A DNA stretch of 56,518 nt from Lysobacter antibioticus (GTDB lineage Bacteria > Pseudomonadota > Gammaproteobacteria > Xanthomonadales > Xanthomonadaceae), in assembly GCF_000731095.1 (NCBI RefSeq), contig NZ_JMTZ01000015.1, positions 1 to 56,518 on the forward strand, in the 5' to 3' direction. The translations under genes and the position numbers were made by a program. This document shows, one piece after another, positions 1 through 56,518 of the stretch. The notes beneath the pieces were generated by a model. The model searched no databases. It was not told where the DNA came from and was given only the letters and a program-made list of their open reading frames with translations. Positions within the stretch are counted from its first letter, which is position 1. Every line of letters begins with the position of its first letter.

Positions 1-112
1 TTGGGCCAGCAAAAGAAAGTAACCCGGCCGCGTCAGCGGACGGAAGCTTTGCTCTTACTCTTGCACTTGCCTCATCGCCTGGCGGCCATAGACACCGCAT
101 CGGACATAACGC

Positions 113-136
113 GGTCGCGGCTCGCGCCGCTCCTAC
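113..136 (-). repeat. GTAG-type REP palindrome, copy 1
   Basis: On the minus strand the 24 bases begin GTAGGAGCGGC, followed by a palindrome GCGGC-GCGA-GCCGC. This is the head-plus-hairpin form of the GTAG REP elements common between genes in Xanthomonadaceae and Pseudomonas, which are mobilised by RAYT (TnpA-REP) transposases. No RAYT gene is in the window. Confidence 0.7.
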
Positions 137-178
137 CCTGGAGCTCCGTGCAAGTGACCGCGCGCCGGCCAGGTACGT

Positions 179-202
179 GGTCGCGACTCACGTCGCTCCT
201 AC
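179..202 (-). repeat. GTAG-type REP palindrome, copy 2
   Basis: Second copy, in the same orientation, 42 bases from the first. On the minus strand it begins GTAGGAGCGAC with palindrome GCGAC-GTGA-GTCGC. The differences from copy 1 are compensatory: both arms of the stem changed together, so the hairpin is preserved. It lies just beyond the stop codon of the UvrA-like gene and could act as a terminator or mRNA stabiliser. Confidence 0.7.
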
Positions 203-242
203 ACGTACCGAACGCGTGCCAATCGACCTTACTAGCCGATAA

Positions 243-2873
243 TCAAGCCAACACCTCGCGCAGATACGGCGCAGTGCGGCTCGCCTTCGAGCGCGCGACC
301 TGTTGCGGCGTGCCGCTGGCGACGATCTGTCCACCCTGCTCGCCCGCGCCCGGACCGATGTCGATGACCCAATCGGCGTCGGCAACCACGCGCATCTCGT
401 GTTCGACCACGACCACGGTGTTGCCTGCCTCGACCAGGCCGTGCAACTGCGCCATCAGCTTGTCGACGTCGGCCGCATGCAGGCCCGTGGTCGGCTCGTC
501 GAGTACGTACAAGGTGTCGCCGTGCTGGCTGCGCTGCAGTTCGGTCGCCAGCTTGATGCGCTGCGCTTCGCCGCCGGACAGCTCGGTCGCCGGCTGTCCC
601 AGGCGCAGATACCCCAGGCCGATGTCGTGCAGCAGGCTCAACGAGCGGCGGATCGCCGCTTCGCCGTCGAAGAACGCCAGCGCTTCGTCGACCGTCATCG
701 CCAGCACCTCGGCGATGTTGCGTCCGTTCCAGACGACTTCGAGGGTCTTGGCGTTGTAGCGGCTGCCGTGGCAGGTCGGGCACGGCGCGTATACGGTCGG
801 CATGAACAACAGTTCGACCTGCACGAAGCCCTCGCCCTCGCAGGTGTCGCAACGGCCCTGAGCGACGTTGAAGGAAAAACGCCCGGCGTTGTAGCGGCGC
901 GTCTTCGCCATCGCAGTGGCGGCGAACAGCTTGCGTACGTGATCGAACAAGCCGGTGTAGGTGGCCAGGTTCGAGCGGGGCGTGCGGCCGATCGGTTTCT
1001 GGTCGACGTTGACCAGGCGTTTGATCGCGTCGGCGCCGGCGTGCAACCGCCCGGACACGCGCGCGAGCGGGCCGGGCTGCGGCATGTCGTTGTCGCTCTC
1101 TTCGGGCACCGGCTCGTGCCCCAGGTGCTCGCCGACCAGTTCGACCAAGGCCTGGCTGACCAGACTCGATTTGCCCGAACCCGACACGCCGGTGACCGCG
1201 GTGAAGGCGCCCAAGGGAAAGCGCGCGTCGAGGCCATGCAGGTTGTTTCGATGCAGGCCGCGCAGTTCCAGCCAGGCCGACGGTTTGCGCGGCGGCCGCG
1301 GCTCGGCGGCAACGAGATCGAACAGATACGGCCGGGTGCGCGAAGCTTCGATCTCGCGCAGCCCTTCGGGCGGGCCGCTGTAGAGGATGCGTCCGCCGTG
1401 TTGTCCGGCGTCGGGGCCGACATCGACCAACCAGTCGGCGCGGCGCAAGGTCTCCAGGTCGTGCTCGACCACGAACACGGTGTTGCCGGTGGCCTTGAGC
1501 TGGTCGAGCGCGCGGTGCAAGGCCTCGCTGTCGGCCGGATGCAGGCCGGCCGAAGGCTCGTCGAGCACGTAGACCACGCCGAACAGATTGGAACGGATCT
1601 GGGTGGCCAGGCGCAGCCGTTGCAATTCGCCCGGCGACAGGCTCGGCGTGGCCCGGTCCATCGCCAGGTAGCCGAGCCCCAAGGCCTGCAAAGTGCCGAT
1701 GCGTTCGACCAGGTCGTGGGCGATGCGCTGCGCGGCGATGCGTTTTTCCTCGGACAGGTTGGGCGTGCGCCGCACGTCGGAACTGCCGGCATGCGCCAAC
1801 CCGCCGGCGGCGATGCGCTTGGCTTCGGCGCTGCGGCCGGCCGCGCGGCTGCGGGTGGCGGCGCTGGCCGGGGCATCGAAGCGACCTTCCGCCGCGGGCG
1901 TCAGCACCTCGGCGATCCGGTCCAGAGACAGCTGCGACAGGCTGCCGATGTCGAGCCCGGCGAAGCTCACCGACAAAGCCTCTCGTTTCAGGCGCCGGCC
2001 GTCGCAGAGCGGACACTGCGCGCCGATCATGTAGCGCGACACGCGCTTCTTCATCAGCGCGCTCTGCGTGCTGGCGAAGGTATGCAGCACGTACTTGCGC
2101 GCGCCCATGTAGGTGCCCATGTAGCTGGGCTCGGCCTTGCGGCGCAGCGCGGCGCGGGTCTCGGCGACGCTGAAGCCGGCATACACCGGCACCGAGGGCT
2201 GTTCCTCGGTGAACAGGATCCACTCGCGATCCTTCTTCGGCAGATCGCGCCAGGGCTTGTCGATGTCGTAGCCCAGGGTGACCAGGATGTCGCGCAGGTT
2301 CTGTCCGTGCCAGGCCGGCGGCCACGATGCGATGGCGCGCTCGCGGATGCTCAGCGACGGGTCCGGCACCATCGACTGCTCGGTCACTTCATAGACATAG
2401 CCCAGGCCGTGGCAATTCGGGCACGCGCCCTGCGGCGTGTTCGGCGAGAAGTCCTCGGCGTACAGCATCGGCTGCTGGGCCGGATAGCTGCCGGCGCGCG
2501 AATACAGCATGCGCAGCAGACTCGACAAGGTGGTCACGCTGCCCACCGTCGAACGCACGTTCGGGCTGCCGCGTTGCTGCTGCAAGGCCACCGCCGGCGG
2601 CAGGCCTTCGATCGCATCGACGTCGGGCACGCCGACCTGATCGATCAGGCGCCGCGCGTACGGCGACAGCGATTCCAGGTAACGCCGCTGCGCCTCGGCA
2701 TAGAGGGTGCCGAAAGCGAGCGAGGACTTGCCCGAACCCGACACGCCGGAAAACACCACCAGCGCATCGCGCGGGATGTCGACGTCGATGTCCTTGAGGT
2801 TGTGCTCGCGCGCGCCGCGGACACGGACGAAGGCGTCGAAACCGGGGTCGCGACGGAGCTGTTTCTTGGCCAT
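243..2873 (-). CDS. UvrA-like excinuclease ATPase, class II (UvrA2 type)
   Basis: Cytoplasmic DNA-damage-recognition ABC ATPase of the UvrA family, 876 aa. It has two nucleotide-binding halves, each with a Walker A motif GVSGSGKSS (near residues 42 and 562). The signature motifs are LSPGELQRLRLA and LSGGEAQRIKLA, and each half ends in a DEP-type Walker B. Zinc-binding CxxC pairs are visible: CPNC and CPLC in the N-terminal half, CDTC and CPTC in the C-terminal half. Canonical UvrA is about 940 aa. The shorter length and a low-complexity Ala/Arg-rich insertion at about residues 335-375 fit the UvrA2 branch, which includes proteins linked to drug or DNA-intercalator tolerance. Transcribed alone; the upstream gene is divergent. 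The ATG start is adjacent to the first conserved block. It is probably not the housekeeping uvrA. Confidence 0.88.
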   Translation of the reverse strand: MAKKQLRRDPGFDAFVRVRGAREHNLKDIDVDIPRDALVVFSGVSGSGKSSLAFGTLYAEAQRRYLESLSPYARRLIDQVGVPDVDAIEGLPPAVALQQQRGSPNVRSTVGSVTTLSSLLRMLYSRAGSYPAQQPMLYAEDFSPNTPQGACPNCHGLGYVYEVTEQSMVPDPSLSIRERAIASWPPAWHGQNLRDILVTLGYDIDKPWRDLPKKDREWILFTEEQPSVPVYAGFSVAETRAALRRKAEPSYMGTYMGARKYVLHTFASTQSALMKKRVSRYMIGAQCPLCDGRRLKREALSVSFAGLDIGSLSQLSLDRIAEVLTPAAEGRFDAPASAATRSRAAGRSAEAKRIAAGGLAHAGSSDVRRTPNLSEEKRIAAQRIAHDLVERIGTLQALGLGYLAMDRATPSLSPGELQRLRLATQIRSNLFGVVYVLDEPSAGLHPADSEALHRALDQLKATGNTVFVVEHDLETLRRADWLVDVGPDAGQHGGRILYSGPPEGLREIEASRTRPYLFDLVAAEPRPPRKPSAWLELRGLHRNNLHGLDARFPLGAFTAVTGVSGSGKSSLVSQALVELVGEHLGHEPVPEESDNDMPQPGPLARVSGRLHAGADAIKRLVNVDQKPIGRTPRSNLATYTGLFDHVRKLFAATAMAKTRRYNAGRFSFNVAQGRCDTCEGEGFVQVELLFMPTVYAPCPTCHGSRYNAKTLEVVWNGRNIAEVLAMTVDEALAFFDGEAAIRRSLSLLHDIGLGYLRLGQPATELSGGEAQRIKLATELQRSQHGDTLYVLDEPTTGLHAADVDKLMAQLHGLVEAGNTVVVVEHEMRVVADADWVIDIGPGAGEQGGQIVASGTPQQVARSKASRTAPYLREVLA

Positions 2874-3482
2874 AGGGGCTCGATTGGAGCATTGGGGACG
2901 CGGGAGGGCGGTGAAGATACCCGCTCGCGGCGTGCTTGGGGAGCAAGGCGCTGTACCGAATCGGCCGATGCGAAGGCAGTGCTTGCCTCCGGGCGCGCGT
3001 GCCGGCCGCGTTCGCGCCGGCCTCGCACGATCCCGCTGCGACTGTCCAGGCGAGACGGCGCTGCGAAACGGACTAAGAAGTCTTAAAGCATCGCGGGCCG
3101 AAACCCACCGCGCGAGCTCGCGCCCGATGCATCACGGCGACAGCCGCCCAGTCGCAACGCGCTGCGATCGCCTCGATGGGGCATCGGCGCGGAAGACACC
3201 GTTGTCTTTCAACGAAGGCGCCTTTGGTTGATGCATCGCCGCGCAAACAGGACGACGGCGTCGATCTCCGTGGTCACCGCGGATATCTCGCGGCAGCTTC
3301 ATGACCCGGCCAAGCGCGGATCGCGAGGCAATGATCGATACCGTGATCGGCTACCGCCGCACTCCCGGATGACAACGATATCGGCCGTTCCACTGTGCCG
3401 TGCGGACCGCTAGGTTCGCGCTGCACCCAGGCCGTGCACCGACCCGCATTCGCGGGCGGCCCCATCCGCAAGAGGAACCGCA
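2874..3482. other. Divergent intergenic region, about 610 bp
   Basis: Lies between the leftward UvrA-like gene and the rightward secreted-protein gene, so it should hold both promoters. I see no convincing ORF, tRNA or strong hairpin. A usable ribosome binding site (AGAGGAA) ends 6 bases before the ATG at 3483. Confidence 0.4.
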
Positions 3483-4244
3483 ATGAAAAAGCTAGCTCTG
3501 ACCGGGCTGATCGCAGCAGCATGCATGTTGATCGGGCCGACCGCGCAGGCCGTGGTCGTGGGCGGGATCGTCAGCACTGATGCGCATTGGCCGGCAACCA
3601 CCGCCGGCTATAACCAGCTCACCTTCTACGATCAGGTCAACCACGACGGCGGCTCGCGTTCGAACTATTACTGGGCCAACCAGTTCTGGTTCCACGGCGG
3701 CGACGGCGGCTACATCGGCCTGCAAAACCGCAGCGGTCAGCGCTGGCTCAACTTCTCGATCTGGCTCGCCAGCGGCTGGGACGCATCGAGCCGCGCCAGC
3801 TGCGGCCACTTTTCCCACGAAGGCAGCGGCGTGCAGTGCCAAATCAAGTGGAACTGGAAGCCCGGCCACAAGTACAAGGTCGACGTGATCCGCGCCTCGA
3901 CCAAGGTGACCGGCGTCGTCACCGACCTGATGACCGGCGAAAGCATCACCGTCGCCACGATCAACATCCCGGCCACCTGGAGCGGCTTCAAGAGCCAGAC
4001 CGTCAGCTTCGTCGAGGAATACAGCCAGGGCGCGAACCAACTGCCCTCGTGCAACGTGATCGGCGCGCAATCCTCGGTGTTCTACCTGCCGGTGGCCAAC
4101 GGCAACCTGCCGGCGACCAGCCAGACCACCAAGACCTACGGCAACTGCAACAACAAGAACATCGCCCACGCCGCCTGCGACAGCACCGGCAAGTGCATGA
4201 ACATCGTCAGCAACCTCGACGGATACGCATCGCCGAGCGAGTAA
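3483..4244 (+). CDS. Secreted DUF3472-like protein
   Basis: 253-aa protein with a clear Sec signal peptide (MKK, hydrophobic core, AQA cleavage near residue 23). The mature N-terminus contains YWANQFWFHGGDGGYIGLQ at about residues 61-79. This Trp/Gly/aromatic block resembles the DUF3472 family of exported proteins. A later cysteine-containing stretch (CGHFSH, then CQIKW) and C-terminal Cys pairs (CNVIG, CNNK, CDSTGKC) suggest disulfides and fit an extracellular location. No catalytic residue can be assigned. Monocistronic, with a good ribosome binding site upstream and a strong hairpin downstream. The family match is from memory of the motif. Confidence 0.65.
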   Translation: MKKLALTGLIAAACMLIGPTAQAVVVGGIVSTDAHWPATTAGYNQLTFYDQVNHDGGSRSNYYWANQFWFHGGDGGYIGLQNRSGQRWLNFSIWLASGWDASSRASCGHFSHEGSGVQCQIKWNWKPGHKYKVDVIRASTKVTGVVTDLMTGESITVATINIPATWSGFKSQTVSFVEEYSQGANQLPSCNVIGAQSSVFYLPVANGNLPATSQTTKTYGNCNNKNIAHAACDSTGKCMNIVSNLDGYASPSE

Positions 4245-4266
4245 CGCGTTTCAATGCGGCATCCGC

Positions 4267-4302
4267 AAACAGCAAAGGCCCGCATTGCGGGCCTTTGCTG
4301 TT
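4267..4302. terminator. Bidirectional intrinsic terminator
   Basis: A 16-bp perfect stem (AACAGCAAAGGCCCGC) with a 3-base ATT loop and its exact complement. It lies between the convergent genes ending at 4244 (+) and 4352 (-), so it can serve both. Confidence 0.85.
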
Positions 4303-4351
4303 ATCGCGGCAAGCGAGACCGGCCGACGGCCGGGCACCGCCATGCCCTCGG

Positions 4352-5566
4352 TCAGCCTCCCTGCACGGCATCGCCGCCGGTGGCCGGGCCCGAGGCTTCG
4401 GGCGTGGCCGGCGCGGGTGCCGCAGGCACGAGCGGGGCCGCGGGAGCTGCGGCACCCGCAGGAGCGGAAGGCGCAGCACTTGCGGGTGCCGCAGGAGCGA
4501 CCGCCGCAGCCGGCCCAGCCACGGCGTCGCTGACGACAGGCGTCGCGGGCGCCGCAACGGCGGTCGCCGGCGCTGCGGTGGCGGCGCTGAAGGCGACGAT
4601 CGAAGCGTCGTTGAGGCGGTAGGTACCCAGGATGTCCGGCAACATCGCGTGACGATGGCGGTTCCAGACCCAGTACTCTCCGGCGCGTATCTGCCGCAGA
4701 CCGTTCCATACGCTGACCTTCTGCTCGCGCTCGACCCGGCCTTCCTGCGAAAACTCGTAAGCGAACATCGCCGCCACTTCGACCGCGGCATGGTCGAGCA
4801 GTTGATGCACACGCGCCGCATCCAGCCCCTCGATATAGCCCTTCTGCTGCTTGCGCGGCATCGCCTCGGCGTCCGCGACCATCGACACCTGGTAGCCCCG
4901 CGACCAGGCCAGCTTCTCTTCGAGCCCGCCCTTCTTGCCGGGAACGCAATCGTAGAAGCTGGCATTGAGCCCGGTCACCAGCGTGCTGTTCACTGGCGCC
5001 CAGCGCAGTGGGCGCAGCCGCAGCACCGGGTTCGTGCATGCCACCGGGCCCTTGCTGACCGGCGCCGGCTTGGCGGCGGCCGCTCCGGGTTCGGTATTGG
5101 ATTCGGGCTTGGGCTCGGGCAACACCACCTTGACGATCGGCGACGGGGTGATGCCGCCGGACACCAGCGCCGCGCGCAGGCTGGCCTCCATCGAGGTCCG
5201 GTAATCGTAGGGACCGATGACTTCATTGCCCCACTTGGCGCCGTCGTTCGCGCCTTTCTGGATGATGGCACCGACGATCAGGCCGCCGATCAGGCCGCCG
5301 ACCAATCCGGCCGTGCCGTGATTCGTGACCAGGCTGTTCATCATCACCGGGTCGACGACGGGGCTGGAAACACCGCTGACCGGCGTCAGCTCGGTCTGGG
5401 TCAGGTGCAACTCGACCGCGAGCTCAGGCGCCAAGGGATACGGCAAAGGCTCCGGCGGCTTGGCCGCGGCGACCGCGCCGTGGGCGGCCAGCGCGACCGC
5501 CACTGCGATCCGCGCACGAAAGAAACCTACCGGCCCGCGACGGGCCGATTGCATCGACTGCTTCAT
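4352..5566 (-). CDS. Exported glycine-zipper protein with Ala/Pro-rich tail, unknown function
   Basis: 404 aa from the ATG at 5566, chosen because GGGGGCAG lies just upstream and the sequence then reads as a signal peptide (Arg-rich start, AVAVALAAHGAVAAA). Three regions are visible. At about residues 85-105 is a glycine-zipper or membrane segment (GLVGGLIGGLIVGAIIQ). A central domain of about 200 aa has conserved-looking Trp, Tyr and Cys residues and ends near YRLNDASI. The C-terminal tail of about 75 aa is almost only Ala, Pro, Ser and Gly, like a linker or wall-spanning tail. No family is recognised. A longer ATG-started reading frame from 5818 is less likely because its N-terminus is Arg/Pro-rich and not protein-like. 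Transcribed in the same direction as the lipoprotein gene at 5826-6299. Confidence 0.7.
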   Translation of the reverse strand: MKQSMQSARRGPVGFFRARIAVAVALAAHGAVAAAKPPEPLPYPLAPELAVELHLTQTELTPVSGVSSPVVDPVMMNSLVTNHGTAGLVGGLIGGLIVGAIIQKGANDGAKWGNEVIGPYDYRTSMEASLRAALVSGGITPSPIVKVVLPEPKPESNTEPGAAAAKPAPVSKGPVACTNPVLRLRPLRWAPVNSTLVTGLNASFYDCVPGKKGGLEEKLAWSRGYQVSMVADAEAMPRKQQKGYIEGLDAARVHQLLDHAAVEVAAMFAYEFSQEGRVEREQKVSVWNGLRQIRAGEYWVWNRHRHAMLPDILGTYRLNDASIVAFSAATAAPATAVAAPATPVVSDAVAGPAAAVAPAAPASAAPSAPAGAAAPAAPLVPAAPAPATPEASGPATGGDAVQGG

Positions 5567-5825
5567 TGGATACTGCCCCCTGGATGTTCCATATCGGCAA
5601 GGCGCTGCTGCGCCCTCCCCCCCCTGAAAGACCGGTGGCCTGCCCGCGAATGTGGCTTTCGGCTTCGCTGCGGCGCGGCCCTCGGTGCCGGCAACATAGC
5701 AAGAATCCCGGCGATTTCGCAGTCGAGACGGCCCACGCATCGGCAAGGTCCGGCTCCCCCTCAATCCACCGGGCCGCAGCTCCATCGATGGTGGCACTGC
5801 AGGACGAAACGGAAACAAGCCGGAA

Positions 5826-6299
5826 TCACTCGTCCAACACCCAACGCTCGGCGGTGATCTTGAGCTTGGAGGGTTGCCCCTCGATGCGGTCCGCGTATTC
5901 CACTTCGATGCGCACGTTCTCGTCGGCGCCTTTCACGCGGTAGGACTCGATCTTTCCGGTCAGGTAGCTCGGGACAGCATGCCCACCGCCGGCATAATTC
6001 GCGCCTGGATCGAGGCAGGACAGTGCTCTGCGGATATTGCCGTAAGCGAATTCGGTCGAGGTGTTATGCACCAGCCATTTGCAGAAATCTTTGCCGGGCT
6101 GGTAGCCCTCGTGCTGGCAGCTTTTGCTCCACTCCGGCCAGTTCGTCAGCAATTCGACCGAATGTTGGCTGCTCAGGGGAGTCGCATTCGCGAACTTGAC
6201 CATTTCACCGCAGAAGGCATCGTCGCGACCGCTGCCCGAGAAGCTGGCGCAACCGGTCACGGCGAGTAAAGCGCAGACGATGAGAGTCGGAATTTTCAT
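5826..6299 (-). CDS. Small lipoprotein, unknown function
   Basis: 157 aa starting at MKIPTLIVCALLAVTGC. The lipobox LAVTGC (Cys17) predicts a lipid-anchored periplasmic or outer-membrane protein. The mature part has four or more Cys residues (CGEMVKF, KSCQHEG, FCKWL, LSCLDPG), which would allow two disulfides. A Rap1a/Tai-like fold is conceivable from its size and cysteine pattern but I cannot claim it. The start at 6299 is preferred over upstream Met codons because the signal sequence begins there. 260 bases upstream of the glycine-zipper gene on the same strand, so the two may be co-expressed. Confidence 0.7.
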   Translation of the reverse strand: MKIPTLIVCALLAVTGCASFSGSGRDDAFCGEMVKFANATPLSSQHSVELLTNWPEWSKSCQHEGYQPGKDFCKWLVHNTSTEFAYGNIRRALSCLDPGANYAGGGHAVPSYLTGKIESYRVKGADENVRIEVEYADRIEGQPSKLKITAERWVLDE

Positions 6300-6423
6300 G
6301 TGATCGCGGCGAGGCCGCCGGTCGGTCGGCTGCCACCAGCTTAGCCTTGCGCTCGCCGCGCCGCCCGCGGTCCCGGCCGGCGCAAACATCGCACTGCGGT
6401 ATCGAGCGGCCCGCCCGAAACAA

Positions 6424-6455
6424 GAAGGGCCGCTCCACGAATGGAGCGGCCCTTC
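6424..6455 (-). terminator. Intrinsic terminator downstream of the 6508-8109 gene
   Basis: A 14-bp perfect stem GAAGGGCCGCTCCA with a 4-base CGAA loop. It lies 53 bases past the stop of the leftward lipoprotein gene that ends at 6508. Confidence 0.8.
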
Positions 6456-6507
6456 GATGGTTTCGCACCCGACCGCTATCGTCGGGCGCTATGCCGAGAT
6501 ACCTCGA

Positions 6508-8109
6508 TCAGGGACAGCTATAGGTATCGCTGGCCTGCGCGCGGTAGGCGGTCCACATCGCATCGGCGAACTCGCTGCCGTAGTAGCCCCCGTCGCGAGC
6601 GGCGCCGTGCAGCGCCGGCCAGCGCCCGGTGCCGTCGGAGGGGCTGTTGTCGAGCGCACCGTTGCCGTTGGGCTGGTAGGGGTCGGGCTGGGTCCAGGCA
6701 CCGTGGTTCACCCAACGGTCGGCGTAACGCAGGATCTTGTCGTCGGTCCAGATGCAGCGCAGCGACGGCATCAAGCGCAGCGCCAGCGCGATGGCCTTGT
6801 AGCCCTTGGCCGTGCAACACATCTGATAGTAGGCGCCGGGTTCCTGGCCGCCGTCGATGTAGCCATAAGGATCGCGGCAATCGCGCGAGTTGCCGCCGGT
6901 GTTCTGGTTGTCCCAGTAGTCCTCGGCCGAACACAGGCCGCCGAACAACACCTGCCCGGCGCCGGCGCCGACATACAGCTGCCCGTCTTCCTGGAAGGTC
7001 CCCTGCTGGAAGTCGCGCACGCGCGCAGCCATCGCCGGATCGTCGAGCAACAGCGCCGACAAGGCCAACACCAACTTGCGGCCGTGGCGGTGACCGCCGT
7101 CGGCATTGAAATGCAAGCCGCCCTGCATCCCGGCATCGAGGTCGATGCCGTACTGCACCATGTTGATCGCCAGCTTGCGGCGCTCGGCCGCATCGCCGTC
7201 GACCATCAGGCGCAGCGATGCCTCGGCGAAGTTCATCGCGATCCAGGCGCCGTAGTCCGGCATGTTCTTGAGCGGATGGATCTCGTCGGCGCTCCAATGC
7301 AACTGGTGATCCAGTTGCAGACGCTGGTACCTCGCCGACAGTGCACTCAGGGTCGGCGCCGACGCCAGCGGCGCGAGCGAGGGCAAGCGATCCAGGCGCA
7401 GCCGGTTGGTCGAGTACAACGGCTTGCTGCGGCCGAAGTACGGCGGACGGAACGAGGTGCTGCCGCCATCGGCCGGAGGCGCGGCCAACACCGTCAGCAC
7501 CACCGCGGTATCGAGCGCGGTCTTGTTGAAGGTGGAGAGCGATTTCGCCTTGACGATGGATTGGTTCGGCGAGGCCGAATAGGGCAACGCCGGCACCAGC
7601 GAGCGGAGGTAGTTGCTTGCGCGCGAGTCGAAGCCTTGGCGGTCGACCTGGGTCGGGTTCACCTCGAAGCCGTTGCGGCCGCTGGAGAAGGCCGGCGAGA
7701 TCGACACCACCTTGACCTTGCCCAGGCTGTCGGCGGTCGGCGCGACCCAGTAGTCGCCGTTGGCGAACTGGCCGCAGGGATAGGCCCGGTCGAGGACGAA
7801 GGTGACTTCGTATTGCTTCACCTGCGTGCACGACGCAACGAGCGCGCTGCGGGTCGGGGCCGCTACCGACGAATCCGGACGGGCGGTCGCGGCGGCCTGC
7901 GGCGATACCGACGCGGGCGGCGCCGAACCGACCGTCAGCGCCGCGGCGGGCGTGGCGTTTTCGAGCGGCGCTGCCGTAGCGGGCGGTGCGGCCTCCTGCT
8001 GGGGGCAGCCCGCCAATGCGAGCGAGCCGCCGGCCAACAATGCGGCGCGCGTCAACAGCAGCCGCAGGCTCGGTTTGCCCGTGCGCGGCAATAAGCATGC
8101 TTCTTTCAT
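6508..8109 (-). CDS. Large lipoprotein, possibly an alpha/alpha-fold carbohydrate-active protein
   Basis: 533 aa from the ATG at 8109, which is preceded by GGAGAG. Signal peptide with lipobox LALAGC (Cys35), then an Ala/Pro/Ser-rich linker to about residue 80. The globular part starts with a beta-rich section. From about residue 265 it becomes helical, with aromatic-rich motifs: LHWSADEIHPLKNMPDYGAW, GGLHFNADGGHRHGRK, YWDNQNTGG and a double-Cys YYQMCCTAKGYKAI. The run of His, Asp and Trp residues and helical pairs is reminiscent of alginate-lyase or heparinase-type alpha/alpha barrels, but I cannot name a family. Surface-exposed or periplasmic by its lipid anchor. Transcribed alone and followed by a terminator hairpin. 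Confidence 0.7.
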   Translation of the reverse strand: MKEACLLPRTGKPSLRLLLTRAALLAGGSLALAGCPQQEAAPPATAAPLENATPAAALTVGSAPPASVSPQAAATARPDSSVAAPTRSALVASCTQVKQYEVTFVLDRAYPCGQFANGDYWVAPTADSLGKVKVVSISPAFSSGRNGFEVNPTQVDRQGFDSRASNYLRSLVPALPYSASPNQSIVKAKSLSTFNKTALDTAVVLTVLAAPPADGGSTSFRPPYFGRSKPLYSTNRLRLDRLPSLAPLASAPTLSALSARYQRLQLDHQLHWSADEIHPLKNMPDYGAWIAMNFAEASLRLMVDGDAAERRKLAINMVQYGIDLDAGMQGGLHFNADGGHRHGRKLVLALSALLLDDPAMAARVRDFQQGTFQEDGQLYVGAGAGQVLFGGLCSAEDYWDNQNTGGNSRDCRDPYGYIDGGQEPGAYYQMCCTAKGYKAIALALRLMPSLRCIWTDDKILRYADRWVNHGAWTQPDPYQPNGNGALDNSPSDGTGRWPALHGAARDGGYYGSEFADAMWTAYRAQASDTYSCP

Positions 8110-8329
8110 GATCTCTCCTGGTGCGGTAATCGCGGCATCAGGTTGCCGTTGTCTACGGCGCGCGCCCAATGGAAAAATCCGGAACCGCGTCGTGCGACAT
8201 CCAGTTTCGAGAAATTCCCCAGCGCCGGTTTTCGACTTGGCGAATCGGATCACGGTTTCGAGAACAGAATCTGTCTTTGCCTGGGCGGCGGACCTACGCT
8301 GCCGCTCCGCAACTGCTTGGAGGTGACGC

Positions 8330-8548
8330 ATGGGAGCCCGCAAGCGACGCTACGTCGGCAAACCCGTCCCCGCCGACGGCTGGCGCGTCTGGGACAGCAA
8401 ATCGAAGCGCTGGTGGGGCAACGTGTATGCCGACTATCCGGCGGCCGTGCTCGACGAACTCAACGGCGAGGGCTCGCCGCAACGACTGACCGAACTCGGC
8501 CGGAGCTCGCGCGCGCCCAAAGCGAAAGCCGTGCGCAAGCAGCGCTGA
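8330..8548 (+). CDS. Small basic protein, unknown function
   Basis: 72 aa with a strong ribosome binding site (TTGGAGGTGAC ending 2 bases before ATG). Composition is very basic (MGARKRRYVGK at the start, KAKAVRKQR at the end) with an aromatic centre (WRVWDSKSKRWWGNVYADY). It looks like a nucleic-acid-binding or ribosome-associated microprotein, but no family is recognised. Divergent from the lipoprotein gene that starts at 8109. Confidence 0.65.
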   Translation: MGARKRRYVGKPVPADGWRVWDSKSKRWWGNVYADYPAAVLDELNGEGSPQRLTELGRSSRAPKAKAVRKQR

Positions 8549-8777
8549 TGCCGCTCGATGGCGGCCCCGGCCGTCGCGTGCGCAGACGGCCAATGCTCCG
8601 GTCGCCGCCTGTCCGCATCCGCTCCCCGCGCTAAGTTCCCAGGATTTTTTCTGCGATTCGCCGACGGGCAGAACCGACAAAAAATACAATTCGGCCATGG
8701 TCGCGGCACGGGTTCCACGCTCGGCCGCAGACCGCTTGCGGGCAGCCCTCCCTGCTGCGGCTTCGCTTCGGCGAAAC

Positions 8778-8810
8778 GCGCAAGGCCCCGGGTCGACCGG
8801 GGCCTTGCGC
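8778..8810. terminator. Intrinsic terminator between convergent genes
   Basis: A 14-bp perfect stem (GCGCAAGGCCCCGG) with a GTCGA loop, 31 bases beyond the stop of the leftward hydrolase gene. It can also end transcripts of the small basic protein gene. Confidence 0.8.
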
Positions 8811-8840
8811 TCGTCGGTGGCCGTGGGCCACCGCCGTCGA

Positions 8841-9803
8841 TCACTTGCCGGCGAACTCCAGCAGATCGCGGTCGAGCCGGTCTTTGTGCGAATCCGGCAG
8901 GCCGTGCGGCGCGCCCGAGTACACGATCAACTTGGCGTTCTTGATCAGCTTGGCCGCGGCGTGTGCGGAGGCAGCGATCGGCACGATCTGGTCGTCGTCG
9001 CCGTGGATCACCAGCACCGGCACGTCGATGCGCTTGAGGTCTTCGGTGAAGTCGGTCGCCGAGAACGCGGCGATCGAGTCGTAGGTGTTCTTGTGGCCGG
9101 CCTGCATGCCCTGCGAGCGGAACGATTCGATCAGGCCGGGCGAGGGCTTGGCGCCGGGACGGTTGTAGCCGTAGAACGGGCCCGAGGCGATGTCGAGGTA
9201 CAACTGCGCGCGGTTTTCGCGCGAGGCCTTGCGCAGTCCGTCGAACACTTCGATCGGCAGGCCGCCGGGGTTGGCCGCGGTCTTCAGCATCAGCGGCGGC
9301 ACCGCGCTGACCAACACCGCCTTGCGCACCCGTTCGCTGCCGTAGCGGCCGAGATAGCGTGCGACTTCGCCGCCGCCGGTGGAGAAGCCGACCAACACCG
9401 CATCGCGGACGTCGAGGGTGTCCAGCACCGCCTTGAGGTCGGCGGCGTAGTGATCCATGTCGTTGCCGTCCCAGGGCTGGCTGGAACGGCCGTGGCCGCG
9501 GCGGTCGTGGGCGATCACCCGGTAGCCGTGCTCGGCCAGGAACAGCATCTGCGATTCCCAGCTGTCCGAGCTCAACGGCCAGCCGTGGCTGAAGGCGACG
9601 ACCGGGCCGTCCTTCGGGCCCCAGTCCTTGTAGTACAGCTGGACCCCGTCCTGGGTGACGATGATGTTGGACGACTGCCGCAGCGCAGCGGCCTGCTCGG
9701 TCGAGGCGGCAGTGGCGGTAGCGACGGGGCCGGCGGCCTGGGCCGAGGTGGCGATGCCAAAGGTCAGCAGGGACAGGGCGAGCGAGCGTTGCAGGGTGGT
9801 CAT
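8841..9803 (-). CDS. Exported alpha/beta hydrolase, haloperoxidase-like
   Basis: 320 aa with a Sec signal peptide ending near AQA (residue 23). The rest is a classic alpha/beta hydrolase of the non-heme haloperoxidase/perhydrolase type. The oxyanion region is [11 protein letters not shown]. The nucleophile elbow is GFSTGGG with Ser141. The acid is within HGDDDQIVP (Asp269-271) and the catalytic His is at about 300 (GAPHGL). Family members hydrolyse esters and can carry out perhydrolysis; the substrate is unknown. GGAG lies 8 bases before the ATG. Divergent from an AraC regulator whose gene starts 110 bases away, so that regulator is the natural candidate to control it. Confidence 0.88.
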
Positions 9804-9888
9804 GGCGGTCTCCGGTTTGTTGGGTGGGCGTTGGGCCCGTGGGAGATACTTTGCCGGCTCAGCCAGGACTCCACGTGACGTATAGTCC

Positions 9889-9900
9889 GTAAAACTTTAC
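9889..9900. promoter_or_regulatory. Palindrome GTAAA-AC-TTTAC, candidate operator
   Basis: A 5-bp inverted repeat in the 110-bp divergent region between the hydrolase and the AraC gene. It ends 13 bases before the AraC ATG. Its place fits an operator or promoter element, but a 5-bp arm is weak evidence. Confidence 0.3.
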
Positions 9901-9913
9901 CTATCGTATTTCC

Positions 9914-10750
9914 ATGACCGACCGCCTCGAAGCCCTGCTCGAACGCTTCTCCGCCAGCGCCCGGCTGTTCCAGGCCGGCGCCCTGTGCGGCATCAACGAC
10001 CTCACGCCGGAGCACGGCGCCGGCCAGCTGCATCTGGTGCGCGAGGGCACCGTCGAGGTGGTGCACGAAGGCGAGCCCGGGCTGCGCGTCGAGGTGCCGA
10101 GCCTGCTGCTCTACCCTCGTCCGCTCGCGCATCGCTTCATCACCGACGCCGAGCGCGGCGCCGACCTGGCCTGCGCCAACCTGCAGTTCGAAGGCGGCGC
10201 CGCCAACCCGATCGCCACCGCCTTGCCGGCCTTCGTCTGCATCGGGCTGGACCAGATCGACGGCAGCCAGCCGGTGCTGGCGCTGTTGTTCGAGGAAGCC
10301 TTCGAACGGCGCTGCGGCCGACAGGCCCTGATCAACCGTCTGTTCGAGGTGGTGCTGATCCAGGTGCTGCGCCACCTGATGGAGAGCGGCGGCACCCGCG
10401 TCGGCATGCTGGCCGGGCTATCGCATCCGCAACTGCGGCATGCCGTGGTCGCGATCCACGAAACGCCCGAGCACGACTGGACCCTGGACACGCTGGCTGC
10501 ACGCGCCGGCATGTCGCGCAGCGTGTTCGCCAATGCCTTCCGCGACAGCGTCGGCTGCACGCCCGGCACTTATCTGCAGCAATGGCGCGTCGGACTGGCC
10601 CAGCAAGCCTTGCTAGGCGGCCGGCCGTTGAAGACGATCGCGATGGACGTGGGCTACGGCAGCGAGGCCGCGCTGTCGCGCGCGTTCAAGGCCTCCACCG
10701 GGCTGTCGCCGCGCGCGTGGAAGACCGGCATGCTCAAAGCCGAGGCCTGA
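9914..10750 (+). CDS. AraC-family transcriptional regulator with cupin sensor domain
   Basis: 278 aa. The N-terminal half (residues 1-170) has the cupin-type arrangement of AraC ligand-binding domains (for example HLVREGTVEVVHEGEPGLRVEVPSL, kept short here as HLVREGTVEV). The C-terminal 100 residues carry two helix-turn-helix motifs: WTLDTLAARAGMSRSVFANAF, and a second ending in GYGSEAALSRAFK with the following GLSPRAWK. The layout resembles the cupin_6 AraC subgroup that often lies next to an oxidoreductase or hydrolase it controls. No clear Shine-Dalgarno precedes the ATG. Divergent from the alpha/beta hydrolase. Confidence 0.9.
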   Translation: MTDRLEALLERFSASARLFQAGALCGINDLTPEHGAGQLHLVREGTVEVVHEGEPGLRVEVPSLLLYPRPLAHRFITDAERGADLACANLQFEGGAANPIATALPAFVCIGLDQIDGSQPVLALLFEEAFERRCGRQALINRLFEVVLIQVLRHLMESGGTRVGMLAGLSHPQLRHAVVAIHETPEHDWTLDTLAARAGMSRSVFANAFRDSVGCTPGTYLQQWRVGLAQQALLGGRPLKTIAMDVGYGSEAALSRAFKASTGLSPRAWKTGMLKAEA

Positions 10751-10861
10751 CCCGGCGCCGTCGCCTATCGGCGCTGCCGCGCTGGCGCCGACGGGCACGA
10801 CACCGCTGCGCGCCGCCGACACTGCGCCACCGACACTTCTGTATCACCGGAGTTGCCCATC

Positions 10862-11581
10862 ATGTCGAGACTGTCTGTCATCGTCGCCGCGCTCATCCTG
10901 TTATCGGCCCTGCCGTCGCCGGCCGTGCCTCCCGCCGAGGCCCGGCCCGGCACAGACGCTCCGAGGAAGACCGAACGCGAGAAGGGCTTCGTGCGTTTGT
11001 TCGACGGCCGCAGCCTCGAAGGCTGGCATCTGTACGCTCAGCGCGGCCAACCGATTGCCGGCTGGCGCGTGATCGACGGCGCGATCGTGCGCAGCGGGCC
11101 CGGCGGCGATCTGGTCAGCGACCGCGCTTACCGCGACTTCGAGCTGCGCATCGAGTGGAAGATCGCGCCCGGCGGCAACAGCGGCATTTTCTACCGCGCC
11201 GCGGAAACCCAGGCCCCGATCTATCGCAGCGCCATCGAATACCAAGTGCTCGACGACCAGCGCCATCCCGACGCCGGCAACGGCCGCACGCGCTGGGCCG
11301 CGGCCGCCTACGACCTGTATCCGCCGAGCACGGTCGTCGCACGACCGGCCGGCGAATGGAACCAGGCCCGCATCCGTGTGCGCGGCGCGGAGGTCGAGCA
11401 CTGGTTGAACGGGGTCAAGGTGGTCGCCTATCGGCTCGACTCGCCCGACTGGAAGGCGCGACTGAGGCAAAGCAAGTTCAAGGACTGGCCCGAGTTCGCC
11501 GCTGCGCGCAGCGGCGTCATCGGCCTGCAGGATCATGGCGACGAAGTCGCCTACCGCAACATCCTCATTCGCCCGCTCTGA
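10862..11581 (+). CDS. Exported DUF1080 (3-keto-disaccharide hydrolase-like) protein
   Basis: 239 aa. The ATG at 10862 was chosen over an in-frame TTG three codons upstream because GGAG lies 9 bases before it. Signal peptide to about residue 27. The mature protein matches DUF1080: it opens with FVRLFDGRSLEGWHLY, then WRVIDGAIV, DFELRIEWKIAPGGNSGIFYR and a final VIGLQDHGDEVAYRNILIRPL. That concanavalin-like beta-sandwich occurs in enzymes and carbohydrate-binding proteins, some of which hydrolyse 3-keto-glycosides. Likely periplasmic. It follows the AraC gene by 111 bases on the same strand and could be read through from it. Confidence 0.88.
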   Translation: MSRLSVIVAALILLSALPSPAVPPAEARPGTDAPRKTEREKGFVRLFDGRSLEGWHLYAQRGQPIAGWRVIDGAIVRSGPGGDLVSDRAYRDFELRIEWKIAPGGNSGIFYRAAETQAPIYRSAIEYQVLDDQRHPDAGNGRTRWAAAAYDLYPPSTVVARPAGEWNQARIRVRGAEVEHWLNGVKVVAYRLDSPDWKARLRQSKFKDWPEFAAARSGVIGLQDHGDEVAYRNILIRPL

Positions 11582-11609
11582 CCTCGCACACTTCGGGCGA
11601 ACGCGGACT

Positions 11610-11768
11610 CTAGACTCGGCGCCCGCGGAAGAACGAGACGACCGCTAGGATCAGGAAGGCGATGAACAGGATCCATGCGATGTTGCTCGCCGCGCCGGCG
11701 ATGCCGGAGAAGCCGAGCACCGCGGCGATGATGGCGATGATGAAGAAGATGACCGTGTAACGAAGCAT
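11610..11768 (-). CDS. DUF1328 small membrane protein
   Basis: 52-aa protein made almost entirely of two transmembrane segments: [20 protein letters not shown], and a second around [19 protein letters not shown], with an Arg-rich end. This is the DUF1328/YtjA pattern, found in many Proteobacteria as a stress-associated inner-membrane peptide. GGAGGTCACG precedes the ATG at 11768, which makes this start clear; an upstream ATG would add a non-hydrophobic 12-aa prefix. Confidence 0.85.
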
Positions 11769-12075
11769 CGTGACCTCCACAGGTTCGGACCGGATCGGCA
11801 GCAACGCCGATGTGCATCGATCCTCGGTCGCGACCGGTTACAGACGGGTGATGGCGCGCACGGCGTGCAGCGATCCTTCAGCAGGATGAGGTGTTCGTGA
11901 ATCCGCGCATGCGGCATGGCCGCGGGCCCGATGACGGTCGCAGTGTGAATGAGGGTGAGTGGCCTTGCGCGGCGGCATGCCGGACAGTCATCGCCTCGCC
12001 GATCGACCGATCGCAAGTCGAAACCGCACCGCCATGAAGCAAGCCGTAGACCTACCTATCCGCCGAGGAGCCGTC

Positions 12076-12609
12076 ATGAATTTCCGCAAGACACTCGCCG
12101 ATGCCGTGATTTCCCTACTCGTTCTGTCGGCCCTCGGGCTGCCGTCGACGGCGACCGCGCAAACCGTCAGCCTGACTTGCCTCGGCACCGAAACCGCCGA
12201 GTACGATCCGGGCATGACCTTCACGCCGCAGCCGGTCGCGTTCTCGGTGAGCGGACTGTTGGCTCCGTGCGCCGGCATTCCGCTCGGCGTGACCAGCGCG
12301 AGCTACGGCACCTCTGGCACCGCCAACCTCTCCTGCGAAATCCTCTCCGGTGCGGCGCCGACGCCGCCGCTGACCGTGCTATGGAGCGACGGCACGACCA
12401 GCGTGATCCAACCCACCACCGTGGTTACGCAACGGCCGGTCGGCGAAGTGGTGCGGATCGAATCCGGCCAGATCGTCAGCGGCCGCTTTCTCGGCGCCGC
12501 CACGGTACGCACGGTGACCTTGCTGCAGACGCAGTTGGATGCCTGCTCCACCACCGGCGTCGAATCGGTCGGCGGGCCGGTAGTGCTGTCGGTGACCAAA
12601 CTACTTTGA
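12076..12609 (+). CDS. Small secreted protein, unknown function
   Basis: 177 aa from the ATG at 12076, with GAGGAG 8 bases upstream. Signal peptide ending ATAQ near residue 28. The mature part is Thr/Ser/Val-rich and beta-like. It has Cys residues in SLTCLGTE, APCAGIP, LSCEILSG and DACSTTG, giving two possible disulfides. I recall similar small secreted proteins in actinomycetes but know no function. Ends 14 bases before the convergent LysR stop codon, with no hairpin between. Confidence 0.65.
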   Translation: MNFRKTLADAVISLLVLSALGLPSTATAQTVSLTCLGTETAEYDPGMTFTPQPVAFSVSGLLAPCAGIPLGVTSASYGTSGTANLSCEILSGAAPTPPLTVLWSDGTTSVIQPTTVVTQRPVGEVVRIESGQIVSGRFLGAATVRTVTLLQTQLDACSTTGVESVGGPVVLSVTKLL

Positions 12610-12623
12610 AACGCCGTCCCGGC

Positions 12624-13520
12624 TCAACGCCGCAAGGGCGCCGACAAGGCCAGCAGTTTCGCCGCCGCTTCCAACACCATGCCGCGGCTTTCGCCCGAAC
12701 GCATGACCAGGTAGTGCGAGGCCGGATTGGCCAGCCACGCCTTCGATAGGCGCACCAACTGCCCGGAGGCGAGCGCTTCGTCGGCCAAGGGCGAGCGCAA
12801 TAACGCGACGCCGAGACCGGACTTGGCCGCGGCCAGTACCAGGTCGTAGTCCTCGAAGCGCCGGTCCGCGGCCTTACTGCGATAAGCCACGCCTTGCGCC
12901 TTCAGCCATGCACGCCACTGGCTGGTATCGGAGTCGTGCAACAGCGGCGCATCGGCCAGACGGCTCGCGCCCGGGTGGCCGCCGAGTTCGGCGACCAGGT
13001 CGGGCGATGCCACCGGCAGCAGGCGTTCCTTGAACAGCAACTGTGCGCAGGCGTCACGCCACGGGCCCTTGCCATAGCGCACGGCCAAGTCGACCTCGCC
13101 GCCGGACAAATCGGCCAGACGATGTTCGATCGTCAATTCGACCCGGCGCTGCGCCGGCACGTCCTGCAGCAGGCGCATGCGCGGCAGCAACCACAGGCGT
13201 GCGAACGACGGCACCACGCTCAGGCGGATCACCGGCAGCTCGCGCCGCGGGCGCCAGCGATCGGCGGAGTCGCTGATCGCGCTCAAGGCCTGCTCGACCT
13301 GGGCGATGAAGCGCTGCCCGGCCGGGGTCGCCCGAACGCCGCGGCCGTGCCGCTCGAACACCGCGGTGCCCAGCCAGTGCTCGACCGCATGCACGCGCCG
13401 GCTGACCGCGCCATGGGTCAGGCCGAGCCGTTCCGCGGCCGCGGTGAACGAGCCGGTATCGCGGGCGGCGATCACCGCGTTCAGGCCGTCCAGGGGCGGC
13501 AGCGACTTCGAGCTGTGCAT
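12624..13520 (-). CDS. LysR-family transcriptional regulator (GcvA-like)
   Basis: 298 aa. The N-terminal winged helix-turn-helix is clear (LDGLNAVIAARDTGSFTAAA, then RLGLTHGAVSRRVHAVEHWL). The C-terminal effector domain has the GcvA-like features VDLAVRYGKGPW, FEDYDLVLAAAKSGLGVALL and a C-terminal LVMRSGESRGM. A GTG three codons upstream (13529) is an alternative start. Divergent from the TonB-dependent receptor gene with about 60 bases between starts, so it probably regulates that receptor and itself. Confidence 0.9.
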   Translation of the reverse strand: MHSSKSLPPLDGLNAVIAARDTGSFTAAAERLGLTHGAVSRRVHAVEHWLGTAVFERHGRGVRATPAGQRFIAQVEQALSAISDSADRWRPRRELPVIRLSVVPSFARLWLLPRMRLLQDVPAQRRVELTIEHRLADLSGGEVDLAVRYGKGPWRDACAQLLFKERLLPVASPDLVAELGGHPGASRLADAPLLHDSDTSQWRAWLKAQGVAYRSKAADRRFEDYDLVLAAAKSGLGVALLRSPLADEALASGQLVRLSKAWLANPASHYLVMRSGESRGMVLEAAAKLLALSAPLRR

Positions 13521-13578
13521 ACGGCGCACAGCTCATCACCGATCGCCGCGCTATGTCAACGAGCGCCCTATCGCTTCA

Positions 13579-15588
13579 ATGGAGGCCTTCCCGCTCCAGC
13601 CTCCCGCCATGCGCTCACTGCCCTTGCTGCAACCCCGGCTGCTGCAGGCCCGGCCCGGTCGGCGCTCGCCCCGCCGCTTGCTCGTCATGGCCGGCCTGTT
13701 TTGCAGCGCCGCCGCCGAGGCGCAGCAGGCAACGGCGCAGAAAGCCGCCGACGCCTTCGGCCAGCGCATCGGCCAGGAAAGCATCGGGCTGTATTCCGAA
13801 TCGCTGGTGCGCGGCTTCAATCTGCAGGAAGCCGGCAACTACCGCCTCGACGGCGCCTATTTCGTGCGCGCCGCCAATCCTTCCGACGCGGTCGTCGAAG
13901 GCGTGCAGGTCAAGGTCGGGCCGAACGCCCTCGACCTCGACTTCCCCGCGCCCTCGGGCCTGGTCGAGTACCGCCTGATCCCGGGCGAGCGCGAGCGGAC
14001 CAAGCTCGAACTCGGTTTCCAGCACCTCAGCGACAGCAATCCGCGCCCGTATCTGCGCTTCCATGCGGCGCGGCAATCGAAAGACCGCGACGCTTCGCTT
14101 GCCGTCGGCTTCATCGGCACGCACAGCGCGCGCTACATCTTCGGCAACGAGGCCGAGTACTACGGCCTCGGCCTGGTGCCGCGGCTGCAGATGGGCGATC
14201 GCTGGCAACTCACCGGCCTGCTCACGCGTTACGAGCATCGATATCAGGGCGACGTCGGTTTCACGCCCGCCGGTACGCAACCGTTGCCTGAGCCCGATCG
14301 CCTCAAGTATCTCGGCCAGCCGTGGTCGCGCTACGACACGCGCAACAGCGCCTACGGCCTCATCGCCGCCACCGCCGCACGCGACAATGCCTGGGACTAT
14401 CGAGTGTCGAGCCTGTTCTCCGGGGTGAACCGGCCTCGCTCCGACTTGAATCTGTTCGACGCCGTTACCCCGCAAGGCCACGCCGATGCCGCCATCGTCG
14501 TCGCGCGCGGACGCAGGATCGACGCCTGGGGCCATGAAGCCATGGCCAGCTACGACTGGACCGGCGAGCGGCGCCGCCACGAACTGACCTTGCTCGCGCG
14601 CCTGCGTCGATCGAGCTATCGCAACCCGCGCGTCGACTATCTCGCTATCGGGCCGGTCTCGATCCTCGACGGCCGCATGCCGGTGGTCCTGGCCGACGCA
14701 GCGACATCGACCGCGCAGTCGCGTGCGGCGATCGATCAGTACGAACTCGGCTTGGGCTGGCAGTTCCTCGACCAACGCGGTTTCGCCTTGAACCTCGGCG
14801 CCCGCCGCGCCGCCATCGACCAGATCGCGCGGCCGGCCTTGGGCCCCGGCCAATCGCGCTCCTCGCAGGCCTGGCTGTACAACGCGTCCGCGGTCGCGCC
14901 GCTCGGCGAGCGATGGACGGGTTTCGTCGCGACCACTCGCGGCATCGAAGAGGGCGTGACCGCGCCGGAGAACGCCAGCAACCGCTTCGAAGTGCTGGCG
15001 CCGATCCTGGCGCGGCAGAACGAACTGGGACTGCGCTGGCAGGCTCGCCCGGACCTGGCCTTGTTGGCGATGGCGTTCGAGATCGAGAAGCCGTCTCCCG
15101 GTTTCGACGGCGCTTCCGCTTATCGCTACCTCACCGAGGTCTCGCATCGCGGCATCGAGCTGTCGCTGGCCGGCCACCTCAGCGAGCGCTTGAGCCTGGT
15201 CGCCGGCCTCACCCGGATGCGATTGCGGCTGCGCGGCGAACTCGTCGACGATGCGAAGATCGGCAAACGCCCGCTGGGACGCAGCGCGGAGCAGGCGCTG
15301 CTGAGTCTCAACTATCGTGTCGCCGGCCTGCCGGGCTTGTCGCTCGACGCCGATGCCAACTACTACGGCGCGCGCCCCGCCGATGCGCTGAACCGTTTCC
15401 GCACGCCCGGCTACACCTTGCTCAACCTCGGTGCGCGCTACCGTTTCGATTGGCACGGCACCCCGGCGGCGCTGCGCGTGCGCGTCTACAACGCCGGCAA
15501 CCGCTACGCCTGGGCGGCGGGCACCAGCGGCATCCAGACTTACGAGCCCGAGCGCCGGATCATGCTGAGCCTGACATTGGGCGAATAG
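13579..15588 (+). CDS. TonB-dependent receptor-like outer-membrane protein
   Basis: 669 aa. A long basic leader precedes the hydrophobic signal segment (LLVMAGLFCSAAAEAQ). The mature N-terminus is a short plug-like domain (ESIGLYSESLVRGFNLQEAG, then YRLDGAYFVRAANPSDAV), the block seen in TonB-dependent siderophore or substrate receptors. The rest alternates polar and aromatic residues typical of a 22-strand barrel. It ends with YNAGNRYAWAAGTSG and a terminal MLSLTLGE strand. A clear TonB box is not evident. An alternative ATG is at 13609. Divergent LysR regulator upstream. The ligand cannot be told from the sequence. Confidence 0.78.
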   Translation: MEAFPLQPPAMRSLPLLQPRLLQARPGRRSPRRLLVMAGLFCSAAAEAQQATAQKAADAFGQRIGQESIGLYSESLVRGFNLQEAGNYRLDGAYFVRAANPSDAVVEGVQVKVGPNALDLDFPAPSGLVEYRLIPGERERTKLELGFQHLSDSNPRPYLRFHAARQSKDRDASLAVGFIGTHSARYIFGNEAEYYGLGLVPRLQMGDRWQLTGLLTRYEHRYQGDVGFTPAGTQPLPEPDRLKYLGQPWSRYDTRNSAYGLIAATAARDNAWDYRVSSLFSGVNRPRSDLNLFDAVTPQGHADAAIVVARGRRIDAWGHEAMASYDWTGERRRHELTLLARLRRSSYRNPRVDYLAIGPVSILDGRMPVVLADAATSTAQSRAAIDQYELGLGWQFLDQRGFALNLGARRAAIDQIARPALGPGQSRSSQAWLYNASAVAPLGERWTGFVATTRGIEEGVTAPENASNRFEVLAPILARQNELGLRWQARPDLALLAMAFEIEKPSPGFDGASAYRYLTEVSHRGIELSLAGHLSERLSLVAGLTRMRLRLRGELVDDAKIGKRPLGRSAEQALLSLNYRVAGLPGLSLDADANYYGARPADALNRFRTPGYTLLNLGARYRFDWHGTPAALRVRVYNAGNRYAWAAGTSGIQTYEPERRIMLSLTLGE

Positions 15589-15620
15589 CTGCATCCGGTC
15601 GCGGACGCGTTTCGCATCGG

Positions 15621-15647
15621 CCGACGGTCGGCAAAGCCGACCATCGG
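15621..15647. terminator. Terminator hairpin between convergent genes
   Basis: A 12-bp stem CCGACGGTCGGC with an AAA loop and one G-U type mismatch. It lies between the receptor stop (15588) and the convergent stop at 15665. Confidence 0.65.
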
Positions 15648-15664
15648 CGGGTCGGGAACACCGA

Positions 15665-17791
15665 TCAGTTCATTCCCTTCGAGAACTCATCGTTGACTCC
15701 TTCGCCCGCCGTCGATTTGAACTGACCCATGATGTAGTTGAGCAGAGTCTGTCGCTCGCCGTATGTCCAGTCCGGCACGATCTCGGCGATCTTTCGCTCG
15801 ACGTACTCATGCACCACCTTGACCGCCAAATCAAGCACTTTCTTGGCGTCGATCTGCTCGCCGTTGGCCATGCTCTGCACGAAATCCGCCAAGTCCTTGG
15901 ACAACGGGGTAGTCACCGGAGATACAGCGGCGTCGACGAACGGCGCGATCAGCGGCGGAAGAGCCATCAGCAAGTAGCCCATGACGATGGTCTTCAATGC
16001 ATCGGCCATCGCGTCTCGCCGCCCCTGCTCATCGATATCGGCACGGGCAATTCCGCCCAATAGCAGGGAGAACAATGCGAAATCGACCTGTAAGCGCCCC
16101 TGTAGGGCCAGTTGATCGCGGGACTTCAACATGTCCGGCGTCATGGTCGCCAAGCCGCCTTGTTGGAACAGACGCGTCGTCTCCTTGAGCAGGCTGTCGA
16201 GAGCCAGCGGGTCGGAACTCAGCGCAGCCACGAAGTTGGTCATCTGGCCGGGCGACACAGAGCCGTCCAGTCTGAGAGCATCGGCGGGCAGCGATGGGAT
16301 CGGATGGGTGCCGGCATACCTCTGCGCCTGCTGGTTCGCAGCCCACGGCAAGTAGTGCTTGAACTGCTCGGCCATGGCCCGCGCCAGCAGCGGGTGGCTG
16401 TTGATCTGGTCGCGGAAACCGGCGTCTTTTTCGTCGTCTTTTCGCCCATTGGGATGCGCGCGCCAATCCTTGTCGTCGCAATCCTTGATCAAGGCCGTCC
16501 AGGCTTTCTGTTGGGTGGCGGCATCGCCCTGGCCCGGGGTCAGCGCCACGTTCAGGGCGAGCGCGAGGTCCTGCTCGTAGTGGGTGCCGCGGTCCGGCGC
16601 GAACAGGCCGGCGCCGAACAGCAGGTCTTTCGATTTCGGATCGGCCAGCAGTTCCTGCATCAGTCGGGGATGCTGATCCATGCCGACCATGAGTTGCTGA
16701 ATCGCGAAGTTTCCGGCCGGGGTATAGCCCGGGCCGTCGAGGAGCATCTGCATCGCATCGCGCATCATCCCTTCGGTCTGCGGCGCGGAGCGCAGGAACA
16801 GCGCCAGCTCGGCCGGGCCGCACTCGAACAAGGCCTTCTTGGTATCGGCCGGCAACGCACCGGCGCGGTCGGCCGTCGCCACTACTTGCGCGAGCGGGCC
16901 GAAGTAGTCCTTGAGGAAGTCGAAGTTACCGGGCGTGATGTTCGGGTTGGCGCTGTCGATCCGGTAGAAACCGTCGACGAGACTCTTCAAGTCGGCGGCG
17001 CCCACGCCCTTCAGCGCCGCCTCGGCGTAAGCCGGGTCGGCGGCGTTGGCACGCAAATCGTCCAGCGCTCCCTGTAGAACTCGGCGCTTCAAATCGTAAT
17101 CGGAAGTCCCCGGCTCGGCCGCCTCGAACTCGCGCCAGGCACGCGCGACCGCTTCGCCGTCGCGCTTGCCCAGTTCCCGCTTCCAGCCGAGCACTTCGTC
17201 GTTGCCGGCCAGGCTCTTCTGCGCCTCCGGCGACAACTTGGGCGTCTCGCTGCGCAGGTAGTCCAGCGCCTTGCGCGGGTCGCCCATCGCACGCGCCGTA
17301 TCCAGGGTCGAGTTCACCTCGAAGTCGAGCCGGACCTCGGCGAGTATCGTCTCGACGTCCCGCTTCATCTGCGGATCGTCGCCGTAACGCGCAGCCATCG
17401 CCTTGCCGTGACTGTCGATGGTGCTCTCGTCGTAGACCGCGCCGGTCGGCCGCGCCTCGAATTCGCGCTGATAACCGGCCTTGATCTCTGCCTCGACCGC
17501 CTGTTTGAGCCCGGTCCGGGCCTGCTTTACCGATTGCTCGTAGCCGGCGCGCATCTCCAGCAGGACGGGATCGTTCCTGACCTCCTGGCTGCTGAAAGTA
17601 CGATTGAATACATCGAGATTGTCTTGCGCCTGATGATAGCCGCGACCGGCGAGGTCGACTGCGGTCGGCGACGATGCCTGCGCGGGCGCGGGCGCGTCTC
17701 CCGGAACCGAAGGCACTCGATTCGGCACGGTCTCGGGTTCGCTCTGCGGCGGAATCGCCAGGCGGTTGGGGCGTATGCCGTCGGGATACAT
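15665..17791 (-). CDS. Large soluble orphan protein (708 aa)
   Basis: Not recognised. The ATG at 17791 gives 708 aa; an in-frame upstream start adds 20 residues. No signal peptide. The first 50 residues are Pro-rich and look disordered. The body is mostly helical (many Ala, Glu, Lys and Gln repeats with spacing like helix bundles), for example ERSVKQARTGLKQAV-like segments. Near residues 600-640 are two hydrophobic stretches (FALFSLLLGGIARA and IVMGYLLMALPPLIAPFVDAA). The C-terminus is charged and helical. A Pro-rich flexible N-terminus, helical body and buried hydrophobic hairpin are found in secreted effectors of host- or prey-interacting bacteria. This is a resemblance only: it lacks the XVIPCD tail seen in the protein at 42605-44059. 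Confidence 0.6.
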   Translation of the reverse strand: MYPDGIRPNRLAIPPQSEPETVPNRVPSVPGDAPAPAQASSPTAVDLAGRGYHQAQDNLDVFNRTFSSQEVRNDPVLLEMRAGYEQSVKQARTGLKQAVEAEIKAGYQREFEARPTGAVYDESTIDSHGKAMAARYGDDPQMKRDVETILAEVRLDFEVNSTLDTARAMGDPRKALDYLRSETPKLSPEAQKSLAGNDEVLGWKRELGKRDGEAVARAWREFEAAEPGTSDYDLKRRVLQGALDDLRANAADPAYAEAALKGVGAADLKSLVDGFYRIDSANPNITPGNFDFLKDYFGPLAQVVATADRAGALPADTKKALFECGPAELALFLRSAPQTEGMMRDAMQMLLDGPGYTPAGNFAIQQLMVGMDQHPRLMQELLADPKSKDLLFGAGLFAPDRGTHYEQDLALALNVALTPGQGDAATQQKAWTALIKDCDDKDWRAHPNGRKDDEKDAGFRDQINSHPLLARAMAEQFKHYLPWAANQQAQRYAGTHPIPSLPADALRLDGSVSPGQMTNFVAALSSDPLALDSLLKETTRLFQQGGLATMTPDMLKSRDQLALQGRLQVDFALFSLLLGGIARADIDEQGRRDAMADALKTIVMGYLLMALPPLIAPFVDAAVSPVTTPLSKDLADFVQSMANGEQIDAKKVLDLAVKVVHEYVERKIAEIVPDWTYGERQTLLNYIMGQFKSTAGEGVNDEFSKGMN

Positions 17792-18058
17792 GGGGGAGGC
17801 CTCGTCGAGTGGGTGTGGCTCGATTCCAGTCCTTCCCGATACTTCCGGCACCTAGGGAACACCCTGAAAGAGGTTCCTTTTCAGCACGTATTTCGATGGT
17901 GCCAAACCGAAGCGCAAGACAAAGCCATCATTGCGGTTCTGCACGCATAACCATGCCGCCCCGAAAGCGTGTATTCGGATGTCCACGGCTCAATCCCGGC
18001 GGACCGATAAGCGGCGCCATTGCCCGGACGCTTCTGCGATCGACCCGGCCCAAACCAA

Positions 18059-18082
18059 TGCGGAGGGCCGAGGCCCTCCGCA
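18059..18082 (-). terminator. Hairpin after the acidic small protein gene
   Basis: GCGGAGGGCC and its complement form a stem with a very tight loop. It lies 27 bases past the stop at 18109, reading leftward. Confidence 0.5.
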
Positions 18083-18108
18083 GCGCAACGCGAAGCAGGT
18101 GCGAGGGT

Positions 18109-18315
18109 TTACTCGTCGCCTTCTTCTTCCTCGTCTTCGTCCTCTTCTTCCTCGTCGTCTTCGTAGGGCAGCCCCATCGAATACGCGAAGCGCGGCTCGC
18201 CGTCCGCGCGATGTCCGGTGGCGATCGCGAGAATCACCCAGCCGTCCTGCAGACGCTGGTTGACGTCCGACAACTCGTCGGTCTGCACCACTTCTCCGAT
18301 CGTCTCAAAGTCCAC
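18109..18315 (-). CDS. Small protein with poly-acidic tail
   Basis: 68 aa starting at a GTG, with GGAG about 8 bases upstream. Residues 1-50 form a small domain (MDFETIGEVVQTDELSDVNQ, then GWVILAIATGHRADGEPRFAYSMG shortened here). The last 18 residues are almost all Asp and Glu. The first part resembles the small Xanthomonadaceae family with the block RLQDGWVIL. Its role is unknown. The acidic tail would bind metals or basic proteins, or mimic nucleic acid. Confidence 0.7.
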   Translation of the reverse strand: MDFETIGEVVQTDELSDVNQRLQDGWVILAIATGHRADGEPRFAYSMGLPYEDDEEEEDEDEEEEGDE

Positions 18316-18401
18316 TGTCTAGCTCCGCTGGAAGAAGCGCGAAGGATACGACAGGTCGGCAGCACTGATAAGAACGCGCCCGACCATGCTTACCGACAGC
18401 C

Positions 18402-19610
18402 TCAGCTGCGCACGAAGATCTCGACCCGGCGGTTGAGCTGACGGCCGCCTGGATTGTCCTGGCCGCCGATTTCGTTGGGCGCCACCGGCAAGGATTCGCC
18501 ATAGCCCCTGGCCGAGGCGTCGGCGGCGGCGCCGCGCTGCCGCAAGGCCTCGACCACGGCATCGGCACGACGCGCCGACAGGGATTGGTTGTAATCGTCG
18601 CTGCCCTTGGCATCGGTATGGCCGCCGATCTCCATGCCGTCGGACTCGATGTCCTTGAGCGCGCCCGCAAGCGCATCGAGCACCTTGGCCGCGTCGGCGC
18701 GGATATCGGATTTGTCGAAGTCGAACAAAACCCGGTCGTTGAGGGTGACCAGATAACCGCAAGGTGCGCCCGGCGGGGCGAACTTCTTGATCGGCGGGAA
18801 GCGCCCGGCCGGCGGCACCTTAGCCAGCGGTTCCATCTTGATGGTGCGCGCCGGCGTGCCGACCTGGCCGGTGCCGTCGCCGTTGTTGCGGATCAATCCC
18901 TGCGGACCGTTCCACGTGCCCGAACCGTCCTTGTCGATCGTGACCAGGCCCAGGGGCCCGTTCCAGGTACCGCTGCCGTCGCCGTTGTTGCGGATCAGGC
19001 TGCCTTCGCCATTCCAGGTGCCGGCGCCCTTGGCATCCAGGGTGATCATGCCCGCCGGCCCGTTGTAGCTGCCGGAACCGTCGGCCTCGACGCGGACGAT
19101 GGCATCGTCTTCGCCGTCCTCGCCGCCGTTGATGCTGCCGCTGCCGTCGCGGTTGACCACGACCAGCCCGCCTTCGAAGTTGGCGCTGCCGCTGCCGTCG
19201 GCGGCGATACGGAAGATGCCGGCATCGCCGTTGCGGCTCAGATTGCCCTGCGCGTCGACGCTGGTGATGCCGGCGTCGCGCACCAGACCGCCGCCGGCGT
19301 CGCAGCGGGCCGGGCTCACGCTGATCCCGGCGATCGGGTCGAGAATCTCCTGCATCGACGATTCCAATGCCCGCTGTGCCGGCGTCACGCCGACGATCTC
19401 CGGCACCACGATCACCGGAATCGCCGGGAACGCATCGGCGGCCGCACGATCGGCGCGGGCCTCGTCATCGGTTTCGCTGTCGGTTGCCGGGGCGGCGGTC
19501 GTCGCTGCTCGATCCGGCGTTGTCGCGGCCGCGACGTCCGCGGCCCGATCCTGGCCGCAGGCGGCGGCCAGCGCGCATGCGAGCGCCAATGCCCATCCTG
19601 AAATACGCAT
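18402..19610 (-). CDS. OmpA-family lipoprotein with glycine-rich repeat region
   Basis: 402 aa from the ATG at 19610 (AAGGATGCG upstream). Lipobox ALAAACG with the lipid Cys near residue 19. An Asp/Ala/Thr-rich linker follows. From about residue 125 to 265 there are roughly seven imperfect units of about 20 aa built on DGSGTWNGP or NNGDGSGTWNG, which looks like a beta-solenoid or beta-roll. The C-terminal 115 aa are an OmpA peptidoglycan-binding domain: VLFDFDKSDIRADAAKVLDA, IGGHTDAKGSDDYNQSLSARR, NRRVEIFVRS. It should sit in the outer membrane, grip peptidoglycan, and expose or stiffen the repeat section. Confidence 0.85.
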   Translation of the reverse strand: MRISGWALALACALAAACGQDRAADVAAATTPDRAATTAAPATDSETDDEARADRAAADAFPAIPVIVVPEIVGVTPAQRALESSMQEILDPIAGISVSPARCDAGGGLVRDAGITSVDAQGNLSRNGDAGIFRIAADGSGSANFEGGLVVVNRDGSGSINGGEDGEDDAIVRVEADGSGSYNGPAGMITLDAKGAGTWNGEGSLIRNNGDGSGTWNGPLGLVTIDKDGSGTWNGPQGLIRNNGDGTGQVGTPARTIKMEPLAKVPPAGRFPPIKKFAPPGAPCGYLVTLNDRVLFDFDKSDIRADAAKVLDALAGALKDIESDGMEIGGHTDAKGSDDYNQSLSARRADAVVEALRQRGAAADASARGYGESLPVAPNEIGGQDNPGGRQLNRRVEIFVRS

Positions 19611-19833
19611 CGCATCCTTCCTTGATGTAACCGAGGCGCATAGATACACGAGCGTCCGTGACAGTGGCAAGCGAAGGCGGCCACCGACGCGGGCCGGGAG
19701 GGGCTGCAGCCATCGCCTTCGGCCCACCGCGTCTCGCACGCAAGCTCACGCCGATCCGCTCCCTGGTACCTCCCACGGCGCCTGAGTACCATGCCGGCTC
19801 GTCGTCCCGACTGTCGTCACCAGGAGTAAGACC

Positions 19834-20901
19834 TTGCAAAAGTCATTTGCTGTCTGTGGTTTGTTGATCGGCCTGTTCGGTTGCGGCGATGCCTTCGCGC
19901 AAGTCGACCTGTCCACGCTCGACCGGCGCATGGCTGGACCGTCCACGCAGGTGCTGGTATTGGGCTCGGTGCATCTCAGCGGCCTGCCGAAGGACTTCAA
20001 ACACGACTCTCTGGCGCCGGTGATCGATCGTCTGGCCGCGTTCAAGCCCGACGTCATCACCATCGAGGCGATTTCGGGCGAGCAATGCGATCTGGCCGCG
20101 CGCCATCCGGCGATCTACGGTGCGGAAGGGCTGGCGCCGTACTGCCGCAAGACCGACGCGGCGAAGGCCGCGACCGGGCTGGACGCGCCGGCGGCGATCG
20201 CCGAAGCGCACAAGATACTGAAGGACTGGCCGGCGGCGCCCTCGCCCGCACAGCGCCGCCGTCTCGCCGCGGTGTTCATGGCCGCCAACGACAAGGCCTC
20301 GGCCCTGGTGCAATGGCTGCAACTGCCGCAGGCCGAGCGCCACAGCGGCGAAGGCCTCGACGATGTCCTGGTCGCGTCGCTCGAAAAGGCGATGCTGCAC
20401 AACGACGAAAGCCTGCTGATCGGCGCACGCCTGGCCGCGCGCCTGGGCCTGCAGCGCCTGTATGCGGCCGACGACCATACCGGCGACAACGTCGCTATCG
20501 CCGATGAGGCCGCGTACGGAAAGGCGGTCCAGACCGCCTGGGAAGCGGCTGCCGCACCGATGGGCCAGATTCTCGAACGCGAAGAAGCCTTGATCAAGAG
20601 CGGCGACATGCTGGCGCTGTACCGCTACGCCAACCGCCCGGACGTCTTGCGCACCGTCGTCGACGGCGATTTCGGCTCCGCCTTGCGCGACACTTCGCCC
20701 GAGCACTACGGCCAGTTGTATGTGGCCGGCTGGGAAACCCGCAACCTGCGCATGGTCGCCAACATCCGCGCCGCGTTCCGCGAACGCCCCGGCGCGCGCG
20801 TGCTGTCGATCGTCGGCCGCACCCACAAGCCCTGGTTCGACGACCTGCTGGGACAGATGCAGGGCGTGGAGATCGTCGATGCGGGCCAGGTACTGAAGTA
20901 A
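19834..20901 (+). CDS. Exported DUF5694-like protein
   Basis: 355 aa starting at TTG. AGGAG ends 7 bases before it and the signal peptide (MQKSFAVCGLLIGLFGCGDA, then FAQ) begins there, so the rare start is well supported. After the signal it reads QVLVLGSVHLSGLPKDFK and, near the end, RVLSIVGRTHKPWFDDLL. The GSVHL and VGRTHKPW elements match DUF5694, a family distantly like the TraB/ChaN fold with conserved His and Glu residues. No enzymatic activity is established. Secreted or periplasmic. Convergent with the 547-aa orphan gene. Confidence 0.75.
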   Translation: MQKSFAVCGLLIGLFGCGDAFAQVDLSTLDRRMAGPSTQVLVLGSVHLSGLPKDFKHDSLAPVIDRLAAFKPDVITIEAISGEQCDLAARHPAIYGAEGLAPYCRKTDAAKAATGLDAPAAIAEAHKILKDWPAAPSPAQRRRLAAVFMAANDKASALVQWLQLPQAERHSGEGLDDVLVASLEKAMLHNDESLLIGARLAARLGLQRLYAADDHTGDNVAIADEAAYGKAVQTAWEAAAAPMGQILEREEALIKSGDMLALYRYANRPDVLRTVVDGDFGSALRDTSPEHYGQLYVAGWETRNLRMVANIRAAFRERPGARVLSIVGRTHKPWFDDLLGQMQGVEIVDAGQVLK

Positions 20902-21018
20902 GGGCCTGAAGTAAGCGCCTTGAGTAAGCCGCCGACCTGAGCGCGGCGAACGGCGCGGACGACGAGCCGGGCGCGAGCCCGGCCCGTCGACGACGCCGCA
21001 TAGCGATAGCTGCGCAAT

Positions 21019-21044
21019 GGCCGCGACCCAATCGGGTCGCGGCC
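21019..21044. terminator. Terminator hairpin between convergent genes
   Basis: An 11-bp stem GGCCGCGACCC with an AATC loop. It ends 10 bases from the stop codon at 21054 and serves the leftward gene, possibly both. Confidence 0.7.
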
Positions 21045-21053
21045 GTCCACGCC

Positions 21054-22697
21054 TCACTGCGTGATCGCGCGCCGGGTCTGCTCGTTGCCGGCCTGGACCT
21101 GCGTTTCCGCCGGCGCCACCTGCGCGACGGTCGGCGCCCGCTCCAGGCCTTGGGTCGGAGTGAACTTCTCCGCCCGGCTGATATCGACCGGGCCGGACAC
21201 CATCAACTGCGGGTACTGGTACAACTTGATCGCCGCCAATGCCGCCTTGTCCTGGCGGTGCGAGCAATCTTCCGCGGTTTCCATCTGCCCGTCCGTCTTC
21301 GGGCGCGGCCCTGCGGTGATGTCGTTGACCAGATGACTGAATCGTTCCAGCTTGTCCTTCGCTTGCTCCAGCCTTTTTTCTCTCGCCGCCTCGCCCTCCT
21401 GGCTCGTTCCCGACGAAGTCGGGTCTTTGCTCGAGTTCGCCAAGACGTCTTGATACAAACCATAGTAGGTCTTGTACAAGCCGACATGGACATTCATGGT
21501 CAACGCCTTCTTCGCGTCTTGGCCGGCGAACAATCGGCTGGAGGTTTCGTACTCGTCGACCTCCGTGCCGAAATGACGTTTCGCCTTGCCCGCCGACGGT
21601 TCGGCGCCGCCGTAGGTGGCGAATCCGTCGGCGCCCTCCATGCGCTTTCTCGCATCCGCTGCGGTCGTGCCGCCGGCGGGATATACCGGGTCGCGCAGCG
21701 TCATCACGCTTAGCCGTTCCGGCGCGGTGAAATCGCCCAGCCCGAAGGTGAAGGACTGCGCCTTGGCCGCCATCGCCGAGGACGCCACTTCCGGCGTCTC
21801 GCGCAGATAGCGGGTGGCCCCGAGCATCTCGCGCTTCAAGGCATCGTTGGTCTGCGGATAGACATTGAAGAATGCGTAATCGTGCGTCGCCAGATGCTGG
21901 GTATTGGTGTCCGAGGTGTGGGTGACCTTGGCCGCGCGACTCGTATCGCCGGTCAGGCCCTTGGCGAAACCCTGGATCGCATGACGGTCGGCGGTGGGCA
22001 GGATATGGCTGGCGATATCGCCGTTGGTCGCATGCGTGGCCAGACCGCCGCCGTAACGCTTCCAGACATCCTCCGACGCGGCACCGACCAATTTGTCGTA
22101 GGTGGCCAACTTGGGATCGGCGGCGAACAGCTTCTGATACTTGTCGAGTTCGGAGGCGAGCCCTTCCAGGTTCTTCGCGGAAATCGCAGTGAGTTGCTCC
22201 TGCGCCCCCAACTTCTTGAACCCCGGTTCACGCGTTGCCGGATGGCCTTTCAGCATCGGGCTGGCGACCAGGGTGGCCGCATCCGTATCCGGGTTGTGCG
22301 CGGGCGCGTAGGCCGCGTACAGCTTGGACTCGACCTGGCCGCGCGTCAGCTTGCCATCGGAGTCGCCATCCGGGAAACGAGCGGCCGCGAAGAGGTTCTT
22401 GGCCAGCGCCTCGCCGCCGTGCGCCTTGGCTTCGACCATGCCGGACAGCCGCTCGGACAGTTTCGCCAGCTTCGCCTGCCTGGCATCGCGGTCTGCTTCG
22501 CTGGCGCCGTCGAGCAGGGCCGCAGGATAGTTCCTGCCTATCTTCAGCTCCTTGTCCCTGTCCGGCAGCAGTTGCTTGAGCAGATCGGGGTCGTTCTTCT
22601 TCAAGTAATTATTGATGTCGCTGACGACTTTCTTATCGCCGAAGTAAAACCCACTCGACCCGTCCAACAGAACTTTCAGTTGCGCGCCCGTGCTCAC
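21054..22697 (-). CDS. Soluble orphan protein (547 aa), possible effector
   Basis: Not recognised. Starts at a GTG with GGAG 9 bases upstream. No signal peptide or membrane segment. At about residues 105-120 is FPDGDSDGKLTRGQVES, which resembles an EF-hand calcium loop (DxDxDG), although Gln replaces the usual Glu at position 12. The middle holds THDYAFFNVYPQTND and the His-rich stretch IASHILPTADRHAIQGF. The last 50 residues are Pro, Thr, Gln and Glu-rich. Soluble, multi-domain and Lys-rich without family hits by eye. Such proteins in Lysobacter can be exported by specialised secretion systems, but nothing here proves it. Confidence 0.6.
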   Translation of the reverse strand: MSTGAQLKVLLDGSSGFYFGDKKVVSDINNYLKKNDPDLLKQLLPDRDKELKIGRNYPAALLDGASEADRDARQAKLAKLSERLSGMVEAKAHGGEALAKNLFAAARFPDGDSDGKLTRGQVESKLYAAYAPAHNPDTDAATLVASPMLKGHPATREPGFKKLGAQEQLTAISAKNLEGLASELDKYQKLFAADPKLATYDKLVGAASEDVWKRYGGGLATHATNGDIASHILPTADRHAIQGFAKGLTGDTSRAAKVTHTSDTNTQHLATHDYAFFNVYPQTNDALKREMLGATRYLRETPEVASSAMAAKAQSFTFGLGDFTAPERLSVMTLRDPVYPAGGTTAADARKRMEGADGFATYGGAEPSAGKAKRHFGTEVDEYETSSRLFAGQDAKKALTMNVHVGLYKTYYGLYQDVLANSSKDPTSSGTSQEGEAAREKRLEQAKDKLERFSHLVNDITAGPRPKTDGQMETAEDCSHRQDKAALAAIKLYQYPQLMVSGPVDISRAEKFTPTQGLERAPTVAQVAPAETQVQAGNEQTRRAITQ

Positions 22698-22947
22698 GTG
22701 TTCGATCTCCTTTGCGCTGTTCGATTTGCACCGTCATCGGTTCCGGCGCCATACGGTTGGGCTTCGGCGGCGGGCTTCGACAGCAGTCCTATAACAACGC
22801 AAGAGCGTAAGCGCAACGGCCATCGCATGTGGACGATGGCGCCGAACGGCGGGAATCCGCAAACTTCATCGCAAACTGCATCACAAACTGCATGGCGAGT
22901 CCGGCGCATCGATCATTCGCGACCGCCTGCATCGCGTCAGGCAAGCA

Positions 22948-24021
22948 TCACGGCCGGGCCAGACGCTGGATATGGACGGCATCGCGCCATCGGTACTGCA
23001 TGGCGGCGACCAGCGCATGCATCAACAGGATCCTGCGATCCGCCTGCGCGCCCTGGGCCTTGGCGCGATCGGCCGCATCTCGGCCGTCCCGGTAATAGAC
23101 GCTCAACAGTCGTACACCGACTTCTTCGCTGGTGCGCTCGCGCGGCACCGGCGCGTGGCCCAGCGCGGCGACCATCGACTCGGCCACCGACCAGGTCGAC
23201 CACGGGTTCTGCCCAGTGACGAGACGGCCATCGACGACGGTGTTGTCGAGATAGATCGGACCTTCGACGTAGCGGGCGCCGTGGCCGGCGATGCGCTCCT
23301 GCAACAGGAACGGAAACAGACGGCGCGCATCCTTCAGCAGGAACAGTTCTTCGTCGTTGCTGAACCCGGTCATGCGCTTGCCCTCGATCAGGCGTCGGCC
23401 GTTGCCGAGACGCACCTCCAACAGCGCGGCGGGTCCGTGACAGACCGCGCCGACGATGCCGCCACGGTCGTACACCGCGCCGACGATGCGCTGTATCTCG
23501 CGATGGCCGGGGAAGTCGAACATCGCGCCCTTGCCGCCGACGAAGTACACCGCGGCGTAACGGGACGGGTCGACCTGCGCCAACGGCACGGAGCGATCCA
23601 GCTTGGCGATGGCCTGCGCATCGTTGAGAAAGGCGTAGTCGGCGGCGACCAGTTCGTCGTCGAGCCGCATCGGCGGCTTGCCGCCTAGCGGACTGGCGAT
23701 GTCGACCTCGAATCCGTTCGCGACGAACACGTAATAGGCGCGCGACAACTCGGTCAGTTCGAACCCGGCCTTCTTGCCCGAGGCGCCGATGGCGGCGGTG
23801 CTGGTCAGCACGGCCAGGATGCGGCCACGCGATTCGCCGACGCCGGCCCGCATGAAAGCCAGATCGGTCGACCGGCTGGCGGGATCGGCCAGCGCTTGCT
23901 CGTCCAGGCGGAAGCCGTCGGCATACCAATAGCCGGCGAGGGCCAGCAGCGACAGCGTGCACAACGTCGCCAACAGTGCGGTCTTCAATTTCTTCCAATA
24001 GCCGGTGCGCATCGCCGCCAT
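22948..24021 (-). CDS. Membrane-anchored DJ-1/PfpI-type protein
   Basis: 357 aa. An N-terminal membrane anchor (residues 12-33, LKTALLATLCTLSLLALAGY) is followed by a class I glutamine-amidotransferase-like domain of the DJ-1/PfpI/Hsp31 type. Family features seen: FELTELSRAYYVFVANGFEV, AVYFVGGKGAMFDFP, and the nucleophile elbow GAVCHGPAALL with Cys194. Related proteins are chaperones, glyoxalase-III-like enzymes or deglycases; a membrane-tethered form is less usual. The ATG at 24021 has no strong ribosome binding site, and 24012 is an alternative start. Confidence 0.85.
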   Translation of the reverse strand: MAAMRTGYWKKLKTALLATLCTLSLLALAGYWYADGFRLDEQALADPASRSTDLAFMRAGVGESRGRILAVLTSTAAIGASGKKAGFELTELSRAYYVFVANGFEVDIASPLGGKPPMRLDDELVAADYAFLNDAQAIAKLDRSVPLAQVDPSRYAAVYFVGGKGAMFDFPGHREIQRIVGAVYDRGGIVGAVCHGPAALLEVRLGNGRRLIEGKRMTGFSNDEELFLLKDARRLFPFLLQERIAGHGARYVEGPIYLDNTVVDGRLVTGQNPWSTWSVAESMVAALGHAPVPRERTSEEVGVRLLSVYYRDGRDAADRAKAQGAQADRRILLMHALVAAMQYRWRDAVHIQRLARP

Positions 24022-24193
24022 CTCATGATTGCCGTCGCACGCACCTTAGGCGGCCGATGTGAAACGAACTTCAAACCCCGGCCGCCTCGACGACCTCGGT
24101 CGCGACAGGTGCGAACGCCTGAGGCATCGAGGCGGACGCGACCGGCCGGCGCAGGCGTGCGAAGCTTGGCGTTCCCCAAGACCCGACCGAACC

Positions 24194-24556
24194 ATGACCC
24201 ACCGACTTTTCGTTTATGGAACGCTCGCGCCGGGACGGCCGAACGAGCACGTCCTTGCCGGCATCCCCGGTACGTGGGAGCCGGCCAGCGTCACCGGCAC
24301 CTTGTTGCAGGAAGGCTGGGGCGCGGCCGTCGGCTATCCCGGCATCGTCCTCGACCCGGACGGCGCCGAGGTCGATGGCCTGCTGTTCGAATCGGAGCGC
24401 CTGCCCGAACATTGGGCGCGCCTGGATGCCTTCGAGGGCGAAGGCTACGAGCGCGTGCTGACCGCGGCAAAGCGCAAGGACGGCCGTTCGGTCGACGCCT
24501 ATATATACAAACTCAGCGCACAGGGCACGCCGCCCGGCCCGTCGGGTGACAGCTGA
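24194..24556 (+). CDS. Gamma-glutamylcyclotransferase-like (AIG2) protein
   Basis: 120 aa. It begins FVYGTLAPGRPNEHVL, the YGTLxxG substrate-binding loop of the GGCT/AIG2 fold. Further on is LDAFEGEGYERV, where Glu81 is at the place of the catalytic Glu. Members cyclise gamma-glutamyl amines or dipeptides to 5-oxoproline. Cytoplasmic. The ATG at 24194 starts right at the fold; longer in-frame versions have Arg-rich prefixes without homology. Confidence 0.87.
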   Translation: MTHRLFVYGTLAPGRPNEHVLAGIPGTWEPASVTGTLLQEGWGAAVGYPGIVLDPDGAEVDGLLFESERLPEHWARLDAFEGEGYERVLTAAKRKDGRSVDAYIYKLSAQGTPPGPSGDS

Positions 24557-24664
24557 GGCCGCACTCGGTATGTTCTGCGCCCTGGCATTCGACGGCGCTT
24601 GTTCGAACACGCCAGCTCATCTGTCGCACGAAGCGACGCGAACGGCAGCACGCAAAGGAAGCCC

Positions 24665-25456
24665 ATGGCCACCACCCTGCAGTTAGGCAAGGACGAACTG
24701 GTCGCGAAAGCGCTGCGCAGCATGCAACACCTGCTGCCGGACAACAGCTGGACCACCCGCCAGAAGCTCGCCCTGACCTGCCGGATCCTGTTCGACGCCG
24801 GTCACGACTCCGGCCTGGCCGGCCAGATCACCGCCCGCGCCGAAGTCCCGGGCACCTACTACACCCAGCGGCTCGGTCTGGGCTTCGACGAGATCAGCGA
24901 GCGCAACCTGCTGCTGGTCGACGAGGACTTGAACGTGCTCGAAGGCGACGGCATGGCCAACCCGGCCAACCGTTTCCACAGTTGGATCTACCGCGCGCGT
25001 CCGGACGTCAACTGCATCATCCATACCCATCCGCTGCACATCGCCGCCCTGTCGATGCTGGAGGTGCCGCTGATGGTCTCGCACATGGACATCTGTCCGT
25101 TGTTCGACGACTGCGCCTTCCTCAAGGACTGGCCGGGCATCCCGGTCGGCAACGAAGAAGGCGAGATCATCTCCCAAGCCCTCGGCGACAAGCGCTCGAT
25201 CCTGCTCGCCCACCACGGCCAGCTCGTCGCCTGCGCCAGCGTGGAAGAAGCCTGCGTGCTAGCCGCGCTGTTCGAGCGCGCCGCCAAGATGCAGTTGCTG
25301 GCGATGGCGGCCGGCGAGATCAAGCCGCTGCCGCCGGCGCTGGCACGCGAAGCCCACGACTGGATCTCCACCCCGAAGCGCAGCCAGGTCGCCTTCGCCT
25401 ACTACGCCCGTCGCGCGCTCAAGCAGCACGGCGACTGTCTCGACGCCGCCGGCTGA
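24665..25456 (+). CDS. Class II aldolase/adducin family protein
   Basis: 263 aa, ATG at 24665 with AAAGGA upstream. The metal-binding pair of the family is present: HTHPLH (His120, His122 and His125) and LLAHHGQLV (His183 and His184). Other family blocks are SGLAGQITAR, and GFDEISERNLLLVDEDLNVL (given here in part). Family members cleave or epimerise phosphorylated sugars such as fuculose or ribulose phosphate, or act in methionine salvage. The substrate is not readable here. Last gene before the long gene-free stretch. Confidence 0.88.
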   Translation: MATTLQLGKDELVAKALRSMQHLLPDNSWTTRQKLALTCRILFDAGHDSGLAGQITARAEVPGTYYTQRLGLGFDEISERNLLLVDEDLNVLEGDGMANPANRFHSWIYRARPDVNCIIHTHPLHIAALSMLEVPLMVSHMDICPLFDDCAFLKDWPGIPVGNEEGEIISQALGDKRSILLAHHGQLVACASVEEACVLAALFERAAKMQLLAMAAGEIKPLPPALAREAHDWISTPKRSQVAFAYYARRALKQHGDCLDAAG

Positions 25457-26295
25457 TCCAGCCTACCGATCCGGCTCCGGCCGATGCCGCACGCGTCGGC
25501 CGGAGGACGCATGGCGTCGCTTCGTCCATTGCTCCGTCCATTCGATCGCGTATCCAACACTCGCCACAAGGGCGTGCACGCTGACGGCATAGACCGGCGG
25601 TTCGCCGCTTCGCGAGACCCGAGTGACGCGGCTGCCTTACGGCTCGGTCGAAATCGCTGGCGCCGCGCATAGCGGACGCTTCGATCGCGTATCGCCATCG
25701 GTGCCGATTCCGAACTTTGGCGTACGGAAACCTGTGCCGAGCCTGCGGTTTTCTCACTGCAGCGGCGATTCGATGCCGACCTCATCACATCGACACCGAT
25801 AACAAGACGCGATGTCGTCCGCTGCGACGAGGCTTTCTTATATCTGGGCACATGCAACGGACACGTCGGCCCGAACGCACCATGCCCTCGGCTCGCGAAC
25901 CGCCGGGCGCATCCGGCGTGCGCATCGCAAACATGACCTACGTTATTCATCGTCGATGAATGCAATCACAGATTCGCGATGCAAAAGGCAACCCACATCA
26001 AGTTGAAACATCGACGCTTCTATCTATCGAACGCCTGCTGCGAAGCCGGCAACCGATCACTTTCGAACACGCCGCCCTCACGTTTATTCGTGCTCGGCGA
26101 TCTCCGAACGCGCAAGACGACAGTCACACGCGGGCCTTACGCCGAAAGTCTTATATCGACCTTCGACTAATGAAAATCCGTATTTTTCACGGCTTTCGCA
26201 CAAGCGATCGATCAGTTATGAAACACGCGAATAGTCCTTTTTTTGCGTAGATTCGTTTCCTCAGTTCGGATCACAAAATTTAGTCAACTGCATCG

Positions 26296-26317
26296 AACAA
26301 CGCATGTTGACGTTGTT
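26296..26317. repeat. Inverted repeat AACAACG-N8-CGTTGTT, candidate operator
   Basis: A perfect 7-bp inverted repeat with an 8-base spacer. It overlaps the putative -35 element of the operon promoter. Position and symmetry fit a dimeric regulator site. No regulator gene is in the operon, so the protein would be encoded elsewhere. Confidence 0.35.
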
Positions 26318-26336
26318 GCTTTGGATAATCGATAGT
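26307..26336 (+). promoter_or_regulatory. Candidate sigma-70-like promoter for the operon
   Basis: TTGACG (26307-26312) followed after 18 bases by GATAGT (26331-26336). It is the best-looking pair in the AT-rich stretch. The -10 is weak, so this is a suggestion only. Confidence 0.3.
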
Positions 26337-26672
26337 GAATCGACATGGAGTGCAACGCACAGGGATAGATCGAAAGTGCTTCTGTAACGCCACCCTTCTC
26401 CACGATCTCGCGCATCAATGCGCGAAGCCGACGTCATGCCGCCGATAGCGGCCACCGAAGGCTTCGCCTCTGCGCAGCCGCTGGCTTCAGGGGACAAACG
26501 CAGCAGACCTGTCGCCGCATGCGGATGCGGTCCGGGTGAGTTTTTGCCCAAGCTTTCATCGAACCGACCGTTTTCATCGACTCGACAGCGCGTCGCGCCG
26601 CCGTGCGCAAGCGCGCATCGACCGACTCTCTACGAACATCCGCCCCAGCCGATCAGCAAGGAGCCAAGCGCA

Positions 26673-28814
26673 GTGGAAAAGTTGAGAGTGCTTCTGGTCG
26701 ATAACTACGACAGCTTCACCCACAACATCGCGCACTACCTGGGCGAGGCCAACGGCACGCCGCCCACGGTGGTCGCCAACGATCGCATCGAATGGGCGCA
26801 GATCGACGCCGCCGATTACGACGCGATCGTGATTTCCCCGGGCCCGGGCCGCCCGGAACGCGCCGGCGACATGGGTGTGAGCAACGACGTGCTCGCCATG
26901 GCCGCCGTGCCGGTGCTCGGCATCTGTCTGGGCCACCAGGCGCTGGTGCATGCCTTCGGCGGCAGCATCGTGCACGCGCCGGAGCCGATGCACGGGCGCC
27001 TGAGCGCGGTCGTGCACGACGGCAGCGCGCTGTTCGCCCACATTCCCTCGCCGTTCGACGTCGTGCGCTATCACTCGTTGATGGCGGCCGAGCCTCTGCC
27101 GGAAGGGTTGCGCGTGACCGCGCGCACCGCCGACGGCCTGGTGATGGCGCTCGAGCACGTCAGCCGCCCCCTGTGGGGCGTTCAGTTCCATCCCGAGTCG
27201 ATCCACACCGAATTCGGCCACCAGATCATCGACAACTTCATCGAATTGGCGCGCAGCCACACCTTGCGCAAGCGCAGACGCCGCAGTGGCGACAGCGCCG
27301 TCGGCAGCGAGCCGGAGACGGCACGGCCGGCACCGACGCAAGCCTGGCGCATCCAGTCGCGCCGCATCGGCGCCGAAGCCGATCCGCAGTCGGTGTTCCT
27401 GGAGTGCTTCGCCGCCAGCGATGCCGCGTTCTGGCTCGACTCCAGCGCGGTGCGTCCGGGCTATTCGCGTTTCAGCTTCATGGGCGACGGCAACGAGCCG
27501 GGCGCGCACAGCCTGGTGCATCGGGTCGGCCAGGGCAGCGGCGACGCCGGCGAAGGCGAGCGCTTGTTCGGCCGGATCCGCGACGGCCTGGCGGTCGCGC
27601 TGCACGGCGGCGAAACCCTGCCGTTCGATTTCGTCGGCGGCTGGGTCGGCTACTTCGGCTACGAGCTCAAGGCCTTGACCGAAGTCGGCGGCCCGCATCG
27701 CTCGCGCCAGCCGGACCTGTTCCTGCGCTTCATCAATCGCTTCCTCGCCTACGATCACCTGGAACGCTGCTGGCATGCGGTCGCCACCGGCCCGGCCGAG
27801 CGCGCAAGCGAAGACGCCGCCTGGCTCGAACGCATGGCCGCGCGCCTGGACCAGGTGCCGCCCGCGCCGGCGTTGCGCCACGGCGAGCGCGCAACGCCGG
27901 TGGAGTTCCACCTCGAACTCGACCGCGCCGCTTACAGCGAGCGCATCGGCCGCTGTTTCGAGCAGATCGGCGACGGCGAAACCTACGAGGTCTGCCTGAC
28001 CAATCGCCTGCGCGCACAGGTCGACCTGGACCCGGTCGAGCTGTATCGCCACCTGCGCCAGATCAACCCCGCGCCCTATTCCGCCTTGCTGCGCCACGAC
28101 GGTTTCGACGTACTGAGTTCTTCGCCCGAGCGCTTCCTGCGCCTGAGCCCGAACGGCGTGGTCGAGATCAAGCCGATCAAGGGCACCCGCCCGCGCTCGG
28201 CCCGCGACGAGGACGACCGCGCGGTCCTGGCCGAACTCAAGCACTGCGAGAAGGACCGCGCCGAGAACCTGATGATCGTCGACCTGACCCGCAACGACCT
28301 GGCCCGCGTGTGCGAGGTCGGCTCGGTGTGGGTGCCCAAGCTGATGCAGGTCGAGAGCTATGCCTCGGTGCATCAGCTGGTGTCGACGGTGCGCGCACAG
28401 CTGCGTGCAGGTTTGGACGTGATCGACCTGCTCCAGGCCACCTTCCCCGGCGGCTCGATGACCGGCGCGCCGAAGCGCCGCACCCTGGAAATCATCGACA
28501 CCCTCGAAGCCTCGGCGCGCGGCATCTATTCCGGCGCGATCGGCTATCTGTCGCTCAACGGCGCCGCCGACCTGAGCATGGTGATCCGCACCCTGGTCCA
28601 CCAGGACGGCAGTCTGGAGCTCGGCGTCGGCGGCGCGGTGATCGCGCTGTCGGATGCCGACGGCGAATTCGAGGAACTCCTGGTCAAGGCACGCGCGCCG
28701 ATGCGTGCGGTAGCGCGCTGCGCCAGCGGCGACGCCGAGGCCTGGCGAATTCCCGGCGAACTCTCGCCGCACACCGACGCACCCGCCGTTCCCGTCGCGC
28801 AGCTAGGGACTTAA
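26673..28814 (+). CDS. pabAB: Fused aminodeoxychorismate synthase (PabA-PabB)
   Basis: 713 aa. Starts at GTG 26673, chosen because AAGGAG lies 9 bases upstream and the glutamine-amidotransferase fold starts at residue 5. Residues 5-195 are the PabA part: DNYDSFTHN, ICLGHQA with nucleophile Cys85, and FHPES with His173-Glu175. A basic linker (about 196-225) leads to the PabB part. That carries SSSPERFLR, KPIKGTRPR with Lys503, TRNDLARVCEVGSV and FPGGSMTGAPKRR. The Lys in PIKGT marks aminodeoxychorismate synthase; anthranilate synthases have PIAGT. It converts chorismate and glutamine to 4-amino-4-deoxychorismate. First gene of the operon, 2 bases before the next. The fusion and its place with a PabC-like gene suggest a dedicated secondary-metabolite supply rather than folate. 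Confidence 0.95.
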   Translation: MEKLRVLLVDNYDSFTHNIAHYLGEANGTPPTVVANDRIEWAQIDAADYDAIVISPGPGRPERAGDMGVSNDVLAMAAVPVLGICLGHQALVHAFGGSIVHAPEPMHGRLSAVVHDGSALFAHIPSPFDVVRYHSLMAAEPLPEGLRVTARTADGLVMALEHVSRPLWGVQFHPESIHTEFGHQIIDNFIELARSHTLRKRRRRSGDSAVGSEPETARPAPTQAWRIQSRRIGAEADPQSVFLECFAASDAAFWLDSSAVRPGYSRFSFMGDGNEPGAHSLVHRVGQGSGDAGEGERLFGRIRDGLAVALHGGETLPFDFVGGWVGYFGYELKALTEVGGPHRSRQPDLFLRFINRFLAYDHLERCWHAVATGPAERASEDAAWLERMAARLDQVPPAPALRHGERATPVEFHLELDRAAYSERIGRCFEQIGDGETYEVCLTNRLRAQVDLDPVELYRHLRQINPAPYSALLRHDGFDVLSSSPERFLRLSPNGVVEIKPIKGTRPRSARDEDDRAVLAELKHCEKDRAENLMIVDLTRNDLARVCEVGSVWVPKLMQVESYASVHQLVSTVRAQLRAGLDVIDLLQATFPGGSMTGAPKRRTLEIIDTLEASARGIYSGAIGYLSLNGAADLSMVIRTLVHQDGSLELGVGGAVIALSDADGEFEELLVKARAPMRAVARCASGDAEAWRIPGELSPHTDAPAVPVAQLGT

Positions 28815-28816
28815 GC

Positions 28817-31537
28817 ATGCAACGCAGCCATATCGTCACCGGGGCCAATGGCTACCTGGGCTCCCACCTCGTGCTCGAACTGTTGCTCGGCCAGCCCGAA
28901 GCGCAGGTCGTCTGCATCGCCCGCAGCGATGGCGGCGACGCGCGGCAGCGGGTCGTCACCGCCGTGCGCCTGGCCGCGCAGACCTGCGGCCAGGCCTTGC
29001 AGGCCGAAGCACTGGCGCGCCTGCAGGTGGTGAGCGGCAATCCCTTACGGCCCGAGGCCGGTCTCGCCGAGCGCATCGCCCAGGCCGTCGCCGGCCGCGG
29101 CGACGCCACCTTCTGGCACGTCGCCGCGACCGTGCGCTTCACCGAATCCGAAGCCGGCGAGCTCGAACGCATCAACACCCAGGGCGCGACCCACGCGCTG
29201 GAACTGGCGATCGCCGCAGGCTGCTCGGACTACAACTACGTCAGCACCGCCTACGTCTGCGGCGACCGCAGCGGCGAGATCGCAGAACAGCTCGAGCCGC
29301 AGGCGCCGGCCAACTTCTCCAACCCCTATGAGCGCAGCAAGTTCGAAGCCGAGCGCCGCATCGTCGCGCGCGCCGAGGCCGCCGGCCTGGCCTGGCGGAT
29401 CCTGCGCCCGAGCATCATCGTCGGCCATTCGCGCACCTGGCTCAGCGCCAGCGACAGCGGCCTCTACAAGTTCTGCGAACTGCTGGAAGAGTTCTGGTCG
29501 TCGCAGCGCGGCGCGGCGGCGGCGCGCAGCCTGCGCTTCGCCGCACCGGAGAACGCGCACCTCAACCTGGTGCCGGTCGACGTGTGCGTGGCCGAAATGC
29601 TCGCCATCGACGCCAATACGGATAGCCGCAAGGGCATCTATCACCTGGTCTCGGCCAGCACGGTGCCGACCGCCGACTTCCTGTCCAGCGTCGCCGCGGC
29701 CACCGGCATCCCGCTGACGATGGCGAGCGCCCAGGAGCTGGCCGAACAACCGCTGTCGCGGCGCGAAGTCGAATTCGCGCGCCGTGTCGCCCATTACCGC
29801 CCTTACCTGTACGGCGACAAGCGCTTCGAGCGTGCCGCCAGCGTGCGCGCGTGCGGCAGCGACCTGCAAACCGAGCGCCGCATCGATCGCCAGGCAGTGC
29901 TGTCGTGGCTGCAGGCCTTCCTCAAGCGCAGCCGGGTGCATAGCGACGCTTCGCCGGAAGCGCGGCTGTTCACCCAGCAGCGTGCGTTACCGGCGCACTT
30001 CAACGTCACCGAGCATCTGCTGCAGGGCGCGGCGCGCGCCTACCCGGACAAGATCGCCATCCGCCACGAAGGCGGCGAGATCCGCTACGCCGAACTCGCC
30101 GAGCGCATCGCCGCCTGCGCACGGCGTTTGTCGGCGGCCGGCGTGCATTACCAACAACGGGTCGCGCTGATCTCGCACGACGGCATCGAGCATGTCGCTG
30201 CCTTGCTCGCGGTGATGCATCTCGGCGCGGTCTGCACGCTGATCAACCCGCTGCTGCCGGCGCGCGACATCGCCGCTTTGCTGGAACAGGCCGAGGTGAG
30301 CCTGGTGGTCGCCGACGTCACGGCCCGCCAGCGCCTGAACGAGATCGATGCCGGCGCGCCGCTGCTGCCGCTGGAAGCGGTCTGCGCCGCACCGAGCGGC
30401 CGCGAGCGCGAGCCGCTGTTGGCCTCGCCGACCGGGCCGCTGGACCATGCCTTCGCGGTATTCACTTCCGGCTCGGTCGGCCAGCCCAAGCTGATCGAGC
30501 ACCGGCACCTGGATCCGATCGTCGCCACCGAGCGCTATGCCGCCCACCTGCTCGATCTGCGCGTCAGCGACGTGCTGTTCTCGGCCTCGCGCACCAGCTT
30601 CGCCTTCGGCCTGCAGAACCTGCTGATCGCCCTGCTCAAGGGCGCGACCGCGGTGATCGCACCGCAGAAGATCTCGGCCGCGGTGGTCGCCGAGCTGATC
30701 GTCGCCGCGCGCCCGACCGTCATGTTCGCGGTGCCTACCGTCTATCAGTACCTGCTCGACGACGAGGCGCTGTCGAACCGGATCGAGGGCCGCAACAGCC
30801 TGCGCCTGTGCATCGCCGCCGGCGAACGCCTGCCGCAGGCGGTGGCGACGCGCTGGTTGCAGCGCCACGGCATCCGCCTGCTCGACAGTCTCGGCTCCAC
30901 CGAAGCCTTCTCGACCTACCTCAGCAATGTCGCCGACGGCGACTACCAGGGCTCGACCGGCAAGCTCGTGCCCGGCTTCGATGCGGTGCTGCGCCACCAC
31001 GACGGCCGTCCCTGCCGCAAGGGCGAACGCGGGGTGATGTGGCTGCGCGGGCCGTCGCTGTCGGTATCGCGCCAGGACCGCAACGCCGGCAGCCGATTCC
31101 ACGGCGGTTGGTACTGCACCAACGACGTGTTCTGGCGCGACGGCGACGGCTACTTCCACTTCTGCGGCCGCCACGACGAGATGTTCAAGGTCGCCGGGCA
31201 ATGGGTGTCGCCGCTCGACCTGGAGGAAGTGCTGCTGAGCCATCCGCTGGTGCGCGAGGCGGCGATCACCTCCAGCGCCGACGGCGTCGCCACCGAGGAC
31301 TCCAGCACCCTGCGCACCAAGGCCTGGGTGGTGTCCGACCAGGCCTCGCCGGACCTCGCCGAAGAATTGCGCACCCTGTGCAAGACCCGCCTGGATGCGC
31401 GGCGCTATCCGCACCTGGTCGAGTTCGTCGATGCGCTGCCGCGCACCAGCACCGGAAAGCTGCAGCGCGCTCCGCTGCGCAGACGCGCCGAGGAACAGTC
31501 GGCCGCCGCGCATGCCGCCGAAACCATCCCCGCCTGA
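28817..31537 (+). CDS. Thioester-reductase-like SDR fused to an adenylate-forming ligase
   Basis: 906 aa. Residues 1-370 are an extended SDR of the thioester-reductase/fatty-acyl reductase type: NAD(P) loop TGANGYLGSH (Gly9, Gly12, Gly15), YVSTAYV (141-147) and Tyr171-xxx-Lys175 in NPYERSKFEAER. Residues from about 385 to the end are an ANL adenylating domain. It shows FTSGSVGQPK (A3), DSLGSTEAF (A5), CTNDVFWRDGDGY and GRHDEMFKVAGQWVS (A7-A8), and STGKLQRAP with the A10 Lys. The usual order in carboxylic acid reductases is adenylation, carrier, reductase. Here the order is reversed and no carrier domain with the DSL motif is present. It may activate an aryl or acyl acid and reduce or transfer it. 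AGGGA precedes the ATG; 10 bases separate it from the next gene. Confidence 0.88.
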   Translation: MQRSHIVTGANGYLGSHLVLELLLGQPEAQVVCIARSDGGDARQRVVTAVRLAAQTCGQALQAEALARLQVVSGNPLRPEAGLAERIAQAVAGRGDATFWHVAATVRFTESEAGELERINTQGATHALELAIAAGCSDYNYVSTAYVCGDRSGEIAEQLEPQAPANFSNPYERSKFEAERRIVARAEAAGLAWRILRPSIIVGHSRTWLSASDSGLYKFCELLEEFWSSQRGAAAARSLRFAAPENAHLNLVPVDVCVAEMLAIDANTDSRKGIYHLVSASTVPTADFLSSVAAATGIPLTMASAQELAEQPLSRREVEFARRVAHYRPYLYGDKRFERAASVRACGSDLQTERRIDRQAVLSWLQAFLKRSRVHSDASPEARLFTQQRALPAHFNVTEHLLQGAARAYPDKIAIRHEGGEIRYAELAERIAACARRLSAAGVHYQQRVALISHDGIEHVAALLAVMHLGAVCTLINPLLPARDIAALLEQAEVSLVVADVTARQRLNEIDAGAPLLPLEAVCAAPSGREREPLLASPTGPLDHAFAVFTSGSVGQPKLIEHRHLDPIVATERYAAHLLDLRVSDVLFSASRTSFAFGLQNLLIALLKGATAVIAPQKISAAVVAELIVAARPTVMFAVPTVYQYLLDDEALSNRIEGRNSLRLCIAAGERLPQAVATRWLQRHGIRLLDSLGSTEAFSTYLSNVADGDYQGSTGKLVPGFDAVLRHHDGRPCRKGERGVMWLRGPSLSVSRQDRNAGSRFHGGWYCTNDVFWRDGDGYFHFCGRHDEMFKVAGQWVSPLDLEEVLLSHPLVREAAITSSADGVATEDSSTLRTKAWVVSDQASPDLAEELRTLCKTRLDARRYPHLVEFVDALPRTSTGKLQRAPLRRRAEEQSAAAHAAETIPA

Positions 31538-31547
31538 GGTAGACCCC

Positions 31548-33224
31548 ATGCTGTCCCGATTGAAGTTCATCTTCGATGGCGGCCTGACCGTCGCCAATGC
31601 GCTGGAGAAGTCGATCGCCGTCTACGGCGAAGATTTCGAAGTGCTGCGTTTCTCCGGCTCGCTCGAACGTTTCGGCGTCGGCGGACGGGCCATCACCGCC
31701 GGACAGCTGCGCCGGCTGTCGGACCGGCTGTCGCAGACCCTGCTCGACCTGGGCCTGGAACGCTACGACCGGGTCGCGATCTATCTCGACAACGGCGTCG
31801 AATACCTGATCTATTCGCTGGCCATCATGCGCGCCGGCGCGATCACCGTGCCGATCAACGGCGGCATGCGCGCCGAAGACCTCAACGCCTACCTCGACTA
31901 CACCGGCGCGCGCCTGGTCTTCATCGACCGCGAGCGGCTGCCGCGACTGGACGCGGGCGCGCTGGCGCAGGGCCGCCGCGTCGCCATCGTCACCGATGCC
32001 GTGCAGGCCGGCGATGCCGGCAGCGTGGCCCTGAGCGAATGCCTGGCGCCGCGCGCCGACGGTTTCGCGCCGGTGCGCATGCATCAGCACGACGACGTGA
32101 TGATCGTCCACACCTCCGGCACCACCGGCTTCCCCAAGGGCGTGCTGCACGGCTCCTACAGCCTGGTCCGCGCCACCAAGGGCCAGCTGATGATCCAGCC
32201 GATCACCCGCAACAACCGCATCCTGCTGGCCTCGCCGACCAACCACCACATCACCCAGGCCAGCATCGTCAGCTGCCTCGCCGCCGGCGTGCCCGGCTAC
32301 GTGCCGGCGAAGGAAACCCCCGAGCAACTGCTGTCGATCATTGAACGCGAGCGCTGCTCGCTGATCCTGTCCTTCCCCGACGTCTACCAGGGCATGTGCG
32401 ACGCCGGCCTGTCGCGCTTCGACCTGTCCCACGTCAAGGCCTGGATGGCCGGCGGCGACTCCAGCCACGAAGTGCACATCCGCCAGCTCACCGCGCACGG
32501 CGCGATGGCGCGGGTGTTCGGCAAGCGCCTGCTGAGCTCGATGTACCTGGAATTCTTCGGCACCTCCGAGGTCGGTTTCGCCGCTCTGATGAAGGTCAGC
32601 TTTTCCTTCACCAAGCGCTTCGACCGCTATGTCGGCAAGCCGACCATGGTCAGCCCCAAGGTCAAGATCGCCGACGAAGACGGCCGCGCGCTGCCGGTCG
32701 GCCAACCGGGCCGCCTGATGGTCAAGGGCCCGACCCTGTTCAAGGGCTATTGGAACGCCCACGACCGTTTGCACGGCGTGCATTTCGACGGCTGGTGGTG
32801 GACCGGCGATGTCGCGGTCAAGACCCGCGAAGGCGGTTACTACCACCTCGACCGCGAAGTGGATTCGATCCGCGTCGGCGACGGCCGCGTCTATTCGCTG
32901 CAGTGGGAGGAACGCATCCTCAAGCACCCGGCGGTGGCCGACGTGGCGGTGGTCGAGCTGAGCCGTGCCGACCGCAGCACCGGCGCCGGCGCGGTCATCG
33001 AATGCCGCCCCGGCCAACCGACCGACGCCAGCGCCTTCGAGGCCTGGCTGCGCCAACAGGTGCCCGGCTACGACGGCCTGCGTATCGAAGTGCTGCCGCC
33101 CGGCGAGCAACTGCCGCGCGGGCTCACCGGCAAGGTGCTCAAGCGCCACGTCCGCGAACGCTACGCGTCCGTGCCTGCCGCAGCGCCCGTCGTAACGCCC
33201 GCCACAGCCCCCGCCTCGATCTGA
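31548..33224 (+). CDS. Second adenylate-forming (AMP-dependent) ligase
   Basis: 558 aa, GAGG 8 bases before the ATG. ANL superfamily core: HTSGTTGFPKGVLHGS (A3, residues about 187-202), YLEFFGTSEVGFAAL (A5), DGWWWTGDVAVKTREGGYYHL (A7, shortened) and DREVDSIRVGDGRVYS (A8). The C-terminal lysine block is RGLTGKVLKRHVRERY. It should make an acyl- or aryl-adenylate and pass it to CoA or directly to an amine. The substrate code cannot be read without a structure; pABA or a fatty or aryl acid partner are candidates from context. It ends in an Ala/Pro/Val tail of about 20 aa. Part of the same operon. Confidence 0.88.
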   Translation: MLSRLKFIFDGGLTVANALEKSIAVYGEDFEVLRFSGSLERFGVGGRAITAGQLRRLSDRLSQTLLDLGLERYDRVAIYLDNGVEYLIYSLAIMRAGAITVPINGGMRAEDLNAYLDYTGARLVFIDRERLPRLDAGALAQGRRVAIVTDAVQAGDAGSVALSECLAPRADGFAPVRMHQHDDVMIVHTSGTTGFPKGVLHGSYSLVRATKGQLMIQPITRNNRILLASPTNHHITQASIVSCLAAGVPGYVPAKETPEQLLSIIERERCSLILSFPDVYQGMCDAGLSRFDLSHVKAWMAGGDSSHEVHIRQLTAHGAMARVFGKRLLSSMYLEFFGTSEVGFAALMKVSFSFTKRFDRYVGKPTMVSPKVKIADEDGRALPVGQPGRLMVKGPTLFKGYWNAHDRLHGVHFDGWWWTGDVAVKTREGGYYHLDREVDSIRVGDGRVYSLQWEERILKHPAVADVAVVELSRADRSTGAGAVIECRPGQPTDASAFEAWLRQQVPGYDGLRIEVLPPGEQLPRGLTGKVLKRHVRERYASVPAAAPVVTPATAPASI

Positions 33225-33257
33225 CCTTCCCATCACTTCACCGACAAGGACTTCCGC

Positions 33258-34070
33258 ATGAGCAGCACCGTTACCGCCATCGCCGACGCCCACGCCGCGC
33301 CGTTCGACTACGCCCCCGGCTCGATCGACTTTCCCGACCTGCCCAACGTGCCGGAAGAGTATCGCCACGAGCTGATCCGGCTGATGGCGATCCAGGCCTA
33401 TTCCGAAGAAAAGGCCGCCACCGAAGGCATCGAGTGGATCGCCAACGCGCCCGACTACAAGCGCCGCCGCGTGTTCGCCAAGATCATCGCCGAGGAAGCG
33501 CGCCATAGTTATCTGATCTATAACCTGCTCGAGCGCATGGGCGTTCCGGAAAAGCAGGCCATCGCCATCGCCGAAGGCCGCGCCCACCGGCCGATGCACG
33601 ACGCCTCGTTGGAGGGCCCGCTCAGCGTCGGCGACGAAAGCAACGAGTGGATCGACATCATGTTGAACCACATGTTCCTCGACCGCGCCGGCAAGTTCAT
33701 GGTCGGCAACTTCTGCGAAGCCAGCTTCAAGCCCTGGGCCGAAGCCAACCAGACCATCCTGCGCGAGGAGCGCGGCCACATCGGCTTCGGCTTCGCCGAA
33801 CTGCGCACCTACCTGGCCGAAAAGGGCGAGACCAACGAAGCGCGGATCAAGATCTCCAACTGGTACGCCAAGGGCCTGAACTTCTTCGGCCCGCCGTCGA
33901 CCTCGCGCGGCGCGCGGCTCAGCGCCTACGGCCTCAAGCGCAAGGACAACGAAACCCTGCGCAACGAGTTCCGCGCCGAAGTCGAGGACGTGTTCAACGA
34001 ACTCGGCCGCCAGGATCTGATCGAGCTGGAGAAGAACGACTTCCCCTACCGCTCCGGCAACGAGGGCTGA
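33258..34070 (+). CDS. Ferritin-like diiron oxygenase, BoxB/PaaA-like
   Basis: 270 aa, AAGGA before the ATG. Two helical ExxH motifs are clear: AEEARHSY (Glu80, His83) and REERGHIG (Glu171, His174). Other likely iron ligands are an acidic residue at 50-51 (YSEEKAAT) and Asp142 (FLDRAGKF), giving the E, ExxH, D, ExxH pattern of BoxB and the PaaA/PaaC family of ring-oxidising diiron proteins. Such enzymes epoxidise aromatic CoA thioesters; relatives of similar fold also oxidise amines. No reductase partner gene is in the operon. With pABA as the likely aromatic, it could oxidise either the ring or the nitrogen. The exact family is my reading of motif spacing. Confidence 0.75.
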   Translation: MSSTVTAIADAHAAPFDYAPGSIDFPDLPNVPEEYRHELIRLMAIQAYSEEKAATEGIEWIANAPDYKRRRVFAKIIAEEARHSYLIYNLLERMGVPEKQAIAIAEGRAHRPMHDASLEGPLSVGDESNEWIDIMLNHMFLDRAGKFMVGNFCEASFKPWAEANQTILREERGHIGFGFAELRTYLAEKGETNEARIKISNWYAKGLNFFGPPSTSRGARLSAYGLKRKDNETLRNEFRAEVEDVFNELGRQDLIELEKNDFPYRSGNEG

Positions 34071-34074
34071 GCCC

Positions 34075-35445
34075 ATGGCGCCGACGACCTCTCGCGACTT
34101 TCGCCTTGGACGCTTCAATCAGATCTACGCTCAACTCAACCTGATCTGCAACGCCAATTCCTGCGACTGGATCGAGCTGGACTCGGCGCCCGACCTCGCC
34201 CTGCTGAAGCGGGCGATCGAGCACACCATCGACCGTCATCCGCGCGCGCGCTCGGTCCAGTACCAGCGCGGCGTGATCCTGGGCTGGCGTCATCTGGCCC
34301 AGCGGTTGCCGATCGAAATCGAACAGCGCAGCAGCATCAACGTCGACCCGGCGCGTTTGCGCGCCGAGTTGCTCGGCAATGCCTGGAACGAACGCGTGCC
34401 GACCCGCGGCGGCCACCCGTTCCGCTTCATCTACACCCGCACGCCCGAGAAACACATCCTGCAGTTCCTCACCAGCCACACCTTCACCGACGGCAAGGCC
34501 GCGCAGTTGTTCTCCGGCGACATCGCCGAGGCCTACGGCCGCCTCTCGGCGGGGCTGCCGCTCGACCCGGAAGTGATCGACCTGCCCGAGCACAACCACG
34601 ACCGCCTGTTCCTGGCCAAGCTGCGCGGCGCCGAGGCGCTGCGCCTGGCCTGGAAAGGCGTGGCCGGCTTCTTCCACGACCTGGTCATGCCGGCCGGGCG
34701 TCTGCTCATCTCCGGCAAGCGCAGCGGCGAGACCGACGTGCTGATGATCGAGTTGCCGGCGCCGATGCTGGAAGCGCTCAAGGCCGCCGGCGCGCGCCGC
34801 GGCAGCACCATCCATCCGCTGCTGCTGCTCGCCCTGCTGCGCACCGCGCAGGCCGATGCCGGCCGCCAGGGCAAACGCCTCAAGCACGGCCTGCGCATCG
34901 TCGACAACTTCAGCCTGCGCCGCTTCGTCGACGACCCGCGCGTGCACAAGCTGTACGACTGCGTGGCCGTGCCGTATACGCTGGAACTGGACCCCAACGA
35001 AGACGACGAAGCGGTGATCCAGCGCGCCAACGCACGCCTGGACGCACTCAAGAACGGCGAGATCCTGTCCGAGCTGTACCGCTTCCGCCTGCTGTTCCAA
35101 AGCTCGCTGCTGCTGCCGAAGGCGGCGACGATCCGCTTCGCCGCCAACGTGCTGACCCGGGCCAACCTGATCTGCACCAACGTCGGCCCGATCGACACCC
35201 GCCTGGAGCACTTCGGCCCGATCCCGGTGCGCACCTATTACTCGTTCCCGCAGTTGTTCCCGCCGGGCGAGGTGATGGTGCAGGTCAGCGCCTTCCGCGG
35301 CCATCTGCGCCTGGTCTACCTCTACGACAAGGGCCAGATGAACGAGGCGCAGATGCGCGAGCGCTTCGTCTATCCGCTGATCGCCGAGCTGAGCCGCATC
35401 ACCGGTGCGAGCTCCCTTCCCGAACACATCGCCGCCCACGGCTGA
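34075..35445 (+). CDS. Condensation/acyltransferase-fold protein
   Basis: 456 aa, starting 4 bases after the previous stop. N-terminal region like NRPS condensation domains and WS/DGAT or alcohol-acyltransferase relatives: ...ALLKRAIEHTIDRHPRARS, then SHTFTDG at 134-140. The standard motif is HHxxxDG; the first His is replaced by Ser, but the catalytic second His (His135) and Asp139-Gly140 remain. A late NVGPIDTRLEHFG block resembles the conserved segment of this fold. It would join an activated acyl group to an amine or alcohol acceptor. A stand-alone copy with no carrier domain in the operon suggests CoA- or adenylate-bound donors. Confidence 0.78.
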   Translation: MAPTTSRDFRLGRFNQIYAQLNLICNANSCDWIELDSAPDLALLKRAIEHTIDRHPRARSVQYQRGVILGWRHLAQRLPIEIEQRSSINVDPARLRAELLGNAWNERVPTRGGHPFRFIYTRTPEKHILQFLTSHTFTDGKAAQLFSGDIAEAYGRLSAGLPLDPEVIDLPEHNHDRLFLAKLRGAEALRLAWKGVAGFFHDLVMPAGRLLISGKRSGETDVLMIELPAPMLEALKAAGARRGSTIHPLLLLALLRTAQADAGRQGKRLKHGLRIVDNFSLRRFVDDPRVHKLYDCVAVPYTLELDPNEDDEAVIQRANARLDALKNGEILSELYRFRLLFQSSLLLPKAATIRFAANVLTRANLICTNVGPIDTRLEHFGPIPVRTYYSFPQLFPPGEVMVQVSAFRGHLRLVYLYDKGQMNEAQMRERFVYPLIAELSRITGASSLPEHIAAHG

Positions 35446-35451
35446 GCCCCC

Positions 35452-37812
35452 ATGCGCCCCCTGATCCTCCGCATCCTCGCCTACCCGCGCACCTGCCTGA
35501 TCCTGTTGCTGGCGTTGCTGGCGTTGTCCGGCCTGGCCCTGACCCAGCTGCGCTTCGACAACACGCCCGACTCGTTCTTCATGCAAGACGACCCGGCGCT
35601 GATCAAGTACACCCAGTACAAGGCGGACTTCGGCAGCGACGAATACAGCTTCCTGGTGCTCGATGCGCCCGCGCAGTGGACGCCGGCCTTCATCGCCAAC
35701 GTGCGCGATCTCGGCGCACGCATCGAGGCGATGGACAACGTCAACAAGGTCACCACCCTCGCCAACGTGCGCCACATCGCCAGCGTCGACGGCGGCGGCC
35801 TCGACGTCGGCCCCTTCCTCGGCGAAGACCTCGACGCGGCGGCTCTGGCGGCCAAGCGCAGCGAGGCCCTGGCCCATCCCTACTACCGCAACTTCCTGAT
35901 CAGCGGCGACGGCCGTCACCTCGGCATCCTGGCCGAGACCGGGGTCCGACCGGGCGAAATCGTCTACAAGATCGAGCTGGCCAAGAAGATCCGCGCCTTG
36001 GCCCAGGCGCCGGAGTTCAAGCGCTTGAACATGCGCGTGGTCGGCGCGCCGATCATCGACGCCGACGTGTTCACCATCATCAACCGCGAAAGCGCGATCT
36101 TCGGCACGCTATCCTTCATCCTGGTCTCGGTCGGGTTCTGGCTGATCTTCCGCTCCTGGGCGGTCGCCTTGCTGCCGCTGGTGGTCGCGTCCTTGTCGAT
36201 CGTGGTGGCGATGGCAGTCAGCGCCCTGATCGGCGCGCCGATCGGCATGCTCACCGCGATCATTCCCTCGTTCCTGATCTCGGTCGGAGTCGGTTCCAGC
36301 ATCTTCCTGCTCGCCGAGGTCTATCGCCAGTACGCCGCCGGCGGCGACCTGCGCGCGGCGATCGTCGAAGGCTTCAGCCACTCGGCAGGCGCCAGCGCCT
36401 TGTCGGTGCTGACCACTGCCGGCGCGCTGCTGTCGTTCTCGTGGTCGGAGATCCGGCCGGTGCAGGGCATCGGCATCTCGATGGCGGCGGGGTTGGTCGC
36501 GTCCTTGCTGATCGGCTGGCTGCTGATCCCGCTGGCGCTGAGCCGTTTTCGTTTATTGCCGGATGCGCAGCGCGCGGCGCGTTTGCTCGACGGCCGCGTG
36601 CGCGGCATGCACTGGCTCGCCGACTTCGTCACCCGGCGCTGGCGCCTGCTGTTGCTGGTGCTGGCCGGGCTGATCGCGGTCGCCGGCTTCGGCGTCGCCC
36701 GCGTCACCACCGACTACTACTACGTCGGCCTGTTCAAGCCCCACACCGACATCTACCGCTCCTACACTTACGTCGACCAGACCCTGCGCGGCGCCGCCTC
36801 GATGGAGCTGATCGTCGACAGCGCCGGCGTCGGCGGCGAGTCGATCAAGGACCCGGCGGTGCTCAAGCGCATGCGCGAGCTGCAGGACCGGCTGGAAGCG
36901 CGCTACGGCGCCCTCGGCCTGAAGACTTACAGCATCGCCGACGTGGTGATGGAGATCAGCCAGGCCCTGCACGAAGGCGACAAGGCCGCCTACCGCATCC
37001 CGGACTCGCGCGCCGAGGTGGCCGAGTCGCTGATCCTGTTCGAGTCCTCCGGCACCGACGAGCTGACCCGTCTGGTCACCGGCGACTACGCCAAGGCGCG
37101 CATCAACCTGCGCATGAAGTACCGGCCCGATTCGCAGTACCAGCCGCTGTTCCGCGACATCCAGGCCGAAGCCGAACGGATCCTGCGCGAGACGCCGCAG
37201 ATCAGATCGATCGAAACCACCGGCGTGGTGCCGCTGTGGTCGCGCCTGACCAACTACCTGGCCAGCAACGAGATCCGCAGCATCGGCCTGTCGTTCTTCG
37301 TGGTGCTGACGGTGATGGTGCTGGTGTTCCGCTCGGCCACGCTCGGCCTGACCATGGCCTTGTGCAACCTGGTGCCGGTGGCCATCGCCCTGGCGGTGAT
37401 GGGCTTCGGCGGCGTGTTCCTGGACCCGTTCACCCTGCTGGTGTCGGCGATCGCAATCGGCATCCTCGACGACGACACCCTGCATTTCGTCAAGACCGTC
37501 GTCGACCACTACCGGCGCAAGCACGACATGGCCGCGGCCTTGCGCGACACCTTCGCCAGCACCGGCCTGGCGATGCTGCTGCTGTCGAGCGTGCTGGTGC
37601 TCGGCTTCGTCATCTACATGCTGTCGGAAGTGCAAAGCCTGGCCAAGTTCGGCGGCGTCACCGCGCTGGCGATCGGCGTCGGCGCGCTGTGCGAGTTCCT
37701 GTTCACGCCCGCGGTGCTGATGGGCCTGGAGCGCGTCGGCCTGTTGCGCCATCTGTTACCGCGCGAAGCCGACGGCGCCTCGTCGACCCACACGATCCAG
37801 GAGACCCCATGA
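35452..37812 (+). CDS. MMPL/RND-type export permease
   Basis: 786 aa inner-membrane permease. N-terminal transmembrane helix (TCLILLLALLALSGLALTQ), a periplasmic loop to about residue 215, then five helices (about 220-360). A second half repeats this: helix near 400, loop to about 595, helices to 765. This is the duplicated RND plan, at the size of the MMPL/HAE3 group that moves lipids and lipid-like metabolites. Acidic residues lie in the transmembrane segment AIGILDDDTLHFVKT, where proton relay residues occur in the family. Starts 6 bases after the acyltransferase; its stop overlaps the next ATG. Confidence 0.92.
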   Translation: MRPLILRILAYPRTCLILLLALLALSGLALTQLRFDNTPDSFFMQDDPALIKYTQYKADFGSDEYSFLVLDAPAQWTPAFIANVRDLGARIEAMDNVNKVTTLANVRHIASVDGGGLDVGPFLGEDLDAAALAAKRSEALAHPYYRNFLISGDGRHLGILAETGVRPGEIVYKIELAKKIRALAQAPEFKRLNMRVVGAPIIDADVFTIINRESAIFGTLSFILVSVGFWLIFRSWAVALLPLVVASLSIVVAMAVSALIGAPIGMLTAIIPSFLISVGVGSSIFLLAEVYRQYAAGGDLRAAIVEGFSHSAGASALSVLTTAGALLSFSWSEIRPVQGIGISMAAGLVASLLIGWLLIPLALSRFRLLPDAQRAARLLDGRVRGMHWLADFVTRRWRLLLLVLAGLIAVAGFGVARVTTDYYYVGLFKPHTDIYRSYTYVDQTLRGAASMELIVDSAGVGGESIKDPAVLKRMRELQDRLEARYGALGLKTYSIADVVMEISQALHEGDKAAYRIPDSRAEVAESLILFESSGTDELTRLVTGDYAKARINLRMKYRPDSQYQPLFRDIQAEAERILRETPQIRSIETTGVVPLWSRLTNYLASNEIRSIGLSFFVVLTVMVLVFRSATLGLTMALCNLVPVAIALAVMGFGGVFLDPFTLLVSAIAIGILDDDTLHFVKTVVDHYRRKHDMAAALRDTFASTGLAMLLLSSVLVLGFVIYMLSEVQSLAKFGGVTALAIGVGALCEFLFTPAVLMGLERVGLLRHLLPREADGASSTHTIQETP

Positions 37813-38627
37813 TCCGTCCCCTCACCCTGCGCCTTGCCGGCGCGGCGCTCGCGGGCGTCGCTGCTGCAGTTATTTCCTTGGCCGCGCCGGCCCAGGACGG
37901 CGCCAAACCGAGCGCGCAACAGATCTTCGAACGCAGCAGCGCGACCGAGAAAGTCGCCGACTGGCAGGCCGACAGCCAGCTCGGCATCCGCCAGGGCGAA
38001 CGCGTGCGCAACCGCGGCGGCGTGGTCTACAACAAGCTGCAAACCGACGCGGTCGACAGCCATCGCCTGTTCCGCTTCGCCACGCCGGCCGACGTCGCCG
38101 GCACCGCGGTGCTGGTGCACGAGAACGCCGCCAGCCAGGACGACCTGTGGATCTATTTCCCCAGCATGGGCAAGACCCGGCGCATCCTGGCCTCGAACAA
38201 GAAAGACAGCTTCATGGGCTCGGACTTCGCCTACGCCGACCTGATGGCCCAGGATAGCGCCGATTTCACCCATGCCCTGCTCGCCGACGAGCCCTGCGCC
38301 AACGCGACCTGCTACGTGGTGCAGTCGGTGCCGCGCGATGCCAAGACCGCGGCCTCGCTCGGCTATTCCAAGCTCGTCGCGACCGTGCGCAAAAACGATT
38401 TCGCCGCGGTATCGGTACGTTACTTCGACAAGTCCGGGCAGGAGTTCAAGCGCCAGACCATCTCCGGCCACGTCGCCGTGGCCAACCAGCCCGGCAAGCT
38501 CATCGCCACCCGCCGCGAGATGGTCGCGGCCAAGGGCGGCCGCAGCTCGGTGCTGACCCTGAAGAACGTCAACAGCAACCGCGCCCTGCGCGAAGACCTC
38601 TTCATCGAATCGCGCCTGGGCCAGTGA
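37809..38627 (+). CDS. LolA-like outer-membrane lipoprotein-sorting family protein
   Basis: 272 aa, ATG overlapping the permease stop (ATGA). Signal peptide ending near SLAAPAQ. The mature protein reads like the LolA-like family that is found beside MMPL permeases: QQIFERSSATEKVADWQADS, LVHENAASQDDLWIYFPSMG, SNKKDSFMGSDFAYADL, and a C-terminal KNVNSNRALREDLFIES. The half-open beta-barrel of this fold binds hydrophobic molecules in the periplasm. It should shuttle the operon's product from the permease to the outer membrane. Confidence 0.85.
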   Translation: MIRPLTLRLAGAALAGVAAAVISLAAPAQDGAKPSAQQIFERSSATEKVADWQADSQLGIRQGERVRNRGGVVYNKLQTDAVDSHRLFRFATPADVAGTAVLVHENAASQDDLWIYFPSMGKTRRILASNKKDSFMGSDFAYADLMAQDSADFTHALLADEPCANATCYVVQSVPRDAKTAASLGYSKLVATVRKNDFAAVSVRYFDKSGQEFKRQTISGHVAVANQPGKLIATRREMVAAKGGRSSVLTLKNVNSNRALREDLFIESRLGQ

Positions 38628-39937
38628 TGCGCCGTATGACCCTCGCCGCCGCCGTCGCCGCTGCGTACTGCGCTTCGCTGCCGGCGATGGCGCAGGCCGG
38701 CGTGGACGTCGTCGCGCCGGCCGAGGCCGCAGAGTCCGCGCCAGAGCAAGCCGCCACCGAAGACGTTCCCGAGAATGCTGTCGACGGCGTGCGCTGGACC
38801 GGCACCGCCTCCGGCGCCGCGCTGGCCGCCAGCGGCAGCCGCGACCTCGACGATGTCGGCTCGCGCCTCGGCCTGGCGGCGCGGCTGCGCAGCGAACTGC
38901 GCGGCGAGGCCTGGCGCGGCTTGATCGAAGCCGTGGGCGGCACCCGTCAGCTCGCTTATGACGACGCGCCGGTGCTGCGCCAGGGCTTCGTCGAATACAC
39001 CCACGGCCCGCTGCAACTACGCGCAGGGCGGCAAATTGTGGTCTGGGGCCGCGCCGACCGCCTCAACCCGACCGACAATATTTCCCCACGCAATATGCGC
39101 GCGCTGGTCAGCGACATCGACGAAGACCGCATGGGCATCGATCTGCTCTCGGCACGTCTGCAGTTGCACGAACGCTGGTCGCTGGCGGCGCTGCACATAC
39201 CGAAGTTGCGCGCCAGCATCCTGCCGGCCTCACTGTGGAAGCCGGTCCCTTCGTTGCATGGCGACCGCATCCGCGCGCCGGGGTCGACCGATGCGCTGCG
39301 CCTGGACTACGCCGGCAACGGCCTCGATGCCTCGCTCAGCGTCGTGCGCGGTTACTCCATCCTGCCCGCCTTCGCCTATGCCGCCGGCCCGCAGTTAGCG
39401 CAGGCGGAAGTGCGCGTGCTCGGCGCCGACTTCAGCGCTTCGCTCGGCGAGCATTGGGGGCTGCGCGGCGAACTGGCCGACACCCGCTTCGAGGGGCCAC
39501 CGCCGCCGGGCCTCGGCGATCATTTCTATGCCGTGCTCGGCCTCGAGCGCCATTTCGACGGCGGCTGGCTCGGCCTGGCCCAGTACGTACACCGGCGCGC
39601 CGAGCGAACCCGTTCGCCCGGCGCGCAGCCGGACTTCGTACTGCGCGCCAATCGCGCAGTCTGGTTCCAGAACCACGCCGACAGCGATGCGCTCTACCTC
39701 GGCCTGACCCGCGCGCAGCTGGAAGGCGACCTCAGCGGCGACATCGGCTTGCTGCAGACCACCCACGGTCGCGGCCGCGCCTGGTTCGCCAATCTCGAAT
39801 ACCGACTCGACGATCGCTGGAGCCTGCTCGCGCGCTGGCAACACTTCACCGGCCCGGCCGACTCCGATCTCGGCGCGCTGCGCAAGGACCGCCTGATGCT
39901 GCTGGAACTGCGCCGCACCTGGGGTTGGCAACGATGA
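38627..39937 (+). CDS. DUF1302-like outer-membrane beta-barrel
   Basis: 436 aa. The ATG at 38627 shares its first base with the previous stop; a GTG directly before it (38624) is an alternative. Signal peptide ending AMAQA. The mature protein alternates in strand-like fashion, with LRAGRQIVVWGRADRLNPTD, the block characteristic of DUF1302-type barrels that pair with LolA-like and MMPL proteins. It ends in a terminal aromatic strand (LELRRTWGWQR). It completes a three-layer export route with the two preceding genes. Confidence 0.8.
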   Translation: MRRMTLAAAVAAAYCASLPAMAQAGVDVVAPAEAAESAPEQAATEDVPENAVDGVRWTGTASGAALAASGSRDLDDVGSRLGLAARLRSELRGEAWRGLIEAVGGTRQLAYDDAPVLRQGFVEYTHGPLQLRAGRQIVVWGRADRLNPTDNISPRNMRALVSDIDEDRMGIDLLSARLQLHERWSLAALHIPKLRASILPASLWKPVPSLHGDRIRAPGSTDALRLDYAGNGLDASLSVVRGYSILPAFAYAAGPQLAQAEVRVLGADFSASLGEHWGLRGELADTRFEGPPPPGLGDHFYAVLGLERHFDGGWLGLAQYVHRRAERTRSPGAQPDFVLRANRAVWFQNHADSDALYLGLTRAQLEGDLSGDIGLLQTTHGRGRAWFANLEYRLDDRWSLLARWQHFTGPADSDLGALRKDRLMLLELRRTWGWQR

Positions 39938-40842
39938 TCTGGCTCGACGGCCATCTGGTGGATGCCGAGCACGCCAAGGTCTCGGTGTTCGACCGCGGCT
40001 TTCTCTATGGCGACGGCTTGTTCGAAACCTTGCCGGTCTACGACGGCATGCCCTTCTTGCTCGACGAACATCTGCGGCGGCTCCAGGACGGCGCGCGCGC
40101 CTTGCGCTACCTCGACCCACCGTCCGAACAGCACTGGCGCGCGGCCGCGGCCGCGGTGATCGGCGCCTGCAAGGAGCCGTCCTCGACCCTGCGCCTGTGG
40201 ATGAGCCGCGGCCGCAGCGCCGGCTTGTCCTGCAGCGGCGCGCATCGGCCGACCTGGGTCGCCGCCTGCCTGCCGGCGCGTTACTACGAGCCGCATATCC
40301 ACGAGCAGGGCACGACCCTGTTCGCGAGCGAGCGCATTCACCTCCTGCCGGATCAGTCACCGACCGCCTGCAAGCACGCGAACTACCTCGGCTCGATCCT
40401 GGCCTTCGATGAGGCGCAGACCCACGCCGCCGACGAAGCGCTGCTGTGCAACGCGCGCGGCCAGGTCTGCGAAGGCGCCTACAGCAACCTGTTCTTCGTG
40501 CTCGACGGCGAACTGATCACCCCGCCCTTGAGCGAGGGCCCGCTCGCCGGCATCGCCCGCGCCTGCGTGCTGTCACTGGCCGCCGCGCTGGGCCTGCGCC
40601 ATGCCGAACGTCCGCTGGCCTACGCGCGGCTCGGCGACACTGAAGAAGCCTTCATGACCAATTCCCTGATCGGCCTGGCGCCGATCCGCCGCGTCGTCGA
40701 CGCGCGCGGCACCGTGGCCGAATGGGCCCCCGGGCCGATCACGCGCCGCCTCGGCGCGGCCTATGCCGACCTCGTCCGCAAACGCACCGGTGCGGCCTGG
40801 CCGCCCGTCCACCGCCCTTCCCACACAACGCAACGATCCTAA
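39934..40842 (+). CDS. pabC: Aminodeoxychorismate lyase-like class IV PLP enzyme (PabC)
   Basis: 302 aa, ATG overlapping the previous stop (ATGA). Class IV aminotransferase fold: FDRGFLYGDGLFETLPVYDG at the N-terminus, then ACKHANYLGSI with PLP-binding Lys147. Further on are EGAYSNLFFVLDGELITPP and GIARACVL. In the operon with pabAB it most likely eliminates pyruvate from aminodeoxychorismate to give pABA. The fold is shared with D-amino-acid and branched-chain aminotransferases, so a transamination role cannot be excluded from sequence alone. Nine bases before the next gene. Confidence 0.88.
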   Translation: MIWLDGHLVDAEHAKVSVFDRGFLYGDGLFETLPVYDGMPFLLDEHLRRLQDGARALRYLDPPSEQHWRAAAAAVIGACKEPSSTLRLWMSRGRSAGLSCSGAHRPTWVAACLPARYYEPHIHEQGTTLFASERIHLLPDQSPTACKHANYLGSILAFDEAQTHAADEALLCNARGQVCEGAYSNLFFVLDGELITPPLSEGPLAGIARACVLSLAAALGLRHAERPLAYARLGDTEEAFMTNSLIGLAPIRRVVDARGTVAEWAPGPITRRLGAAYADLVRKRTGAAWPPVHRPSHTTQRS

Positions 40843-40851
40843 AGGAACGCC

Positions 40852-41571
40852 ATGCACGTCATCGAAGACATCCATGCCCGCCCGGACGCGCCGCCCGCGC
40901 TGTGGGACGACCTGTTCCCGCCGGGCCTGCTGCTCGAACTGGAGCGCCATCCCTTTCTGCGCCGTTGCCGCGAAGGCGAGCGCGCACTGGAAATGCTGCG
41001 TGCGTTCCTGGTCCAGCACAGCTATTACTCGGAACACTTCACCCGCTATCTGTGCGCGCTGATGTCGCGCATGCCGAGCAACGAGGACGTGCGCGCGCTG
41101 GCGATGAACCTGGTCGAGGAAACCGGTCTCGACCGGCCCCATGCGGTCACCCACGCCGAGTTGTACCGCCGCTGCCTGGGCGAGATCGGCGTGCAGCCGC
41201 GCAGTGCGCCGATCCTGGCCGAAACCACGGCGCTGATCGAAAGCATGTTCCACTATTGCCGCTCGCCCGACCCGCTCGACGGCCTGGCGGCCCTGTGCCT
41301 GGGCGCCGAAGCGATCGTGCCGACCTTGTACGGCGGCATCCTCGACGGCCTGCGCGCGGCCGGCTACAGCAACGAGCAACTGCACTTCTTCGTCCTGCAC
41401 GTCAGCGAGGACGAAGACCACGCCCTGGTCATGCGCGACATCATCAACCGCCTGCTGCAGGACCACCCGCACCGCCGCGCCAAGGTCGTCGCCGTGGGCG
41501 AAGACATGATCCGCCTGCGCATGAGCCTGCTCGATGCCGTGCTGGCAAGGCATCCGGCGATCCATGGCTGA
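40852..41571 (+). CDS. Heme-oxygenase-like diiron oxidase (CADD/TenA-like fold)
   Basis: 239 aa, AAAGGA 8 bases before the ATG. All-helical protein with a full set of metal-binding residues in the order Glu90, His97, Glu153, His183, Asp187, His190. The spacings (E-x6-H, then a lone E, then H-x3-D-x2-H) match the heme-oxygenase-like diiron oxidases such as Chlamydia CADD, BesC and UndA. CADD makes pABA in chlamydiae that lack the pab genes. Here complete pab functions are already present, so this enzyme more likely oxidises pABA or a product, for example at nitrogen or by C-C cleavage. Last gene of the operon. Confidence 0.85.
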   Translation: MHVIEDIHARPDAPPALWDDLFPPGLLLELERHPFLRRCREGERALEMLRAFLVQHSYYSEHFTRYLCALMSRMPSNEDVRALAMNLVEETGLDRPHAVTHAELYRRCLGEIGVQPRSAPILAETTALIESMFHYCRSPDPLDGLAALCLGAEAIVPTLYGGILDGLRAAGYSNEQLHFFVLHVSEDEDHALVMRDIINRLLQDHPHRRAKVVAVGEDMIRLRMSLLDAVLARHPAIHG

Positions 41572-41580
41572 GGGGCGAAC

Positions 41581-41604
41581 GGAGAGAAGCCCGTAGGCCT
41601 CTCC
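41581..41604 (+). terminator. Possible weak hairpin after the operon
   Basis: GGAGAG and CTCTCC enclose an inner GCC/GGC pair with a 2-base bulge and CGTA loop. It lies 10 bases past the final stop. It is imperfect and has no T run. Confidence 0.3.
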
Positions 41605-41754
41605 TGCTCGCTGCCGGCTCGACGACGAACCCGTCCGCGTCGGCTCCCAACAACGCGGTGGCCGCCGCCTACAAAATAGGGGAGCCGCGAACCCGATCGC
41701 CGCGGGCACAACACGCTGTCGTTCCGCCCCGATACACGCCGGAGCGGAAGCGAC

Positions 41755-42249
41755 TTACTTGCTGGACCGATGGCCGTAGCTGAGGACGCGGGTGATCTTC
41801 CAGTCGCCGCCCTGCTTGCTCCAGACGATGGTGAAATCGGCCAGGCCGTCGCAGTTGCCGCTGGAAAACTGGCAGAACCGGTGCGAGCCCATTTCGATGG
41901 CGCCGAAATCCTTGATCGGAAAGACCGTCACCGAACCGGGAATGAGTTCGCGCCGGAATTTGCCGCAGACGTACTTCTCGGTATTTGCCAGCATCTCCTG
42001 CCGGGACCAAGTCACGCCTCCGGTGTCGTGATAGAACTCGACGTCCTGCGAAAAATAGTCGGCGTGCTTCTGCAGCTTATCGGGCGCACTGCAGTGATTG
42101 AAGGCGTCGAATACGGCCCAGTCCAAAGCCATGATCGTGCCGAGCAAGCGACTGTCCGCAGGCTGCACGTCGCTCGACGCCGCAGGCGCCGACAGCGTCA
42201 TCGTCGCGGCGACCATGAAGGCGCCGATCAGTTTTCCGATAGTTCTCAC
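41755..42249 (-). CDS. Exported NTF2-like (DUF4440/SnoaL-type) protein
   Basis: 164 aa starting at a GTG (42249) with AAGGA upstream. Signal peptide MRTIGKLIGAFMVAATMTLS, then APAASS. The mature part has the NTF2-like order: ALDWAVFDAFNHCSAPDKLQ, FSQDVEFYHDTGGVTWS, and a final GGDWKITRVLSYGH. Members are enzymes, binding proteins or immunity proteins. Four Cys residues suggest oxidising surroundings. It is the first gene downstream of the HNH effector on the same strand (355 bases away), which is where immunity genes often sit, but a periplasmic location does not suit protection from a DNase. Confidence 0.8.
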   Translation of the reverse strand: MRTIGKLIGAFMVAATMTLSAPAASSDVQPADSRLLGTIMALDWAVFDAFNHCSAPDKLQKHADYFSQDVEFYHDTGGVTWSRQEMLANTEKYVCGKFRRELIPGSVTVFPIKDFGAIEMGSHRFCQFSSGNCDGLADFTIVWSKQGGDWKITRVLSYGHRSSK

Positions 42250-42604
42250 GCAAGTCCTTGCAGTAGGTTGACGGCCTGGGCATTCGAGCGGGCTGGGCCG
42301 TAGCCGCTCCGTCCAGGAAGATCGCTGGCATTCGCCTCGATGACCCGGCCTCCCCGGCCGGACCCGCACGCGGTCGCGGGCGTTTGCCGGACCCGTCATC
42401 GTCGATGCGGTGGAGCATAGGAGCTATCGCCGGGTCCGGATCGGCCGATGCGACGAAACCGAGCCCTTGGCGACGAAAGCGGGGTGGGAAGGGACGAACC
42501 CAGGATCACAGGACATCGCCGGGCGGCCTGCCAGGGCACGCCGGGGCATCGCGGCCTCGATGCGACCGCACCGAGGCTTGCCGGGCCGCCTTACCCTCGC
42601 ACTA
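42250..42604. other. Gap between the effector gene and the NTF2-like gene
   Basis: 355 bases with no ORF that has a ribosome binding site and protein-like composition. I see no compact immunity gene here. No strong hairpin is seen. Confidence 0.4.
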
Positions 42605-44059
42605 TCACATCGTCATCGCGTTCTGAGTCCGCTGCTGGGTCTGCTGCTGGCCCTGCTGCTCGCGCTCGTAGGCCAACTGGTTCAAGCCCACGGTGCTCTG
42701 CTCCAGGCTCTGCTGTTTCGCGCCTTCGACCGGCACCCAGACGTAGTTGGCGTTTCGGGGATCGCCTTCGATCGCGAACAGCTTGGACCTGTCCTGGTTG
42801 TCGGTCGCTACCGCGTCGATGCAGGCAAGATTGAAATTCTTCGCCGCCAAGGTCAGCGTGCCGGCGGCGTTCTTGCGTTCGGATTCGCTCATGCCCTGGC
42901 CCACGTTCGAGTTCTCCAGGCAGCCCAAAGCTTGCTGGTACAGATCGTTGTCGCGATGGCCCGGTTGGTCCACCCGCGTCTCCGGCACCCGATAGTTCCG
43001 ACCCAGCGACTGCAACTCGCTGATCGTCTCGGCCGACAGCTCCTCGTCTTCGTCGTCGCTGGCGATCAGACCGTCGAACTCTCCCGGCTGCTCGGGCTCT
43101 TCGTCGTCGCGGTAGCCGCCATCCTCGCCCATCTCGTATTCGTGCGAGCTGTTGACGCTGCGGCCGACCAGACGCAGGTTGCTGGTCTCGTTGTAGCCGT
43201 CCAGCGCGTCGGCCTTGCTGAGCCCGTCGGGCCCGCCGTGCTCTTCCATCTTCCTGGCAAGCAGCTCGAACGGAATCTCGTGGTCGATATCCAGCGCGTC
43301 GCGGGTGCACAACTGTCCGGAGGCGGCGCAGTAGAACAGCGGCACCGGGACCATCTTGCCGCTGGTCGGGCTCTTCAAGGTCACCGTGTCGACATGCGAC
43401 TCCTCCAGTTTCGACTCGTACCACTTGCCCAACACCGCAGCGTCGAAACTCAGGCCCTTGCGGCCGTCGTCGGCCGACCACGGCTGCTCCATGGTCGTGC
43501 GCTTGCGCTTGGCGCCGTCGTTGTCGGGATCGAAACCGGGGCGGTCGGCGTCGGCATCGAAACCGAAGCGCTTCTCGACCCAGCCCTGCCACTGCGGCGA
43601 ATCGGCGCCGTGTTCTTCGAGGATCCGGAACGCGGCCTCGCGCGCACGGTTGACCGGCGCCGGCAGCAGGCGCAGGTTGCTGGTGTCGTTGTAGGCCATG
43701 TGCGCGTCGGCGTGGCTGGCCACTTTCAAGGTATCGAAGTGGTCCTTCCATTGATCGACATGGTCGATATCCAAGGCATCCGCGCTGTGCCAGGTGTCGG
43801 TCTCGGCATGGTGGTACAGCAGCAACGAACCGGCGTCGGGCACGGTCACGCCCTGCGGCGACATGTTTTTCTGCGCCCAGTCGTTGTGCATGTACTCCGA
43901 GGTCGAGTCGTAGAAACCGAGGCCGGAGCGCGTATCGCTGTCCTTCCAGGTCCGGTTCTGCAAGGTGTCCCCGTGTTTGGTCGGCGACTCGTTTTCCCAA
44001 TGCACGAGCGTGACCTTTTCGCCGCTGCTCAAGGTCTTTTCTTCTAATCGAAAGCCCAT
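42605..44059 (-). CDS. Candidate T4SS effector: two HNH-like nuclease units plus XVIPCD tail
   Basis: 484 aa, ATG at 44059 after GGAGAGGCGAG. No signal peptide. Two related HNH-type units: the first with DIDH (His100), YNDTSNLRL (Asn128) and Asn137; the second with DIDHEIP (His260), YNETSNLRLVGRSVN (Asn294) and Asn303. Then an acidic linker (DDEDEE near 335). The last 115 residues resemble the XVIPCD: DNDLYQQALGCLE near 371, IDAV near 414, KLFAIEGDPRNANYVWVPV, QSLEQSTVGLNQLA and a Gln-rich end. That domain is the recognition tag for the bacterial-killing type IV secretion system of Xanthomonas and Lysobacter. The protein is therefore a likely interbacterial DNase delivered into rivals. Confidence 0.88.
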   Translation of the reverse strand: MGFRLEEKTLSSGEKVTLVHWENESPTKHGDTLQNRTWKDSDTRSGLGFYDSTSEYMHNDWAQKNMSPQGVTVPDAGSLLLYHHAETDTWHSADALDIDHVDQWKDHFDTLKVASHADAHMAYNDTSNLRLLPAPVNRAREAAFRILEEHGADSPQWQGWVEKRFGFDADADRPGFDPDNDGAKRKRTTMEQPWSADDGRKGLSFDAAVLGKWYESKLEESHVDTVTLKSPTSGKMVPVPLFYCAASGQLCTRDALDIDHEIPFELLARKMEEHGGPDGLSKADALDGYNETSNLRLVGRSVNSSHEYEMGEDGGYRDDEEPEQPGEFDGLIASDDEDEELSAETISELQSLGRNYRVPETRVDQPGHRDNDLYQQALGCLENSNVGQGMSESERKNAAGTLTLAAKNFNLACIDAVATDNQDRSKLFAIEGDPRNANYVWVPVEGAKQQSLEQSTVGLNQLAYEREQQGQQQTQQRTQNAMTM

Positions 44060-44971
44060 CTCGCCTCTCCTGGTCGGGGGGCGCCCCAGCGCCCGCGCCG
44101 CGAACCGGGCGCAGGCCCCGGCCACAGCTGAACGACCTCAATTACGCAAAACCGAGCGCAGGCCGGCCAACGTCCGCCATCGACGCGGTGAGCGCTTGCT
44201 GGCCGCAGGTCTCGGCACTCGCGGTCCGGCGTTTCTGAATGGGCAGCGGCCGCCGCGTGCGGCTACGCCTGCAAAGGCGTATTCAACAACGAGCGCGCAA
44301 TCCATTGCCCCCTTTGAAGAAGGGGAAAGCGCCCGACGCAAGCACGAGGTCGACCGCTTCGTCAGCGCGAGGGATTTGCTTGCGCGACAACGTAGACCAT
44401 CGGCATCCATCAGTGCCTCAATCACGGCCGTCATTTCGCGGCGTCGACCTTCACCCGGTCGAATGGCCATCGTTTCGAGCACACGCCGGCACCGCGGAAA
44501 CGAGCGCACGAGACAACGATAGCGAATCGCTTTCCCGGCTCACCGCCATCGGATTTTTCGTCGCTGTCGTCGAGCGTATCGACCAGAATCGATGCGAGCG
44601 TTTGCGATTACTCGACCGCTCGTCGCCTGCCGCAAACGCGGATTACGTCGCTTCGCGGCCCACCGATTCGCCCGATATTTGACCGAACGCAAGTTCGTTC
44701 CGGTGAATCGCCTGCAGTTTCGAATCCCGCTGGCGCGACCATGGCCGCCTCGCCGTTGCGGCGGCGTTTCACCTTGACAATCGCCGGCCCGCGGAGGATC
44801 CGACAGCCAACCGCCGTTGCAACCGTCGTCCGGCGCCGATCCCCGATGCATGGAGATTGCGCCTGTCTCCTACCGCCCGAGCAGCGTCCGATCCCGGTGC
44901 GGTAATCGCTTGTTTTCCACACAGCGTGAACGCGGCCCTCGCCGAGGGCCGCCCCTGCCAAGGAGAGTCCC
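44060..44971. other. Gene-free divergent region, about 910 bp
   Basis: Lies between the leftward effector gene and the rightward beta-repeat gene, so it should hold both promoters. Short frames here are Arg/Ser-rich and unconvincing. Near 44,309-44,325 there is a small hairpin CCCCTT-TGAAG-AAGGGG, which resembles dispersed intergenic sequences of this family. A TTGACA occurs at 44774-44779 without a good -10 partner. Confidence 0.4.
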
Positions 44972-45853
44972 ATGGCTTTAGAGATCGCTTCCGGAACCGT
45001 GCGCCCCGGCAAGACCTTCGCCCACCAGTTCGCCAACAACATCGCCGCCTACGTGGTGGGCATCCGCTCGTTCAACCTCAGCTACGGCACCAGCAGCGAT
45101 CACTGGATCCGCACCGCCAGCATCAGCCTGTCGCCGAGCGCCAGCGGGCAACAGCTGTCGGTCAACGTCGACGCGACCTTGGTCGACTCCAGCGGCAACA
45201 GCATGGACGTCGACGATTCCTATATCGAACTGGTGGCGCTGGCCTGGACCGGCGCGGCCGATTCGCAACTGTTGTTCACCAACGTCGACGGCGTGTCCAA
45301 CGGCAGCAGCAGCCAGTCCTATCCGATCCCGGGCACGACCACACTGATCGACACCGCGGCGCTGGCCGGCTTCGATCTGTCGTACGGCAACTCGAATCAC
45401 CAGATCCTGCACATCGCCGCGCGCGCCGGCGTATCGACATCCTCCAACGGCGTAGCGGTGACCTCCGCCGCCTCGATGTACGACGGCCACGGCAACAACG
45501 TATCCACCGCGACCGTCGACGGCGGCCTGATCGTCAATTGCGATTCCTCGCTGAACATCCAAGCGGTCACCCTGCCGAACCTGCAGAACGATTCCAGCGA
45601 TACGCGGATTTCATTCAACAATAACTACAACAGCTTCCTGTTGCTGCTCACCGGCTTCCAGGTGCAGTTCAATGGCAGCACCGATCACAACGTCCGCTCG
45701 TTCGGCGCCGGCTTGATCCTGGGCAACTCCGGCCAGGGCTATGCCGAGGTCAACGGTTCGGCCTGGATGCAGGACAACAGCGGCAATCACCAGAGCGACG
45801 GCAACAGCTACGCCAGCGGCATCATCATCGGTTACACCAGCACCATCTCGTAA
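44972..45853 (+). CDS. Triplicated beta-rich repeat protein
   Basis: 293 aa, AAGGAG then ATG. No signal peptide. Three internal repeats of about 60 aa: residues about 30-93 (SFNLSYGTSSDHWIRTASIS), 132-189 (GFDLSYGNSNHQILHIAARA) and 228-288 (GFQVQFNGSTDHNVRSFGAG). Each has the shape G-F-x-L-x-Y-G-x-S-x-x-H-x-I followed by beta strands and a D-x-S-G-N turn. This looks like a trimer or propeller of beta-sandwiches, as in lectins or phage/toxin receptor-binding parts. No family name is claimed. It lies 194 bases before the giant RHS gene in the same direction and is probably its partner. Confidence 0.7.
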   Translation: MALEIASGTVRPGKTFAHQFANNIAAYVVGIRSFNLSYGTSSDHWIRTASISLSPSASGQQLSVNVDATLVDSSGNSMDVDDSYIELVALAWTGAADSQLLFTNVDGVSNGSSSQSYPIPGTTTLIDTAALAGFDLSYGNSNHQILHIAARAGVSTSSNGVAVTSAASMYDGHGNNVSTATVDGGLIVNCDSSLNIQAVTLPNLQNDSSDTRISFNNNYNSFLLLLTGFQVQFNGSTDHNVRSFGAGLILGNSGQGYAEVNGSAWMQDNSGNHQSDGNSYASGIIIGYTSTIS

Positions 45854-46047
45854 GATCCGCGGCGCGCCACGCGCGCGCCGAGCGGCCGTTCGCGACGACA
45901 GCTCGTACGGCCCGCCGCAAGCGCCCTACTCACTGCAGGGCGTCTGCGGACAGCACACCGGCCGTCGCCTCGCCCGCCACGCACTAACCGAAACCGTCTC
46001 GCGCCACGCCGCGAACGCTGGCCGCGCGCACCTTCAGGGAGAACACC

Positions 46048-49000
46048 ATGGCCAGTCCGTCCGGCACCAGCGCACCGAGCATCCGCACCTTCCAGATGGA
46101 CGCCAGCAGCGTCGGCGTGCTCAAGAACAGCGTCAACCTGTTTCGCGGCGACGTGAACTACACCCAGGACCTGTTCTCGCTGCCGGGGCGCAGCAACAAC
46201 GACGGCCTGCAGATCCAACTGACGATGCAGTACCAGAGCAACGTCAATCAACAGGCGATGACCTGGAACCGCGACCAGCCCACCGGCGTGCTCGGCATGG
46301 GTTGGACGCTGCCGTTGGCGCAGATCCGCATGGACGACGGCAACTGCCCCACCCCGGGCCAGCGCAATTACACCTTGTCGGTGAGCGGCAACGCCAGCGC
46401 GATCGTGTTCGACCCGACCGCACCGCCGTTGTTCTCCATGGACCCGACCCTGGCCTCACAGCTCCAGGGCGGCCAGGCCGTGCCGGCGGCGATCCGCAAC
46501 GAGTTCGTCTCGCGCGGATTGCCCTTGTCCGCCACGGCCGTGGTCGTCGTCGACGGCAACGATGCGTGGACCTTGCAGGACGATGCGCTGGAGCAGGAGT
46601 TCGCGCTCAGCCTGGGCGATGCCCTGGTCGCCGCCGACGGCGGCGAGGCCTACCAACTGGCCAGCTACCGATTCTGGAAGGTGCTGTATTACCCTCGCTA
46701 CGAGCGCTGGTGCGTCACCAACGATTCGGGCCAGCGCATGTCGTTCGGCGGCGGCGTCGCCGCGACCGACGCCGGCTACGCGACCAGCGCCGGCAACAGC
46801 ATCGAATGGGGCGTGCAGTGGACCGACGCCAACGGTCGCGCGCTGTGGCAGGGCAACAGCAGCCTCGCCCAAGGCCAGCGCCAGTTCGCCCGCGCCTGGC
46901 ACCTGCAGCGCGTCTACAGCATCTTCGGCGAGTCGGTGACCTACGCGTACAACTGTTTCGAGCGCAACGCCGCGGGCTTGCTCGACCAGGTCGAACAACT
47001 GGTGGCCGAGGGCGGCAAGCCCTACACCAAGGCCTGCTACCTCGGCCTGATCAACGACGTGTTCGGCCGCAGCGTGGTGTTCAACTACGGGCAAAAACTG
47101 TGGAGCGATGCCACGCCTTCCAGCCCCCGCGAGTACGACGACCCGCACAAGGCCGTCCCCAATACCGACCCTAACGGTTTCCAGGACTGCTACGAGACCT
47201 TGTATCTGGCATCCATCGACGTGTTGCAGCCGAGCGGCGCGCCGTTGTTCGCGGTCGAGTTCGAGTACCAGCCCTTGCCCGGCTCGCCGGTGGCCAATGT
47301 CGCAGGCACCTCCGGAGATACCTGCAAGCGCCTGCTCACTTCCATGACGCTCAGCAACGCCGACGGCGACTCCTTGCCGGGCTATCGCTACGGCTACGTG
47401 CTCGACGGCGGGTCGGACGGCAATCTCGGCGCGCTCAACCGCATCGTCTGGCCCAGCGGCGGCAGCGCGAGCTACGAGTACACCCAGCAAGCGCTGGCGA
47501 TCTGCGACCGCACCCTGCCCGCCGGCCCGCCGCCGCAGATGCCGAACGGTTCCAACGCGCGGGTGTGGTTCGGCCCCGACTACGCCGTGGTGCTGTGGTG
47601 CAACGACGGCCAAGGCAGTCTGTCGATGCAGGTCTACACCTGGAACGGCCAATGGACGGTGTGGCCGCCGGAGGGCAACTCGCCGCTGCTGCTCGACGGC
47701 AGCCAGGGGCAGACCACCTCGAACCGATTGTCGGTGCAGGCGAGCCAGGACTTCATCGCCGTTTCGTATCTGACCAGCACCACCACCGATCTGCATTTGT
47801 TCCGCCAGGACATGGCGAGCCCCGGCCGATGGATCGCCGCTTCGGGCGGCCAGGGCTCGGGCGGCCTCAACTCGCCGACCTGGAGCTGGAACAACAGCAA
47901 CGGCAGCGTGCAGATCCTGGCCGGCGATTCCTTCGCCTTCGCGGTGCAGTCCAACTCCGCCAAACAGACCTGCGATACGGTGAGGTTCAGCTGGTACTGG
48001 CCGGGGCAGAACTGGAACTACCAGCAGCAGTCCGGCTTGAGCTACCGCTGGTTCGCCAGCGGCCACGACCACGTCGCCAGCGTGGACATCGGCGCCAACG
48101 TCAATCTGGATTGGCTCGACGCCAGCGGCCAGTGGCACTCGGCAACGCCGCTGGCACTCGGCTTCTCCATCTCCAGCATCGATTCGATCGCGCTGGCCGG
48201 CGACGCCTCCCTGCTGGCGATCTCGCATCTGTTGGTCGCCGGCACCAACCGCAACAACTACGACCTGTGGCTGGTGCAGTGGAACGATCAATACCAGTTC
48301 GCCCAGCCGGCGACGAAGTTCTCGTGCACGGATAATTTTTCCGCCCAGCACCCGACCTCGTGGGCACCGACCACCGTCGCCAATTCGATGGTCTGCGTGG
48401 CCGCGAACGTGGCCCGCTTCGACGGCGCCAGCTGGTCGATCAACAGCGCGATGGTGCCGGTGGGCACCACCAACGCCGAACAGCGCTACGGCTACGGCCC
48501 CGACTACGTCGTGCAGGTGTTGGTGCAGAGCAATGGCATGCCCTCGGCGCAGGTGCTCGGCTACGACCCCACCGCCGACGCCTTCGGCGCACCCGCCAGC
48601 GTCGGCGGACTCAGCATTCCGAACAGCCATGCCGCGACCGCCAACTGGGTCGGCGCCGGCAGTCCGGACTATCTGGCGATCGGCACCCAGCTGTTCTTCC
48701 GCGGCGTCGCCACCGATTGGGGCGACGCCGTCGCCACCAGCATCGCCGACCTGCAAACCCTGATCGACACCGCGGCGCCGGGGCAGGGCCCGTATGTGCT
48801 CAATTCGGCCTCGCTGCTCAACCAGGGACCGACCTTCATCGCCTGCTCGCTCTACGACCAGGGCGTTCCGGGCGGCACCGCAAGCGCCACCTCGGCCTTC
48901 GTGTTGCGCAACGGCGCAGTCTTCGGCGGTGCCCAGGTGCTCGGCGAACAGGCGATGTGGACCGCGCAACAGCAGGGCGAGGGCGCCGGCACCTGGCCCG

Positions 49001-52000
49001 GCGGGCCGATGGCGTTCTTCACTTATCCGGGCAGCGCCGGCAGCCTCGACGCCGCCACCAGCGTCAACCTCAATCGCTATGCCGGCAACGGCATTCTCGG
49101 CCCGATCCAGGATTGGCCGGTCGGCAGCATCGCCCTCGACGACGGCCTGTCGGAGTCTTCGACCACGGCCTACGTGTTCGATGCGAGCAGCGCCGCCTGC
49201 GACGCCACCGGCAGCATCGTCAAGTACTACCAATCCACGGTCTATCCCGATGGCGACGCGGCCGACAGCGCCAACGGCTGCGTCGTCAGCCGTTACTTGA
49301 ACGGCAACCAGATCGTCACCGGCGACGACTGGTACGGCATGCTCGACGGCCTGCTCTACAGCGTGACCGCGCTCGACGCGAGCGGCAGCGAGGTCGGCTC
49401 GATCACCAATCAATGGACCGCCTATGTGCAACGCGCCGGCGACCCGACCGATCCGGGCGTGCCGGTGCGAACGCTGTACGGCGCCTACGTGGTGCAGACC
49501 GCGCAGCAGAAACTGGCCGACGGCGTGGCCTCCAGCCGGACCACCTCCTATGTCCCCGCGGGCCTGTCCGCGCCCTATTCCGGCCAACCGGTCAGCGTCC
49601 AGTCCAGCGTCGTCGACGGCTCCGGCAACAGCGAGGTCGACACCATCGACTACCGTTATGCCTGCGACGCCTATGCGGTCAGCTGCACGCTCAACGATCT
49701 GACCTCCAAGATCGAACAACGCACCACCCAGGCAGGCGTCACCACCTCGGTCTCGGCGATGGCGTTGTCGACCTGGCCGACGCTGTGGGATGGCGTGAGC
49801 ACGCTCGCCGAAGCCGCCGATTTCGGCTGGACCGCCGGCAGCGATGCATTTCCGTTCGCCGATTGGACGCCGGGACAGATACCGGCGGGTTGGCAGTCGC
49901 TGAGCCTGATCCAGACGCGCGCGGCCGACGGCACGGTGTTGCAGAACGCCGACGGTGCAGGCGTCACCAGTGCCACCACCTATTCCGCCGATGGCGGCGG
50001 CCTGCCGATCGCCGTGTTCCGTGGCGCCGTCGCCGGCGAGTGCGCCTGGTGCGGCTTCCAGACGTACGAAAGCACCGATGGCTGGCAGTTGAGCGGCACG
50101 CAGGCCGATCCGCAACAAGCCTGGCTCGGCGAACAAAGCCTGTCGCTGGCGGTCGCCGGCAGCGTCTCCACCACGGTGACGCCGAGCGCTGGCCGAACCG
50201 CTTACCGGTTCGCGCTGCGCTATCTGACCGCACCCGGTTACGACGGCGGCAGCGGCGCGATCACCGTCACCGCGGGCGCGACTTCGTCTTCCTTCGATTT
50301 GCCCGACACCCAGGGCGAATGGAGCTACCTCAGCGACATCGTCGCTTTGCCCCAGGGCTGCGACAGCGTCGGCTTGGCGATCGCCAATCCAGGCAACGGC
50401 GCGGTACTGCTCGACGGCGTGCTGCTGATTCCGGTGGGCTGCGATATCACCGTGCAATCCTGGCAGGCCTCAACGCGGCTGTTGCTCGCGAGCATGAACC
50501 TCGCCGGCGCCTGCGATTTCATCCGTTACGACCGCTTCGCCCAGACCCTCGGCGCGGTCGGTGCCGACGGCCAATGGCAGGAATTGGACCTGCGTTTCCT
50601 GTCGCGCCTGGGCAATGCCGAGGACGTTTTCGACGACGCCAGCCCCAATTGCGAACTCACCTTGCAGTTCGCCCAGGGCGGCAACACCGAAACCTTCCGC
50701 AACGGCAACGATTGGCAGACCCGTTGGGCGCCCAGCGATGCCGCCGACTGGCAATGCAGCAACGGCACCCTGCTGAAACAAAACACCACGCCCGCGACCC
50801 TGACCTGGCAGGGCGGAAACCAGCCCGACTCGGTGGCCTTCTTCATCGAACTCAAGCCCCTGGCCGCGCCCGCCGGCACCCTGGCGCTGCAATTCGGCGG
50901 CGGCGAACGCATCGCCTGGAGCGCCGCCGCGGGCTGGACCTGGACGCTGGCCGACGGCAGCGCGGGGCCCGCGCCGCTGGCATCGGCGCCGGGCCTGGGC
51001 CGGCAATGGTTGCTGCTGCTCGGCGGCGGCCAATCCCTGTTCTTCGTCGACGGCCAAGTGGTGTTCAGCGCGGCCGCCGCCACCACACCCGCGCAAGGGT
51101 TCGCGTTCGACACCGGCCCCAACGCGCTGCGCATCAGCCAACTCGGATTCGGCGCCGATCCACGCACGCTGCTGACGTACAACGACGGCGCCGCGCGGCT
51201 GCGCCAGACCCAGCAGCGCAACGGCGGCGACAGCCTCGTCGCCGCCTCCGTGTACGACGGGCTGGACCGTCTGCTCGCCGGCACCAAGGCGGCACCGGGC
51301 AGCTTCGGCAGCGGCGCGCAGGCGCCGATGCTGACCTACCGGCCCGCCTTCCTGGATGTCGCGGCCTTCCTTGCGGCAACCTCGGACAGCTGGCTCATGC
51401 AAGGCGACGTGGCCGATTATTACGCCGGGCAAAGCGACAACGGCGGCACGCGCTCGAACGATCAAGGCTATCCGTACTACGGCTCGCGCTACGAAACGGC
51501 GGCGAGCTCGCGCGCGGTGGAGGGCGGCCAGCCGGGATTGCAACTGGCCATCCACGACCTCCTCAGCATTCCGGAATCGCAGCGCCAGACCATACGCACC
51601 GCCTACGGCGCCAGCACCGCGGCCGATCCGGTTCCGCCGGGAAGTTTCTACGCGACCACCAGCCTCTCGCCCGGCGGATACAGCGCGCGGCAATTGGTCG
51701 ACACCAGCCAGCGCGCGACCGCGATGGTGCAATCGGGGCAGTCGGGCCAGCAGGCCGGACAGAGCCTCGCCTTGCCCGGCTATGCCGATGCCGGCGCCGC
51801 GGCGACGACGATCTCGCTGCAACTGCCGAACGCATTCACCACGGCGCCGCAATCGGACCCGAGCGCTTATGTGCGCACCACCGTGGTCGATCCGCTCGGA
51901 CAAGTGGCGAGCTATCAGGACTCCGACACCGGCCAGACCCAGGTGCTCTACAACGGCAAGGGCCAACTGCGGTTCGTCCAGCCTGCGCTCGATTCCGGTC

Positions 52001-54333
52001 AACAGTATTTGCTGTATCGCCGCTACGACGCGCTCGGCCGCGTGCTCGAAGAAGGCGTGCTCGAAGCGGCCTGGGATCCGGCCGCGTTGAGCCCCTACCT
52101 CGATGACCCCGCCTGGCCCGCCGCGGCCGACGGTGCCGTGCCCGGACGCGTCTATCGTTATGACGGCGATGGCAGCGACCCCAATGCACTCGGGCAGTTG
52201 GTGGAAACGACCACCTATAACCCGGATCCCGGCGATGGCCTGGGCGCCTGCACCGTGGTCGAGTCCTGGAGCTACGACGGGCTCGGTCGCGCGATCACCG
52301 CGCGCCTGCAGATCGACGGCGCCGCGAGCCAGGATGCGACGGTGGGCTTCGCCTACAACAACCTCAACGAAGTGGTGCGCATCGACCTGCCCGACGGCGC
52401 GCCGCTGCCGGCCATCGTCTACGTCTACGACGATCTCGGCCGCATCGTCTCGATCGGCACCCCCGACGCGCCCGATGCCATCGCCCGCTACACCTGGACC
52501 GCCAACGGCCAGTTGCAGACGGCGGTCCGCGGCGCGCTGTCGGAACTGTGGAACTACGATTCGCCCGGCTGCGTGACCTTGCACCAGGCCAGCGTCGGCG
52601 GCGCGGTCGCATTCGCGCAATCCTTCAGCTACACCCCCGACCGCCTGGTGCAACAGCGCACCACCCAGTTGGCCACCGCGATCGCTACGGGCACGCGCCA
52701 GACCAACTACGTCTACGACGGCCAGCAACGCCTGGCGACGGCCACGGTGGTGTCGGGCGACACCGGCAACCTGAGCATCGACAGCATCGACGCGAACGGC
52801 AACATCTGGGCCTCCACCGCCGATGGGGTAACGCTGTCGACACCGTGCACCCCCGGCAACAACCGGCTGGCCGCGGCGACTTTCGGCAGCGGCCCCGCCG
52901 CGGCCTTCCAGTACCACGCCGACGGCGCGCCCTCGCAATGGCGCGGCCTGGACATCGGCTACGACCCCTGCTTGTTCTCGACCGCAACCGTCGCCTCGCC
53001 GGGTTTCGACACCATCCGCTACGCACGCGGCATGAACAACCATTGCGCGCTGCGGCAACAAGGCGCCACGCGCCAGATCTGCTTCTACGGCGCCGGCTCG
53101 GCCCCGCTGATGGTCTGGAACGGCGACGCGCTGCAGGTCTGCGTCTGGGGTCCGGGCGGACTGGTCGCGGTGCACGACGGCGCCCTGCGCTATCCGGTCA
53201 ACGATTATCAGCAAAGCGTCTGGGCGGTATTCGACGCCGCCGGCAACGCACAGCACGCATTCGACTACGCGCCGTTCGGCGCGGTGTTGTCCAGTGCGAG
53301 CTCCGCTGCGAGTGAGTGGAACCTGTTGTTCGCCGGCAAGCGATACGACTCCGACAGCGGTCTCTACGACTTCGGCGCACGCCTGTACGACCCGTCGCTG
53401 ATGCGTTTCCTCGCCCCGGATGCGGCGCGCCAGTTCGCCAGCCCCTACCTTTTCGCCAGCGACAACCCGCTCAACTACGTCGACCCGACCGGCAACATCT
53501 CGCTGTGGGCCCAGGTCGGCATCGGCGTGGCCATGGTCGCCGTCGCCGTGGGCGGACTGGCGCTCAGCGTGGTGACCGACGGCGCCGCCGCGCCGGAGGC
53601 GATCGATGCCGAGATCGACCTGGCCGGCGCCGGCGGCGCCACCGATGTCGCCGCGGGCGCCGGCGCCGATGCCGTCGATGCCTCGGTCCCGCTCAAGACC
53701 GCCACCGCGGTGGCCCGCAACGCGCTCAGCGTGGTCGTCAATTCCGCGTCCAGCGCCATCTCCGGCGCCGGCATGCAGGGGCTGGAGTACGACGCCATGC
53801 ACGGCCGCGACTTCACCGCCAAAGGCTTTTTCTCGGCGATGGGCGTCGGCGCGCTCAGCGGCGCGGTCACCGGCGGGTTCAACGGCCTGGCGTCGATGCC
53901 GGCGGCGATGGGCGATGCCGCCGCCTGGGGCACGGCCAAGACGATCGCCTTCCGCACCCTGACCCGCGCCGCGACCGGGTTCGTCGGCTCGGCGGTTTCG
54001 GAGGTCATCACCGATGCCGTCACCGGCAAGAAGATCACCGCCAGCGACGTGCTGCTGAGCGCGGCCGAGGGCATGGTCGAAGGCGCCGCGGTGAGCATGT
54101 ACAACGGCTTCACCAGCCTCAGCCCCGCCAACAGCGCGATCACCAGCGAGTCCAGCCGTCTGGTCAAGGCCAGCAACTCCTGGAACAACCTGCTGCAGAG
54201 CGCGCAGAAACTCGCCACGACGCAAGAAGCCGTGGTCGGCTACATCGCCGGCGGCTGGCTGTTGGCATCGGGCTACGCCGTGTGGGGAGTCGCCACCGCC
54301 ACCAAGGGCCGCGGCCAATCGGGCGGCGGCTGA
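46048..54333 (+). CDS. Giant RHS/YD-repeat protein, TcB-TcC-like
   Basis: 2,761 aa, AGGGAGA then ATG. No signal peptide or PAAR-like start. The N-terminus (about 1-490) has SpvB/TcB-like features: SVNLFRGDVNYTQDLFSLPG, then GVLGMGWTLPLAQI. A long middle part (about 490-1000) has FG-GAP-like or propeller-like Trp/Tyr repeats. RHS/YD repeats come later (for example WSYDGLGRAI, VYVYDDLGRIVSIG near 2,070-2,140). The conserved core is at about 2,431-2,460 (DSDSGLYDFGARLYDPSLMRFL), then NPLNYVDPTGN. The last 275 aa are Gly/Ala-rich with hydrophobic segments (IGVAMVAVAVGGLALSV near 2,494) and no recognised enzymatic toxin. In this family the shell encloses a C-terminal payload. Confidence 0.9.
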   Translation: MASPSGTSAPSIRTFQMDASSVGVLKNSVNLFRGDVNYTQDLFSLPGRSNNDGLQIQLTMQYQSNVNQQAMTWNRDQPTGVLGMGWTLPLAQIRMDDGNCPTPGQRNYTLSVSGNASAIVFDPTAPPLFSMDPTLASQLQGGQAVPAAIRNEFVSRGLPLSATAVVVVDGNDAWTLQDDALEQEFALSLGDALVAADGGEAYQLASYRFWKVLYYPRYERWCVTNDSGQRMSFGGGVAATDAGYATSAGNSIEWGVQWTDANGRALWQGNSSLAQGQRQFARAWHLQRVYSIFGESVTYAYNCFERNAAGLLDQVEQLVAEGGKPYTKACYLGLINDVFGRSVVFNYGQKLWSDATPSSPREYDDPHKAVPNTDPNGFQDCYETLYLASIDVLQPSGAPLFAVEFEYQPLPGSPVANVAGTSGDTCKRLLTSMTLSNADGDSLPGYRYGYVLDGGSDGNLGALNRIVWPSGGSASYEYTQQALAICDRTLPAGPPPQMPNGSNARVWFGPDYAVVLWCNDGQGSLSMQVYTWNGQWTVWPPEGNSPLLLDGSQGQTTSNRLSVQASQDFIAVSYLTSTTTDLHLFRQDMASPGRWIAASGGQGSGGLNSPTWSWNNSNGSVQILAGDSFAFAVQSNSAKQTCDTVRFSWYWPGQNWNYQQQSGLSYRWFASGHDHVASVDIGANVNLDWLDASGQWHSATPLALGFSISSIDSIALAGDASLLAISHLLVAGTNRNNYDLWLVQWNDQYQFAQPATKFSCTDNFSAQHPTSWAPTTVANSMVCVAANVARFDGASWSINSAMVPVGTTNAEQRYGYGPDYVVQVLVQSNGMPSAQVLGYDPTADAFGAPASVGGLSIPNSHAATANWVGAGSPDYLAIGTQLFFRGVATDWGDAVATSIADLQTLIDTAAPGQGPYVLNSASLLNQGPTFIACSLYDQGVPGGTASATSAFVLRNGAVFGGAQVLGEQAMWTAQQQGEGAGTWPGGPMAFFTYPGSAGSLDAATSVNLNRYAGNGILGPIQDWPVGSIALDDGLSESSTTAYVFDASSAACDATGSIVKYYQSTVYPDGDAADSANGCVVSRYLNGNQIVTGDDWYGMLDGLLYSVTALDASGSEVGSITNQWTAYVQRAGDPTDPGVPVRTLYGAYVVQTAQQKLADGVASSRTTSYVPAGLSAPYSGQPVSVQSSVVDGSGNSEVDTIDYRYACDAYAVSCTLNDLTSKIEQRTTQAGVTTSVSAMALSTWPTLWDGVSTLAEAADFGWTAGSDAFPFADWTPGQIPAGWQSLSLIQTRAADGTVLQNADGAGVTSATTYSADGGGLPIAVFRGAVAGECAWCGFQTYESTDGWQLSGTQADPQQAWLGEQSLSLAVAGSVSTTVTPSAGRTAYRFALRYLTAPGYDGGSGAITVTAGATSSSFDLPDTQGEWSYLSDIVALPQGCDSVGLAIANPGNGAVLLDGVLLIPVGCDITVQSWQASTRLLLASMNLAGACDFIRYDRFAQTLGAVGADGQWQELDLRFLSRLGNAEDVFDDASPNCELTLQFAQGGNTETFRNGNDWQTRWAPSDAADWQCSNGTLLKQNTTPATLTWQGGNQPDSVAFFIELKPLAAPAGTLALQFGGGERIAWSAAAGWTWTLADGSAGPAPLASAPGLGRQWLLLLGGGQSLFFVDGQVVFSAAAATTPAQGFAFDTGPNALRISQLGFGADPRTLLTYNDGAARLRQTQQRNGGDSLVAASVYDGLDRLLAGTKAAPGSFGSGAQAPMLTYRPAFLDVAAFLAATSDSWLMQGDVADYYAGQSDNGGTRSNDQGYPYYGSRYETAASSRAVEGGQPGLQLAIHDLLSIPESQRQTIRTAYGASTAADPVPPGSFYATTSLSPGGYSARQLVDTSQRATAMVQSGQSGQQAGQSLALPGYADAGAAATTISLQLPNAFTTAPQSDPSAYVRTTVVDPLGQVASYQDSDTGQTQVLYNGKGQLRFVQPALDSGQQYLLYRRYDALGRVLEEGVLEAAWDPAALSPYLDDPAWPAAADGAVPGRVYRYDGDGSDPNALGQLVETTTYNPDPGDGLGACTVVESWSYDGLGRAITARLQIDGAASQDATVGFAYNNLNEVVRIDLPDGAPLPAIVYVYDDLGRIVSIGTPDAPDAIARYTWTANGQLQTAVRGALSELWNYDSPGCVTLHQASVGGAVAFAQSFSYTPDRLVQQRTTQLATAIATGTRQTNYVYDGQQRLATATVVSGDTGNLSIDSIDANGNIWASTADGVTLSTPCTPGNNRLAAATFGSGPAAAFQYHADGAPSQWRGLDIGYDPCLFSTATVASPGFDTIRYARGMNNHCALRQQGATRQICFYGAGSAPLMVWNGDALQVCVWGPGGLVAVHDGALRYPVNDYQQSVWAVFDAAGNAQHAFDYAPFGAVLSSASSAASEWNLLFAGKRYDSDSGLYDFGARLYDPSLMRFLAPDAARQFASPYLFASDNPLNYVDPTGNISLWAQVGIGVAMVAVAVGGLALSVVTDGAAAPEAIDAEIDLAGAGGATDVAAGAGADAVDASVPLKTATAVARNALSVVVNSASSAISGAGMQGLEYDAMHGRDFTAKGFFSAMGVGALSGAVTGGFNGLASMPAAMGDAAAWGTAKTIAFRTLTRAATGFVGSAVSEVITDAVTGKKITASDVLLSAAEGMVEGAAVSMYNGFTSLSPANSAITSESSRLVKASNSWNNLLQSAQKLATTQEAVVGYIAGGWLLASGYAVWGVATATKGRGQSGGG

Positions 54334-54342
54334 TCTCGGCCG

Positions 54343-54378
54343 CGCCGAACAGGGACCGGCGATACTCCCTGTTCGGCG
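54343..54378 (+). terminator. Terminator hairpin after the RHS gene
   Basis: A 13-bp perfect stem CGCCGAACAGGGA with a 10-base loop, 9 bases past the stop at 54333. Confidence 0.7.
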
Positions 54379-54675
54379 GCAGTCTCCATCGCGGGCATCG
54401 GCGCCGCGGGCGTTCGCCGATGCGGCGCTCCCTATCCATCGCATCGATGTTTTTCGCAGTCGCGCGGCCTCTGGCCCGCGTCGCCGAATCGCAAGCACCG
54501 CGGGCGATTCGCGGCAGAAACGAGCGCTGCACGGCGCACCGACTCATCGTCGATCCGGCGCGCGTCGGCAACGCATCCTGGGGCAATCCCTACTGGGGTA
54601 GGCCCTAGTTTTGCGAGCCTTCATCATTACGTAATCTGCGCCGGAATCCTCGACAGCTTCCCCCGGAGCAGACTC

Positions 54676-55488
54676 ATGGAACTGAGCAACGCCAATTTCT
54701 ACGCCTACCAGCCGGTCAACCTGCCGGCCGAAATCGATCACGAGAAGGCCGCCAAGGCCAACGCCACCGAAACGCCGTTCGTGCAAGGCGAGGGCGACAG
54801 CAACGCCATCGATCCCAACGACGTCAATCAGGATGGCTACGGCAGCTGCGCGGTGTTGTCGACGATCAAGTCGATCGCGGCGCAGAACCCGGACGTGCTC
54901 AAGAACATGATCCGCGACAACGGCGACGGCACCTATACCGTCACCTTCAAGGAATACGACAACGGCTTCTTCGGCATCGGCTCCGGTTGGGATAAGAAGG
55001 AAGTGACCGTCGCCGGCCCGTTCGACGGCAAGGCCGCCGACATCGGCGACATGGGCAAGGACGGTCAGGGCGAAGTGTGGCCGGCGATCATCGAGAAGGC
55101 CTACGCGCAGTATGCCGATGGCGGCTACAAGACCTACGACGACGGCGAGAGCCCGGCCGACGTGCAGGAAGCCATCCTGGGCCGCGACTCGAGCACCGAA
55201 AGCCCGTCCGAGTACGACTCCAGCGAGCTCAGCGACAAGCTGAAGAACGGCGATGCCGTGGTCGCCTGGACCGCCGGCTCGGACGGCTGGAACGACGAAC
55301 AGAAGAAGCTGGCCGCCGACTACGGCGCGGTCGGCGGTCACGCTTACCGGGTCGAGGACGTCTACACCGACGCCGACGGCAACACCCGCATCAAGCTCGA
55401 CAATCCCTGGGGACACAGCGACGTCGACATGCCGTACAGCGATTACCAGAAGCTGTACCACGAAGTGAATTCGACGCCGACCAAGTAA
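54676..55488 (+). CDS. Calpain-like cysteine protease domain protein
   Basis: 270 aa, GGAG 9 bases before the ATG. No signal peptide. The catalytic triad of the calpain (C2) family can be placed: NQDGYGSCAVLSTIKSI with Cys58, GGHAYRVEDVY with His222, and LDNPWGHSD with Asn243. The VWPAIIEKAYAQY block (134-146) is also a calpain-family feature. The enzymes cut proteins, often in a calcium-dependent way; acidic loops (DGDGT, YTDADGN) are present here. It is monocistronic beside the RHS gene. It could be an independent secreted effector or the payload partner of the RHS shell; I cannot tell. Confidence 0.8.
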   Translation: MELSNANFYAYQPVNLPAEIDHEKAAKANATETPFVQGEGDSNAIDPNDVNQDGYGSCAVLSTIKSIAAQNPDVLKNMIRDNGDGTYTVTFKEYDNGFFGIGSGWDKKEVTVAGPFDGKAADIGDMGKDGQGEVWPAIIEKAYAQYADGGYKTYDDGESPADVQEAILGRDSSTESPSEYDSSELSDKLKNGDAVVAWTAGSDGWNDEQKKLAADYGAVGGHAYRVEDVYTDADGNTRIKLDNPWGHSDVDMPYSDYQKLYHEVNSTPTK

Positions 55489-55507
55489 GCACCCCTGCTG
55501 AATCCAT

Positions 55508-55537
55508 GCGCAAGCCGCACACCCGTGCGGCTTGCGC
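55508..55537 (+). terminator. Terminator after the calpain-like gene
   Basis: A 13-bp perfect stem GCGCAAGCCGCAC with an ACCC loop, 19 bases past the stop. Confidence 0.75.
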
Positions 55538-55593
55538 GTTCCTGGGCCAAGTGCTTACATGCCGTTGCCGTTCCCATCCAGGCGATCACGCAG

Positions 55594-56235
55594 ATGAACA
55601 ACAGACTTTTCCTGGCCGTCACGGCCGCGATACTGGGTCTTGCGCTGTTATCCCGCGTCGACGCGCACGAGTATCCACACGCCGCCAAGAAGGCAGGAGC
55701 CAGCATGAGCGACAGCATCCAGATCATCCAGGGCCGCACCGCCTCGCACAGCACTACGCGACTCGGCCTGGTCAACGTCTTCGACCGCCATGACGTGCGC
55801 CTGGACGTATGGAGCGAGGACAAGCGCTGGCTCGGCAAACTCAAGCTCAATCGTTCGGACGTATTCCCGGTGGCCGGCGGTTTCCTGCGCGTGCAGGACG
55901 TGGGCAACGACGGCCAGCGCGACAACGTGTCGCTGGTCGAATTCAGCGCGCCGGGCATCGATGCACCCGCGAACAAGTCGCTGGTCCTGGTCGAAGGCGG
56001 CGAACTGGTCATCGGCGAGCAGGCCCTGCGCATCGTCGCCCTCGATCGCGACAGCGTCAGCGTCGAGACCTGGCCGAAGCTGCATCCGCGCGACGTGGTC
56101 GATGCCGTCAAGGTCCACCGCCACGACATCGCCCGCGATGGCGAGCTGAAGCTCGACACCGGTTCGCTGCGCGTCGTGCGCCTGCAACCGCGCGCCGGCG
56201 AGATGCTGGGCTTCGTCGAACTCGTCCAGCCCTGA
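55594..56235 (+). CDS. Secreted small protein, unknown function
   Basis: 213 aa starting at MNNRLFLAVTAAILGLALLS, with signal cleavage near VDAHE. An in-frame Met about 23 codons upstream is less likely because the signal peptide starts at 55594. The mature part contains alternating hydrophobic segments (LGLVNVFDRHDVRLDVWS, RWLGKLKLNRSDVFPVAGGF) and looks like a small beta domain. An internal Met (MSDSIQ) is a second possible start. No family is recognised. Reads away from the calpain-like gene and ends before two strong terminators. Confidence 0.65.
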   Translation: MNNRLFLAVTAAILGLALLSRVDAHEYPHAAKKAGASMSDSIQIIQGRTASHSTTRLGLVNVFDRHDVRLDVWSEDKRWLGKLKLNRSDVFPVAGGFLRVQDVGNDGQRDNVSLVEFSAPGIDAPANKSLVLVEGGELVIGEQALRIVALDRDSVSVETWPKLHPRDVVDAVKVHRHDIARDGELKLDTGSLRVVRLQPRAGEMLGFVELVQP

Positions 56236-56285
56236 TTCGAAGCCGTAGGCGACCGCGCGCTTGCGGTCGCCAGTGAGCTGCCTGC

Positions 56286-56314
56286 AAAGGCCCGAGCCTT
56301 CGGCTCGGGCCTTT
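56286..56314 (+). terminator. Intrinsic terminator
   Basis: A 12-bp stem AAAGGCCCGAGC with a CTTCG loop, followed by a T-rich tract. It lies about 50 bases after the stop of the last gene. Confidence 0.85.
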
Positions 56315-56320
56315 TCTTTG

Positions 56321-56355
56321 GCTGTCGCTGTCGCTGTTGCTGTTGCTGTTGCTGT
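56321..56355 (+). repeat. Hexanucleotide microsatellite (GCTGTY)
   Basis: Six units in a row: GCTGTC twice, GCTGTT three times, then GCTGT. It lies between two terminators in non-coding DNA. Such tracts slip easily and vary in length between strains. Confidence 0.75.
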
Positions 56356-56397
56356 GCGTAGCTTAAGACTCGCGAAGGCAAACGAAGACCCGGAGGG

Positions 56398-56424
56398 CGG
56401 CCCGCAAGGATGCGGGCCGTTTTT
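56398..56424 (+). terminator. Second intrinsic terminator with T tract
   Basis: A 9-bp stem CGGCCCGCA with an AGGA loop and five T bases after it. A textbook rho-independent terminator reading rightward, possibly a back-up to the one at 56286. Confidence 0.85.
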
Positions 56425-56489
56425 CATCGGGACATGGATGTCCCGTATGTAGAGCCCTGCGTATGCATCGCTCGTGCGGGCCCTTGATT

Positions 56490-56511
56490 CAAAGAAAAGC
56501 ATTTTTCTTTG
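56490..56511. repeat. AT-rich hairpin of a dispersed element at the right edge
   Basis: A 9-bp perfect stem CAAAGAAAA with a GCAT loop, followed by GGTTACC-like sequence. The left window edge carries AAAGAAAGTAACC in the opposite sense. Both look like parts of an interspersed intergenic repeat cut by the window ends. Confidence 0.45.
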
Positions 56512-56518
56512 GTTACCT

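Follow-up and report, generated by a model that had tools for sequence, protein, structure and literature searches.

A ten-gene operon of Lysobacter antibioticus is predicted from its protein families to make and export a small aromatic metabolite from p-aminobenzoate (pABA) by way of an ATP-dependent diazotisation, a reading to which we give slightly better than an even chance. The operon lies within a window of 56,518 nucleotides (the whole stretch of DNA that was analysed), and our leading idea for its product, suggested by the protein sequences, is a diazo, azo or diazotisation-dependent compound. The ten genes, their order and their spacing had been proposed in a first-pass annotation and proved to be real, with ten reading frames between 26673 and 41571 that all lie on the + strand, are each intact with a single terminal stop and are separated from g1 to g10 by 2, 10, 33, 4, 6, -4, -1, -4 and 9 bases.

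26673..28814, + strand: g1, pabAB, fused glutamine amidotransferase and aminodeoxychorismate synthase (Pfam GATase, Anth_synt_I_N, Chorismate_bind)
28817..31537, + strand: g2, thioester-reductase-like NAD(P)-binding domain (residues ~1-380) and benzoate-CoA-ligase-like adenylation domain (~390-906) (Pfam NAD_binding_4, AMP-binding)
31548..33224, + strand: g3, ANL enzyme, proposed ATP-dependent diazotase/N-nitrosylase type (PDB ranking, AvaA6 model, tree, signature)
33258..34070, + strand: g4, PaaA-type (catalytic, not PaaC-type) diiron oxygenase (Pfam PaaA_PaaC, 72.2 bits)
34075..35445, + strand: g5, condensation-fold acyltransferase with an HTFTDG (HxxxDG) motif (fold search on a weak model)
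35452..37812, + strand: g6, MMPL/RND-family exporter, inner membrane (Pfam MMPL, 92.5 bits)
37809..38627, + strand: g7, LolA-like periplasmic carrier (Pfam LolA_like, 156.4 bits)
38627..39937, + strand: g8, DUF1302 protein (Pfam DUF1302, 29.9 bits, cut-off 23.2)
39934..40842, + strand: g9, class IV PLP enzyme, PabC (aminodeoxychorismate lyase) or aminotransferase (Pfam Aminotran_4)
40852..41571, + strand: g10, haem-oxygenase-like diiron oxidase (HDO) (Pfam Haem_oxygenas_2, 96.7 bits)

Nine of the ten products gave Pfam matches, the exception being g5, for which NCBIfam was likewise silent, and the Pfam scan of the ten products found no carrier-protein, ketosynthase or regulator domain, in line with the earlier claim that PKS, NRPS carrier and regulator are missing. 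The families named at that stage also stand, apart from a separate reductase, which is in fact fused with the first adenylate-forming enzyme in a single protein of 906 aa. The order of all ten genes is kept in three further Lysobacter-type loci (L015, L016 and L017, tblastn). Similarity by blastn runs from window positions 26682-26691 to 41546-41573, both limits falling no more than 25 bases from the ends of the operon, and in the flanks examined (~2.5 kb on the upstream side, ~3.7 kb on the downstream side) no match exceeds 150 bases. This conservation of gene order, together with similarity confined to the operon, indicates that the unit is more than chance. A literature search that did not extend to MIBiG recognised no paper describing the operon, and to that extent the view that no characterised cluster has such content holds.

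Supply of p-aminobenzoate

The first gene starts with a GTG codon, with AAGGAG ending 9 bases upstream, and its product passes the pabB model TIGR00553 (364.3 bits, cut-off 328.4) and falls under the cut-off of every anthranilate synthase equivalog among the 25 families listed. It contains PIKGT, whose lysine we take to be the mark of aminodeoxychorismate synthases, and by these features g1 is assigned as a PabAB. Elsewhere in the genome there are a second pabAB (L002) and a pabC (L023), each above its curated cut-off, and the operon copy is therefore an extra one, which upholds the earlier notion of a carrier-free pathway dedicated to pABA and equipped with an export set. We also considered whether g1 might be linked to anthranilate or phenazines; the other chorismate-binding matches in the genome sit elsewhere and comprise, besides L002, a TrpE above its cut-off (L001), a locus that passes no cut-off (L005) and one of no assigned class (L004), where a 2,3-dihydroxybenzoate-ligase-like region occupies the frame read.

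The assignment of g9 is less specific, as it stays under the cut-offs of two PabC models (139.6 bits against 176.85 and 150.5 against 260) and also under that of its best model, a branched-chain aminotransferase subfamily (178.4 bits); the genomic copy L023 passes the first PabC model with 226.9 bits. The idea that g9 acts as a transaminase to form an amine, standing in for the class III aminotransferase of related clusters, is weakened by Leisingera, which has both enzymes and whose class IV protein is closest to PabC (115.8 bits, under the cut-off of 260).

The candidate diazotase/N-nitrosylase g3

The first-pass annotation overlooked that g3 is unlike an ordinary acyl ligase in its PDB ranking, its place in a tree, its diagnostic columns and a sequence signature. 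Its top four PDB matches are 8ztz, 9xb8, 9bq0 and 8tf7, with FadD13 lower; the PDB listing states no function for the first two, and 9bq0 and 8tf7 are Tri17 of the triacsin pathway, a sequence relative that shares the signature described below but is only ~27% identical to g3. According to excerpts of a review Tri17 is an N-nitrosylase whose substrate in triacsin biosynthesis is a hydrazone and which also converts anilines to diazo compounds (PMC11705231). The best NCBIfam model for g3 is PRK06187, a broad long-chain-fatty-acid-CoA ligase family (235.0 bits, cut-off 476), and the second, as for the copies in L009 and L026, is the AvaA6 diazotase model NF058622. The score of 229.9 bits is far under its cut-off of 975 and we do not file g3 as AvaA6, this model being an equivalog for AvaA6 alone that L032 (331.2) and L034 (356.8), both with nitrite-type surroundings, fail too. 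Four diazotase-like rows scored 303-357 bits with AvaA6 and 151-168 bits with PRK06187.

In an unrooted tree of 27 rows, including three of unusual composition and one on a long branch, seven g3 rows and nine diazotase-like rows fell together (100/100), apart from 11 acyl ligases. CreM and AvaA6 themselves are not included, the E. coli FadD and PDB rows are partial, and the diazotase-like references are few, with four of the nine (L031, L033, L035 and L040) being unproven candidates. Within the tree the g3 rows form a clade of their own adjoining the diazotase-like rows, and the reaction of g3 may thus be a different one. Among 456 columns g3 shares 17 diagnostic ones with the diazotase-like rows and four with the acyl ligases (14 against three with one row per lineage, and 14 against five without the candidate references), whereas none of 56 control triples of acyl ligases had a diazotase-side balance or more than two such columns. 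The motif GDxxHxxHIR/K, a signature derived in the present analysis and not a published definition, is present in six of seven g3 rows (as GDSSHEVHIR in g3), in eight of the nine diazotase-like rows and in none of the 11 acyl ligases, and its first part, GDxxH, is found in all seven g3 rows. Two of the reference relatives, on Streptomyces plasmids, adjoin genes for an FAD protein and a lyase, the lyase at L032 being a nitrosuccinate lyase (774.2 bits, cut-off 650). Judged by sequence, the affinity of g3 is to the ATP-dependent diazotases/N-nitrosylases, and the 11 acyl ligases sampled stand apart.

Should g3 nevertheless act as an acyl-CoA ligase, on either a fatty or an aromatic acid, which we consider unlikely, the product would be lipid-like, an amide or ester formed on pABA or p-aminobenzyl alcohol, with g5 transferring the acyl group that g3 loads and the MMPL, LolA-like and DUF1302 proteins exporting the result. 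Such a role would fit the top rank of PRK06187 and the requirement of a condensation-fold acyltransferase for an activated donor, and MMPL and LolA-like proteins often handle hydrophobic products. Against it, diagnostic residues, tree and PDB ranking all place g3 elsewhere, and an aryl-CoA-ligase-like domain is already supplied by g2.

Related clusters and their oxygenases

With g5 used as the marker gene for the cluster family, good relatives in the genome contigs searched were confined to Lysobacter-type genomes, one Lysobacterales MAG and Leisingera plasmids; the scan relied on two short peptide patterns, may miss distant relatives and is not a census. A class-level search around G980 with a g5 profile, which included no positive control, gave none in 385 genomes, a family search around G114 gave two of 43 (G114 itself and a weak match in a 2604-aa frame) and a phylum search two of 299 (the own genome and a weak match in a 2207-aa frame). 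The Ruegeria killing cluster is unrelated, going by excerpts of its description (PMC7426152). The structure model of g5 is weak (mean pLDDT 55.5), and each of the 50 matches listed in a fold search is either an NRPS condensation-type domain or a larger NRPS protein containing one (best E 4.9e-12, with low whole-chain TM-scores of ~0.3). This modelled CAT-like fold, combined with HxxxDG, suggests membership of the condensation-domain superfamily; no PapA- or BAHD-type acyltransferase was among the 50 matches listed, which proves nothing. One match, 8s6l, is named a dehydratase. For export, g8 is probably an outer-membrane barrel and has counterparts in L009 and L026. The Leisingera clusters are flanked by LuxI/LuxR-type genes and encode, at a distance of 10 bases from the exporter gene, a formate/nitrite-family transporter (three loci read, five records found) that stays below the cut-offs of the family and whose cargo may be formate.

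The fusion protein g2 scores 118.2 bits with the thioester reductase model TIGR01746 (cut-off 213.35), and the best PDB matches of its adenylation part are benzoate-CoA ligases (6m2u, E 1.4e-76) followed by the anthranilate-CoA ligase 4wv3. Taking a carboxylic acid reductase to be adenylation, carrier and reductase in that order (A-T-R), we rejected this identity for g2, where the reductase precedes the adenylation domain and Pfam finds no carrier. In the proteins of the MAG and of Leisingera, a class III aminotransferase is joined to an acyl-reductase region of the type found in PigE (prodigiosin) and to an adenylation domain, with matches under the PigE cut-off, and their logic is likely acid to aldehyde to amine. 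Lysobacter g2 has another kind of reductase, NAD_binding_4, and lacks both an aminotransferase and a carrier domain.

The oxygenase slot is filled by a different enzyme in each lineage, PaaA-like in Lysobacter, BoxB-like in the Lysobacterales MAG (473.2 bits, cut-off 499.1) and PobA-like in Leisingera. Both g4 and the MAG protein keep the residues aligned with E42, E72, H75 and D126 of E. coli PaaA, which in this numbering we take to be diiron ligands and of which PaaC is without the first three. The final ExxH pair of g4 was identified by inspection of this alignment; the expected positions 157 and 160 did not fall on E and H. The ligand pattern common to PaaA, g4 and the MAG enzyme suggests that g4 is a catalytic diiron enzyme of the PaaA/BoxB type. 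PaaA and BoxB normally depend on partner subunits or reductases, and the ten genes include none for a PaaB, PaaC, PaaD, PaaE or BoxA partner, which counts against the scheme proposed below. With this difference from the known epoxidases, and with 68.4 bits against the PaaA equivalog cut-off of 280, g4 was rejected as a 1,2-phenylacetyl-CoA epoxidase subunit PaaA proper. A structure model of g4 (mean pLDDT 43.6) was left unused, and none of ten pattern matches in viral contigs was confirmed as a g4 relative.

All five substrate-binding residues examined are kept in the Leisingera PobA, and Tyr201 is also present; position 106 is Thr, not Ala, and position 294 is Ser in three of three near-identical copies and Thr in six of six ordinary PobAs (our choice among the 29 rows from outside Leisingera in a listing for which 247 records matched). 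In excerpts of a study of another PobA, T294S gave more 4-amino-3-hydroxybenzoate from p-aminobenzoate, and Y201F and M106A likewise raised production (PMC10466732). The residue at 294 of the Leisingera enzyme therefore favours the pathway proposed below, and those at 201 and 106 count against it.

The closest PDB relatives of the second diiron oxidase, g10, are CADD-type 4-aminobenzoate synthases (E 3e-09), and in an alignment read by eye it keeps the ligand residues, in the CADD numbering as we take it. Tyr27 and Lys152, presumably the residues sacrificed by CADD, are both missing at the aligned positions and the CADD model gives 55.7 bits (cut-off 200), and we rejected g10 as a self-sacrificing second source of pABA. 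By tblastn it has no counterpart in the MAG or Leisingera loci.

The first-pass proposal of an N-oxidised or simple amide product is not supported in that form, given the grouping of g3 and the BoxB and PobA relatives in the g4 slot. Oxidation of the pABA amine by g4, g10 or both to a hydroxylamine, nitroso or nitro group, as by AurF or AzoC, would lead to a nitro or azoxy product and leave g3 some other activating role, and we regard it as improbable. Diiron ligand residues are kept in both proteins, ferritin-like and HDO enzymes are able to act on nitrogen and g4 weakly matches a VlmB homologue (E 0.023), whereas enzymes like BoxB and PobA hold the g4 slot in related clusters, where tblastn finds no g10 counterpart.

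A proposed diazotisation pathway

From these families, motifs and shared gene sets, which are read directly in the sequence, we infer the substrates, the order of steps, the nitrite source and the product. In the preferred scheme chorismate would be converted to pABA by g1 with g9 or the housekeeping PabC, and the adenylation domain of g2 would form 4-aminobenzoyl-AMP or -CoA. Ring oxygenation by g4 would follow, most usefully at the position adjoining the amine; in Leisingera the equivalent step would fall to the PobA-type enzyme acting on the free acid. The reductase domain of g2 could then yield the aldehyde (or alcohol), with g5 linking an acyl group to an amine or alcohol. With ATP and nitrite, g3 would diazotise the aryl amine; a hydroxyl in the ortho position would hold the resulting diazonium as an o-quinone diazide, as in cremeomycin, and g6-g8 would move the product across both membranes. 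According to the review excerpts, a ring hydroxyl is required by diazotases other than SpiA7, and the examples given have it either ortho or para to the amine (PMC11705231).

The diazonium could also be no more than an intermediate, the amine being lost as N2 as in the avenalumic and p-coumaric acid pathways. Members of the same enzyme family do so with AvaA7/CmaA7, as excerpts of two papers state (PMC10777205, PMC11705231), and a NAD-dependent epimerase-like protein of the Leisingera cluster weakly matches AvaA7 (30.4 bits, cut-off 400). The operon has no separate reductase gene, however, and the 10 families listed for the g2 reductase domain, which matches thioester reductases, do not include AvaA7, making deamination the least probable of the alternatives weighed here.

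The nitrite supply is a point against the scheme, as no creE or creD is present within the ten genes. The own genome gave no CreE-like match (a search without positive control), only superfamily-level matches to nitrosuccinate lyase (CreD; 48 bits against 771 for the positive control), no narG nitrate reductase above cut-off and no formate/nitrite transporter, and no nitrosuccinate lyase was found in the Leisingera plasmid record. Nearby nitrite genes are not strictly defining for diazotases, since creE/creD are absent from 72 of 134 ava-like clusters in excerpts of one paper (PMC10777205).

Several of the known diazotase pathways start from 3-amino-4-hydroxybenzoate. The cremeomycin (cre), ava, cma, aha and spi clusters, as excerpted in the review, are actinobacterial, many with creE/creD for nitrite, and use an ATP-dependent ANL enzyme on an aromatic amine from a dedicated aminobenzoate pathway, the ring hydroxyl usually lying beside or para to the amine (PMC11705231). 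The Lysobacter operon differs in drawing its amine from chorismate via PabAB, in having neither nitrite cassette nor carrier protein and in its Gram-negative export set. More tentatively, at somewhat less than an even chance, the Lysobacter, MAG and Leisingera loci may form a carrier-free Gram-negative cluster family that converts p-aminobenzoate, with interchangeable PaaA-like, BoxB-like and PobA-like oxygenases, to aromatic metabolites for export that bear an azo or a diazo group (as an o-quinone diazide). This would be a pABA-based, non-actinobacterial branch of enzymatic diazotisation, and g3 would be the first member of a new clade of diazotases.

Diazo groups, which are both rare and reactive, attract interest as drug leads and as sources of carbenes. 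The diazotases named in the review excerpts are all from actinomycetes (PMC11705231), and excerpts of a 2026 survey place Proteobacteria among the clusters of a different, hydrazone-based diazo route (PMC13061610). A Gram-negative diazotase pathway from a metabolite as common as pABA would, if true, widen the search and add an enzyme clade, and searches based on nitrite genes or carrier proteins could overlook such clusters. The scheme predicts that the three different oxygenases yield an identical hydroxylated aminobenzoyl intermediate.

Gene content and precursor supply of the operon

The operon comprises ten genes (g1 to g10), all with intact reading frames and separated by 2, 10, 33, 4, 6, -4, -1, -4 and 9 bases. 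A single promoter-like site lies upstream, of a kind expected about once by chance (mean 1.3) in the scanned stretch.

26307-26336, promoter-like site upstream of the operon
26673-41571, + strand, ten-gene operon

The contents listed in the first-pass annotation hold except for the separate reductase and first adenylate-forming enzyme, which are one 906-residue fusion protein (g2), and its statement that carrier, ketosynthase and regulator are lacking agrees with our domain scan of the ten proteins, in which none of these domains was found. The adenylation part of g2 has benzoate-CoA and anthranilate-CoA ligases as its nearest relatives, and its reductase part most resembles SDR and thioester reductases, with a score below cut-off. 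The PaaA-type oxygenase g4 conserves the diiron ligands seen in the catalytic proteins PaaA and BoxB. The acyltransferase g5 carries the HxxxDG motif and has a condensation fold according to a weak structure model. Domain matches liken g6, g7 and g8 to an inner-membrane pump, a periplasmic carrier and an outer-membrane protein respectively, and counterparts of all three were found in both distant related clusters. The haem-oxygenase-like diiron oxidase (HDO) g10, in an alignment judged by eye, conserves the HDO ligand pattern and lacks, at the aligned positions, the sacrificed residues of CADD.

The pabAB gene g1 exceeds the curated cut-off for aminodeoxychorismate synthase. The same genome encodes a further pabAB (737-aa frame, 373.2 bits) and, elsewhere, a PabC over cut-off, so g1 is an extra copy and the operon has a dedicated pABA supply. 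The class IV enzyme g9 scores under the PabC cut-offs. Elsewhere in this genome (locus L005, C9) a 708-aa chorismate-binding and amidotransferase protein passed no curated cut-off and is possibly PhzE-like; Lysobacter produces phenazines.

Relationship of g3 to diazotases

An earlier reading of g3 as an ordinary ligase is disfavoured by PDB ranking, tree and diagnostic alignment columns, all of which place it with diazotase-like enzymes. Its four best PDB matches were 8ztz, 9xb8, 9bq0 and 8tf7 (E 3.6e-55 to 3.6e-46), with FadD13 ranking after them (E 6.6e-36). Two of these, 9bq0 and 8tf7, are Tri17, described in PMC11705231 as a promiscuous N-nitrosylase that also converts anilines to diazo compounds. 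The AvaA6 diazotase was the second-ranked NCBIfam model for g3, as for its copies in the distant clusters (L009 and L026), and the scores, 235.0 bits for a broad acyl-CoA ligase model vs 229.9 for AvaA6, run marginally counter to the diazotase reading.

In an unrooted tree of 27 sequences, from which CreM and AvaA6 themselves were absent, a 100/100 branch separated seven g3 and nine diazotase-like sequences (four of the latter unproven candidates) from 11 acyl ligases, the g3 sequences forming a separate clade of their own. Among 456 aligned columns, 17 linked g3 with the diazotase-like sequences and 4 with acyl ligases; the balance was 14 to 3 with one sequence per lineage and 14 to 5 when the reference consisted of just the five sequences that come from the PDB or a nitrite-type cluster. 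Among 56 control triples drawn from the acyl ligases, not one gave a diazotase-ward balance. GDxxH was present in all 16 g3 and reference sequences and the complete GDxxHxxHIR/K in 6/7 and 8/9 respectively; both were absent from all 11 acyl ligases. On these sequence comparisons g3 is likely a diazotase, and the pathway is predicted to work like a diazotase pathway.

The best plasmid relatives of g3 outside Leisingera include two Streptomyces enzymes (L032 and L034) adjoined by methyltransferase, FAD-protein and lyase genes. The L032 lyase is a nitrosuccinate lyase (774.2 bits, cut-off 650), a nitrite-releasing enzyme for diazotisation.

Two candidate loci were also noted. A Sinorhizobium medicae plasmid (NZ_CP149880.1; L033:1-17560) encodes a diazotase-like AMP-binding protein, which scores 352 bits against the AvaA6 model (cut-off 975) and is surrounded by NRPS, 3-dehydroquinate synthase II and 4-hydroxyphenylacetate hydroxylase-like genes. 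The second, on a Klebsiella michiganensis BD177 plasmid (NZ_CP048110.1), has five genes in a row.

L040:7510-13443, 3-dehydroquinate synthase II, 2-amino-3,7-dideoxyheptulosonate synthase, AvaA7-like reductase (82.6 bits, cut-off 400), MFS transporter and diazotase-like enzyme (AvaA6 model, 303.2 bits against a cut-off of 975)

This row is possibly a Gram-negative cluster for 3-amino-4-hydroxybenzoate diazotisation and deamination.

Variable slots and the nitrite source

Common to the three lineages (Lysobacter, a Lysobacterales MAG and Leisingera) are pabAB, an aryl-ligase domain, g3, g5 and the export genes, and two slots differ. Lysobacter fills the oxygenase slot with a PaaA-like enzyme, the MAG with a BoxB-like one (473.2 bits, cut-off 499.1) and Leisingera with a PobA-like one; the reductase is of the NAD_binding_4 type in Lysobacter, and the MAG and the Leisingera plasmid locus L026 have one of the PigE/acyl-ACP-reductase type fused with a class III aminotransferase. 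In Leisingera PobA the residues Tyr201, Ser212, Arg214, Tyr222 and Tyr385 are retained, and position 294 is Ser in all three near-identical copies, vs Thr in 6/6 ordinary PobAs compared (six of the 29 non-Leisingera matches listed). In PMC10466732, T294S in another PobA is reported to have increased formation of 4-amino-3-hydroxybenzoate, as did Y201F and M106A; changes of the latter two types are absent from the Leisingera enzyme. According to the review PMC11705231, diazotases with the exception of SpiA7 require a ring hydroxyl, which its examples place ortho or para to the amine. Together, Ser294, the T294S effect and this hydroxyl requirement suggest that the varied oxygenase slot makes an ortho-aminophenol for g3.

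A formate/nitrite-family transporter adjoins the Leisingera exporter in the three plasmid records examined out of five; its family matches stay below cut-off and fail to discriminate between formate and nitrite. Genes for a LuxI-type synthase, an alpha/beta hydrolase and a LuxR-type regulator lie beside the cluster at all three loci (L026, L027 and L028), which suggests quorum control. At L027 the annotation splits both pabAB and the fused aminotransferase gene into fragments.

No nitrite-forming gene is present among the ten operon genes. In the same Lysobacter genome CreE gave no match in a search run without a positive control, nitrosuccinate lyase gave superfamily-level matches only (positive control 771 bits), no narG was over cut-off and no formate/nitrite transporter was found; the Leisingera plasmid likewise gave no match to nitrosuccinate lyase. 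Adjacent frames in another genome of the genus (G1051, C45:15010-17886) match this lyase at 288 and 219 bits, under cut-off and higher than other superfamily matches, and could be PcaB-like. We regard the missing nitrite genes as a gap and no refutation, because 72 of 134 ava-like clusters also lack them in a published survey (PMC10777205).

Distribution and surroundings

The g5 marker gene is rare, occurring in 3/20 genomes of the genus and 2/398 sampled genomes of the order (each count including the operon's own genome) and in 1/369 of the class, which is that genome. In named genomes, one scan that was limited by its search patterns found five g5 loci, three from Lysobacter/Lysobacteraceae (82-85% identity) and two contigs from the one MAG. 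Among 72,556 plasmid records there were five g5-related matches, all in Leisingera. At three Lysobacter-type loci (L015, from Lysobacter sp. yr284, L016 and L017) 10/10 operon genes were matched in conserved order. The g5 match of L015 agrees in contig coordinates and identity with that of the same-genus genome G1051, which places the operon's own genome, by inference, in Lysobacter. DNA similarity to the three loci runs from 26682-26691 to 41546-41573, and the short flanks compared contain no matches >150 bases; the operon is thus a discrete unit placed in different surroundings. The closest genome (G1039, g5 97% identical) is collinear with the window far past the operon ends.

No published account of this cluster was recognised in a search of open-access literature outside MIBiG and supplements, which covered listings and abstract openings. 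A 2026 survey counts 469 predicted diazo clusters (PMC13061610), among which relatives of the operon may be found.

Directly downstream of the operon is one further gene.

42605-44125, - strand, protein with X-Tfes XVIPCD and GH-E HNH nuclease domains

This protein resembles an antibacterial type IV secretion effector.
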